Source: Nemophila menziesii (lineage: Eukaryota > Streptophyta > Magnoliopsida > Boraginales > Hydrophyllaceae). From it: DNA of 64,000 nucleotides. Position 1 is the first letter of the stretch. Every line of letters begins with the position of its first letter. This document shows positions 1-64,000 of this stretch, piece after piece. The position numbers and the translations under genes are program-made. A model generated the notes under the pieces. It worked only from the letters and a program-made list of their open reading frames with translations. It searched no databases and was not told the DNA's origin. The DNA lies in NCBI GenBank assembly GCA_029959085.1, contig JARWIR010000002.1, positions 42,218,233 to 42,282,232 of the forward strand. The letters are read 5' to 3'.

Positions 1-742
1 TAAAAGTCACTAATCCGTTCTTCCGTGGCTTTTCCGATGATTCATCTGGTGGTAACATACCTTTCTCAGTTGCCATCTTTTCGTCTACTAATACATCCTT
101 ATACTTTGCAAATATGTTCACCACCTAATTCATTAACAATTCAATCATTAATTTATAAATATGAATTAATATATCTTAGTATATATAATTAGTACGTACT
201 GTGGTTGCATCATCAAGATCCATTCCAAGAGCTTGATATTGTTCTAGTAATTGTTGTTTTTGCAAGGTGGGATGATTGGCTACATCCCATTCTGTGACCG
301 ATCTTTCTTTTGCAGCCACGTCATTCTCTGTGCTGCTTGACATGTAATCTCCAAACCCCATTGAATTTCCATCAGCCACCAAATTTGCAAATCCCAATAC
401 CAGAACATCACCTGTTAAAATTAGCTATAAATTATGCGCTACATGTACACTTGCACCCGTAATTGATTAATATTCCTGTAATTAATTATATAAGTTACCA
501 GAAGAAAGATGGCCAGCAGAGATGGAAGAAATTAAAGCAAAAGAAGTGACAATAGCATCAAGGCCTCCATATATAATGCTCTTCACAAATTCACCTTTCC
601 ATGGTTCCTTTGGTCTTTCGCGCTCATTCAATCCTTTTTTACCTTTCTCCAATTCTCCATTATTTTTAGATCCATCCAACAATGGCCTCTTGCTATTTCC
701 AGAGCCACCACCATCATCAGCATTATCGTTGTTTCTACCCAT
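1..742 (-). pseudogene. VIT-family gene fragment, unit 1 (exon 3 cut by window edge)
   Basis: Exon 1 is about 499-742, exon 2 about 200-411 and exon 3 runs from about 124 off the left edge. It has the GDYMSSS form of exon 2 and the VVNIF form at the start of exon 3. Exon 1 is followed, on the high-coordinate side, by an SPT5 NGN exon and the Helitron block. Confidence 0.85.
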
Positions 743-799
743 TCCTTGAAATTTCGATGATCGGTACAGCTCGATATGTTCGTGTTATATATAATAGAT

Positions 800-968
800 A
801 GATATGTATCATAAACATATACTTCTCTTTCTTTACCAAAAATAGATATATGTAGTAAACATATACATGATAACTTACAGCACATTTTACCATCCATAAA
901 GATTGTTGTTCAACATCTACTGTTCGAACAGAAGGTAATAAAGATTCTTCTTGATCATATCTCGATTA
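800..968 (-). pseudogene. SPT5-like NGN exon fragment, unit 1 (exon 1 replaced by Helitron)
   Basis: Segment ending LWMVKCA at 879 with a GT donor, plus the GKEREV stretch near 800-840. Exon 1 is missing because the Helitron block starts at 1165, exactly where exon 1 would end. Confidence 0.75.
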
Positions 969-1017
969 GTGTTGTATCCGTAAATCTATTTCAATTTGGA
1001 TATTTTGGTAATTCTTC

Positions 1018-3180
1018 TTAAATTAGATAACGTAAGTTACAAAAAAATTCACCCAAATTAACACAATTTCTAGCGTAAGTACCAATTTGTGGACAAAAAA
1101 ACCGTAAATGAAGTAAAGAGGAGAGAAAATTATGATTAGAGATGATTAGAGAAACGCTAACCGTAAGTGCAGTTCGGCCTCCTTTCAATAACAAAGATGC
1201 AATTCCAGATGAAGCCACAGTTATAACTGTATAACCTAAGCTCCGACATTTTGTTGCAATTGTGTTATACAAAAATGTCTTCCCTGTTCCAGCACCTCCA
1301 TTCAAGAAAAAAGTTTCTCCCTTTCTATTTATAGCGGAATCCATGACTTTTTTGTAAGCGTTTTTTTGTGCATCATTAAGACGATCAACATTCAGTTGTG
1401 CATCAATTTCTTGTGCTTCCCTCTGAAGTTGTTGATGTTCACACATTAGTCTATTTCTCAATGGTGAGCTCCAATTTCTATTCGATTGCGGCATTGGTGG
1501 AAAGTCGTCTAAACTTTTTCCCGATTCTATCAACATGGTATTCAAGAGATATAAGCCATAATCTTCCAATTCATCTACAGTGGGTTGCAGAATACTATAA
1601 GATGAACGCAGCTTTGATGCAAGATCATCACAAATGTTATGTGAAAACTTTTTCCACAACTCATATGGATGTAATGGATTACAATGCATCAATATAATTG
1701 AAAACAATCTTCTCAATTGATAACCAGTCTTCATAAGTGACGCTTCTTCCAAACAATGTACCCATTCATCATCTTTCTCTAGAAGTCCTCTAGCAGCACA
1801 TGCTAACTTGAATGAACTATAGAGTGTATTATTATATGTTCGGAGACACTCAAATGATTGGGGCCCTTTGACAACAGAAAGTAACAACCGAAGATAAAAT
1901 CTCTCTCCACAATTAGGGCTAGCAAAATACATGCGACCAATAGCAAAACCTCGTTTTCTAGGTGTCCAACTCGCATCCTTTTTATTCCAAACAAAATGTT
2001 GTGGGAATTCCTGATACGTAAAATCACGTGCTCCTTCATTATTTGCACAACATTCAAAAAATGCGGTAAGACTTGATTTTTGATGCATAGCACCAGAAAT
2101 AATCGATTCCACAGATTTGCTTGAATCAAAAACAACTTGATGTTCTCCTGGTAAATGAATATGCAGTCGAACAACATTGGGTACTTCTTCGTGTAAAATA
2201 TGTCCGAATATTCGCCATGCTGCTTCATGGGGTCCAATATATCTCGCATCAAGATATTGTTGAATCTCATCACCACCTAAAACCATAGTTGTACGATCAT
2301 GACCTTTGTATATGTACTTATGGATATACTTGACACATCTTATCCCTGCACAAACTTCAACATTAATATGATAGTGGAACATCCTGGATAAATATGGATT
2401 GTATGGTACGACATCCCTATTATCAATTTTGCATCCCCTAACTTCAAAAACTCGACCATCATTCCGACGACGATATATTGGATAACCATCTTGATCCATA
2501 GATGTGGCATCCACAAAATCTTTAGGGTACTTTTTAGTACATTTTTTATTCTCCATACATGGCGAGTTAGGATTTCGAGCACCACAGGGTCCATGCACCT
2601 TAAAATTGACCACGGTATCAAAAAGAATTGGGTCATTCTTTAAATTAGGAAGTTCAGCACATACAAACAGGTCCACTTGAGCAGTTGTTCGAATTTTATC
2701 ATGTCCATCCAAAAATATCAACACATGCATATGCGGTAGACCTCGTTTTTGAAACTCAATCGTCAAGACCTTTCCTACTTGTTTTCCGAATATCTTTTTT
2801 TCATGAATTTCTTTCAAAAGTCGAGCTCTTTTTAACTCAAAAACACGCGCCACTAAATCGGGCCTATCAGATATTTTCTGGTTTGGAAGCAAAGCTGATG
2901 TTATTTCAGGCCAGTTTGGATTCGCTGTCATTGTAAGAAAAATATCTGGATGCTGGTTATAGCGTGTTATTTCCATTGAATCTTGGAATATTTCGAACAT
3001 ATTTCTAGCACTTCCTGTAAAAGAAGATGGTAGAATCCTCCGCTTACCAACTTTATCCGGTGACAACCCTTCAGTAACAGCATTTGTAAAATCATAATAT
3101 AATTCTACGCGGAACCTGTCTTGATTTAACTTATAATATGTCAAACGGTTTTGCTCCGTTGCGGCCCAAGCATCTACCAA
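1018..3180 (-). pseudogene. Helitron Rep domain and start of helicase, copy 1
   Basis: A 720-codon open frame continuing the Rep/helicase after a frameshift. Rep motifs are intact: [13 protein letters not shown] (about 80-93), the two-histidine metal site in [10 protein letters not shown] (His150, His152), and the two-tyrosine motif [10 protein letters not shown] (Tyr285 and Tyr289), which nicks and joins DNA in HUH-type initiators. The Helitron spacer region follows, then helicase motif I GGAGTGKT (628-635) and [16 protein letters not shown], ending at residue 671. There the family sequence stops: the last 49 residues are read from array-unit DNA (presumed SPT5 intron), so helicase motifs beyond this point are absent. 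Full Rep/helicases run several hundred residues further. With the upstream stop and frameshift, this is a dead, 3'-truncated copy. Confidence 0.93.
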
Positions 3181-3305
3181 AAATTCTTGAAATAATTTAC
3201 CACTCTTAAAATCGTCGAATATTCGTTAGGACGCTGAAATATGCGGTAACTATAGTAATCCATTTGCGTTAACCTTTTTGTTGAATATCTATTGCGAGAA
3301 GGATC

Positions 3306-5504
3306 TCATCGTTTAAATCCTGGTTCCCATCCAAGTTCCCCATATGGAAACATGAGTACATAATGTAAAGGTAGATAAGCTGGATGACATTCACTGATCC
3401 TCATGAGCTGATTATCTCCTTTTAGATGTAGAATGATATCTCTCGTTGAACTCGTCTCGGTTCCATCCCCCGGAATGATAACAGCCACATCATCTGAAGT
3501 TGGAAGATTATATCGTCGACGATCTTTTCCCGCAGAATAATGTAAGTGCACCGGAATATTTCTAGAGGCCACCTCAGGTCGATTTAAGATTGCAGAAGCC
3601 TGGCGATATTTATGAGTGAATACATTGTGCTCCAACATAGAATTCTGAATAGTTCTTAAGACATCACTCCTTAGATTAGGATTTCGTTTGTTACGAATGT
3701 CTAAGGCACAATCGGGATCGTAAATATATAATTGAGCGTATGTAGGATCACGATTTTCTTGTGGCTCCAATGAACCAGTTCGATGTCTCAATTCTCCATG
3801 AATTGTGAATAACGACGGTCCTCTTCCGCCAACAACCCTTTCATCCATTTTGACACCCAAACTTGTAAAAGCGTTAGCTGCATTATACCCTCGAGTGTAA
3901 CGACGAAAAGATATAGACTGTGGTGTTGAGCCATCGTATAAAGCTTGAATTTCTGGTGGAGGAGTGATAAGATCGGGAAGATTAATTTGGCCTTCCAAAC
4001 AACATGTCCCAAATTTTGAAATAGACACAGGAGGTTTTTTCAGTCTTTCAGCCTTCCAATGTAAAGCTTTACAATGCGGGATTATTACATTCATATCTCC
4101 CAACGAAAAACGTACTTCATCTATATTTTCAGTGATGGTATGTTCTTGATGATCTCCACTATTATATTCTCCATCAGTATCATATTCTTCTTCATGATAT
4201 GAATTCGATGGTGATTCAATAATTTGTTCAGAAAGAGAGGATTCACCGATATGTCGTGGTGCATCCAAAGAATGTGTATTTGATAGATTAATATAATTTG
4301 GTGTGAATGGATTTCTACCAAACACATTATTACCTAACGGATGAGTCGTTTTATGGAGAGTATTACTGGGCGAGTCCTCATGACTTAACATCCTACGTGA
4401 CCTATATTTTTCCCAACGTAAACTCTGACCTAATCTACGTTTAGATAACAACTGAACCTCTGGTTCACGAGTCATGAAATTTTGATCCATGGAATTACTT
4501 GAGCACCGAACTTGGGGTTGAATATGAGATTGTGTTTTTGTGTTTTGGGTTGAATTTGGTGATCTTCCAATATTCAACCGTTCCCATGAAACCTCGTGTG
4601 CTCTTTGTAATTGTCGAGTTAATCGTCGTCGAGAATTTAATGAAGGTAATTCTGGACCACTACTTGTCACTTGAGAAGTTTGGCCTAACCATTCCCTTTC
4701 TCGGCGTATACGTTGGGCTAATACAGCTCTAGATAACTCTATATTTCCTGGATTCTAATGTTCGTGATGAATTTAAAGTTAATTTTATACTTCAAGGCTG
4801 TTGAAATTTTAAATAAATAGACATACTATAGTGTATAATGTACCATTTGGGAACTATTTCGCTTGGTTTTTTATTTGACCGGGGGGTCGACCTTTTCTTT
4901 ACCCTTATTCTTTGTTCTATCACAATCCTGATGAACAATATGATTTTTATTTAGATACATTTACCAAAATTGTAATTTATTTGTATAAGTATAATTTTAA
5001 ACGTACTTGGCCATATTTTCTTTGGTGATTTAGATTATCTTGAGCAAGTATCCGACCTCTATCATTCTCATCATGTATACCTATACCCTTATTTTTATTG
5101 TAAAAGAATTCTACCTATGAATTTAATATAACATAACTACTATTAAACATGTAAAATAAATAAACAATTTAGGAATAAAATAAATAAAATTTTGGTAACT
5201 AACTTGTGGATTATTTGGTTGAAAAGACGAATTGGTATGAATATTACTTGTCTCTTTCTCATAATTTTTGTGCATGGTCTTCATTATTGTGTCCTGTAAA
5301 TTTAATACATATAACTCAATATATTAAAACGTTAAAATAAAATAAATATCTTTCAAGAATTATTAAAAAAAATGCTATAACCTCGTAATTAGAAAATCCA
5401 AATCTATATTATATTGCACCTCAGTTATTAATCTAATTTTTTTTTGCCTTACACTCTTTCATGAAAAATTTGCGTATCATGTAACCTCTTTTTCTCTTCG
5501 CCAT
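3306..5504 (-). pseudogene. Helitron Rep/helicase, N-terminal part (inferred exons 1-5), copy 1
   Basis: N-terminal region of a Helitron replication initiator/helicase, the enzyme of rolling-circle transposition. I infer four short 5' exons that splice in frame at GT-AG borders: 5455-5504 (starts MAKRKRGYMIRKFFMK), 5382-5403, 5204-5293 and 5007-5114. They feed a long exon entering at 4754 as NPGNIELSRAVLAQRIRRER and open to a TGA at 3306-3308. The long exon has the family's basic stretch LTRQLQRAHEVSWERL, an acidic linker, a CxxC/C-C zinc-finger-like region and the conserved end LPLHYVLMFPYGELGWEPGFKR, where the TGA replaces the next codon. Counting from the first residue encoded at 4670, position 197 of the finger is Ile; copy 2 has Cys there. 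After the TGA the frame continues for about 30 codons, then shifts near 3205 into the Rep domain. Identity is strong; the 5' exon model is inference. Confidence 0.8.
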
Positions 5505-6120
5505 TGTAACCCAATTATCACTTCTCACCAGGTACAAATCTACAATTTAGGGGTATAAGAGAAGTTATTCTTCTCAACAAATTATAAACTAAGGTCTGCC
5601 ATTACAATCTACATGAGGTTTATGGTTGTTCGATGATTAATTTGGAATAAATTATCTAAATTTCAATCTTAATTATACAAAAGGCTTTGGATAAATTAAG
5701 CAAGATATTAGTCATTTTTTACTTTTTATGCTAAATTCCATTGTTTTGTTTGGAGGCTGAGTTGTTAGCTAATTGAGTAACATTAATCATCGACACTTGG
5801 GGGTCAGTTGAAGGTAATACCGTCTTACTTCTATTCTCTTTATTCAGGACTTTAATTAGTTATTGTATCAGTAATGTTAATATAAAGTGATGGGTTCACG
5901 ATTTCAATTAGTTTCTCAATAGGTATATAAATAACCATTTTCAGAACTGAAGAAATACAGAAATCTGTATTAAACTTAGACTCAGTAGTTATTGTAATGT
6001 TATGAAGAAAAGAAATATTTACCTGATACAGCTTCCTCAACACGTGGTAAAGGCACCGATGTATGAAGAATTCAGATAAGGAACAAAAGTCACAATTTGT
6101 GTTTAATCTTAAATGTTAAG

Positions 6121-6304
6121 AAACCAGAGTATTTTTGATCGACTTAATAAGAACGTGTATTACATAGTAGAAAAAGAGATGGAAATGGTGGTTGTGTGTA
6201 ATTTTAAATTTAAATAAACCAGAACCTTTCTGATAGAGTTATTAAGATCGTGTATTACATAGTAGAAAAGGAGAGGGAAATGGTGGTTACAGTTACAAAT
6301 TCAA
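6121..6304. repeat. Two-copy direct repeat of about 90 bp in Helitron upstream DNA
   Basis: Copy one 6121-6215 and copy two 6216 to about 6304 share an AAACCAGA start, a GTGTATTACATAGTAGAAAA core and a GGAAATGGTGGTT segment, with scattered differences. The counterpart in the second Helitron block starts at 29756. Confidence 0.75.
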
Positions 6305-6746
6305 ATAGATATTGAAGTAGTGGAGAGAGTGGTGGGTTAAAAAAAGGTAAAACATGTGGTAAATCTGAAATATATATAGAGAAAAGTGTAATTTGAAACT
6401 CCTGAAATAAATATATACTTGGAACAATTGAATGAATATATAATCCTTTGATTTATTGTTGTGGACCTGGCTAGACCTGCTCACCATTGAAGCTAGCTGT
6501 AATTCTTCTTTGTTAATCTAAGCTTTCGAATACTGTTTTCTCAAAATTTCTTTGAAACTATATGTAGTATGTAACTAATAGCATTGTGACCCACGTAAAA
6601 CTAATATTTTTACTGTACTTATACACAGAATTTGAAATGTTAACCCATTTTCTCAAAAAAGGAAAACCAAAATTTCATAGCATTATGAATGTTTGAATTT
6701 ATTCTAAGAGATTGTGAACTACTGATTATCGTATATTTGTTGTTTT

Positions 6747-6899
6747 ATTTGCATATTCGGTCTCTGTGTGGACCGATTATTTTAAACCCATCAACAAATG
6801 AAGATTATTCATACATGATTATGGTAGATTTGGTTTTTTATTTGCATCTTAGGTCCCTGTGTGCACTGATTATTTTAATTGCTTCAACAAATGAAGATA
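6747..6899. repeat. Imperfect direct repeat near the outer Helitron edge
   Basis: Two stretches of about 60 bp (6747-6808 and 6839-6899) share TATTTGCAT, a GGTC-CTGTGTG segment, GATTATTTTAA and CAACAAATGAAGAT. They lie 50-200 bp from the block edge at 6948. The counterpart lies near 30382-30534. Confidence 0.65.
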
Positions 6900-6948
6900 A
6901 GTCTTAGACTTTTGCAATTATAAAGTATTGATGCGTTAAAAACAGAGT

Positions 6949-7300
6949 GATTCTTTGGACTTGCATTGCGGATAGCTTCTGGTGTACAATCTGGTTCGGG
7001 AGTTTTGCAAGTGAAGTGCAGCTTCTTCTGGAGTACTCTCAAACATGGAAAAACATTGTAATATCTCGAGAAAGCCGTGATAGTGTGCTTCTGTAACTTG
7101 TACACCTTGAAATAAATATATTACAGAGTGATTTATTTATATGATATGTACTTTAAGATCAAAATTATTATTCAAATGGAAAGAGTTTAATTTGTCATTT
7201 GCTACTGTCCATAGTGGTTTTGTATGTTGGGTAATACAACGTAAGGGGTATATGGTGCAATTAAGTACACCAAAAACAATTAGGCACCAATGGAGAAAGT
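6949..7300 (-). pseudogene. Unknown 126-codon ORF, broken copy beside Helitron block 1
   Basis: Homologous DNA is present, but an in-frame TAA replaces the Lys codon after LKVHII (near 7143), and the 3' end is cut by the Helitron block edge at 6948. The exon-like stretch and its acceptor remain; the donor is changed from ATGTAAGT to ATGCAAGT. Confidence 0.6.
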
Positions 7301-7906
7301 AAATCAAAAAAAAATATTTAATAAAGGTTGTATGAACTTAAGTTCTGAATGATATATACAATAATTGTGCAGGAGTTATCAATGATATTAATACAACATT
7401 GTAGGAAAAATACTACATTTACAATAGAAAAAAAATAAAATAAAAGAATCTAACTTATTATCACACTCTAAAATTGTACAAAATTCATTCAACACTTTTT
7501 TTTATCCGTCAGTTTTCATAGCCACCTCTGAATATTCGCGAACATCTCTTGGTCTAACTTTTATCAAAGTTATCCTTGTATTATAGTTGAAATTTACAAA
7601 CATTAAAAACTTTGATTTTGTAACCTAAAATGAGAAAATCACCTAAAAAGGTTAGTCAGATATATAGAAAAAATCACGTAAAAGAATCTGTTACTCACAT
7701 AATAATTACCCAAAAATTACACCTATAATTAACCCTTCACAGTAAATGTTTTACCACTTCCAAAAGGTCCTGATCTGGTCATACACAAATCTACAGACAT
7801 AATTACCCAAGAATCTGTTAATATTGAATTAATATGAAGTGTAAGTAAAAAAAAAACAACCTATTATATATCTCATACCCTTACATACCTGTAAATTATC
7901 CATTTA

Positions 7907-8743
7907 TTAGATCACATCAAGTGCTTCTTTATCATTGCGAGTAAAAGGTTTGAGGATAATGAAGGCAAATATAGGCGCACATCCAAAAACAATAAATGCT
8001 GTAAAAGTCACTAATCCGTTCTTCCATGGCTTTTCCGATGATTCATCTGGTGGTAACATACCTTTCTCAGTTGCCATCTTTTCGTCTACTAATACATCCT
8101 TATACTTTGCAAATATGTTCACCACCTAATTCATTAACAATTCAATCATTAATTTATAAATATGAATTAATATATCTTAGTATATATAATTAGTACGTAC
8201 TGTGGTTGCATCATCAAGATCCATTCCAAGAGCTTGATATTGTTCTAGTAATTGTTGTTTTTGCAAGGTGGGATGATTGGCTACATCCCATTCTGTGACC
8301 GATCTTTCCTTTGCAGCGACGTCATTCTCTGTGCTGCTTGACACGTAATCTCCAAACCCCATTGAATTTCCATCAGCCACCAAATTTGCAAATCCCAATA
8401 CCAGAACATCACCTGTTAAAATTAGCTATAAATTATGCGCTACATGTACACTTGCACCCGTAATTGATTAATATTCCTGTAATTAATTATATAAGTTACC
8501 AGAAGAAAGATGGCCAGCAGAGATGGAAGAAATTAAAGCAAAAGAAGTGACAATAGCATCAAGGCCTCCATATATAATGCTCTTCACAAATTCACCTTTC
8601 CATGGTTCCTTGGGTCTTTCGCGCTCATTCAATCCTTTTTTACCTTTCTCCAATTCTCCATTATTTTTAGATCCATCCAACAATGGCCTCTTGCTATTTC
8701 CAGAGCCACCACCATCATCAGCATTATCGTTGTTTCTACCCAT
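7907..8743 (-). pseudogene. VIT/CCC1-family (vacuolar iron transporter-like) gene fragment, unit 2
   Basis: Three exons on the minus strand join in frame: 8500-8743 (from ATG, MGRNNDN), 8201-8412 and 7907-8125, each with GT-AG borders, giving about 224 residues. VIT-family proteins move Fe2+/Mn2+ into the vacuole or ER-derived bodies using five membrane segments and a cytosolic metal-binding domain between segments 2 and 3. Seen here: an acidic/basic N-terminus, segment 1 with the conserved Asp (YGGLDAIVTSFALISS), segment 2 (VLVLGFANLVADG, then SMGFGDY with the conserved Met), the charged helical domain (TEWDVANHP to LVDEKMATEKGMLPPDE), and segment 3 (LVTFTAFIVFGCAPIFAFIIL). The frame then stops after NDKEALDVI. 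Segments 4 and 5 are absent, so transport is unlikely. The closest family match from memory is the plant membrane-protein-of-ER-body (MEB)-like branch, but that assignment is tentative. Confidence 0.88.
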
Positions 8744-8799
8744 TCCTTGAAATTTAGATGATCGGTACAGCTCGATATGTTCGTGTTATATATAATAGA

Positions 8800-9361
8800 T
8801 AGATATGTATCATAAACATACACTTCTCTTTCTTTACCAAAAATAGATATATGTAGTAAACATATACATGATAACTTACAGCACATTTTACCATCCATAA
8901 AGATTGTTGTTCAACATCTACTGTTCGAACAGAAGGTAATAAAGATTCTTCTTGATCATATCTCGATTAGTGCTGTATCCGTAAATCTATTTCAATTTGG
9001 ATATTTTGGTAATTCTTCTTAAATTAGATAACGTAAGTTACAAAAAAATTCCCCCAAATTAACACAATTTCCAGCGTAAGTACCAATTTGTGGACAAAAA
9101 AACCGTAAATGAAGTAAAGAGGAGAGAAAATTATGATTAGAGATGATTAGAGAAACGCTAACCGTCTTCTCCTAAGAATTGCGATCCGGCCCTCCTTTGC
9201 TTCAGTATAGGTGCTGGCCGACCACGGCCACCGCCACCACCTCTGTCATCAACATCGGCTTCTTCTTTAATAAATGAAGACCTTCCCCCTTTCCGAGCAG
9301 TTTTGGCGCTGTAATCTTCCTCCTCCTATACTTCCTCATCGTCGTCTCTTCTCCTCGGCAT
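8800..9361 (-). pseudogene. SPT5-like transcription elongation factor, 5' fragment, unit 2
   Basis: SPT5 pairs with SPT4 on RNA polymerase II and controls elongation in the nucleus. Exon 1 (9163-9361) begins MPRRRDDDEE and, after an in-frame TAG as codon 12 (9326-9328), continues EEEDYSAKTARKGGRSSFIK, then EEADVDDRGGGGGRGRP and KQRRAGSQFLGEDG to a GT donor. This acidic, basic and Gly-rich make-up matches plant SPT5 N-termini. A second segment (about 8880-8968) reads YDQEESLLPSVR, then VEQQSLWMVKCA, then a GTAAGT donor. The LLPSVR and LWMVKCA blocks are hallmarks of the start of the SPT5 NGN domain. A further stretch near 8840-8800 reads GKEREVYVY, like the following SPT5 block. A TAA precedes the second segment in its own frame. 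The rest of SPT5 (NGN core, KOW domains, C-terminal repeats) is absent. The 5' UTR extends to about 9558. Confidence 0.78.
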
Positions 9362-9536
9362 AGCTTGGTTTGATATAACTTAAACGCTTAGTAAATCCGT
9401 CATTTTAATTGGGAGTTTCTCCATAACCGTTGAAGAGAATGGAGAAAAAAAATAAGGCGTTTGGGAATTTTGTAAGAAGTGGAAATGGGAAGTTAAAAAA
9501 CAGATATTAAGGAAAATAATAAAAATATGTGGATGG

Positions 9537-9917
9537 TCAAGATCTATTTAAGATGCCAGATTCTTTGGACTTACATTGCGGATAGCTTCTGGTGTACAAT
9601 CTGGTTAGGGAGTTTTGCAAGTGAAGTGCAGCTTCTTCTGGAGTACTCTCAAACATGGAAAAACATTGTAATATCTCGAGAAAGCCGTGATAGTGTTCTT
9701 CTGTAACTTGTACACCTTGAAATAAATATATTGCAGAGTGATTGATTTTTATGATATGTACTTTAAGATCAAAATTATTATTCAAATGGAAAGAGTTTAA
9801 TTTGTCATTTGCTACTGTCCATAGTGGTTTTGTATGTTGGGTAATACAACGTAAGGGGTATATGGTGCAATTAAGTACACCAAAAACAATTAGGCACCAA
9901 TGGAGAAAGTAAATCAA
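9537..9917 (-). CDS. Unknown 126-codon ORF of the array unit, unit 2/3
   Basis: An open frame with no family I recognise. The first half (MIYFLHWCLIVFGVLNC, PLRCITQHTKPLWTVAND) is hydrophobic at the start, and the second half reads GVQVTEEHYHGFLEILQCF, then STPEEAALHLQNS. The DNA around the second half looks like an exon: a TTTCAG-type acceptor (TTTATTTCAAG) just before GVQVTE and a GTAAGT donor near 9578, so the captured exon may be only about 9580-9720 with intron sequence read through upstream. A second frame through that exon (ending CTPEAIRN at the donor) is also open, so the true frame is unsure. It lies just upstream, in plus-strand order, of the SPT5 5' UTR. Probably another captured gene piece. 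Confidence 0.4.
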   Translation of the reverse strand: MIYFLHWCLIVFGVLNCTIYPLRCITQHTKPLWTVANDKLNSFHLNNNFDLKVHIIKINHSAIYLFQGVQVTEEHYHGFLEILQCFSMFESTPEEAALHLQNSLTRLYTRSYPQCKSKESGILNRS

Positions 9918-10512
9918 AAAAAAATATTTAATAAAGGTTGTATGAACTTAAGTTCTGAATGATATATACAATAATTGTGCAGGAGTTATCAATGATATTA
10001 ATACAACATTGTAGGAAAAATACTACATTTACAATAGAAAAAAATAAAATAAAAGAATCTAACTTATTATCACACTCCAAAATTGTACAAAATTCATTCA
10101 ACACATTTTTTTTATCCGTCAGTTTTCATAGCCACCTCTGAATATTCGCGAACATCTCTTGTCTAACTTTTATCAAAGTTATCCTTGTATCACAGTTGCA
10201 ATTTACAAACATTAAAAACTTTGATTTTGTAACCTAAAATGAGAAAATCACCTAAGAAGGTTAGTCAGATATATAGAAAAATCACGTAAAAGAATCTGTT
10301 ACTCACATAATAATTACCCAAAAATTACACCTATAATTAACCCTTCACAGTAAATGTTTTACCACTTCCAAAAGGTCCTGATCTAGTCATACACAAATCT
10401 ACAGACATAATTACCCAAGAATCTGTTAATATTGAATTAATATGAAGTGTAAGTAAAAAAAACAACCTATTATATATCTCATACCCTTACATACCTGTAA
10501 ATTATCCATTTA
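9918..10512 (-). other. Array-unit spacer between VIT exon 3 and the unknown ORF
   Basis: About 595 bp without a recognised gene. On the minus strand it holds a 23-codon ORF (10408-10337) ending GPFGSGKTFTVKG, which contains a Walker-A-like GxxGxGKT. Further on (about 10200-10131) is a stretch that in some units reads VRPRDVREYSEVAMKTDG before a stop. In units near 15370, 20590, 23200 and 62390 that stretch is preceded in frame by DNFDV. In this unit and several others one G is missing, shifting the frame. These may be further captured exon pieces; no identity is assigned. Confidence 0.45.
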
Positions 10513-11349
10513 TTAGATCACATCAAGTGCTTCTTTATCATTGCGAGTAAAAGATTTGAGGATAATGAAGGCCAATATAGGCGCACATCCAAAAACAATA
10601 AATGCTGTAAAAGTCACTAATCCGTTCTTCCATGGCTTTTCCGATGATTCATCTGGTGGTAACATACCTTTCTCAGTTGCCATCTTTTCGTCTACTAATA
10701 CATCCTTATACTTTGCAAATATGGTCACCACCTAATTCATTAACAATTCAATCATTAATTTATAAATATGAATTAATATATCTTAGTATATATAATTAGT
10801 ACGTACTGTGGTTGCATCATCAAGATCCATTCCAAGAGCTTGATATTGTTCTAGTAATTGTTGTTTTTGCAAGGTGGGATGATTGGCTACATCCCATTCT
10901 GTGACCGATCTTTCCTTTGCAGCGACGTCATTCTCTGTGCTGCTTGACACGTAATCTCCAAACCCCATTGAATTTCCATCAGCCACCAAATTTGCAAATC
11001 CCATTACCAGAACATCACCTGTTAAAATTAGCTATAAATTATGCGCTACATGTACACTTGCACCCGTAATTGATTAATATTCCTGTAATTAATTATATAA
11101 GTTACCAGAAGAAAGATGGCCAGCAGAGATGGAAGAAATTAAAGCAAAAGAAGTGATAATAGCATCAAGGCCTCCATATATAATGCTTTTCACAAATTCA
11201 CCTTTCCATGGTTCCTTTGGTCTTTCGCGCTCATTCAATCCTTTTTTACCTTCCTCCAATTCTCCATTATTTTTAGATCCATCCAACAATGGCCTCTTGC
11301 TATTTCCAGAGCCACCACCATCATCAGCATTATCGTTGTTTCTACCCAT
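10513..11349 (-). pseudogene. VIT-family gene fragment, unit 3
   Basis: Same three-exon fragment. Distinguishing changes are GELEEGKKGL in exon 1, DAIITSF in segment 1, VLVMGFAN at the start of segment 2, and VVTIF instead of VVNIF at the exon 3 start. All splice borders are intact. Confidence 0.88.
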
Positions 11350-11405
11350 TCCTTGAAATTTAGATGATCGGTACAGCTCGATATGTTCGTGTTATATATA
11401 ATAGA

Positions 11406-11967
11406 TAGATATGTATCATAAACATATACTTCTCTTTCTTTACCAAAAATAGATATATGTAGTAAACATATACATGATAACTTACAGCACATTTTACCAT
11501 CCATAAAGATTGTTGTTCAACATCTACTGTTCGAACAGAAGGTAATAAAGATTCTTCTTGATCATATCTCGATTAGTGCTGTATCCGTAAATCTATTTCA
11601 ATTTGGATATTTTGGTAATTCTTCTTAAATTAGATAACGTAAGTTACAAAAAAATTCCCCCAAATTAACACAATTTCCAGCGTAAGTACCAATTTGTGGA
11701 CAAAAAAACCGTAAATGAAGTAAAGAGGAGAGAAAATTATGATTAGAGATGATTAGAGAAACGCTAACCGTCTTCTCCTAAGAATTGCGATCCGGCCCTC
11801 CTTTGCTTCAGTATAGGTGCTGGCCGACCACGGCCACCGCCACCACCTCTGTCATCAACATCGGCTTCTTCTTTAATAAATGAAGACCTTCCCCCTTTCC
11901 GAGCAGTTTTGGCGCTGTAATCTTCCTCCTCCTATACTTCCTCATCGTCGTCTCTTCTCCTCGGCAT
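11406..11967 (-). pseudogene. SPT5-like 5' fragment, unit 3
   Basis: Exon 1 at 11769-11967 with the TAG at codon 12; NGN segment about 11486-11574; GKEREV form downstream. Confidence 0.76.
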
Positions 11968-12142
11968 AGCTTGGTTTGATATAACTTAAACGCTTAGTAA
12001 ATCCGTCATTTTAATTGGGAGTTTCTCCATAACCGTTGAAGAGAATGGAGAAAAAAAATAAGGCGTTTGGGAATTTTGTAAGAAGTGGAAATGGGAAGTT
12101 AAAAAACAGATATTAAGGAAAATAATAAAAATATGTGGATGG

Positions 12143-12523
12143 TCAAGATCTATTTAAGATGTCAGATTCTTTGGACTTACATTGCGGATAGCTTCTGGTG
12201 TACAATCTGGTTCGGGAGTTTTGCAAGTGAAGTGCAGCTTCTTCTGGAGTACTCTCAAACATGGAAAAACATTGTAATATCTCGAGAAAGCCGTGATAGT
12301 GTTCTTCTGTAACTTGTACACCTTGAAATAAATATATTGCAGAGTGATTGATTTTTATGATATGTACTTTAAGATCAAAATTATTATTCAAATGGAAAGA
12401 GTTTAATTTGTCATTTGCTACTGTCCATAGTGGTTTTGTATGTTGGGTAATACAACGTAAGGGGTATATGGTGCAATTAAGTACACCAAAAACAATTAGG
12501 CACCAATGGAGAAAGTAAATCAA
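12143..12523 (-). CDS. Unknown 126-codon ORF, unit 3/4
   Basis: Intact copy; differs from the 9537 copy by Leu to Arg (NSRTRLY) and Gly to Asp near the end. Confidence 0.38.
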   Translation of the reverse strand: MIYFLHWCLIVFGVLNCTIYPLRCITQHTKPLWTVANDKLNSFHLNNNFDLKVHIIKINHSAIYLFQGVQVTEEHYHGFLEILQCFSMFESTPEEAALHLQNSRTRLYTRSYPQCKSKESDILNRS

Positions 12524-13118
12524 AAAAAAATATTTAATAAAGGTTGTATGAACTTAAGTTCTGAATGATATATACAATAATTGTGCAGGAGTTATCAATG
12601 ATATTAATACAACATTGTAGGAAAAATACTACATTTACGATAGAAAAAAATAAAATAAAAGAATCTAACTTATTATCACACTCCAAAATTGTACAAAATT
12701 CATTCAACACATTTTTTTTATCCGTCAGTTTTCATAGCCACCTCTGAATATTCGCGAACATCTCTTGTCTAACTTTTATCAAAGTTATCCTTGTATCACA
12801 GTTGCAATTTACAAACATTAAAAACTTTGATTTTGTAACCTAAAATGAGAAAATCACCTAAGAAGGTTAGTCAGATATATAGAAAAATCACGTAAAAGAA
12901 TCTGTTACTCACATAATAATTACCCAAAAATTACACCTATAATTAACCCTTCACAGTAAATGTTTTACCACTTCCAAAAGGTCCTGATCTAGTCATACAC
13001 AAATCTACAGACATAATTACCCAAGAATCTGTTAATATTGAATTAATATGAAGTGTAAGTAAAAAAAACAACCTATTATATATCTCATACCCTTACATAC
13101 CTGTAAATTATCCATTTA

Positions 13119-13955
13119 TTAGATCACATCAAGTGCTTCTTTATCATTGCGAGTAAAAGATTTGAGGATAATGAAGGCCAATATAGGCGCACATCCAAAA
13201 ACAATAAATGCTGTAAAAGTCACTAATCCGTTCTTCCATGGCTTTTCCGATGATTCATCTGGTGGTAACATACCTTTCTCAGTTGCCATCTTTTCGTCAA
13301 CTAATACATCCTTATACTTTGCAAATATGGTCACCACCTAATTCATTAACAATTCAATCATTAATTTATAAATATGAATTAATATATCTTAGTATATATA
13401 ATTAGTACGTACTGTGGTTGCATCATCAAGATCCATTCCAAGAGCTTGATATTGTTCTAGTAATTGTTGTTTTTGTAAGGTGGGATGATTGGCTACATCC
13501 CATTCTGTGACCGATCTTTCCTTTGCAGCCACGTCATTCTCTGTGCTGCTTGACACGTAATCTCCAAACCCCATTGTATTTCCATCAGCCACCAAATTTG
13601 CAAATCCCAATACCAGAACATCACCTGTTAAAATTAGCTATAAATTATGCGCTACATGTACACTTGCACCCGTAATTGATTAATATTCCTGTAATTAATT
13701 ATATAAGTTACCAGAAGAAAGATGGCCAGCAGAGATGGAAGAAATTAAAGCAAAAGAAGTGATAATAGCATCAAGGCCTCCATATATAATGCTCTTCACA
13801 AATTCACCTTTCCATGGTTCCTTTGGTCTTTCTCGCTCATGCAATCCTTTTTTACCTTTCTCCAATTCTCCATTATTTTTAGATCCATCCAACAATGGCC
13901 TCTTGCTATTTCCAGAGCCACCACCATCATCAGCATTATCGTTGTTTCTACCCAT
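13119..13955 (-). pseudogene. VIT-family gene fragment, unit 4
   Basis: Variant class shared with units 7 and 12: HERERPK in exon 1, DAIITSF, GNTMGFGDY in exon 2, and a TAG-bearing change just upstream of exon 1 (CAGCTAGATATGTTAGTG). Exon 3 starts VVTIF. Confidence 0.88.
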
Positions 13956-14011
13956 TCCTTGAAATTTAGATGATCGGTACAGCTAGATATGTTAGTGTTA
14001 TATATAATAGA

Positions 14012-14573
14012 TAGATATGTATCATAAACATATACTTCTCTTTCTTTACCAAAAATAGATATATGTAGTAAACATATACATGATAACTTACATCACATTT
14101 TACCATCCATAAAGATTGTTGTTCAACATCTACTGTTCGAACAGAAGGTAATAAAGATTCTTCTTGATCATATCTCGATTAGTGCTGTATCCGTAAATCT
14201 ATTTCAATTTGGATATTTTGGTAATTCTTCTTAAATTAGATAACCTAAGTTACAAAAAAATTCCCCCAAATTAACACAATTTCCAGCGTAAGTACCAATT
14301 TGTGGACAAAAAAACCGTAAATGAAGTAAAGAGGAGAGAAAATTATGATTAGAGATGATTAGAGAAACGCTAACCGTCTTCTCCTAGGAATTGCGATCCG
14401 GCCCTCCTTTGCTTCAGTATAGGTGCTGGCCGACCACGGCCAACGCCACCACCTCTGTCATCAACATCGGCTTCTTCTTCAATAAATGAAGATCTTCCCC
14501 CTTTCCGAGCAGTTTTGGCGCTGTAATCTTCCTCCTCCTATACTTCCTCATCGTCGTCTCTTCTCCTCGGCAT
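14012..14573 (-). pseudogene. SPT5-like 5' fragment, unit 4
   Basis: Exon 1 at 14375-14573; NGN segment about 14092-14180, ending MVKCD because of a GCT to GAT change next to the donor. That change is shared with units 7 and 12. Confidence 0.76.
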
Positions 14574-14748
14574 AGCTTGGTTTGATATAACTTAAACGCT
14601 TAGTAAATCCGTCATTTTAATTGGGAGTTTCTCCATAACCGTTGAAGAGAATGGAGAAAAAAAATAAGGCGTTTGGGAATTTTGTAAGAAGTGGAAATGG
14701 GAAGTTAAAAAACAGATATTAAGGAAAATAATAAAAATATGTGGATGG

Positions 14749-15129
14749 TCAAGATCTATTTAAGATGTCAGATTCTTTGGACTTACATTGCGGATAGCTT
14801 CTGGTGTACAATCTGGTTCGGGAGTTTTGTAAGTGAAGTGCAGCTTCTTCTGGAGTACTCTCAAATATGGAAAAACATTGTAATATCTCGAGAAAGCCGT
14901 GATAGTTTGCTTCTGTAACTTGTACACCTTGAAATAAATATATTGCAGAGTGATTGATTTTTATGATATGTACTTTAAGATCAAAATTATTATTCAAATG
15001 GAAAGAGTTTAATTTGTCATTTGCTACTGTCCATAGTGGTTTTGTATGTTGGGTAATACAACGTAAGGGGTATATGGTGCAATTAAGTACACCAAAAACA
15101 ATTAGGCACCAATGGAGAAAGTAAATCAA
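14749..15129 (-). CDS. Unknown 126-codon ORF, unit 4/5
   Basis: Intact copy with private EANYHGF and the CFSIFES variant shared with the 22564 and 59151 copies. Confidence 0.38.
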   Translation of the reverse strand: MIYFLHWCLIVFGVLNCTIYPLRCITQHTKPLWTVANDKLNSFHLNNNFDLKVHIIKINHSAIYLFQGVQVTEANYHGFLEILQCFSIFESTPEEAALHLQNSRTRLYTRSYPQCKSKESDILNRS

Positions 15130-15725
15130 AAAAAAATATTTAATAAAGGTTGTATGAACTTAAGTTCTGAATGATATATACAATAATTGTGCAGGAGTTA
15201 TCAATGATATTAATACAACATTGTAGGAAAAATACTACATTTACAATAGAAAAAAATAAAATAAAAGAATCTAACTTATTATCACACTCCAAAATTGTAC
15301 AAAATTCATTCAACACATTTTTTTTATCCGTCAGTTTTCATAGCCACCTCTGAATATTCGCGAACATCTCTTGGTCTAACTACATCAAAGTTATCCTTGT
15401 ATCACAGTTGCAATTTACAAACATTAAAAACTTTGATTTTGTAACCTAAAATGAGAAAATCACCTAAAAAGGTTAGTCAGATATATAGAAAAAATCACGT
15501 AAAAGAATCTGTTACTCACATAATAATTACCCAAAAATTACACCTATAATTAACCCTTCACAGTAAATGTTTTACCACTTCCAAAAGGTCCTGATCTAGT
15601 CATACACAAATCTACAGACATAATTACCCAAGAATCTGTTAATATTGAATTAATATGAAGTGTAAGTAAAAAAAACAACCTATTATATATCTCATACCCT
15701 TACATACCTGTAAATTATCCATTTA

Positions 15726-16562
15726 TTAGATCACATCAAGTGCTTCTTTATCATTGCGAGTAAAAGATTTGAGGATAATGAAGGCCAATATAGGCGCACA
15801 TCCAAAAACAATAAATGCTGTAAAAGTCACTAATCCGTTCTTCCATGGCTTTTCCGATGATTCATCTGGTGGTAACATACCTTTCTCAGTTGCCATCTTT
15901 TCGTCTACTAATACATCCTTATACTTTGCAAATATGTTCACCACCTAATTCATTAACAATTCAATCATTAATTTATAAATATGAATTAATATATCTTAGT
16001 ATATATAATTAGTACGTACTGTGGTTGCATCATCAAGATCCATTCCAAGAGCTTGATATTGTTCTAGTAATTGTTGTTTTTGCAAGGTGGGATGATTGGC
16101 TACATCCCATTCTGTGACCGATCTTTCTTTTGCAGCCACGTCATTCTCTGTGCTGCTTGACATGTAATCTCCAAACCCCATTGAATTTCCATCAGCCACC
16201 AAATTTGCAAATCCCAATACCAGAACATCACCTGTTAAAATTAGCTATAAATTATGCGCTACATGTACACTTGCACCCGTAATTGATTAATATTCCTGTA
16301 ATTAATTATATAAGTTACCAGAAGAAAGATGGCCAGCAGAGATGGAAGAAATTAAAGCAAAAGAAGTGACAATAGCATCAAGGCCTCCATATATAATGAT
16401 CTTCACAAATTCACCTTTCCATGGTTCCTTTGGTCTTTCGCGCTCATTCAATCCTTTTTTACCTTTCTCCAATTCTCCATTATTTTTAGATCCATCCAAC
16501 AATGGCCTCTTGCTATTTCCAGAGCCACCACCATCATCAGCATTATCGTTGTTTCTACCCAT
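15726..16562 (-). pseudogene. VIT-family gene fragment, unit 5
   Basis: Carries the GDYMSSS and VVNIF forms otherwise seen together only in units 1 and 8, and a private Ser to Ile change in segment 1 (FVKIIIYGG). It directly follows a class-4 unit, as unit 8 does. Confidence 0.88.
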
Positions 16563-16618
16563 TCCTTGAAATTTAGATGATCGGTACAGCTCGATATGTT
16601 CGTGTTATATATAATAGA

Positions 16619-17180
16619 TAGATATGTATCATAAACATATACTTCTCTTACTTTACCAAAAATAGATATATGTAGTAAACATATACATGATAACTTACAG
16701 CACATTTTACCATCCATAAAGATTGTTGTTCAACATCTACTGTTCGAACAGAAGGTAATAAAGATTCTTCTTGATCATATCTCGATTAGTGCTGTATCCG
16801 TAAATCTATTTCAATTTGGATATTTTGGTAATTCTTCTTAAATTAGATAACCTAAGTTACAAAAAAATTCCCCCAAATTAACACAATTTCCAGCGTAAGT
16901 ACCAATTTGTGGACAAAAAAACCGTAAATGAAGTAAAGAGGAGAGAAAATTATGATTAGAGATGATTAGAGAAACGCTAACCGTCTTCTCCTAAGAATTG
17001 CGATCCGGCCCTCCTTTGCTTCAGTATAGGTGCTGGCCGACCACTGCCACCGCCACCACCTCTGTCATCAACATCGGCTTCTTCTTTAATAAATGAAGAC
17101 CTTCCCCCTTTCCGAGCAGTTTTGGCGCTGTAATCTTCCTCCTCCTATACTTCCTCATCGTCGTCTCTTCTCCTCGGCAT
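16619..17180 (-). pseudogene. SPT5-like 5' fragment, unit 5
   Basis: Exon 1 at 16982-17180, with one private change in the Gly/Arg-rich stretch; NGN segment about 16699-16787; GKVREV form downstream. Confidence 0.76.
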
Positions 17181-17355
17181 AGCTTGGTTTGATATAACTT
17201 AAACGCTTAGTAAATCCGTCATTTTAATTGGGAGTTTCTCCATAACCGTTGAAGAGAATGGAGAAAAAAAATAAGGCGTTTGGGAATTTTGTAAGAAGTG
17301 GAAATGGAAAGTTAAAAAACAGATATTAAGGAAAATAATAAAAATATGTGGATGA

Positions 17356-17736
17356 TCAAGATCTATTTAAGATGCCAGATTCTTTGGACTTACATTGCGG
17401 ATAGCTTCTGGTGTACAATCTGGTTCGGGAGTTTTGCAAGTGAAGTGCAGCTTCTTCTGGAGTACTCTCAAACATGGAAAAACATTGTAATATCTCGAGA
17501 AAGCCGTGATAGTGTGCTTCTGTAACTTGTACACCTTGAAATAAATATATTGCAGAGTGATTGATTTTTATGATATGTACTTTAAGATCAAAATTATTAT
17601 TCAAATGGAAAGAGTTTAATTTGTCATTTGCTACTGTCCATAGTGGTTTTGTATGTTGGGTAATACAACGTAAGGGGTATATGGTGCAATTAAGTACACC
17701 AAAAACAATTAGGCACCAATGGAGAAAGTAAATCAA
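17356..17736 (-). CDS. Unknown 126-codon ORF, unit 5/6
   Basis: Intact copy with the EAHYHGF form, which appears to be the commonest version. Confidence 0.38.
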   Translation of the reverse strand: MIYFLHWCLIVFGVLNCTIYPLRCITQHTKPLWTVANDKLNSFHLNNNFDLKVHIIKINHSAIYLFQGVQVTEAHYHGFLEILQCFSMFESTPEEAALHLQNSRTRLYTRSYPQCKSKESGILNRS

Positions 17737-18331
17737 AAAAAAATATTTAATAAAGGTTGTATGAACTTAAGTTCTGAATGATATATACAATAATTGTGCA
17801 GGAGTTATCAATGATATTAATACAACATTGTAGGAAAAATACTACATTTACAATAGCAAAAAATAAAATAAAAGAATCTAACTTATTATCACACTCCAAA
17901 ATTGTACAAAATTCATTCAACACATTTTTTTTATCCGTCAGTTTTCATAGCCACCTCTGAATATTCGCGAACATCTCTTGTCTAACTTTTATCAAAGTTA
18001 TCCTTGTATCACAGTTGCAATTTACAAACATTAAAAACTTTGATTTTGTAACCTAAAATGAGAAAATCACCTAAGAAGGTTTGTCAGATATATAGAAAAA
18101 TCACGTAAAAGAATCTGTTACTCACATAATAATTACCCAAAAATTACACCTATAATTAACCCTTCACAGTAAATGTTTTACCACTTCCAAAAGGTCCTGA
18201 TCTAGTCATACACAAATCTACAGACATAATTACCCAAGAATCTGTTAATATTGAATTAATATGAAGTGTAAGAAAAAAAAACAACCTATTATATATCTCA
18301 TACCCTTACATACCTGTAAATTATCCATTTA

Positions 18332-19166
18332 TTAGATCACATAAAGTGCTTCTTTATCATTGCGAGTAAAAGATTTGAGGATAATGAAGGCCAATATAGG
18401 CGCACATCCAAAAACAATAAATGCTGTAAAAGTCACTAATCCGTTCTTCCATGGCTTTTCCGATGATTCATCTGGTGGTAACATACCTTTCTCAGTTGCC
18501 ATCTTTTCGTCTACTAATACATCCTTATACTTTGCAAATATGGTCACCACCTAATTCATTAACAATTCAATCATTAATTTATAAATATGAATTAATATTA
18601 TAGTATATATAATTAGTACGTACTGTGGTTGCATCATCAAGATCCATTCCAAGAGCTTGATATTGTTCTAGTAATTGTTGTTTTTGTAAGGTGGGATGAT
18701 TGGCTACATCCCATTCTGTGACCGATCTTTCCTTTGCAGCCACGTCATTCTCTGTGCCGCTTGACACGTAATCTCCAAACCCCATTGAATTTCCATCAGC
18801 CACCAAATTTGCAAATCCCAATACCAGAACATCACCTGTTAAAATTAGCTATAAATTATGCGCTACATGTACACTTGCACCCGTAATTGATTAATATTCC
18901 TGTAATTAATTATATAAGTTACCAGAAGAAAGATGGCCAGCAGAGATGGAAGAAATTAAAGCAAAAGAAGTGACAATAGCATCAAGGCCTCCATATATAA
19001 TGCTCTTCACAAATTCACCTTTCCATGGTTCCTTTGGTCTTTCGCGCTCATTCAATCCTTTTTTACCTTTCTCCAATTCTCCATTATTTTTAGATCCATC
19101 CAACAATGGCCTCTTGCTATTTCCAGAGCCACCACCATCATCAGCATTATCGTTGTTTCTACCCAT
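18332..19166 (-). pseudogene. VIT-family gene fragment, unit 6
   Basis: SSGTEND form of exon 2, VVTIF form of exon 3, and a private Asp to Tyr change near the end (KEALYVI). A 2-bp length change lies in the intron between exons 2 and 3. Confidence 0.88.
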
Positions 19167-19222
19167 TCCTTGAAATTTAGATGATCGGTACAGCTCGATA
19201 TGTTCGTGTTATATATAATAGA

Positions 19223-19784
19223 TAGATATGTATCATAAACATATACTTCTCTTACTTTACCAAAAATAGATATATGTAGTAAACATATACATGATAACTT
19301 ACCGCACATTTTACCATCCATAAAGATTGTTGTTCAACATCTACTGTTCGAACAGAAGGTAATAAAGATTCTTCTTGATCATATCTCGATTAGTGCTGTA
19401 TCCATAAATCTATTTCAATTTGGATATTTTGGTAATTCTTCTTAAATTAGATAACGTAAGTTACAAAAAAATTCCCCCAAATTAACACAATTTCCAGCGT
19501 AAGTACCAATTTGTGGACAAAAAAACCGTAAATGAAGTAAAGAGGAGAGAAAATTATGATTAGAGATGATTAGAGAAACGCTAACCGTCTTCTCCTAAGA
19601 ATTGCGATCCGGCCCTCCTTTGCTTCAGTATAGGTGCTGGCCGACCACGGCCACCGCCACCACCTCTGTCATCAACATCGGCTTCTTCTTTAATAAATGA
19701 AGACCTTCCCCCTTTCCGAGCAGTTTTGGCGCTGTAATCTTCCTCCTCCTATACTTCCTCATCGTCGTCTCTTCTCCTCGGCAT
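19223..19784 (-). pseudogene. SPT5-like 5' fragment, unit 6
   Basis: Exon 1 at 19586-19784; NGN segment about 19303-19391 with a silent GCT to GCG change at the donor-side Ala; GKVREV form downstream. Confidence 0.76.
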
Positions 19785-19959
19785 AGCTTGGTTTGATATA
19801 ACTTAAACGCTTAGTAAATCCGTCATTTTAATTGGGAGTTTCTCCATAACTGTTGAAGAGAATGGAGAAAAAAAATAAGGCGTTTGGGAATTTTGTAAGA
19901 AGTGGAAATGGGAAGTTAAAAAACAGATATTAAGGAAAATAATAAAAATATGTGGATCG

Positions 19960-20340
19960 TCAAGATCTATTTAAGATGCCAGATTCTTTGGACTTACATT
20001 GCGGATAGCTTCTGGTGTACAATCTGGTTCGGGAGTTTTGCAAGTGAAGTGCAGCTTCTTCTGGAGTACTCTCAAACATGGAAAAACATTGTAATATCTC
20101 GAGAAAGCCTTGATAGTGTGCTTCTGTAACTTGTACACCTTGAAATAAATATATTGCAGAGTGATTGATTTTTATGATATGTACTTTAAGATCAAAATTA
20201 TTATTCAAATGGAAAGAGTTTAATTTGTCATTTGCTACTGTCCATAGTGGTTTTGTATGTTGGGTAATACAACGTAAGGGGTATATGGTGCAATTAAGTA
20301 CACCAAAAACAATTAGGCACCAATGGAGAAAGTAAATCAA
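19960..20340 (-). CDS. Unknown 126-codon ORF, unit 6/7
   Basis: Intact copy with a private His to Gln change (EAHYQGF). Confidence 0.38.
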   Translation of the reverse strand: MIYFLHWCLIVFGVLNCTIYPLRCITQHTKPLWTVANDKLNSFHLNNNFDLKVHIIKINHSAIYLFQGVQVTEAHYQGFLEILQCFSMFESTPEEAALHLQNSRTRLYTRSYPQCKSKESGILNRS

Positions 20341-20935
20341 AAAAAAATATTTAATAAAGGTTGTATGAACTTAAGTTCTGAATGATATATACAATAATTG
20401 TGCAGGAGTTATCAATGATATTAATACAACATTGTAGGAAAAATACTACATTTACAATAGAAAAAAATAAAATAAAAGAATCTAACTTATTATCACACTC
20501 CAAAATTGTACAAAATTCATTCAACACATTTTTTTTATCCGTCAGTTTTCATAGCCACCTCTGAATATTCGCGAACATCTCTTGGTCTAACTACATCAAA
20601 GTTATCCTTGTATCACAGTTGCAATTTACAAACATTAAAAACTTTGATTTTGTAACCTAAAATGAGAAAATCACCTAAGAAGGTTAGTCAGATATATAGA
20701 AAAATCACGTAAAAGAATCTGTTACTCACATAATAATTACCCAAAAATTACACCTATAATTAACCCTTCACAGTAAATGTTTTACCACTTCCAAAAGGTC
20801 CTGATCTAGTCATACACAAATCTACAGACATAATTACCCAAGAATCTGTTAATATTGAATTAATATGAAGTGTAAGTAAAAAAAACAACCTATTATATAT
20901 CTCATACCCTTACATACCTGTAAATTATCCATTTA

Positions 20936-21770
20936 TTAGATCACATCAAGTGCTTCTTTATCATTGCGAGTAAAAGATTTGAGGATAATGAAGGCCAATA
21001 TAGGCGCACATCCAAAAACAATAAATGCTGTAAAAGTCACTAATCCGTTCTTCCATGGCTTTTCCGATGATTCATCTGGTGGTAACATACCTTTCTCAGT
21101 TGCCATCTTTTCGTCTACTAATACATCCTTATACTTTGCAAATATGGTCACCACCTAATTCATTAACAATTCAATCATTAATTTATAAATATGAATTAAT
21201 ATTATAGTATATATAATTAGTACGTACTGTGGTTGCATCATCAAGATCCATTCCAAGAGCTTGATATTGTTCTAGTAATTGTTGTTTTTGTAAGGTGGGA
21301 TGATTGGCTACATCCCATTCTGTGACCGATCTTTCCTTTGCAGCCACGTCATTCTCTGTGCCGCTTGACACGTAATCTCCAAACCCCATTGTATTTCCAT
21401 CAGCCACCAAATTTGCAAATCCCAATACCAGAACATCACCTGTTAAAATTAGCTATAAATTATGCGCTACATGTACACTTGCACCCGTAATTGATTAATA
21501 TTCCTGTAATTAATTATATAAGTTACCAGAAGAAAGATGGCCAGCAGAGATGGAAGAAATTAAAGCAAAAGAAGTGATAATAGCATCAAGGCCTCCATAT
21601 ATAATGCTCTTCACAAATTCACCTTTCCATGGTTCCTTTGGTCTTTCTCGCTCATGCAATCCTTTTTTACCTTTCTCCAATTCTCCATTATTTTTAGATC
21701 CATCCAACAATGGCCTCTTGCTATTTCCAGAGCCACCACCATCATCAGCATTATCGTTGTTTCTACCCAT
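20936..21770 (-). pseudogene. VIT-family gene fragment, unit 7
   Basis: Class shared with units 4 and 12 (HERERPK, DAIITSF, GNTMGFGDY, CAGCTAGATATG upstream), with the SSGTEND form of exon 2. Frame and splice sites are intact. Confidence 0.88.
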
Positions 21771-21826
21771 TCCTTGAAATTTAGATGATCGGTACAGCTA
21801 GATATGTTAGTGTTATATATAATAGA

Positions 21827-22388
21827 TAGATATGTATCATAAATATATACTTCTCTTTCTTTACCAAAAATAGATATATGTAGTAAACATATACATGATA
21901 ACTTACATCACATTTTACCATCCATAAAGATTGTTGTTCAACATCTACTGTTCGAACAGAAGGTAATAAAGATTCTTCTTGATCATATCTCGATTAGTGC
22001 TGTATCCGTAAATCTATTTCAATTTGGATATTTTGGTAATTCTTCTTAAATTAGATAACCTAAGTTACAAAAAAATTCCCCCAAATTAACACAATTTCCA
22101 GCGTAAGTACCAATTTGTGGACAAAAAAACCGTAAATGAAGTAAAGAGGAGAGAAAATTATGATTAGAGATGATTAGAGAAACGCTAACCGTCTTCTCCT
22201 AGGAATTGCGATCCGGCCCTCCTTTGCTTCAGTATAAGTGCTGGCCGACCACGGCCAACGCCACCACCTCTGTCATCAACATCGGCTTCTTCTTCAATAA
22301 ATGAAGACCTTCCCCCTTTCCGAGCAGTTTTGGCGCTGTAATCTTCCTCCTCCTATACTTCCTCATCGTCGTCTCTTCTCCTCGGCAT
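21827..22388 (-). pseudogene. SPT5-like 5' fragment, unit 7
   Basis: Exon 1 at 22190-22388; NGN segment about 21907-21995 ending MVKCD. Same class as units 4 and 12. Confidence 0.76.
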
Positions 22389-22563
22389 AGCTTGGTTTGA
22401 TATAACTTAAACGCTTAGTAAATCCGTCATTTTAATTGGGAGTTTCTCCATAACCGTTGAAGAGAATGGAGAAAAAAAATAAGGCGTTTGGGAATTTTGT
22501 AAGAAGTGGAAATGGGAAGTTAAAAAACAGATATTAAGGAAAATAATAAAAATATGTGGATGG

Positions 22564-22944
22564 TCAAGATCTATTTAAGATGTCAGATTCTTTGGACTTA
22601 CATTGCGGATAGCTTCTGGTGTACAATCTGGTTCGGGAGTTTTGTAAGTGAAGTGCAGCTTCTTCTGGAGTACTCTCAAATATGGAAAAACATTGTAATA
22701 TCTCGAGAAAGCCGTGATAGTGTGCTTCTGTAACTTGTACACCTTGAAATAAATATATTGCAGAGTGATTGATTTTTATGATATGTACTTTAAGGTCAAA
22801 ATTATTATTCAAATGGAAAGAGTTTAATTTGTCATTTGCTACTGTCCATAGTGGTTTTGTATGTTGGGTAATACAACGTAAGGGGTATATGGTGCAATTA
22901 AGTACACCAAAAACAATTAGGCACCAATGGAGAAAGTAAATCAA
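22564..22944 (-). CDS. Unknown 126-codon ORF, unit 7/8
   Basis: Intact copy with the CFSIFES variant of the unit 4/7/12 class. Confidence 0.38.
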   Translation of the reverse strand: MIYFLHWCLIVFGVLNCTIYPLRCITQHTKPLWTVANDKLNSFHLNNNFDLKVHIIKINHSAIYLFQGVQVTEAHYHGFLEILQCFSIFESTPEEAALHLQNSRTRLYTRSYPQCKSKESDILNRS

Positions 22945-23540
22945 AAAAAAATATTTAATAAAGGTTGTATGAACTTAAGTTCTGAATGATATATACAATA
23001 ATTGTGCAGGAGTTATCAATGATATTAATACAACATTGTAGGAAAAATACTACATTTACAATAGAAAAAAATAAAATAAAAGAATCTAACTTATTATCAC
23101 ACTCCAAAATTGTACAAAATTCATTCAACACATTTTTTTTATCCGTCAGTTTTCATAGCCACCTCTGAATATTCGCGAACATCTCTTGGTCTAACTACAT
23201 CAAAGTTATCCTTGTATCACAGTTGCAATTTACAAACATTAAAAACTTTGATTTTGTAACCTAAAATGAGAAAATCACCTAAGAAGGTTAGTCAGATATA
23301 TAGAAAAAATCACGTAAAAGAATCTGTTACTCACATAATAATTACCCAAAAATTACACCTATAATTAACCCTTCACAGTAAATGTTTTACCACTTCCAAA
23401 AGGTCCTGATCTAGTCATACACAAATCTACAGACATAATTACCCAAGAATCTGTTAATATTGAATTAATATGAAGTGTAAGTAAAAAAAACAACCTATTA
23501 TATATCTCATACCCTTACATACCTGTAAATTATCCATTTA

Positions 23541-24377
23541 TTAGATCACATCAAGTGCTTCTTTATCATTGCGAGTAAAAGATTTGAGGATAATGAAGGC
23601 CAATATAGGCGCACATCCAAAAACAATAAATGCTGTAAAAGTCACTAATCCGTTCTTCCATGGCTTTTCCGATGATTCATCTGGTGGTAACATACCTTTC
23701 TCAGTTGCCATCTTTTCGTCTACTAATACATCCTTATACTTTGCAAATATGTTCACCACCTAATTCATTAACAATTCAATCATTAATTTATAAATATGAA
23801 TTAATATATCTTAGTATATATAATTAGTACGTACTGTGGTTGCATCATCAAGATCCATTCCAAGAGCTTGATATTGTTCTAGTAATTGTTGTTTTTGCAA
23901 GGTGGGATGATTGGCTACATCCCATTCTGTGACCGATCTTTCTTTTGCAGCCACGTCATTCTCTGTGCTGCTTGACATGTAATCTCCAAACCCCATTGAA
24001 TTTCCATCAGCCACCAAATTTGCAAATCCCAATACCAGAACATCACCTGTTAAAATTAGCTATAAATTATGCGCTACATGTACACTTGCACCCGTAATTG
24101 ATTAATATTCCTGTAATTAATTATATAAGTTACCAGAAGAAAGATGGCCAGCAGAGATGGAAGAAATTAAAGCAAAAGAAGTGACAATAGCATCAAGGCC
24201 TCCATATATAATGCTCTTCACAAATTCACCTTTCCATGGTTCCTTTGGTCTTTCGCGCTCATTCAATCCTTTTTTACCTTTCTCCAATTCTCCATTATTT
24301 TTAGATCCATCCAACAATGGCCTCTTGCTATTTCCAGAGCCACCACCATCATCAGCATTATCGTTGTTTCTACCCAT
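23541..24377 (-). pseudogene. VIT-family gene fragment, unit 8 (long unit)
   Basis: GDYMSSS and VVNIF forms. It matches unit 1 closely, including the C in CGATGATCGG just upstream of exon 1, as expected if the two long units are duplicates. Confidence 0.88.
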
Positions 24378-24433
24378 TCCTTGAAATTTCGATGATCGGT
24401 ACAGCTCGATATGTTCGTGTTATATATAATAGA

Positions 24434-24602
24434 TAGATATGTATCATAAACATATACTTCTCTTTCTTTACCAAAAATAGATATATGTAGTAAACATATA
24501 CATGATAACTTACAGCACATTTTACCATTCATAAAGATTGTTGTTCAACATCTACTGTTCGAACAGAAGGTAATAAAGATTCTTCTTGATCATATCTCGA
24601 TT
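24434..24602 (-). pseudogene. SPT5-like NGN exon fragment, unit 8 (exon 1 replaced by Helitron)
   Basis: NGN segment about 24514-24602 with a private change just after the donor. Exon 1 is absent as in unit 1; the Helitron block begins at 24800. Confidence 0.75.
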
Positions 24603-24652
24603 AGTGCTGTATCCGTAAATCTATTTCAATTTGGATATTTTGGTAATTCTTC

Positions 24653-26815
24653 TTAAATTAGATAACGTAAGTTACAAAAAAATTCACCCAAATTAACACA
24701 ATTTCCAGTGTAAGTACCAATTTGTGGACAAAAAAACCGTAAATGAAGTAAAGAGGAGAGAAAATTATGATTAGAGATGATTAGAGAAACGCTAACCGTA
24801 AGTGCAGTTCGGCCTCCTTTCAATAACAAAGATGCAATTCCAGATGAAGCCACAGTTATAACTGTATAACCTAAGCTCCGACATTTTGTTGCAATTGTGT
24901 TATACAAAAATGTCTTCCCTGTTCCAGCACCTCCATTCAAGAAAAAAGTTTCTCCCTTTCTATTTATAGCGGAATCCATGACTTTTTTGTAAGCGTTTTT
25001 TTGTGCATCATTAAGACGATCAACATTCAGTTGTGCATCAATTTCTTGTGCTTCCCTCTGAAGTTGTTGATGTTCACACATTAGTCTATTTCTCAATGGT
25101 GAACTCCAATTTCTATTCGATTGCGGCATTGGTGGAAAGTCGTCTAAACTTTTTCCCGATTCTATCAACATGGTATTCAAGAGATATAAGCCATAATCTT
25201 CCAATTCATCTACAGTGGGTTGCAGAATACTATAAGATGAACGCAGCTTTGATGCAAGATCATCACAAATGTTATGTGAAAACTTTTTCCACAACTCATA
25301 TGGATGTAATGGATTACAATGCATCAATATAATTGAAAACAATCTTCTCAATTGATAACCAGTCTTCATAAGTGACGCTTCTTCCAAACAATGTACCCAT
25401 TCATCATCTTTCTCTAGAAGTCCTCTAGCAGCACATGCTAACTTGAATGAACTATAGAGTGTATTATTATATGTTCGGAGACACTCAAATGATTGGGGCC
25501 CTTTGACAACAGTAAGTAACAACCGAAGATAAAATCTCTCTCCACAATTAGGGCTAGCAAAATACATGCGACCAATAGCAAAACCTCGTTTTCTAGGTGT
25601 CCAACTCGCATCCTTTTTATTCCAAACAAAATGTTGTGGGAATTCCTGATACGTAAAATCACGTGCTCCTTCATTATTTGCACAACATTCAAAAAATGCG
25701 GTAAGACTTGATTTTTGATGCATAGCACCAGAAATAATCGATTCCACAGATTTGCTTGAATCAAAAACAACTTGATGTTCTCCTGGTAAATGAATATGCA
25801 GTCGAACAACATTGGGTACTTCTTCGTGTAAAATATGTCCGAATATTCGCCATGCTGCTTCATGGGGTCCAATATATCTCGCATCAAGATATTGTTGAAT
25901 CTCATCACCACCTAAAACCATAGTTGTACGATCATGACCTTTGTATATGTACTTATGGATATACTTGACACATCTTATCCCTGCACAAACTTCAACATTA
26001 ATATGATAGTGGAACATCCTGGATAAATATGGATTGAATGGTACGACATCCCTATTATCAATTTTGCATCCCCTAACTTCAAAAACTCGACCATCATTCC
26101 GACGACGATATATTGGATAACCATCTTGATCCATAGATGTGGCATCCACAAAATCTTTAGGGTACTTTTTAGTACATTTTTTATTCTCCATACATGGCGA
26201 GTTAGGATTTCGAGCACCACAGGGTCCATGCACCTTAAAATTGACCACGGTATCAAAAAGAATTGGGTCATTCTTTAAATTAGGAAGTTCAGCACATACA
26301 AACAGGTCCACTTGAGCAGTTGTTCGAATTTTATCATGTCCATCCAAAAATATCAACACATGCATATGCGGTAGACCTCGTTTTTGAAACTCAATCGTCA
26401 AGACCTTTCCTACTTGTTTTCCGAATATCTTTTTTTCATGAATTTCTTTCAAAAGTCGAGCTCTTTTTAACTCAAAAACACGCGCCACTAAATCGGGCCT
26501 ATCAGATACTTTCTGGTTTGGAAGCAAAGCTGATGTTATTTCAGGCCAGTTTGGATTCGCTGTCATTGTAAGAAAAATATCTGGATGCTGGTTATAGCGT
26601 GTTATTTCCATTGAATCTTGGAATATTTCGAACATATTTCTAGCACTTCCTGTAAAAGAAGATGGTAGAATCCTCCGCTTACCAACTTTATCCGGTGACA
26701 ACCCTTCAGTAACAGCATTTGTAAAATCATAATATAATTCTACGCGGAACCTGTCTTGATTTAACTTATAATATGTCAAACGGTTTTGCTCCGTTGCGGC
26801 CCAAGCATCTACCAA
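24653..26815 (-). pseudogene. Helitron Rep domain and start of helicase, copy 2
   Basis: A 720-codon frame nearly identical to copy 1. The His-x-His and Tyr-x3-Tyr Rep motifs and helicase motif I are intact, the frameshift separating it from the upstream exon is the same, and it has the same break after GGRTA followed by 49 residues of array-unit DNA. Differences are a handful of conservative changes (for example VVPYNPY to [15 protein letters not shown] to LLLTVVKG). The Rep core has stayed open in both copies, so it either died recently or was duplicated after dying. Confidence 0.93.
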
Positions 26816-29800
26816 AAATTCTTGAAATAATTTACCACTCTTAAAATCGTCGAATATTCGTTAGGACGCTGAAATATGCGGTAACTATAGTAATCCATTT
26901 GCGTTAACCTTTTTGTTGAATATCTATTGCGAGAAGGATCTCATCGTTTAAATCCTGGTTCCCATCCAAGTTCCCCATATGGAAACATGAGTACATAATG
27001 TAAAGGTAGATAAGCTGGATGACATTCACTGATCCTCATGAGCTGATTATCTCCTTTTAGATGTAGAATGATATCTCTCGTTGAACTCGTCTCGGTTCCA
27101 TCCCCCGGAATGATAACAGCCACATCATCTGAAGTTGGAAGATTATATCGTCGACGATCTTTTCCCGCAGAATAATGTAAGTGCACCGGAATATTTATAG
27201 AGGCCACCTCAGGTCGATTTAAGATTGCAGAAGCCTGGCGATATTTATGAGTGAATACATTGTGCTCCAACATAGAATTCTGAATAGTTCTTAAGACATC
27301 ACTCCTTAGATTAGGATTTCGTTTGTTACGAATGTCTAAGGCACAATCGGGATCGTAAATATATAATTGAGCGTATGTAGGATCACGATTTTCTTGTGGC
27401 TCCAATGAACCAGTTCGATGTCTCAATTCTCCATGAATTGTGAATAACGACGGTCCTCTTCCGCCAACAACCCTTTCATCCATTTTGACACCCAAACTTG
27501 TAAAAGCGTTAGCTGCATTATACCCTCGAGTGTAACGACGAAAAGATATAGACTGTGGTGTTGAGCCATCGTATAAAGCTTGAATTTCTGGTGGAGGAGT
27601 GATGAGATCGGGAAGATTAATTTGGCCTTCCAAACAACATGTCCCAAATTTTGAAATAGACACAGGAGGTTTTTTCAGTCTTTCAGCCTTCCAATGTAAA
27701 GCTTTACAATGCGGGCATATTACATTCATATCTCCCAACGAAAAACGTACTTCATCTATATTTTCAGTGATGGTATGTTCTTGATGATCTCCACTATTAT
27801 ATTCTCCATCAGTATCATATTCTTCTTCATGATATGAATTCGATGGTGATTCAATAATTTGTTCAGAAAGAGAGGATTCACCGATATGTCGTGGTGCATC
27901 CAAAGAATGTGTATTTGATAGATTAATATAATTTGGTGTGAATGGATTTCTACCAAACACATTATTACCTAACGGATGAGTCGTTTTATGGAGAGTATTA
28001 CTGGGCGAGTCCTCATGACTTAACATCCTACGTGACCTATATTTTTCCCAACGTAAACTCTGACCTAATCTACGTTTAGATAACAACTGAACCTCTGGTT
28101 CACGAGTCATGAAATTTTGATCCATGGAATTACTTGAGCACCGAACTTGGGGTTGAATATGAGATTGTGTTTTTGTGTTTTGGGTTGAATTTGGTGATCT
28201 TCCAATATTCAACCGTTCCCATGAAACCTCGTGTGCTCTTTGTAATTGTCGAGTTAATCGTCGTCGAGAATTTAATGAAGGTAATTCTGGACCACTACTT
28301 GTCACTTGAGAAGTTTGGCCTAACCATTCCCTTTCTCGGCGTATACGTTGGGCTAATACAGCTCTAGATAACTCTATATTTCCTGGATTCTAATGTTCGT
28401 GATGAATTTAAAGTTAATTTTATACTTCAAGGCTGTTGAAATTTTAAATAAATAGACATACTATAGTGTATAATGTACCATTTGGGAACTATTTCGCTTG
28501 GTTTTTTATTTGACCGGGGGGTCGACCTTTTCTTTACCCTTATTCTTTGTTCTATCACAATCCTGATGAACAATATGATTTTTATTTAGATACATTTACC
28601 AAAATTGTAATTTATTTGTATAAGTATAATTTTAAACGTACTTGGCCATATTTTCTTTGGTGATTTAGATTATGTTGAGCAAGTATCCGACCTCTATCAT
28701 TCTCATCATGTATAACTATACCCTTATTTTTATTGTAAAAGAATTCTACCTATGAATTTAATATAACATAACTACTATTAAACATGTAAAATAAATAAAC
28801 AATTTAGGAATAAAATAAATAAAATTTTGGTAACTAACTTGTGGATTATTTGGTTGAAAAGACGAATTAGTATGAATATTACTTGTCTCTTTCTCATAAT
28901 TTTTGTGCATGGTCTTCATTATTGTGTCCTGTAAATTTAATACATATAACTCAATATATTAATACGTTAAAATAAAATAAATATCTTTCAAGAATTATTA
29001 AAAAAAATGCTATAACCTCGTAATTAGAAAATCCAAATCTATATTATATTGCACCTCAGTTATTAATCTAATTTTTTTTTGCCTTACACTCTTTCATGAA
29101 AAATTGGCGTATCATGTAACCTCTTTTTCTCTTCGCCATTGTAACCCAATTATCACTTCTCACCAGGTACAAATCTACAATTTAGGGGTATAAGAGAAGT
29201 TATTCTTCTCAACAAATTATAAACTAAGGTCTGCCATTACAATCTACATGAGGTTTATGGTTGTTCGATGATTAATTTGGAATAAATTATCTAAATTTCA
29301 ATCTTAATTATACAAAAGGCTTTGGATAAATTAAGCAAGATATTAGTCATTTTTTACTTTTTATGCTAAATTCCATTGTTTTGTTTGGAGGCTGAGTTGT
29401 TAGCTAATTGAGTAACATTAATCATCGACACTTGGGGGTCAGTTGAAGGTAATACCGTCTTACTTCTATTCTCTTTATTCAGGACTTTAATTAGTTATTG
29501 TATCAGTAATGTTAATATAAAGTGATGGGTTCACGATTTCAATTAGTTTCTCAGTAGGTATATAAATAACCATTTTCAGAACTGAAGAAATACAGAAATC
29601 TGTATTAAACTTAGACTCAGTAGTTATTGTAATGTTATGAAGAAAAGAAATATTTACCTGATACAGCTTCCTCAACACGTGGTAAAGGCACCGATGTATG
29701 AAGAATTCAGATAAGGAACAAAAGTCACAATTTGTGTTTAATCTTAAATGTTAAGAAACCAGAGTATTTTTGATAGAGTTAATAAGAACGTGTATTACAT

Positions 29801-30583
29801 AGTAGAAAAAGAGATGGAAATGGTGGTTGTGTGTAATTTTAAATTTAAATAAACCAGAACCTTTCTGATAGAGTTATTAAGATCGTGTATTACATAGTAG
29901 AAAAGGAGAGGGAAATGGTGGTTACAGTTACAAATTCAAATAGATATTGAAGTAGTGGAGAGAGTGGTGGGTTAAAAAAAGGTAAAACATGTGGTAAATC
30001 TGGAATATATATAGAGAAAAGTGTAATTTGAAACTCCTGAAATAAATATATACTTGGAACAATTGAATGAATATATAATCCTTTGATTTATTGTTGTGGA
30101 CCTGGCTGGACCTGCTCACCATTGAAGCTAGCTGTAATTCTTCTTTGTTAATCTAAGCTTTCGAATACTGTTTTCTCAAAATTTCTTTGAAACTATATGT
30201 AGTATGTAACTAATAGCATTGTGACCCACGTAAAACTAATATTTTTACTGTACTTATACACAGAATTTGAAATGTTAACCCATTTTCTCAAAAAAGGAAA
30301 ACCAAAATTTCATAGCATTATGAATGTTTGAATTTATTCTAAGAGATTGTGAACTACTGATTATCGTATATTTGTTGTTTTATTTGCATATTTGGTCTCT
30401 GTGTGGACCGATTATTTTAAACCCATCAACAAATGAAGATTATTCATACATGATTATGGTAGATTTGGTTTTTTATTTGCATCTTAGGTCCCTGTGTGCA
30501 CTGATTATTTTAATTGCTTCAACAAATGAAGATAAGTCTTAGACTTTTGCAATTATAAAGTATTGATGCGTTAAAAACAGAGT
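24800..30583 (-). mobile_element. Helitron-derived Rep/helicase block, copy 2
   Basis: Second copy of the block, exactly 23,635 bp from the first along its whole length, with the same edges relative to the array unit and only scattered substitutions. Sharing both boundaries and all major coding lesions means the two copies derive from one event followed by duplication of the array segment, not from two insertions. Confidence 0.85.
26941..29139 (-). pseudogene. Helitron Rep/helicase, N-terminal part (inferred exons 1-5), copy 2
   Basis: Same structure as copy 1, shifted by 23,635 bp. Inferred exons are 29090-29139, 29017-29038, 28839-28928, 28642-28749 and the long exon 26941-28389. It keeps the first zinc-finger cysteine (CPHC) that copy 1 has lost, so copy 2 is closer to the ancestral state at that site. 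The TGA at 26941-26943 after GWEPGFKR is shared. Small differences include Lys to Gln in the exon 1 peptide, and Gly to Val and Asp to His in exon 4. Confidence 0.8.
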
Positions 30584-30935
30584 GATTCTTTGGACTTGCA
30601 TTGCGGATAGCTTCTGGTGTACAATCTGGTTCGGGAGTTTTGCAAGTGAAGTGCAGCTTCTTCTGGAGTACTCTCAAACATGGAAAAACATTGTAATATC
30701 TCGAGAAAGCCGTGATAGTGTGCTTCTGTAACTTGTACACCTTGAAATAAATATATTGCAGAGTGATTTATTTATATGATATGTACTTTAAGATCAAAAT
30801 TATTATTCAAATGGAAAGAGTTTAATTTGTCATTTGCTACTGTCCATAGTGGTTTTGTATGTTGGGTAATACAACGTAAGGGGTATATGGTGCAATTAAG
30901 TACACCAAAAACAATTAGGCACCAATGGAGAAAGT
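30584..30935 (-). pseudogene. Unknown 126-codon ORF, broken copy beside Helitron block 2
   Basis: Same breaks as the copy at 6949-7300: an in-frame stop after LKVHII and the GCAAGT donor change. These lesions are therefore specific to the long-unit lineage. Confidence 0.6.
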
Positions 30936-31540
30936 AAATCAAAAAAAAATATTTAATAAAGGTTGTATGAACTTAAGTTCTGAATGATATATACAATAAT
31001 TGTGCAGGAGTTATCATTGATATTAATACAACATTGTAGGAAAAATACTACATTTACAATAGAAAAAAAATAAAATAAAAGAATCTAACTTATTATCACA
31101 CTCTAAAATTGTACAAAATTCATTCAACACTTTTTTTTATCCGTCAGTTTTCATAGCCACCTCTGAATATTCGCGAACATCTCTTGGTCTAACTTTTATC
31201 AAAGTTATCCTTGTATTATAGGTGAAATTTACAAACATTAAAAACTTTGATTTTGTAACCTAAAATGAGAAAATCACCTAAAAAGGTTAGTCAGATATAT
31301 AGAAAAAATCACGTAAAAGAATCTGTTACTCACATAATAATTACCCAAAAACTACACCTATAATTAACCCTTCACAGTAAATGTTTTACCACTTCCAAAA
31401 GGTCCTGATCTGGTCATACACAAATCTACAGACATAATTACCCAAGAATCTGTTAATATTGAATTAATATGAAGTGTAAGTAAAAAAAAACAACCTATTA
31501 TATATCTCATACCCTTACATACCTATAAATTATCCATTTA

Positions 31541-32377
31541 TTAGATCACATCAAGTGCTTCTTTATCATTGCGAGTAAAAGGTTTGAGTATAATGAAGGC
31601 CAATATAGGCGCACATCCAAAAACAATAAATGCTGTAAAAGTCACTAATCCGTTCTTCCATGGCTTTTCCGATGATTCATCTGGTGGTAACATACCTTTC
31701 TCAGTTGCCATCTTTTCGTCTACTAATACATCCTTATACTTTGCAAATATGGTCACCACCTAATTCATTAACAATTCAATCATTAATTTATAAATATGAA
31801 TTAATATATCTTTGTATATATAGTTAGTACGTACTGTGGTTGCATCATCAAGATCCATTCCAAGAGCTTGATATTGTTCTAGTAATTGTTGTTTTTGTAA
31901 GGTGGGATGATTGGCTACATCCCATTCTGTGACCGATCTTTCCTTTGCAGCGACGTCATTCTCTGTGCTGCTTGACACGTAATCTCCAAACCCCATTGAA
32001 TTTCCATCAGCCACCAAATTTGCAAATCCCAATACCAGAACATCACCTGTTAAAATTAGCTATAAATTATGCGCTACATGTACACTTGCACCCGTAATTG
32101 ATTAATATTCCTGTAATTAATTATATAAGTTACCAGAAGAAAGATGGCCAGCAGAGATGGAAGAAATTAAAGCAAAAGAAGTGATAATAGCATCAAGGCC
32201 TCCATATATAATGCTCTTCACAAATTCACCTTTCCATGGTTCCTTTGGTCTTTCTCGCTCATGCAATCCTTTTTTACCTTTCTCCAATTCTCCATTATTT
32301 TTAGATCCATCCAACAATGGCCTCTTGCTATTTCCAGAGCCACCACCATCATCAGCATTATCGTTGTTTCTACCCAT
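31541..32377 (-). pseudogene. VIT-family gene fragment, unit 9
   Basis: A hybrid: exon 1 is the HERERPK/DAIITSF class, but the upstream DNA is the common CAGCTCGATATG form, and exon 3 has KPFTRND as in unit 2. This suggests exchange between unit classes. Frame is intact. Confidence 0.88.
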
Positions 32378-32433
32378 TCCTTGAAATTTAGATGATCGGT
32401 ACAGCTCGATATGTTCGTGTTATATATAATAGA

Positions 32434-32995
32434 TAGATATGTATCATAAACATATACTTCTCTTACTTTACCAAAAATAGATATATGTAGTAAACATATA
32501 CATGATAACTTACAGCACATTTTACCATCCATAAAGATTGTTGTTCAACATCTACTGTTCGAACAGAAGGTAATAAAGATTCTTCTTGATCATATCTCGA
32601 TTAGTGCTGTATCCGTAAATCTATTTCAATTTGGATATTTTGGTAATTCTTCTTAAATTAGATAACGTAAGTTACAAAAAAATTCCCCCAAATTAACACA
32701 ATTTCCAGCGTAAGTACCAATTTGTGGACAAAAAAACCGTAAATGAAGTAAAGAGGAGAGAAAATTATGATTAGAGATGATTAGAGAAACGCTAACCGTC
32801 TTCTCCTAAGAATTGCGATCCGGCCCTCCTTTGCTTCAGTATAGGTGCTGGCCGACCACGGCCACCGCCACCACCTCTGTCATCAACATCGGCTTCTTCT
32901 TTAATAAATGAATACCTTCCCCCTTTCCGAGCAGTTTTGGCGCTGTTATCTTCCTCCTCCTATACTTCCTCATCGTCGTCTCTTCTCCTCGGCAT
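32434..32995 (-). pseudogene. SPT5-like 5' fragment, unit 9
   Basis: Exon 1 at 32797-32995 with two private substitutions in its acidic and basic part; NGN segment about 32514-32602; GKVREV form downstream. Confidence 0.76.
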
Positions 32996-33170
32996 AGCTT
33001 GGTTTGATATAACTTAAACGCTTAGTAAATCCGTCATTTTAATTGGGAGTTTCTCCATAACCGTTGAAGAGAATGGAGAAAAAAAATAAGGCGTTTGGGA
33101 ATTTTGTAAGAAGTGGAAATGGGAAGTTAAAAAACAGATATTAAGGAAAATAATAAAAATATGTGGATGG

Positions 33171-33551
33171 TCAAGATCTATTTAAGATGCCAGATTCTTT
33201 GGACTTACATTGCGGATAGCTTCTGGTGTACAATCTGGTTCGGGAGTTTTGCAAGTGAAGTGCAGCTTCTTCTGGAGTACTCTCAAACATGGAAAAACAT
33301 TGTAATATCTCGAGAAAGCCGTGATAGTGTGCTTCTGTAACTTGTACACCTTGAAATAAATATATTGCAGAGTGATTGATTTTTATGATATGTACTTTAA
33401 GATCAAAATTATTATTCAAATGGAAAGAGTTTAATTTGTCATTTGCTACTGTCCATAGTGGTTTTGTATGTTGGGTAATACAACGTAAGGGGTATATGGT
33501 GCAATTAAGTACACCAAAAACAATTAGGCACCAATGGAGAAAGTAAATCAA
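33171..33551 (-). CDS. Unknown 126-codon ORF, unit 9/10
   Basis: Intact copy, EAHYHGF and CFSMFES form. Confidence 0.38.
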   Translation of the reverse strand: MIYFLHWCLIVFGVLNCTIYPLRCITQHTKPLWTVANDKLNSFHLNNNFDLKVHIIKINHSAIYLFQGVQVTEAHYHGFLEILQCFSMFESTPEEAALHLQNSRTRLYTRSYPQCKSKESGILNRS

Positions 33552-34147
33552 AAAAAAATATTTAATAAAGGTTGTATGAACTTAAGTTCTGAATGATATA
33601 TACAATAATTGTGCAGGAGTTATCAATGATATTAATACAACATTGTAGGAAAAATACTACATTCACAATAGAAAAAAATAAAATAAAAGAATCTAACTTA
33701 TTATCACACTCCAAAATTGTACAAAATTCATTCAACACATTTTTTTTTATCCGTCAGTTTTCATAGCCACCTCTGAATATTCGCGAACATCTCTTGTCTA
33801 ACTTTTATCAAAGTTATCCTTGTATCACGGTTGCAATTTACAAACATTAAAAACTTTGATTTTGTAACCTAAAATGAGAAAATCACCTAAGAAGGTTAGT
33901 CAGATATATAGAAAAATCACGTAAAAGAATCTGTTACTCACATAATAATTACCCAAAAATTACACCTATAATTAACCCTTCACAGTAAATGTTTTACCAC
34001 TTCCAAAAGGTCCTGATCTAGTCATACACAAATCTACAGACATAATTACCCAAGAATCTGTTAATATTGAATTAATATGAAGTGTAAGTAAAAAAAACAA
34101 CCTATTATATATCTCATACCCTTACATACCTGTAAATTATCCATTTA

Positions 34148-34983
34148 TTAGATCACATCAAGTGCTTCTTTATCATTGCGAGTAAAAGATTTGAGGATAA
34201 TGAAGGCCAATATAGGCGCACATCCAAAAACAATAAATGCTGTAAAAGTCACTAATCCGTTCTTCCATGGCTTTTCCGATGATTCATCTGGTGGTAACAT
34301 ACCTTTCTCAGTTGCCATCTTTTCGTCTACTAATACATCCTTATACTTTGCAAATATGGTCACCACCTAATTCATTAACAATTCAATCATTAATTTATAA
34401 AATATGAATTAATATTATAGTATATATAATTAGTACGTACTGTGGTTGCATCATCAAGATCCATTCCAAGAGCTTGATATTGTTCTAGTAATTGTTGTTT
34501 TTGTAACGTGGGATGATTGGCTACATCCCATTCTGTGACCGATCTTTCCTTTGCAGCCACGTCATTCTCTGTGCTGCTTGACACGTAATCTCCAAACCCC
34601 ATTGTATTTCCATCAGCCACCAAATTTGCAAATCCCAATACCAGAACATCACCTGTTAAAATTAGCTATAAATTATGCGCTACATGTACACTTGCACCCG
34701 TAATTGATTAATATTCCTGTAATTAATTATATAAGTTACCAGAAGAAAGATGGCCAGCAGAGATGGAAGAAATTAAAGCAAAAGAAGTGACAATAGCATC
34801 AAGGCCTCCATATATAATGCTCTTCACAAATTCACCTTTCCATGGTTCCTTTGGTCTTTCGCGCTCATTCAATCCTTTTTTACCTTTCTCCAATTCTCCA
34901 TTATTTTTAGATCCATCCAACAATGGCCTCTTGCTATTTCCAGAGCCACCACCATCATCAGCATTATCGTTGTTTCTACCCAT
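34148..34983 (-). pseudogene. VIT-family gene fragment, unit 10 (with rearranged 5' end)
   Basis: Exons 1-3 are intact, but DNA upstream of exon 1 was deleted, joining it at about 34999 to the region just downstream of the next unit's VIT exon 3. This creates a 117-codon frame (34723-35076) that begins MDNLQVCKGM and runs into MGRNNDN, so a new in-frame extension exists before exon 1. Exon 2 is the GNTMGFG form. Confidence 0.87.
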
Positions 34984-35654
34984 TCCTTGAAATTTAGATT
35001 GAATTAATATGAAGTGTAAGTAAAAAAAACAACCTATTATATATCTCATACCCTTACATACCTGTAAATTATCCATTTATTAGATCACATCAAGTGCTTC
35101 TTTATCATTGCGAGTAAAAGATTTGAGGATAATGAAGGCCAATATAGGCGCACATCCAAAAACAATAAATGCTGTAAAAGTCACTAATCCGTTCTTCCAT
35201 GGCTTTTCCGATGATTCATCTGGTGGTAACATACCTTTCTCAGTTGCCATCTTTTCGTCTACTAATACATCCTTATACTTTGCAAATATGGTCACCACCT
35301 AATTCATTAACAATTCAATCATTAATTTATAAAATATGAATTAATATTATAGTATATATAATTAGTACGTACTGTGGTTGCATCATCAAGATCCATTCCA
35401 AGAGCTTGATATTGTTCTAGTAATTGTTGTTTTTGTAACGTGGGATGATTGGCTACATCCCATTCTGTGACCGATCTTTCCTTTGCAGCCACGTCATTCT
35501 CTGTGCTGCTTGACACGTAATCTCCAAACCCCATTGTATTTCCATCAGCCACCAAATTTGCAAATCCCAATACCAGAACATCACCTGTTAAAATTAGCTA
35601 TAAATTATGCGCTACATGTACACTTGCACCCGTAATTGATTAATATTCCTGTAA
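34723..35654 (-). repeat. Deleted 932-bp array unit
   Basis: This unit lacks about 1.67 kb: the SPT5 fragments, the unknown ORF and most of the spacer. The deletion joins AAATTTAGAT (5' side of VIT exon 1) to TGAATTAATATG (3' side of the next VIT exon 3) at about 34999. The break has no more than a few bases of shared sequence. Confidence 0.92.
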
Positions 35655-35915
35655 TTAATTATATAAGTTACCAGAAGAAAGATGGCCAGCAGAGATGGAA
35701 GAAATTAAAGCAAAAGAAGTGACAATAGCATCAAGGCCTCCATATATAATGCTCTTCACAAATTCACCTTTCCATGGTTCCTTTGGTCTTTCGCGCTCAT
35801 TCAATCCTTTTTTACCTTTCTCCAATTCTCCATTATTTTTAGATCCATCCAACAATGGCCTCTTGCTATTTCCAGAGCCACCACCATCATCAGCATTATC
35901 GTTGTTTCTACCCAT
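35080..35915 (-). pseudogene. VIT-family gene fragment, unit 11
   Basis: Almost identical to unit 10, including GNTMGFG and the shared plus-strand TTGTAACGTGGG variant. Units 10 and 11 therefore derive from a very recent local duplication. Confidence 0.88.
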
Positions 35916-35971
35916 TCCTTGAAATTTAGATGATCGGTACAGCTCGATATGTTCGTGTTATATATAATAGA

Positions 35972-36533
35972 TAGATATGTATCATAAACATATACTTCTC
36001 TTTCTTTACCAAAAATAGATATATGTAGTAAACATATACATGATAACTTACAGCACATTTTACCATCCATAGAGATTGTTGTTCAACATCTACTGTTCGA
36101 ACAGAAGGTAATAAAGATTCTTCTTGATCATATCTCGATTAGTGCTGTATCCGTAAATCTATTTCAATTTGGATATTTTGGTAATTCTTCTTAAATTAGA
36201 TAACGTAAGTTACAAAAAAATTCACCCAAATTAACACAATTTTCAGCGTAAGTACCAATTTGTGGACAAAAAAACCGTAAATGAAGTAAAGAGGAGAGAA
36301 AATTATGATTAGAGATGATTAGAGAAACGCTAACCGTCTTCGCCTAAGAATTGCGATCTGGCCCTCCTTTGCTTCAGTATAGGTGCTGGCCGACCACGGC
36401 CACCGCCACCACCTCTGTCATCAACATCGGCTTCTTCTTCAATAAATGAAGACCTTCCCCCTTTCCGAGCAGTTTTGGCGCTATAATCTTCCTCCTCCTA
36501 TACTTCCTCATCGTCGTCTCTTCTCCTCGGCAT
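35972..36533 (-). pseudogene. SPT5-like 5' fragment, unit 11
   Basis: Exon 1 at 36335-36533; NGN segment about 36052-36140. The 5' UTR side contains a perfect 56-bp tandem duplication (36635-36746) and the array ends about 250 bp upstream of the ATG. Confidence 0.76.
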
Positions 36534-36634
36534 AGCTTGGTTTGATATAACTTAAACGCTTAGTAAATCCGTCATTTTAATTGGGAGTTTCTCCATAACC
36601 GTTGAAGAGAATGGAGAAAAATAATAAGGCGTTT

Positions 36635-36746
36635 GGGAATTTTGTAAGAAGTGGAAATGGGAAGTTAAAAAACAGATATTAAGGAAAATAGGGAATTTTG
36701 TAAGAAGTGGAAATGGGAAGTTAAAAAACAGATATTAAGGAAAATA
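36635..36746. repeat. Perfect 56-bp tandem duplication
   Basis: 36635-36690 and 36691-36746 are identical (each starts GGGAATTTTG and ends AAGGAAAATA). It lies in the SPT5 5' UTR-side DNA of the last unit before the array break at 36785 and is absent from every other unit. Confidence 0.95.
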
Positions 36747-38879
36747 ATAAAAATATGTGGATGGTCAAGATCTATTTAAGATGCCATATATTTTTGCTCT
36801 AACTCAATCTAAACCGTTATTTGACTTTTTGCTTGTCCAATATAATATAGATTTTTCTGGCTATGATATAGACTTTAGTTATACCAAAATGTATAGTCCA
36901 CTACCATTTTATTTGATATTTTGAAATGAATTGAAATGAACCAGGTAAAACCTTGAGGATAATGTAAAAATTGACCTACACATGTCTTTATTTATAACAC
37001 GGACTCTGACCACACGGTCTATTAATTTTATATAAAAATTTTAAATAACATGGAAAGATATGAAAATATAAGTAAAAGATCATAATTTTGTCTCAATTTT
37101 TACCTTACCTGTTTTATAGTAGGGGAAACACTAAAAATGGAGACCTTGTAAAATATTTTGTTTATAGAAGTTTTTTTCTAACAAAAAAACATAAACCTCT
37201 TGATAATGTACATTGTACATACTACATACAATGTAAGTCTACTTCTTTTTAATTTCTTCAATCTTTAAGTTCAAATAATTTACACTAATTTTAACAATGA
37301 TATATATAAAATAATTATTAATATGTATGGCAGATTGGACTTTAATTAAGAGGGGTTTGCTTACAATAAGATCTAGTATATATAATAACCCACTGGTTTT
37401 TCTAAAAATAAGTTCTTGTATATACCAAACCCCATGGTCATATCCTTGTATTAATGGATCGAGCGAGTCGAACAGACAATTTTCACACCTCTAGTAGAAG
37501 ATATGACCTTTAAAAACTATGGTGTGGTAGATAACAGTGTGGTCAATCGTTTCAATTATGTCGTAATAAATAATAGGACATGATAGTGATGTATTATGAA
37601 ACAAGGGAATGAAATAGTCGTATTTAATTTATTTATTTTGAAATACATATTTCTTATATGATTTGTATTTTCAAATAATTTAAAAAATAGAAACATTTTA
37701 TAATTGGTTTATGTTATTGAAACGTAAAGACACACTCATTAATTTAGGGAATATAAGGGGTTTAGGATTGTCATCTAGCAATCTTAACCAAATATTCAAG
37801 CCTTTGATTCCAAAAATAGTATGGCAGTTTTATGGAAACCCTCAAAATACCTACAACTCTATCTTTACATAGATCATGCAACCCCTAACTCTAATCTCAA
37901 CCATACCTCACTTGATCACAAATACTCTAATATCACACAAAATTTAATAGTAAAATTTCAACAAAAGAAATAGTAAAAATTGGGTCATGGATGATCATGG
38001 GCCTTAGAACCTCTTTCTTCTTCAACTCTTCCCTTTTGGGAGTTAGGGTTATTAAGAACCTTGGTAAAAAAATTAGATAATTTTGTGTTTTTGTGATGTT
38101 TATAAGATGTATTTGATGTTAAGTTTATGACATATGATGTGGGTATGGTGTGTTATGATGTAGAAGACATGGATGTGTAAGAAATTTATGCTTTTTTGTA
38201 AAGAATATGTTGTATTTTATATTGATTTATGATGTTTTTGGAATGAATTTGATGGTGAAAAGATGTTTTTTAAAAATGATTTTAATGATTTTAGATGGAT
38301 AAAATATAATGGTGGGTGATTTAATGCAAATGGGTGAAGCTTGAAAAAGGTTCTTTTTGTTTTGGGGATGGTGGAGAAGAAGAATATGATTGAGAATATA
38401 CAGGTTTAATTATTCTTCTTACTTGATTATCCTATTTCCACTACCAAATCCTCCCATAGATGTATTAAATATCTATAAAACCCTATATATGTTGTAATAA
38501 TACATGAAATTTAGAATAAACAAATGGGTAATTATAACGAAAATAATCCATGTTTATTTACATGAGAAATCCAAAATTCATCATATTAAGCCATAAGTAA
38601 TAGTTAGGGTTCATACCCAATTGTTAAACTAATATATAGTTCTTATCATAATGTAAGAAAAGAAAACAAAATAAAGAGAAAATATAACTATATAAAAAAT
38701 TACACGAATTTAAAAATAATGTGTTGTAATAGCTCTTTCATGCTTCTCTTACCCTTACCCCCAACAATTCTATCAAAATTATAAGTAATGAGATTAAATA
38801 TTGAAAAACTAGTGTATATATAGCTCTATAAAACGTGTGGCATATGTTGGGCTTCCATAAGTGAGTCAAAATTTGTTTA

Positions 38880-39188
38880 ATAGATTCTTTGTAAATTTGG
38901 ACACCTTTACGTCTTCACACCGAACCATCTAAGACATATTCATTTCTACTACAAAATGATCTACATTTCTTCTCACATACAATAAAGTCCAAGGAATAAC
39001 TTGAGATAAAGTTTCATGATAAGCATCATTCAAAATTATTTGTTGTAGTTTTTCAAAAATGGTTGAAGTATTTTAACAACACTTTTTGTTAAGTTTCTAG
39101 CAAACTTTTTGACTTCTATTGAATTGACACGAGTTTCTCCTTAAATTTTCAACTTCTTGACCTTATATTTCTTTCGTATATCATCCAT
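38880..39188 (-). pseudogene. Decayed coding-like stretch of unknown identity (in A)
   Basis: The minus strand reads MDDIRKKYKVKKLK, a stop, then ETRVNSIEVKKFARNLTKSV and VKILQPFLKNYNK, then after stops ILNDAYHETLSQVIPWTLLY and VRRNVDHFVVEMNM. Successive open pieces in one frame with stops at few positions suggest an old coding exon. I recognise no family, and chance cannot be excluded. Confidence 0.3.
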
Positions 39189-40492
39189 GGCCCTAGGAGA
39201 TACACACTTAAAACACAAATCACCTCAAAATTATCAAACACAAGTATAAATCAAAGAATAAGCTATGACCTTACCATAACCGGTTTCTCTATACTTGCTT
39301 AATTCGAAATACCCTTCTTATTTGTTCCTAAAATTGCACACTGCTCATTTAATTTCTTATTAATATCACCCAATACATTGCTTTGATTCTTCATCATATC
39401 CCTAAAACTAGATAGTGTCTCAGTTCTTTTCGTCATCTGTTTTGACCCTAACTCAAAGGTTTAAACACTCTTGAACTAACTTTTGATTTAAGGTAAACAA
39501 GGTGTTATTTAGGTTACGAAAGGTGTAAGGATGATAATTCTTTATGTGGTTATGATAAACTCTTGCTTGGATGATATGGGTTTAAGAAATATTGGAAAAA
39601 TATCTAGAAAGTTTAGTGTTTATTCTTGGAGTCTAGGAGTTTTGGAGTAATTTGGGTGGGTGAATAGTGTTTATAGGAATGTAGGTAAGTGTTTGGATAT
39701 AAATTTATGGAGATTCAATGTATTTTTTATGAGAGCTTGAAGTTTGGAGAAGCTTTAATGGAGTTCGGTTGTATTGGGGAAGAAGGAAGCTTAAGGTTTA
39801 ATGGTCTTGACCTTCTTTTCTAGGCTTGTCGCAACCTGTATCGGCATATGCCGCCTATAGGGTCGACTTGGGGGTCGCATTCTTCATCCCTTCTAATCTA
39901 TCACAAAATATGACACATCACATACCCTATATGAATAAATCATGTTACCAAAGCAATTTGGGAAATCATTGGGTGTGATTAATTTGACGGTGATAGAGTC
40001 ATACCCTCTCTAGTGCTCTTGAATATAAATATGAACTATTGAGGGGAATAATCTTTGAAAAGTAGAAACCTATATTATTTTATAAATGAGTGTGTATTGA
40101 TCTATTTTAGTATCAATTTTGGGTATTTAGTTGTCAATAATATAATGTTTTGAGGGGTACCATCTTCATTTGGTGGTTAATATTGATAGTTGTCAAATTA
40201 ACTTTGCTCATATTAGGAGAAAAGAATGTGAAAATTGTGATACCGAATTATAGAACTACATAAGTTTTGTATTGGGTATATATGAGTGGATGAATAATGA
40301 TTTCACAAGAAAAATAATGGACCTTGGAGAATAAGGATAGCTGATCCATACCTCAAGGATAGTAAAGTCATCACAAATGTGTCAAGTTTGCAATAACGAG
40401 ATAAGTTATACTACGAAGTGAAAAGTTTAAGGTTGTCAACCAATGTTTCTACATATGCTTAGAAAATAATATAAAAGAAAACAAATATGGGA

Positions 40493-40793
40493 TGTACAGG
40501 GTTCGAATCCTGAAGGTGGAAGAAAGTTAAGAAGGTTGTTGGCCAGGGCTCTATTCTCTCATACATGAGGTCCAAGGTTCGAATCCCGAAGGTAGAAGAA
40601 AGTTAAGAAGGTTGTTGGCAAGGGCTCTATTTCTCATCCATGAGGTACAATGTTTGAAACCCTACCAGAACACCTAGTTCTGACTTGTATGGGGGCATGG
40701 TTATGGAGGCCATCATATCTCCCATAGGATTAGTCGGGTGTAAGCTCGGAACCCACATATCAAAAAAGAAAACAAAAAATAAAAAAATAAAAA
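40493..40793 (+). mobile_element. tRNA-related SINE-like element with repeated heads (in A)
   Basis: Two tandem segments of about 76 bp each carry a polymerase III B-box-like GGTTCGAATCC (40500 and 40576), and a third, decayed version sits near 40651 (TGTTTGAAACC). Upstream of each box is TGGCCAGGGCTCT or similar, which resembles an A box. The body then runs through GGATTAGTCGGGTGTAAGCTCGG, similar to the 3' part of plant Au-type SINEs (from memory), and ends in an A-rich tail (40759-40793). Target-site duplications were not identified. Confidence 0.6.
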
Positions 40794-42360
40794 TGCTGGA
40801 GGTATACGAAAGGATTAGTTGACTAAAAATAACACCATAATGGTAACTAACATAATAACTTTTGTATTTATTATAGAGATGCATAAACGATTAATAGGCT
40901 TAACTAAAAATGTTCTGAAAATATGTGTATGACAAACATGTCATATAAGAGTGAATGTTTTGTGAGAATATTAGAGAAGAGTAAGTGAACTAATAAAGAA
41001 ACATTAGAGGAATAATTATTGAAAGTAGAGACTAACGTAATGCATGCAAAGATCGAAGTAGTTTGTATTGCTGAATAGGTAGTGTAATCTAAATTTGAGC
41101 GTTGTCTAGAAAATAAAACACCACCATATTTTGTTATTAAAATTCAACTTACTATATATACTTTGTTGAAATTTTACAATTTAACATACTTATATTATTT
41201 ATTATATAGAGGATTATTTTGTGATCTACTAATAAAGTGTCTTATATGAACATGTTGGATATAAGGTGTTTGCTAAAATATTGAATCCCCTACGAATATT
41301 AGTATATATATCTTAAATATTCAAATTATATATATGAATACATATAAATGAAATCATAATACATATGAGGTATCACATCAAGACCTTTATTTCTTTCGTT
41401 TCTTTTGCTTTGTTTCTATACATGAGGAGGTTAAATGGATGATAATTTGGATTTTCAAGTAAAGATCAACAAAATTTGCACCTCGACCACCATAAAAATC
41501 AAAATGACTAGCATGCTCTCTTTTTCGATGGTATTAGATTTTTTTTACCACCTTTATCCACTTTGATGACCACAAAAAGATTCTAATTTGCTGGACTTTA
41601 AAATAAATCAAAACTCTAATCCAATAGAAAATTTGAATTCCATTTACATGACTAGATTCTGAAACCCAACATCACTACTAGAATGACTAGCTCTAGCAGT
41701 TTTTAGTATTGGTATATAAAACTCGATACAGTAAAAAATATGACTGATCAAAATTGAAGTAAAATAATAGAAAACATAAAGATAAAGAGTAGCTAACACG
41801 TATTTTATAGATACATGTCGGTAGTTCTTTTGTAATGAGTAAAGTGATATACCATTGACATACATATTTGATAATTGTATCGAATAACGTTTAGTGGGTT
41901 AATATATTTAAGTATTAAATATATGTAAACCTTTGACATGAGATCATCTTTCGAGTTGCATGTGTACTTTTTGTGCTTACACACTATAGTACTAGTTTTA
42001 TAAATTACTACTCAAACAAATATTGAATAAATCAAAGTATTCTTTTAACAATGCGTGAGTCAAGATAATTTTTGTAACATTTTGCTAGATATTTTGAGCA
42101 CTACGAAGTTGTAAGATTATAACATATGCATTAAATACTCTACCAATGTGATATAACTAATGAAAAAATAAGTATATTAGGTTATTCATCAATCGGTGGT
42201 AATCAACACATAACATAATTTATTATTTAATTATGTTTGACATTATTACAATATTTTATGATAATATGGAGTTATAATGATAGAGGAAGTACATGTGTTA
42301 TTCTTTACCATGTTTTTCGTTAAGAGTAACTTAACATTATATGGTTGTTAGATTCCAATT

Positions 42361-45000
42361 TTATTAGTAATAATTGCTAGCCAGTTAAATCAATGATAAC
42401 TACCAAAAACCAAGAGTAATTATGTTATATACCACAAAATATGAATTGTTTTTATGTTGTAATAAATATTTTAATCGATGGATTCCTCTAAATATAAGAT
42501 TGAGGAGCCAAATTACATGTATCAATATAATTACTAGGAAAACATATTTCATTATTAAATGTTCCTTATTTTCATGATCCTAATTGATAGGCCTAAAAAT
42601 ATCTTAATCCCTGGACCACAATACACTTAGACAATAATTGCACCTCACCTACCATTAATAAGCTTGATCCGTTATTCAGGGTTAGGACATTCCATGAGCG
42701 AAAATGTAGAAAAAACTTCCGACTTGGTAAAAAAGCACCCACACGTCTCTAACTCAATAGAAAGGATTACTGGACTAAATGTTTTTTATGGTCTCATTGT
42801 TTTTTGTTAGCATCAATCATGCAATCAACCCTGCATAAATAATTTCATGCTCAATACCATTAAATAGTTAAAGAAGGGGATTCCTTGTAATTAAATGAAA
42901 ATTAGTGTATAGAGAAATGTTCTATTTAATAAATTTGAAAGTTCTATGATTTAAGATTAATAGAGTTTGATTTTCAAACATGAAGGCCAATATTATTAAT
43001 TAGGATACCAACTAAAATAGTTAAAGAGGGAGAAATAACATGTATGAAAAGCTCATCATTACGATTAATAAGCCCTTATCGTTTATTCTTACGAGAAGTT
43101 TTTTGAGAAGTATCAAGCAACTTTAAATTACTTTGAGCTTAATTAATGCTATAAGTGCATCATCTTGGGGTTCAATGTCTCCTGCCCTTCAAATGCGATA
43201 TAAATCTTGCATAGATTAATCATCATCTTAAGAAAATGTATTGGTAAACGTGTAGGGCTATAAGATAACATATATTTAAGAAAATGTTCAAGTCCGAAAA
43301 AAAGCACAAAATTTATGATTGACACTTATTCTTAATTTGATTGATATGATGAGTTAAGTTTATAATTTACATGAAGTGTGATCATGATGAGTTACTTAAT
43401 TTTCTATTCCTCTTTGTGAATCAAAATTTATTGGACAATATTATAGGGGCATATGGATTGGTAAGTTTAGTTTAAATAAATGTCCACTTGCACCTAAGAA
43501 ACCTTGGTGAAATCCTAATTAAATAGAGAGCATAATGTTGATCATAATGATGTTGGATGCTTGTTTTGTAAGAATAAGGATTTGAAATAGACCAATAAAA
43601 TATACTATCATAAATAATATAGTTATTTAGGTTAAATCCGTGGATATCTATTTTATTTACTACATATAAAGTAATAGTAGAATATAAAAAATATAAACAT
43701 ATCTTATAGTTTTCTTACCTTAGTTTTTTGTTAGAGGTACATAATATATTTTTATATACAAAATAACACTTAAATTTTAGTAATTAGAAAAATGGTGTTC
43801 AAACTTAGGAGTGGCGACTGAGTTGAGAGAGGGGGAGAGGGAGAGAGAGAGGGAGAAACTTTGGACATAAACTATTTAGGTTCTATAAATAAAATTAATT
43901 ACATATATAAGTAATTTCAGGTCTTTTTTTGGGATCGAAAATGGACTTAATAATATAATTAAAAAAAGAACATTTGATAGTATATTTTGACCGATCATTT
44001 GGGTGATGAGTTGGATAGTTAATTAAATTTTATTTTTAAGTATACATTGGTTAAATTTGTATGTTTTATAATTCTCGCCAGCCTTATATTGAAAAGAAGG
44101 AAATAAATTTTTACCTTTCTTACTAATTGTATAAATATGAAAAAAAATTATTTCTGTATTAATTTTAAATTTAGTGTACTACAATAGTTGCTCGTTATAT
44201 GAGTATTTCAAATGAATAGTTAATGAAAATAAATTTTTCGCTAGTCTATCACATGGAATAACTTACATAGTACAACAAGTCAAAGGTAGATCATGAGGCT
44301 AGAAATATCTCAAGAATCATTTCAAAAAATTTGAGATAGAATCCATTTTAATTTACTTAGTTTATGAAAGTTAAGCATACTTTCCTAATAACAAATGGAT
44401 AATTTTTTTTATCGCATATGCTGTGAAAACAATATATTATACATATGATAATGTAATGGCTATGCAAGTTTCTATAAAACTTTAGAGTGCATATTCCTTA
44501 TTTCATAATTTTGATTTCTTTATTTTAACAACTCGTAATTCTTATTCTTATTCCAAAGTTAACAAATATAAATATATCCTTTCACTAATTATTTACACAA
44601 CTCATATTCACTTTTCTTCTTAGCTTTTCAATTTTTTCCAACCCTTAGTAAAACCAAACACTCATTCTAAAATAGTATTAGATAATTTTCATAATAAGTA
44701 AAAATTTCTTAACAAAGGATTTAAATAATTTTCTTTTATAGTAGAGATAAAATAATTGTTATCAAAGAATAGAGGAAGCAATCTACATCTAATTCTATTG
44801 ATAAAGACAAAAAAATAATTAAAATCTATTAGGGTAAATTATTAATCACTTAGGAAAACTAAAAAATGATGTATAACATGGGTGAATTTAGATTCCAACG
44901 GAGATTTTTTATTTTCTTGTTTAGAAACAATAAATATTAAATAAGATTAATATATGACATTATTGATCTTCTGGTAGTAAACTTTATTAACAACAAACTC
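42361..45000. other. Single-copy AT-rich DNA (start of B), no gene seen
   Basis: No convincing ORF, RNA gene or transposon protein. Contains one purine-rich microsatellite, listed separately. Confidence 0.6.
43825..43857. repeat. GA-rich microsatellite
   Basis: A 33-bp all-purine run of GA and G tracts on the plus strand, in otherwise AT-rich DNA. Confidence 0.85.
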
Positions 45001-47640
45001 CATTATTAGGTACATTCTTACTATAAGGTTCAATGATGAGGAGAAGAAGTCAAGAAGACAACAGAAACCCTAAGTCAAAGCACAATTTGAGCTTAAAACC
45101 ACTTTGAGAAGTGTAGCGTTTGGTAGATAAATCTTTGCGCCTTAGTGTTTCAGCGACTACAACATTTAAGTTAGAGATATGGACATGATTTATTTTGATT
45201 TAGAGAGATTCTAAAGTCACAGTCCGGATCTAAGATGTAAAATTTATTTCAATTGCTTCCACCGTGGTTCGGAACAAATTCTTGGTAGTAAAACAGGATG
45301 GGTCACTTCTAAACCTAATCAAATTCATTATACATCTGCTCAAAAGGAAGGAGAACGCTCAAGACAGAAGGAAGAGGAGAAACCAAGGTTTTGTTTACGA
45401 ACCCATCGGTTCTAATCAAACCATTTACCGATTGCCTTTGATATTAAGATTAACTTAGCTTTACTTTGTCTCTTTAAACATTTTTTTTGATCGGTACTTT
45501 GTCTTTTAAACACTATTATGTCTCTAGTTTTAATTAGTATTTTTTAAACTTCGTTTTTATCCTTAATTTATAAACTGAACCCCTATTGCTTGAGGATGAT
45601 ATTGTATGAATTTTAGCTTATATTTTTGATTGAGTTATTGCATTTGAGATATTTATTATATTTAATTAAGTTTTGTTTAATTTATTATCCAATTATCTTA
45701 TGTGTTTGATTTAATTACTACATGTGCTCTGGTCAAGTAGTGGGTAGCATTTGTTATTAAAGTAACACCTGAATGGAGGTTCAATTACAGGCCTAGTATA
45801 TAAGCGCCTAGTGTGAGGCATTGAACTAAATGATTTTGTCTATTAAGTAGTCAAAGGGATAGGAATATAACTCATCGGATAGCCAGCTGGTGTGTAAGGT
45901 TGAGCTCTAGGTTGACACGAATGGGGAGATAGAATATGGGATAATATGAATACACCCACTCCCCTTTATCAATAACAAGATAAATTATCCGTATAAACTA
46001 TTTCTAGCAACTCCTCAAGTAACCGTCTCCCATTAGTTTATCCTTTTCAATTTATTTACTTGTTTATATTTATTCGTATTTTAATTATTATTACTTTTAC
46101 TTTCTTAGTTGGTAAAAATTGAAAACCAAATAAAGACTGACCTATTTGAACTATTAATTGATTTGTTATTTGGATCACAAGCTTCACGCAGTTGTACTAG
46201 TTTTAACACCATTAGTCTCACAGATAATCTCTCTATTAAATACGATTACCCTACTTATCATTTTACTTGCCTTTGATCCGCCGAGCGTAACCCCAATTAC
46301 ATTAGTGTTTTATTATTTATCACACACTTGGGACATAGTCCCTCTCATCTTTTCTATAACCACTAAATTCTTATCATTTTGTAACTCAATTATATTGGTG
46401 GATCTTTTGTAATTTGTTTACAAGTGTTTGATTAATTTATATTTATTTTGCATTAAGAAAAAACAACAATCCAAAAGCTAAGGGGTGTTATTTTATTTGG
46501 TAATATTTCGAAATTTTTTATATTTTATTCACTAATTATTTTCAGAAAAAACTTTATTAATGAAAGTTTTAACTTCTTAATGGCAGTTATGATATGCAAC
46601 GAATTTTCTTATATGTTTGTTTTTCGTATTTTCCTTTAAATTTTAAATAAATTTCTTCAATTATTTTTCATTTTTAATTTATTTAACTCCTTTTTTACGA
46701 AAAATATTGTAGTTTAATTATTGTTAATACTGATTGTGAGTCAATGAGTCAATTTCACCATGTATAGACTATAATAGCTTTTAATGATATAAATTCGTTG
46801 TGTTTTTGATACATTTATAAAATTTATTTAGTATAACTTTGCATCTCATGTTTTTTATTATAAACAATTAACATAATTTTAATTTTTCATTTCTTTTTAT
46901 CTTAAACTAGCTTCCTTGAGGAAAGGTGGTAAATTGAACTAAATATTCTTATAGCATGTCAAGACAAATATATTTCATGTACATTAAAAGTTAAAGCATA
47001 CCCTTAATATTCATATATTTATTAGTGTGTATGTATTGAATTAAAATTGTTAATATATGAATTATTTTACCAAATATATCTAATTAAATTTTTTTACTGA
47101 AAGTAAAATAATAAAATAGTGTGTAGTATTACAAAAAAAGATATATATATTTTACTATTACATTGGAAAGTTGTTTAACAATAAATTATATTAGATTACA
47201 GTTGATTATATTAGAGAGTTAATTTGACTTATACGACTCAAGAGAACTATAGTGTATTATAGAATTCTCCTAACAATCATTATAAAAACTATTGATCTTC
47301 ATCCACATCAGTGGATACATCCCATCTCTTGTATTTCTTGTTTTATATATCAATGGTTGCGCTTTTTCGTATGATGTATGGAAAGAAAAGCAACTTACAT
47401 CTCATTTGTTGTGCCTCGTCCTTGGGCATGCATTAGACAAACAAAAAATAATAGCTATACATAGGAGCCACACCATTATAGCTAATAAAGTTCAATTGAA
47501 GGGCCTATCTTTAGAAACTGAAGAACAATGTTTCCAACTGCATTTTTGAATATTAGGTTTGTTGCATTAGGGTAACAATGTATTAAATAGTGACGAGCTA
47601 AATGTATTTCATTAAAACATGAATATCAAAATAATACTCT
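45001..47640. other. Single-copy DNA (middle of B), no supported gene
   Basis: Small plus-strand ORFs at 45264-45458, 46158-46412 and 47292-47549 have no recognisable domains or splice context. The 45720-46030 stretch is less AT-rich and could be a transposon remnant, but nothing diagnostic was found. Confidence 0.5.
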
Positions 47641-47736
47641 TACTTTCAGTGGAGGTGGTTGTTGAGAATGAGGTTGTTGGTTAGCATTGATGTTGAGCAT
47701 TGTAGCAGGTGGGACAGAATACTCGGGCTCCGATCC

Positions 47737-48184
47737 TTAGAATTTGAAATAAAACCAATATTACTGCCATACTCAATCAAATAATAACACCATTAACCAA
47801 TCCAAAATCATGAAAAAACTAATAATGTTCAATCTAATAACCAATATGAAATATGTCAATGGAAGTCAATAATTCTGAATATATTCACTAAGAGTTCGTA
47901 CATAATAATTGCACTCTCCTAAAATTCCTCAAAGTAAGGTACCCAACACAACATACTACACCCTCACGCAATAAAATTTTCTACATTCATCTACTATTAT
48001 TTGTGTAATTATATTTATAAAGATGTATATGCACTAGATCTCATACACTAAAGTTTAGAGACTAATGCCTCTATCCCTCTCTCATACCCTTAGTTAATTT
48101 TTCTTCTAGGTTAAGTATGAATATGCTTATTTGATATACCAGTGGAAGTATATATCACTACATGTATAACTTCCTTCTATCCTT
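47737..48184. repeat. Diverged direct repeat, copy 1
   Basis: About 450 bp matching 49016-49479, with many substitutions and indels. Shared blocks include GAATTTGAAATAAA, AACACCATTAACCAATCC, GGTACCCAACACAACATAC, TTCTAGGTTAAGTATGAATA and TTTGATATACCA. Confidence 0.85.
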
Positions 48185-49015
48185 CCCATACAACCTGCAA
48201 CTAGGCATAGAATATAAATTATCACCCTACACTTTTCTAAGTTACCCCATGCAACCAATATCTCCTTGATGGCATGTCAAAATAAGACTTTATTATCTTG
48301 TGGATAATGGACTGTTACATGTAAAATAGATAGAATTTTGTTGGAAAGTTTCCAATGCTCCACTTTTTAAAACCTAAATGTCATTTTGGTTGAAAACAGA
48401 TTATCATATGTGAAAAAACTTCAAAAATACTTATAAAAGGTTAGAGGCAACAAGTTGATAAATGAAAAATAACTAATTATTAGATAAGGTATTGATTGTT
48501 TTCTAGGAGTATGGAGGAAAGAATTTAGTTTAAGATATATTTTATCTTCATTTGATTACGTCTATTTTGAAACGAATACTTAATTTGTAGAGGATGTAAT
48601 TTTTAACTTATAACTCATCTCTTTCCGCTTCTTGTCATCCGAAAATGGACAATCTATGTAAACACTACACATTATGATTAATAACAATAGATTAACTAAA
48701 ACAAATACGATAATCAAATAGTTTTAAATAATGAGAAATATTTTAAAATTTGTTTTTTCTGTAATTTGAGTTATACGCCTAGATAAATTTATTTATTGAG
48801 ACGTACTCTTTCATTTCTTGAATTTGTCGTTCTGTGTGACGATGGTAAGGCCCGTTTTGTTGATGAATTTGCCCATGTGTCGAATTTGAATTTGACTACA
48901 TTGAAAATAACAATAATTAAATAATTTTCTTTTTCATGCTGGCTACTCCTACCTCCAAATTTAGGACGGTCAGCTCCTTAACAACAGAGCTGATATACCC
49001 ACCCATCAACTAAAT

Positions 49016-49479
49016 GAATTTGAAATAAAGCCAATATAACTGTCCTACCCAATTATATACTAACACCATTAACCAATCCAAAATCATGACAAAACTAATA
49101 ATCCTCAACCCAATAACCCAACATAAAATATGTTAATGGAAGTCAACAATTCAGAATACATTCACAAAGATTTTGACCATCTTGGAACACACATAATATT
49201 TGCACTCTCATAGAATTCCACAAATTAAGGTACCCAACACAACATACACCACTCTCCCAAAACAATTAATTATAAATTCATCGATCTTTAATTGTTTAAT
49301 TAAATTTGTAAAGCTGTAAATGCACCAGATCTCATACCCTCGTATAGATTAGAAACTAGTTCCAATATCCCCTCTCCTACCCCTAGTTTATTTTCCTTCT
49401 AGGTTAAGTATGAATATGTTTATTTGATATACCAAAGGAAGTATCACTCACTACTTGTATAGTTTCCTTCTACCTCGTT
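49016..49479. repeat. Diverged direct repeat, copy 2
   Basis: Second copy, about 1.28 kb away in the same orientation. On the minus strand each copy lies just upstream of a possible small exon (below 47737 and below 49016), so these could be duplicated introns of a decayed gene driven from the promoter near 51.35 kb. Confidence 0.85.
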
Positions 49480-51100
49480 TCCTTAGCTTCAAATAAAATG
49501 GTATATAAATCCTTAAAATTTTTATTAGAATTAATTATGCTATAAATCTCTATAGTATTACGAAAATTGCAATATCAATCATTATATTAAGCAAAAAAGT
49601 ACACCATGTCTTTCTTTTAAATTAATTACACTATAACTCCTTATATAATGAAAATTAACTATATTTTAGTATAGAAACAAATTCATACTAATAGATTAAA
49701 TATAACAATCGGGCTTATAAATATTATTATATATTTTAAACAATGTCAAAATCTACTTTTTTAAAGTTTGAATTTATAGCCCTAACTATCAGGTTGTGGG
49801 ACTTAAGACTCAAACCAACCTGATCTCCAATATATTTAATTCATTAGTTCGTTTAAAAATATTCATCTTCATAATTTTTTATTGACAATCTATATCATAG
49901 GTTACATATAATATTCCCTCAACTTGATAATATTTATCTAAAAAATAATAAGGTCGATTAAGACTCTTTTTTGTCACAATTAATTATACTCAAACGAGAC
50001 GTGAGCTAAGTAGCATGATTGCTGCCCAAAAAGGAAAAAATATTCTATGACATTTTATATTATATAATATTTTATGTATAGCCACATTATAAAAGAAAAT
50101 TGAATACAAAAGCAACACTTATTTGAACATATAAAAATTCAAAAATAAATTATACACTTAAAAATATTATTGTTATCTTGATAGCATGCAAAGATCTGAA
50201 AAATTTAATATTTGTTTTTTTGTCTCCATATTTTTTTAATTGACAAATACACTAAAGGAACAAATATGTACATGTAAATATGTTATATATTTAAATTTTA
50301 AATTTTTTCTTCAACAACGGTTAATTTGATGGTATTTGAATAAAATAAAGTATAAATAAAGAATTTTTTAATAACACAACTTGTTTGAAAAAATATAATT
50401 TTTTTCACCAACAATAGCTTCTTTTCACAAATAGATCTCAAATTTTTACAACTATACTAACAATCATTGACATAAATTTTTGTTTCAGGTTAGTCCTTTT
50501 TGTTTAATGTATCAGATTTTGGTTTTTCATTGTCAATATATTAGAGGATCAAATCATTAAAAAGGGATAGTTCAGGGTTTGAAAAATTTGTAAATATTGT
50601 GGCATATGTGGGTAACAAATATACCCATTTTCAAACTAACTGAACGGTAAAAAATAAATAGAATTTATGTCAGGACTAAAACCAATACAAAATTTAAAAT
50701 TAGTTAGGTAATTTTAAATGTTCAAGATCCATTTAATCCAATCTGTGTTTTTTTCATCGAAAATATATCTTTTCTACCATCAAAACACATGATCATTATA
50801 AGTACAAACGAATTATGCATAAATATTATTACATAGCCTTTTAAATTTACTAATTCAACAACAAAAAATTAAGCTAAGGAAGATACACCAAAATAACCTA
50901 TTAGATATTGTCCAAAAAAAGCTGTTAATTTTAACACAACATCAAATCGTAGTGTTAATTTAAAATAAAAAAGTAGATAAAATCAATAGAAAAGGTGTAT
51001 AATTTTTTTCACTGGATAAATAAAATTGAAAAAAATATCAATTTACAGATTATTATAGAGATAATTATTATTAAGAAAAATCAAACTTATCAACGAATCT
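49480..51100. other. AT-rich DNA (end of B), no gene seen
   Basis: Very AT-rich, with many stops in all frames. If the minus-strand promoter near 51.35 kb is real, this would be intron. Confidence 0.5.
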
Positions 51101-51309
51101 TTACCTGAAATGTTAGGATCATCGATCTGGTACAAGCAAAAAGAGAATCGTAATTGGTCTTGAGTGCATAGGGTTGACTCATACTAGTTAACATGACATC
51201 TAATGATGAAAGAAGAAGATTTCGTAGTGTAAAAAAAGTGAAAATGAGATCTCTGAAAATGTATTGTGAGAATACATGGAGAAGAGTTAACGAAGAAACT
51301 TAACCGAAG

Positions 51310-51414
51310 TAGGGTTTTGTGGAGAAGATAGAAGATTAAGTATCCCCTATATATGTTTACCTTTTGGGCCATATTGACTATATTTTTTATTTTAAGTTTT
51401 GGTATCTTTGGGCC
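51310..51414 (-). promoter_or_regulatory. Minus-strand promoter: two site II motifs, TATA box, telo-box
   Basis: Read on the minus strand: GGCCCA (51409-51414), GGCCCA (51365-51370), TATATA (51348-51354), then the telo-box AAACCCTA (51310-51317) about 35 bp past the TATA box. This order and spacing is typical of plant ribosomal-protein and cell-proliferation genes. Downstream lies a possible first exon ending in a TTTCAG/GTAAAG donor at 51105, with an ATG at 51182 opening MSQPYALKTNYDSL. No protein family was recognised. Confidence 0.6.
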
Positions 51415-53456
51415 TTATTAGATATATACTAATTTTTCTGGCTATGATATAGGCTTTAGTTATACCAAAATGTAAAGTCCACTACCATTTTATTTAATAT
51501 TTTGAAATGAATTGAAATGAACCAGGTAAAACATCGAGGATAATGTAAAAATTGACCTATTTAACCACATGTCTTTATTTATAACATGGACTCTGACCAC
51601 ACGGTCTATTAATTTTATATGAAATTTTTAAATAACATGGAAAGATATGAAAATATAAGTAAAAGATCATAATTTTGTCTCAATTTTTACCTTACCTGTT
51701 TTATAGTCGGGGAAACACTAAAAATGGAGAACTTGTAAAATATTTTGTTTATAGAAGTTTTTTTCTAACAAAAAAACATAAACCACTTGATAATGTACAT
51801 TGTACATACTACATACAATGTAAGTCTACTTCTTTTTAATTTCTTCAATCTTTAAGTTCAAATAATTTACACTAATTTTAACAATGATATATATAAAATA
51901 ATTATTAATATGTATGGCAGATTGGACCTTAATTAAGAGGGGTTTGCTTACAATAAGATCTAGTATATATAATAACCCACTGGTTTTTCTAAAAATAAGT
52001 TCTTGTATATACCAAACCCCATGGTCATATCCTTGTATTAATGGATCGAGCGAGTCGAACAAACAATTTTCGCACCTCTAGTAGAAGATATGACCTTTAA
52101 AAACTATGGTGCGGTAGATAACATCGTTTCAATTATGTGGTAATAGATAATAGGACATGATAGTGATGTATTATGAAACAAGGGAATGAAATAGTCGTAT
52201 TTAATTTATTTATTTTGAAATACATATTTCTTATATGATTTGTATTATCAAATAATTTAAAAAATAGAAAAATTTGATAATTGGTTTATGTTATTGAAAC
52301 GTAAAGACACACTCATTAATTTAGGGAATATAAGGGGTTTAGGAGTGTCATCTAGCAATCTTAACCAAATATTCAAGCCTTTGATTCCAAAAATTGTATG
52401 GCAGTTTTGTGGAAACCCTCAAAATACCTACAACTCTATCTTTACATAGATCATGCAACCCCTAACTCTAATCTCACCCATACCTCACTTGATCACAAAT
52501 ACTCTAATATCCCACAAAATTTAATAGTAGAATTTCAACAAAAAATAGTAAAAATTGAGTCATGGATGATCGTGGGCCTTAGAACCTCTTTCTTCTTCAA
52601 CTCTTCCCTTTTAGGAGTTAGGGTTATTAAGAACCTTGGTAAAAAAAATTGGATAACTTTGCGTTTTTGTGATGTTTATAATATATATCTGATGTTAAGT
52701 TTATGACATATAATGTGGGTTTGGTGTGTTATGATGTAGAAGACATTGATGTGTAAGAAATTAATGCTTTTTTGTAAATAATATGTTGTATTTTATATTG
52801 ATTTATGATGTTTATAGAATGAATTTGATGGTGAAAAGATGTTTTCTAAAAATTATTTTAATGATTTTAGATGGATAAAATATAATGGTGGGTGATTTAA
52901 TGCAAATGGGTGAAACTTGAAGAAGGTTCTTTTTGTTTTGGGGATGGTGGAGAGGAAGAATATGATTGAGAATATACAGGTTTAATTATTCTTCTTACTT
53001 GATTATCCTATTTCCACTACCAAATGCTCCCCTAGATGTATTCAATAGCTATTAAACCCTATATATGTTGTAATAATACAAGAAATTTGGAATAAACATA
53101 TGGGAAATTTTAACAAAAACAATCCATGTTTATATACATGAGAAATCCAAAATTCATCATATTAAGCCATAAGTAATAGTTAGGGTTCATACCCAAGTGT
53201 CAAACTAATATATAGTTCTTATCATAATGTAAGAAAAGAAAACAAAATAAAGAGAAAATATAACTATATAAAAAATTACACTAATTAAAAAATAATTTGT
53301 TGTAATAGCTCTTTCATGCTTCTCTTACCCTTACCCTCAACATTTCTCTCAAAATTATAAGTAATAAGATTAAATATTGAAAAAACTAGTGTATATATAG
53401 CTCTATAAAACGTGTGGCATATGGTGGGCTTCCATAAGTGAGTCAAAATTTGTTTA

Positions 53457-53765
53457 ATAGATTCTTTGTAAATTTGGACACCTTTACGTCTTCACACCGA
53501 ACCATCTACAACATATTCATTTCTACTACAAAATGATCTATATTTCTTCTCACATACAATAAAGTCCAAGGAATAACTTGAGATAAAGTTTCATGATAAG
53601 CATCATTCAAAATTATTTGTTGTAGTTTTTCAAAAATGGTGTAAATATTTTAACAACACTTTTTGTTAAGTTTCTAGCAAACTTTTTGACTCCTTTTGAA
53701 TTGACACGAGTTTCTCCTTAAATTTTCAACTTCTTGACCTTATATTTCTTTCGCATATCATCCAT
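53457..53765 (-). pseudogene. Decayed coding-like stretch of unknown identity (in A')
   Basis: Counterpart of the stretch at 38880-39188, starting MDDMRKKYKVKKLK, with additional changes. Confidence 0.28.
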
Positions 53766-55070
53766 GGCCCTAGGAGATACACACTTAAAACTCAAATTAC
53801 CTCAAAATTATCAAACACAAGTATAAATCAAAGAATAAGCTATGACCTTACCATAACCGGATCCTCTATACTTGCTTAATTCGAATTACCCATCTTATTT
53901 GTTCCTAAAATTGCACACTACTCACTTAATTTCTTATTAATATCACCCAATACCTTGCTTTGTTTCTTCTTCATATCCCTAAAACTAGATAGTGTCTCAG
54001 TTCTTTTCGTCATCTGTTTTAACCCTAACTCAGAGGTTTAAACACTCTTGAACTAACCTTTTATTTAAGGTAAACAAGGTGTTATTTAGGTTACGAAAGG
54101 TGTAAGGATTATAATTCTTTATGTGGTTATGATAAACTCTTGCTTGGATGATATGGGTTTAAGAAAATTTGGAAAAATATCTAGAAAGTTTAGTGTTTAT
54201 TCTTGGATTCTAGGAGTTTTTGAGTGATTTGGGTGGGTAAATAGTGTTTATAGGAATGTAGGTAAGTGTTTGGATATAAATTTATGGAGATTCAATGTAT
54301 TTTTTATGAGAGTTTGATGTTTGGAGAAGCTTTAATGGAGTTCGGGTGTATTGGGGAAGAAGGAAGCTTAAGGTTTAATGGTCTTGACCTTCTTTTCTAG
54401 GCTTGTCGCAACCTGTACCGGCATATGCCGCCTATAGGGTCGACTTGCGGGTCGCATTCTTCATCCCTTCTAATCTATCACAAAATATGATACATCACAT
54501 ACCCTATATGAATAAATCATGTTACCAAAACATGTTGGGAAATCATTGGGTGTGATTAATTTCACGGTGATAGAGACATACCCTCTCTAGTGCTCTTGAA
54601 TATAAATATAAACTATTGAGGGGAATACTCTTTGAAAAGTAGAAACCTTTATTATTTTGTAAATGAGTCAGTATTGATCTAGTTTAGTATCAATTTTGGG
54701 TATTTAGTTTTCAATAATAAAATGTTTTGAGGGATACCATCTTCATTTGGTGGTTAATATTGATAGTTGTCAGATTAACTTTGCTCATATTAGGAGAAAA
54801 GAATGTGAAAATTGTGATACCGAATTATAGAACTATATAAGTTTTGTATTCGGTATATATGAGTGGATGAATAATGATTTCACAAGAAAAATGATGGACC
54901 TCGTAGAATAAGCATAGCTGATCCATACTTCAAGGATAGTAAAGTCATCACAAATGTGTCAAGTTTGCAATAACGAGATAAGTTATACTACGAAGTGAAA
55001 AGTTTAAGGTTGTCAACCAATGGTTACTACATATGCTTAGAAAATAATATAAAAGAAAACAAATATGGGA

Positions 55071-55372
55071 GGTACAGGGTTCGAATCCTGAAGGTGGAAG
55101 AAAGTTAAGAAGGTTGTTGGCCAGGGCTCTATTGTCTCATACATGAGGTCCAAGGTTCGAATCCTGAAGGTAGAAGAAAGTTAAGAAGGTTGTTGGCCAG
55201 GGCTCTATTTCTCATCCATGAGGTCCAATGTTTGAAACCCTCCTAGAACACCTAGTTCTGACTTGCATGGGGGCATGGTTGGGGAGGCAGTCATATCTCC
55301 CGTGGGATTAGTCGGGTGTAAGCTCGGAACCCACGTATCAAAAAAGAAAACAAAAAAATAAAAAAATAAAAA
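55071..55372 (+). mobile_element. tRNA-related SINE-like element with repeated heads (in A')
   Basis: Duplicate of the element at 40493, with B-box-like motifs at 55078 and about 55154 and an A-rich tail at 55339-55372. It shares the repeated-head arrangement, so that arrangement predates the A/A' duplication. Confidence 0.6.
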
Positions 55373-57521
55373 TGTTGGAGGTATACGAAAGGATTAGTTG
55401 ACTAAAAATAACACCATAATGGTAACTAACATAATAACTTTTGTATTTATTATAGAGATGCATAAACGATTAATAGGCTTAACTAAAAATGTTTTGAAAA
55501 TATGTGTATGACAAACATGCCATATAAGAGTAAAGGTTTTGTGAAAATATTAGAGAAGAGTAAGTGAACTAATAAAGAAACATTAGAGGAATAATTATTG
55601 AAAGTAGAGACTAACGTAATGCATGCAAAGATCGAAGTAGTTTGTATTATTAGATAGGTCGTGTAATCTAAAGTTGAGTGTTGTCTAGAAAATAAAACAC
55701 CGCCATTTTTTGTTATTAAAATTCCACTTACTATATATACTTTGTTGAAATTTTACAATATAACATACTTATATTATTTATTATATAGAGGATTATTTTG
55801 TGATCTACTAATAATGTGTCTTATATGAACATGTTTGATATTAGGTGTTTGCTAAAATATTGAATCCCCTACGAATATTAGTATATTTATCTTAAATATT
55901 CAAATTATATATATTAATACATAAAAATGAAATCATAATACATATGAGGTATCACATCAAGACCTTTATTTCTTTCGTTTCTTTCGCTTTGTTTCTATAC
56001 ATGAGGAGGTTAAATTGATGGTAATTTGGATTTTCAAGTAAAGATCAACAAAATTTGCACCTCGACCACCATAAAAATCAAAAGGACTAGCAATTTCTCT
56101 TTTTCGATGGTATTAAATTTTTTTTACCACCTTTATCCACTTTGATGACCAAAAAAAGATTCTAATTTGCTGGTCTTTAAAATAAATCAAAACTCTAATC
56201 CAATAGAAAATTTGAATTCCATTTACATGTCTAGATTCTGAAACCCAACATCTCTACTAGAATGACTAGCTCTAGCAGTTTCTAGTATTGGTATATAAAA
56301 CTCGGTACAGTAAAAAATATGAATGATCAAAATTGAAGTAAAATAATAGAAAACATAAAGATAAAGAGTAGCTAACACGTATTTTAAAGATACATGTCGG
56401 TAGTTCTTTTTTAATGAGTAAAGTTATATACCATTGACATACATATTTGATAATCGTATCGAATAACGTTTAGTGGGTTAATATATTTAAGTATTAAATA
56501 CATGTAAACCTTTGACATGAGATCATCTTTCTAGTTTCATGTGTACTTTTTGTGCTTACACACTACACTACTAGTTTTATAAATTACTACTCAAACAAAT
56601 ATTGAATAAATCAAAGTATTTTTGTAAAAATGCGTGAGTCAAGATAATTTTTATAACATTTTGCTAAATATTTTGAGCACAACGAAGTTGTAAGATTATA
56701 ACATATGTATTAAATACTCTACCAATGTGATATAACTAATGAAAAAATGAGTATATTAGGTCATTCATCAATCGGTGGTAATCAACACATAATATAATTT
56801 ATTATCTAATTATATTTGACATTATTACAATATTTTATGATAATATGGAGTTATAATGATAGAGAAAGTACATGTGTTATTCTTTACCATGTTTTTCGTT
56901 AAGAGTAACTTGTCATTATATTGTTGTTAGATTCCAATTATAAAGGTTGTATGAACTTAAGTTCTGAATGATATATACAATAATTGTGCAGGAGTTATCA
57001 ATGATATTAATACAACATTGTAGGAAAAATACTACATTTACAATAGAAAAAAATAAAATAAAAGAATCTAACTTATTATCACACTCCAAAATTGTACAAA
57101 ATTCATTCAACACATTTTTTTTATCCGTCAGTTTTCATAGCCACCTCTGAATATTCGCGAACATCTCTTGTCTAACTTTTATCAAAGTTATCCTTGTATC
57201 ACAGTTGCAATTTACAAACATTAAAAACTTTAATTTTGTAACCTAAAATGAGAAAATCACCTAAGAAGGTTAGTCAGATATATAGAAAAATCACGTAAAA
57301 GAATCTGTTACTCACATAATAATTACCCAAAAATTACACCTATAATTAACCCTTCACAGTAAATGTTTTACCACTTCCAAAAGGTCCTGATCTAGTCATA
57401 CACAAATCTACAGACATAATTACCCAAGAATCTGTTAATATTGAATTAATATGAAGTGTAAGTAAAAAAAACAACCTATTATATATCTCATACCCTTACA
57501 TACCTGTAAATTATCCATTTA

Positions 57522-58358
57522 TTAGATCACATCAAGTGCTTCTTTATCATTGCGAGTAAAAGATTTGAGGATAATGAAGGCCAATATAGGCGCACATCCA
57601 AAAACAATAAATGCTGTAAAAGTCACTAATCCGTTCTTCCATGGCTTTTCCGATGATTCATCTGGTGGTAACATACCTTTCTCAGTTGCCATCTTTTCGT
57701 CTACTAATACATCCTTATACTTTGCAAATATGGTCACCACCTAATTCATTAACAATTCAATCATTAATTTATAAATATGAATTAATATATCTTAGTATAT
57801 ATAATTAGTACGTACTGTGGTTGCATCATCAAGATCCATTCCAAGAGCTTGATATTGTTCTAGTAATTGTTGTTTTTGTAAGGTGGGATGATTGGCTACA
57901 TCCCATTCTGTGACCGATCTTTCCTTTGCAGCCACGTCATTCTCTGTGCCGCTTGACACGTAATCTCCAAACCCCATTGTATTTCCATCAGCCACCAAAT
58001 TTGCAAATCCCAATACCAGAACATCACCTGTTAAAATTAGCTATAAATTATGCGCTACATGTACACTTGCACCCGTAATTGATTAATATTCCTGTAATTA
58101 ATTATATAAGTTACCAGAAGAAAGATGGCCAGCAGAGATGGAAGAAATTAAAGCAAAAGAAGTGATAATAGCATCAAGGCCTCCATATATAATGCTCTTC
58201 ACAAATTCACCTTTCCATGGTTCCTTTGGTCTTTCTCGCTCATGCAATCCTTTTTTACCTTTCTCCAATTCTCCATTATTTTTAGATCCATCCAACAATG
58301 GCCTCTTGCTATTTCCAGAGCCACCACCATCATCAGCATTATCGTTGTTTCTACCCAT
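57522..58358 (-). pseudogene. VIT-family gene fragment, unit 12
   Basis: First complete VIT copy after the array restarts. Class shared with units 4 and 7 (HERERPK, GNTMGFGDY, SSGTEND, CAGCTAGATATG upstream). Confidence 0.88.
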
Positions 58359-58414
58359 TCCTTGAAATTTAGATGATCGGTACAGCTAGATATGTTAGTG
58401 TTATATATAATAGA

Positions 58415-58975
58415 TAGATATGTATCATAAACATATACTTCTCTTTCTTTACCAAAAATAGATATATGTAGTAAACATATACATGATAACTTACATCACA
58501 TTTTACCATCCATAAAGATTGTTGTTCAACATCTACTGTTCGAACAGAAGGTAATAAAGATTCTTCTTGATCATATCTCGATTAGTGCTGTATCCGTAAA
58601 TCTATTTCAATTTGGATATTTTGGTAATTCTTCTTAAATTAGATAACCTAAGTTACAAAAAAATTCCCCCAAATTAACACAATTTCCAGCGTAAGTACCA
58701 ATTTGTGGAAAAAAAACCGTAAATGAAGTAAAGAGGAGAGAAAATTATGATTAGAGATGATTAGAGAAACGCTAACCGTCTTCTCCTAGGAATTGCGATC
58801 CGGCCCTCCTTTGCTTCAGTATAAGTGCTGGCCGACCACGGCCAACGCCACCACCTCTGTCATCAACATCGGCTTCTTCTTCAATAAATGAAGACCTTCC
58901 CCCTTTCCGAGCAGTTTTGGCGCTGTAATCTTCCTCCTCCTATACTTCCTCATCGTCGTCTCTTCTCCTCGGCAT
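58415..58975 (-). pseudogene. SPT5-like 5' fragment, unit 12
   Basis: Exon 1 at 58777-58975; NGN segment about 58495-58583 ending MVKCD. One base is missing in the intervening intron-like stretch relative to other units. Confidence 0.76.
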
Positions 58976-59150
58976 AGCTTGGTTTGATATAACTTAAACG
59001 CTTAGTAAATCCGTCATTTTAATTGGGAGTTTCTCCATAACCGTTGAAGAGAATGGAGAAAAAAAATATGGCGTTTGGGAATTTTGTAAGAAGTGGAAAT
59101 GGGAAGTTAAAAAACAGATATTAAGGAAAATAATAAAAATATGTGGATGG

Positions 59151-59531
59151 TCAAGATCTATTTAAGATGTCAGATTCTTTGGTCTTACATTGCGGATAGC
59201 TTCTGGCGTACAATCTGGTTCGGGAGTTTTGCAAGTGAAGTGCAGCTTCTTCTGGAGTACTCTCAAATATGGAAAAACATTGTAATATCTCGAGAAAGCC
59301 GTGATAGTGTGCTTCTGTAACTTGTACACCTTGAAATAAATATATTGCAGAGTGATTGATTTTTATGATATGTACTTTAAGATCAAAATTATTATTCAAA
59401 TGGAAAGAGTTTAATTTGTCATTTGCTACTGTCCATAGTGGTTTTGTATGTTGGGTAATACAACGTAAGGGGTATATGGTGCAATTAAGTACACCAAAAA
59501 CAATTAGGCACCAATGGAGAAAGTAAATCAA
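59151..59531 (-). CDS. Unknown 126-codon ORF, unit 12/13
   Basis: Intact copy with CFSIFES and private Thr to Ala and Ser to Thr changes near the end (LYARSYPQCKTKES). Confidence 0.38.
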   Translation of the reverse strand: MIYFLHWCLIVFGVLNCTIYPLRCITQHTKPLWTVANDKLNSFHLNNNFDLKVHIIKINHSAIYLFQGVQVTEAHYHGFLEILQCFSIFESTPEEAALHLQNSRTRLYARSYPQCKTKESDILNRS

Positions 59532-60126
59532 AAAAAAATATTTAATAAAGGTTGTATGAACTTAAGTTCTGAATGATATATACAATAATTGTGCAGGAGT
59601 TATCAATGATATTAATACAACATTGTAGGAAAAATACTACATTTACAATAGAAAAAAATAAAATAAAAGAATCTAACTTATTATCACACTCCAAAATTGT
59701 ACAAAATTCATTCAACACATTTTTTTTATCCGTCAGTTTTCATAGCCACCTCTGAATATTCGCGAACATCTCTTGTCTAACTTTTATCAAAGTTATCCTT
59801 GTATCACAGTTGCAATTTACAAACATTAAAAACTTTGATTTTGTAACCTAAAATGAAAAAATCACCTAAGAAGGTTAGTCAGATATATAGAAAAATCACG
59901 TAAAAGAATCTGTTACTCACATAATAATTACCCAAAAATTACACCTATAATTAACCCTTCACAGTAAATGTTTTACCACTTCCAAAAGGTCCTGATCTAG
60001 TCATACACAAATCTACAGACATAATTACCCAAGAATCTGTTAATATTGAATTAATATGAAGTGTAAGTAAAAAAAACAACCTATTATATATCTCATACCC
60101 TTACATACCTGTAAATTATCCATTTA

Positions 60127-60961
60127 TTAGATCACATCAAGTGCTTCTTTATCATTGCGAGTAAAAGATTTGAGGATAATGAAGGCCAATATAGGCGCAC
60201 ATCCAAAAACAATAAATGCTGTAAAAGTCACTAATCCGTTCTTCCATGGCTTTTCCGATGATTCATCTGGTGGTAACATACCTTTCTCAGTTGCCATCTT
60301 TTCGTCTACTAATACATCCTTATACTTTGCAAATATGGTCACCACCTAATTCATTAACAATTCAATCATTAATTTATAAATATGAATTAATATTATAGTA
60401 TATATAATTAGTACGTACTGTGGTTGCATCATCAAGATCCATTCCAAGAGCTTGATATTGTTCTAGTAATTGTTGTTTTTGTAAGGTGGGATGATTGGCT
60501 ACATCCCATTCTGTGACCGATCTTTCCTTTGCAGCCACATCATTCTCTTTGCCGCTTGACACGTAATCTCCAAACCCCATTGAATTTCCATCAGCCACCA
60601 AATTTGCAAATCCCAATACCAGAACATCACCTGCTAAAATTAGCTATAAATTATGCGCTACATGTACACTTGCACCCGTAATTGATTAATATTCCTGTAA
60701 TTAATTATATAAGTTACCAGAAGAAAGATGGCCAGCAGAGATGGAAGAAATTAAAGCAAAAGAAGTGACAATAGCATCAAGGCCTCCATATATAATGCTC
60801 TTCACAAATTCACCTTTCCATGGTTCCTTTGGTCTTTCGCGCTCATTCAATCCTTTTTTACCTTTCTCCAATTCTCCATTATTTTTAGATCCATCCAACA
60901 ATGGCCTCTTGCTATTTCCAGAGCCACCACCATCATCAGCATTATCGTTGTTTCTACCCAT
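60127..60961 (-). pseudogene. VIT-family gene fragment, unit 13
   Basis: Private Thr to Lys change (SSGKEND) in exon 2 and a private T to C change (plus-strand sense) in the polypyrimidine stretch before exon 2. Otherwise like units 6 and 14. Confidence 0.88.
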
Positions 60962-61017
60962 TCCTTGAAATTTAGATGATCGGTACAGCTCGATATGTTC
61001 GTGTTATATATAATAGA

Positions 61018-61580
61018 TAGATATGTATCATAAACATATACTTCTCTTACTTTACCAAAAATAGATATATGTAGTAAACATATACATGATAACTTACAGC
61101 ACATTTTACCATCCATAAAGATTGTTGTTCAACATCTACTGTTCGAACAGAAGGTAATAAAGATTCTTCTTGATCATATCTCGATTAGTGCTGTATCCGT
61201 AAATCTATTTCAATTTGGATATTTTGGTAATTCTTCTTAAATTAGATAACGTAAGTTACAAAAAAAATTCCCCCAAATTAACACAATTTCCAGCGTAAGT
61301 ACCAATTTGTGGACAAAAAAACCGTAAATGAAGTAAAGAGGAGAGAAAATTATGATTAGAGATGATTAGAGAAACGCTAACCGTCTTCTCCTAAGAATTG
61401 CGATCCGGCCCTCCTTTGCTTCAGTATAGGTGCTGGCCGACCACGGCCACCGCCACCACCTCTGTCATCAACATCGGCTTCTTCTTTAATAAATGAAGAC
61501 CTTCCCTCTTTCCGAGCAGTTTTGGCGCTGTAATCTTCCTCCTCCTATACTTCCTCATCGTCGTCTCTTCTCCTCGGCAT
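61018..61580 (-). pseudogene. SPT5-like 5' fragment, unit 13
   Basis: Exon 1 at 61382-61580; NGN segment about 61098-61186; one extra A in the intron-like A-run. Confidence 0.76.
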
Positions 61581-61755
61581 AGCTTGGTTTGATATAACTT
61601 AAACGCTTAGTAAATCCGTCATTTTAATTGGGAGTTTCTCCATAACCGTTGAAGAGAATGGAGAAAAAAAATAAGGCGTTTGGGAATTCTGTAAGAAGTG
61701 GAAATGGGAAGTTAAAAAACAGATATTAAGGAAAATAATAAAAATATGTGGATGG

Positions 61756-62136
61756 TCAAGATCTATTTAAGATGCCAGATTCTTTGGACTTACATTGCGG
61801 ATAGCTTCTGGTGTACAATCTGGTTCGGGAGTTTTGCAAGTGAAGTGCAGCTTCTTCTGGAGTACTCTCAAACATGGAAAAACATTGTAATATCTCGAGA
61901 AAGCCGTGATAGTGTGCTTCTGTAACTTGTACACCTTGAAATAAATATATTGCAGAGTGATTGATTTTTATGATATGTACTTTAAGATCAAAATTATTAT
62001 TCAAATGGAAAGAGTTTAATTTGTCATTTGCTACTGTCCATAGTGGTTTTGTATGTTGGGTAATACAACGTAAGGGGTATATGGTGCAATTAAGTACACC
62101 AAAAACAATTAGGCACCAATGGAGAAAGTAAATCAA
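61756..62136 (-). CDS. Unknown 126-codon ORF, unit 13/14
   Basis: Intact copy, same protein as the 17356 and 33171 copies. Confidence 0.38.
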   Translation of the reverse strand: MIYFLHWCLIVFGVLNCTIYPLRCITQHTKPLWTVANDKLNSFHLNNNFDLKVHIIKINHSAIYLFQGVQVTEAHYHGFLEILQCFSMFESTPEEAALHLQNSRTRLYTRSYPQCKSKESGILNRS

Positions 62137-62731
62137 AAAAAAATATTTAATAAAGGTTGTATGAACTTAAGTTCTGAATGATATATACAATAATTGTGCA
62201 GGAGTTATCAATGATATTAATACAACATTGTAGGAAAAATACTACATTTACAATAGAAAAATATAAAATAAAAGAATCTAACTTATTATCACACTCCAAA
62301 ATTGTACAAAATTCATTCAACACATTTTTTTTATCCGTCAGTTTTCATAGCCACCTCTGAATATTCGCGAACATCTCTTGGTCTAACTACATCAAAGTTA
62401 TCCTTGTATCACAGTTGCAATTTACAAACATTAAAAACTTTGATTTTGTAACCTAAAATGAGAAAATCACCTAAGAAGGTTAGTCAGATATATAGAAAAA
62501 TCACGTAAAAGAATCTGTTACTCACATAATAATTACCCAAAAATTACACCTATAATTAACCCTTCACAGTAAATGTTTTACCACTTCCAAAAGGTCCTGA
62601 TCTAGTCATACACAAATCTACAGACATAATTACCCAAGAATCTGTTAATATTGAATTAATATGAAGTGTAAGTAAAAAAAACAACCTATTATATATCTCA
62701 TACCCTTACATACCTGTAAATTATCCATTTA

Positions 62732-63566
62732 TTAGATCACATCAAGTGCTTCTTTATCATTGCGAGTAAAAGATTTGAGGATAATGAAGGCCAATATAGG
62801 CGCACATCCAAAAACAATAAATGCTGTAAAAGTCACTAATCCGTTCTTCCATGGCTTTTCCGATGATTCATCTGGTGGTAACATACCTTTCTCAGTTGCC
62901 ATCTTTTCGTCTACTAATACATCCTTATACTTTGCAAATATGGTCACCACCTAATTCATTAACAATTCAATCATTAATTTATAAATATGAATTAATATTA
63001 TAGTATATATAATTAGTACGTACTGTGGTTGCATCATCAAGATCCATTCCAAGAGCTTGATATTGTTCTAGTAATTGTTGTTTTTGTAAGGTGGGATGAT
63101 TGGCTACATCCCATTCTGTGACCGATCTTTCCTTTGCAGCCACGTCATTCTCTGTGCCGCTTGACACGTAATCTCCAAACCCCATTGAATTTCCATCAGC
63201 CACCAAATTTGCAAATCCCAATACCAGAACATCACCTGTTAAAATTAGCTATAAATTATGCGCTACATGTACACTTGCACCCGTAATTGATTAATATTCC
63301 TGTAATTAATTATATAAGTTACCAGAAGAAAGATGGCCAGCAGAGATGGAAGAAATTAAAGCAAAAGAAGTGACAATAGCATCAAGGCCTCCATATATAA
63401 TGCTCTTCACAAATTCACCTTTCCATGGTTCCTTTGGTCTTTCGCGCTCATTCAATCCTTTTTTACCTTTCTCCAATTCTCCATTATTTTTAGATCCATC
63501 CAACAATGGCCTCTTGCTATTTCCAGAGCCACCACCATCATCAGCATTATCGTTGTTTCTACCCAT
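62732..63566 (-). pseudogene. VIT-family gene fragment, unit 14
   Basis: SSGTEND/VVTIF form, nearly identical to unit 6. Last complete VIT copy in the window. Confidence 0.88.
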
Positions 63567-63622
63567 TCCTTGAAATTTAGATGATCGGTACAGCTCGATA
63601 TGTTCGTGTTATATATAATAGA

Positions 63623-64000
63623 TAGATATGTATCATAAACATATACTTCTCTTACTTTACCAAAAATAGATATATGTAGTAAACATATACATGATAACTT
63701 ACAGCACATTTTACCATCCATAAAGATTGTTGTTCAACATCTACTGTTCGAACAGAAGGTAATAAAGATTCTTCTTGATCATATCTCGATTAGTGCTGTA
63801 TCCGTAAATCTATCTCAATTTGGATATTTTGGTAATTCTTCTTAAATTAGATAACGTAAGTTACAAAAAAATTCCCCCAAATTAACACAATTTCCAGCGT
63901 AAGTACCAATTTGTGGACAAAAAAACCGTAAATGAAGTAAAGAGGAGAGAAAATTATGATTAGAGATGATTAGAGAAACGCTAACCGTCTTCTCCTAAGA
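63623..64000 (-). pseudogene. SPT5-like 5' fragment, unit 14 (cut by window end)
   Basis: NGN segment about 63703-63791 is complete. Only the last 15 bases of exon 1 (63986-64000) are inside the window. Confidence 0.74.

Follow-up and report, generated by a model that had tools for sequence, protein, structure and literature searches.

The 64,000-base window of Nemophila DNA analysed here holds a head-to-tail array that is probably a plant macrosatellite of gene fragments, turned over by unequal exchange and carrying a Helitron as a passenger. When the unit at 8483-11088 was compared with the 64-kb window by blastn, the matches were head to tail, all in one orientation and 97.2-99.6% identical (the query itself excluded), and unit-derived DNA came to 32,289 of the 64,000 bases (~32.3 kb). 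The inventory comprises nine whole units of 2.6 kb, two of 8 kb and one that is split, together with a 932-bp piece and a cut unit at each end:

1-481 and 63306-64000: units cut by the ends of the window
482-8482: first 8-kb unit, made of unit positions 1-683, a 5.78-kb Helitron-bearing segment and unit positions 1077-2606
8483..24116: six whole 2.6-kb units in series, starting at 8483, 11089, 13695, 16302, 18906 and 21510
24117-32116: second 8-kb unit, a duplicate of the first together with its neighbourhood
32117, 58098 and 60701: starts of the other three whole 2.6-kb units
34723-35654: extra 0.93-kb piece
35655-58097: split unit, interrupted by ~20 kb

The original prediction of at least 14 head-to-tail copies thus holds if pieces are counted, which gives 15, and its two 8-kb units are both present, but as one event duplicated in a block. 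The choice of 8483 as a unit boundary is arbitrary; the position lies in the first VIT intron. The units are of kilobase size, head to tail and homogenised within the window, as in a macrosatellite. No structured RNA was found at Rfam gathering scores, and no tRNA by ARAGORN.

Three stretches of the unit resemble exons:

10513..11349, minus strand: one VIT-like gene fragment, exons 11349-11106, 11018-10807 and 10731-10513, 224 codons open
9164..9361, minus strand: "SPT5-like" first-exon-like stretch with a GT donor
9575..9715, minus strand: exon-like stretch X, with an AG acceptor and a GT donor (GC in both 8-kb units)

The VIT-family assignment was confirmed. The VIT1 domain (PF01988) matched exon 2 (E 7e-19) and exon 3 (E 7e-10); exon 1 by itself had no Pfam match, and its final part was assigned to VIT by alignment of the spliced product to 6IU3 (E 1.7e-12; residues 49-210 against 9-168 of the 234-residue chain). 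The end coordinate given for exon 1 was placed from the exon length. The fragment consists of three exons with their introns and lacks about the last quarter of the protein, at the C-terminus. Because the introns were kept, it was joined at the DNA level and a retrocopy origin is ruled out. The array is a multi-kilobase tandem holding at least one truncated, intron-bearing host-gene fragment, and all recognisable pieces share one strand, both as predicted. The other two members of the proposed gene fusion fared less well. The SPT5 label was given for an N-terminal motif that we take to resemble the SPT5 N-terminus, and database searches returned no homologue that would support the identity; searches with X were likewise without matches. 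On paper, the letters would allow the SPT5-like donor to be spliced in frame to an AG ahead of the VIT start; the SPT5-like frame is interrupted by a stop at codon 12 in all ten rows holding it, which opposes such a splice.

The three VIT exons are free of stops and gaps in 12 of the 12 alignment rows holding them, and the four VIT splice-site dinucleotides are intact in every covered row; the X acceptor and SPT5-like donor columns, offset by one base, were left out of this tally. In these rows exon 1 stands together with exons 2-3 from the opposite end of the unit as first delimited, which are not always its splice partners, and codons spanning splice junctions fall outside them, being covered by nine full pattern reads. 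That earlier pattern test of the full frame, in which 9 of 14 copies passed, is superseded by the alignment; a T155N variant, present in 4 of the 14, would account for four of the five failures.

The copies differ by ~1% and are recombinant mosaics. Among 11 whole or near-whole rows, substitution differences range from 2.3 to 20.3 per 1000, and near-identical pairs are found among non-neighbours (u3/u6, 2.3; u5/u12, 3.5). The alignment contains 109 polymorphic columns, 46 of them informative, and the units carry distinct mosaic haplotypes. Of 741 site pairs overall, 156 violate the four-gamete test, with 4 of 91 for sites less than 150 bp apart as against 152 of 650 for those farther apart, and this dependence on distance is the block pattern of exchange between units. 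On a larger scale, 1-11365 recurs as 23636-34999 at 99.46% identity, a block that includes the 8-kb unit, so that both 8-kb units represent one event. Two observations sit less easily with the preferred reading. Units u1 and u8, one in each copy of this block, differ by 7.3 per 1000 and are no closer than other pairs. In addition, ten private alleles, nine of them within unit positions 1091-2072, are common to both 8-kb units, which makes the 8-kb lineage old relative to the remaining units, and the Helitron-bearing form may have arisen first.

The extra ~5.8 kb of the 8-kb units carries a broken Helitron Rep/helicase, with these features:

1168..4391, minus strand: Helitron Rep/helicase remnant of the first 8-kb unit
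24803..28026, minus strand: its counterpart in the second 8-kb unit
6943..6952, minus strand: probable 5' junction of the Helitron, which would start with TC at 6950-6949, at an A^T site within the intron that follows exon X
1160..1172, minus strand: junction of the truncated helicase with the SPT5-like donor intron, where ~393 bp of the unit (684-1076) are absent

The segment matched Helitron_like_N (PF14214, E 6e-50) and PIF1 (PF05970, E 7e-23). Of 7963 scored candidates, at least 6100 had E<=0.001, the best among the matches listed being an Actinidia protein at 70% identity. In the first unit the homology is split between two frames, 4391-3180 and 3210-1168, with a stop inside the former where the open reading frame ends at 3306, and the helicase is cut at position 73 of the 223 in the PIF1 profile, its homology stopping at 1168 beside the junction at 1164/1165. 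This is the sole transposon protein recognised in the window.

At the other junction, the minus-strand empty site of the short units reads CCAAAGAA^TCTGG, compared with CCAAAGAATCACTC in the 8-kb units. Both the junction and its empty counterpart agree with a Helitron 5' TC lying between A and T, and 6943..6952 is probably the element's 5' end, although the motif is short, the insertion a single one, and chance alone would by our estimate place a TC at such an A^T site about 1 time in 64. A search of 1-8600 for a Helitron 3' hairpin with CTRR gave a best score of 10, which falls inside the spread obtained from 40 shuffled versions of the 5.8-kb segment. Overall, the junctions of this segment look like those of a later insertion.

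Farther along the window, the array has been altered locally:

34066..35929: exact 932-bp tandem duplication, 34066-34997 being equal to 34998-35929 with 0 differences
36635..36746: exact 56-bp tandem duplication adjoining the 20-kb insert
36797..56939: 20.1-kb AT-rich insert, replacing unit positions 1086-1448

The 0.93-kb piece had been predicted as a reduced unit; an extra piece does exist, but it is the product of the exact 932-bp duplication, eleven other matches of at least 930 query bases being 98.3-99.6% identical. The 20-kb insert contains an internal repeat (36840-42360 again at 51422-56939, 95.8%) whose ends are TTTTT..CCAATT, not TG..CA. It has no open reading frame of at least 120 codons, and no Pfam match above cut-off was found in the 8 short frames scanned of the 17 listed for 36800-51500. 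The tRNA-Met primer site TGGTATCAGA, the only primer type searched, was not found in the window, and the flanks, which interrupt the unit at 1085 and 1449, form no target duplication. An LTR retrotransposon was rejected for the lack of TG..CA ends, tRNA-Met primer site, target duplication and, in the frames scanned, Pfam-supported gag-pol. The breakpoint of the insert lies 2 bp from the Helitron site, a proximity that we estimate at ~1% by chance. Its left flank has eight non-consensus sites; at three of these the 8-kb units have sequence to compare, and they share one of the three (570). These positions suggest, as a lead, that the 5.8-kb and 20-kb inserts had one origin.

The 2.6-kb unit itself was searched for transposon ends. 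Its best hairpin with CTRR scored 11, which matches the 95th percentile for 100 mononucleotide shuffles of the unit; it sits in the SPT5-like exon, and neither of the sites reported has TC after it. Among the 25 of 31 pairs listed, the longest inverted pair over two units was 25 nt at 72%. A Pack-MULE or Pack-CACTA unit was rejected for want of long terminal inverted repeats, and a unit that is itself a Helitron in a tandem Helitron array because its 3' end is not above shuffle level. Amplification of a transposon-built chimera, as originally proposed, is not upheld by a unit with neither a Helitron 3' end nor long terminal inverted repeats, and the Helitron appears to be a later insertion. 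The unit may nonetheless be of Helitron origin, with just a bare 5' TC end remaining.

Several other readings of the array were weighed against this background. In an unlikely one, a gene-capturing non-autonomous or truncated Helitron without a 3' terminator was replicated by rolling circle as a head-to-tail concatemer, the 8-kb units being nearer to the Rep/helicase parent. Helitron capture would be expected to yield gene pieces on one strand with their introns, as seen here, and the Rep/helicase lies on the strand of the gene fragments. The ten private alleles of the 8-kb lineage also suit this history, and Xiong, Dooner and Du (2016), as described in PMC12628747, reported tandem arrays of truncated Helitrons in 27 plant genomes. 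Against it, the hairpin with CTRR is at shuffle level, and the Rep/helicase, cut and frame-broken, is limited to just two units of single origin. A short unit is moreover not simply a deletion product of the 8-kb form, because the latter lacks ~393 bp found in the short units.

It is very unlikely that the array is a gene family and not debris, in which selection keeps the reading frame of a truncated but working VIT gene repeated in tandem. The open exons and intact splice sites would favour this, as would the 14 nonsynonymous and 10 synonymous coding variants, where a neutral mean of 18.4 nonsynonymous among the 24 is expected (one-sided P 0.035). However, the match ends at residue 168 of a 234-residue chain, variant density in the VIT exons (24/675) equals that in the rest of the unit (66/1591; P 0.56), stop-free frames are expected in 29% of neutral runs, and youth with unequal exchange could alone keep frames open. 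An assembly artefact in copy number or junctions is the least probable of these readings: the exact 932-bp and 56-bp duplications resemble misassembly products, but assembler copying would not produce distinct mosaic haplotypes, and ~1% divergence in recombinant mosaics makes it unlikely.

Under the preferred macrosatellite reading, a 2.6-kb chimera of truncated VIT, introns and exon-like pieces would have come to stand head to tail, with copy number and homogenisation arising from unequal crossing-over and gene conversion among misaligned units. The Helitron would have entered once, at the A^T site of the intron adjoining exon X, then lost its 3' part along with ~393 bp of unit sequence; the array would afterwards have duplicated this crippled copy. 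The 20-kb DNA would be a second passenger, perhaps out of the same original break. The junctions suggest the order chimera, Helitron, local duplications; the event that first joined the gene pieces leaves no record in this window. Long satellites made of gene fragments show the beginnings of new tandem repeats. Transcription of the VIT frames, should it occur, could make the array a regulator or a mimic of an iron transporter gene; in its absence, the array exemplifies a Helitron as probable passenger, with the caution that a Helitron beside a tandem repeat need not be its maker.

Pack-MULE and Pack-CACTA elements are typically dispersed. Like the Nemophila unit, these plant elements bear host-gene fragments (as described in PMC13317346), but the unit lacks long terminal inverted repeats. 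In Populus, every KCS gene of a tandem group is reported to adjoin a Helitron (PMC13253262); tandem gene copies near a Helitron are common to both, whereas most Nemophila units have no Helitron and their VIT gene is truncated. The truncated-Helitron arrays of Xiong, Dooner and Du, many of which, according to PMC12628747, have multiple 5' ends but one 3' end, are likewise head-to-tail plant repeats containing Helitron sequence, but the Nemophila unit has no Helitron 3' terminus and Helitron DNA is confined to two related units. The Su(Ste)/Stellate repeats of Drosophila melanogaster, also in tandem, are regarded as descendants of a gene-part chimera, and the defective transposon hoppel/1360 is inserted in Su(Ste) (as outlined in PMC7874207). 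The Nemophila array is similarly a tandem gene-part chimera holding a defective transposon, although kingdom and genes differ, only 2 units carry the transposon, here a Helitron, and the array is known here from DNA alone. By analogy, though the odds are long, it might be a plant counterpart of Su(Ste), its transcription, perhaps Helitron-stimulated, yielding small RNAs or a truncated VIT that damps the parental VIT gene; such a role would explain the open, spliceable VIT frame in every readable copy.

When the window was searched with the reference copy of the 2.6-kb unit (8483-11088), copies were found head to tail, in a single orientation, across its entire length, a pattern far exceeding chance; the original prediction of such an array, with 8-kb and 0.93-kb variants, was thus borne out. 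Nine units are whole, two are 8-kb units (482-8482 and 24117-32116), and another is interrupted by a 20-kb insert. Together with a 0.93-kb piece and an incomplete unit at either end of the window, unit-derived sequence accounts for 32,289 of the 64,000 bases. G+C content varies from 25 to 39% in 2-kb steps; neither tRNAs (ARAGORN) nor Rfam families at gathering scores were found in the window. Each unit was said to join pieces of SPT5-like and vacuolar iron transporter (VIT) family genes with an unknown exon:

Unit, minus strand: three VIT exons with GT..AG introns
9361-9164, minus strand: SPT5-like first-exon-like stretch, label from the original prediction
9715-9575, minus strand: X, a third exon-like stretch

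Only the VIT assignment was upheld. Exons 2 and 3 match PF01988 (E 7e-19 and 7e-10; Pfam), while exon 1 scanned alone gave no Pfam match. The spliced product of 224 residues aligns with VIT1 (6IU3; E 1.7e-12) over query residues 49-210, residue 49 falling inside exon 1, and chain residues 9-168 of 234, which leaves out roughly the C-terminal quarter of the protein. Searches with 9361-9164, a stretch that we take to resemble plant SPT5, found nothing backing that label, and all 10 rows (aligned unit copies, whole or partial) that contain it carry a stop at its codon 12; homologue searches with X gave no match. In all rows covered, an acceptor-like AG lies 2 bases upstream of the VIT start codon (8743-8747), and from the sequence it would link the SPT5-like donor in frame to VIT. 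The unit boundary first proposed sits within VIT intron 1 and is arbitrary.

As regards possible selection to keep it open, the VIT frame has no stop and no gap in any of the 12 rows holding all three exons, its four splice dinucleotides are preserved wherever a row covers them, and nine of 14 copies are also readable across the splices to 224 residues. Neutral runs would leave VIT free of stops 29% of the time. Of the 24 variants within the exons, 14 are nonsynonymous, where the neutral mean is 18.4 (one-sided P 0.035), and 10 are synonymous; their density is the same as in the rest of the unit (P 0.56).

The unit alignment (16 rows, 11 whole or near-whole and five partial) contains 109 polymorphic columns, 46 of them informative. 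On these informative columns the four-gamete test failed for 303 of 1035 site pairs and for 1 of 45 adjacent ones; with two-letter sites only and unit positions 1680-1689 merged to one site, it failed for 156 of 741 pairs (4 of 91 less than 150 bp apart, 152 of 650 farther). The units are mosaics, the pattern expected from unequal crossing-over or conversion. The merged cluster (15374-15383), common to the units at 13695, 18906, 21510, and 60701, has eight changes in ten bases and resembles the product of a one-base shift plus a small replacement rather than a set of separate point mutations. An exact 932-bp tandem duplication (34066-35929; 0 differences) accounts for the 0.93-kb piece. Eleven other matches of at least 930 query bases show 98.3-99.6% identity to this stretch; no other full copy reaches the identity of the duplicated pair, so the duplication is either very recent or an assembly slip. 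An exact 56-bp duplication adjoins the 20-kb insert.

The 5.8-kb segment that enlarges the 8-kb units encodes a Helitron Rep/helicase (PF14214, E 6e-50; PF05970, E 7e-23) that had been overlooked. This and the 20-kb insert are placed as follows:

4391-3180, minus strand: Rep/helicase, residues 1-441 of Actinidia protein P0001, one frame
3210-1168, minus strand: Rep/helicase, residues 432-1114 of P0001, another frame
36797-56939: 20-kb AT-rich insert in place of unit positions 1086-1448

The Rep/helicase gene is broken and cut: a stop interrupts the first frame, whose ORF ends at 3306, and homology stops at 1168, four bases from the start of unit sequence. In a 27-row tree, built from the window sequence and 26 named proteins, it falls within a 14-row fork of Lonicera, Actinidia, Camellia, Diospyros, Dionaea, and Rhododendron rows (support 100/99; inner 13-row fork, 90/81). 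Its terminal branch is long (0.38), and no small well-supported group contains it. From this placement the source is probably a eudicot; Helitrons can move between lineages. Two short tandem duplications (6097-6288 and 6720-6898; periods ~95 and ~93 bp) in both 8-kb units presumably lie within the Helitron 5' region.

At the insertion site, the minus strand reads CCAAAGAATCTGG in short units and CCAAAGAATCACTCTG in 8-kb units, a difference consistent with insertion, between A and T, of a Helitron whose 5' end is TC. On the opposite side of the segment ~393 bp of unit (684-1076) and the Helitron 3' part are missing, and the helicase passes directly into the SPT5-like donor and intron. Because both junctions are common to the two 8-kb units, and an 11.4-kb block containing such a unit occurs twice (1-11365 and 23636-34999; 99.46% identity), these units represent one event, later duplicated. 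Ten alleles are private to this pair, nine of which fall within unit positions 1091-2072, so their lineage is old or was long shielded from conversion, which speaks against late insertion of the Helitron.

Whether the unit itself was built by a transposon, as originally proposed, is another matter. VIT retains introns, so the fragments were united at the DNA level; the proposal found no support in the unit, where neither a hairpin with CTRR above shuffles nor long terminal inverted repeats were found. A Helitron losing its 3' end would leave just a bare TC, so a Helitron origin of the unit keeps some small probability.

Inside the 20-kb insert, 5.5 kb of sequence is directly repeated (36840-42360 and 51422-56939; offset 14.58 kb) at 95.8% identity, and a second, inner repeat (47740-48183 and 49016-49475) shows 81%. 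The insert has no ORFs of at least 120 residues, and the LTR features sought there were not found. Eight of the 17 ORFs of at least 62 residues listed in 36800-51500 were scanned against Pfam, with no match above cut-off and four weak ones under it (E 0.03-0.2). The left breakpoint lies 2 bp from the Helitron site, and this proximity suggests a possible shared break or fragile site.

A literature search of titles and abstract openings did not meet this combination, weak evidence given that subscription journals are poorly covered. Truncated plant Helitrons are known in tandem arrays (Xiong et al., 2016, as described in PMC12628747), and tandem genes in Populus are reported to be linked to Helitrons (PMC13253262). 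The closest parallel named for this array is Su(Ste), a tandem chimera containing a transposon (PMC7874207). On an improbable reading of the array as a plant counterpart, its transcription would yield small RNAs or a truncated VIT protein damping the parental VIT gene. Bearing on this Su(Ste)-like reading, a review states that gene sequences captured by maize Helitrons, Pack-MULEs, and a Sirevirus serve as siRNA reservoirs (PMC13317346).
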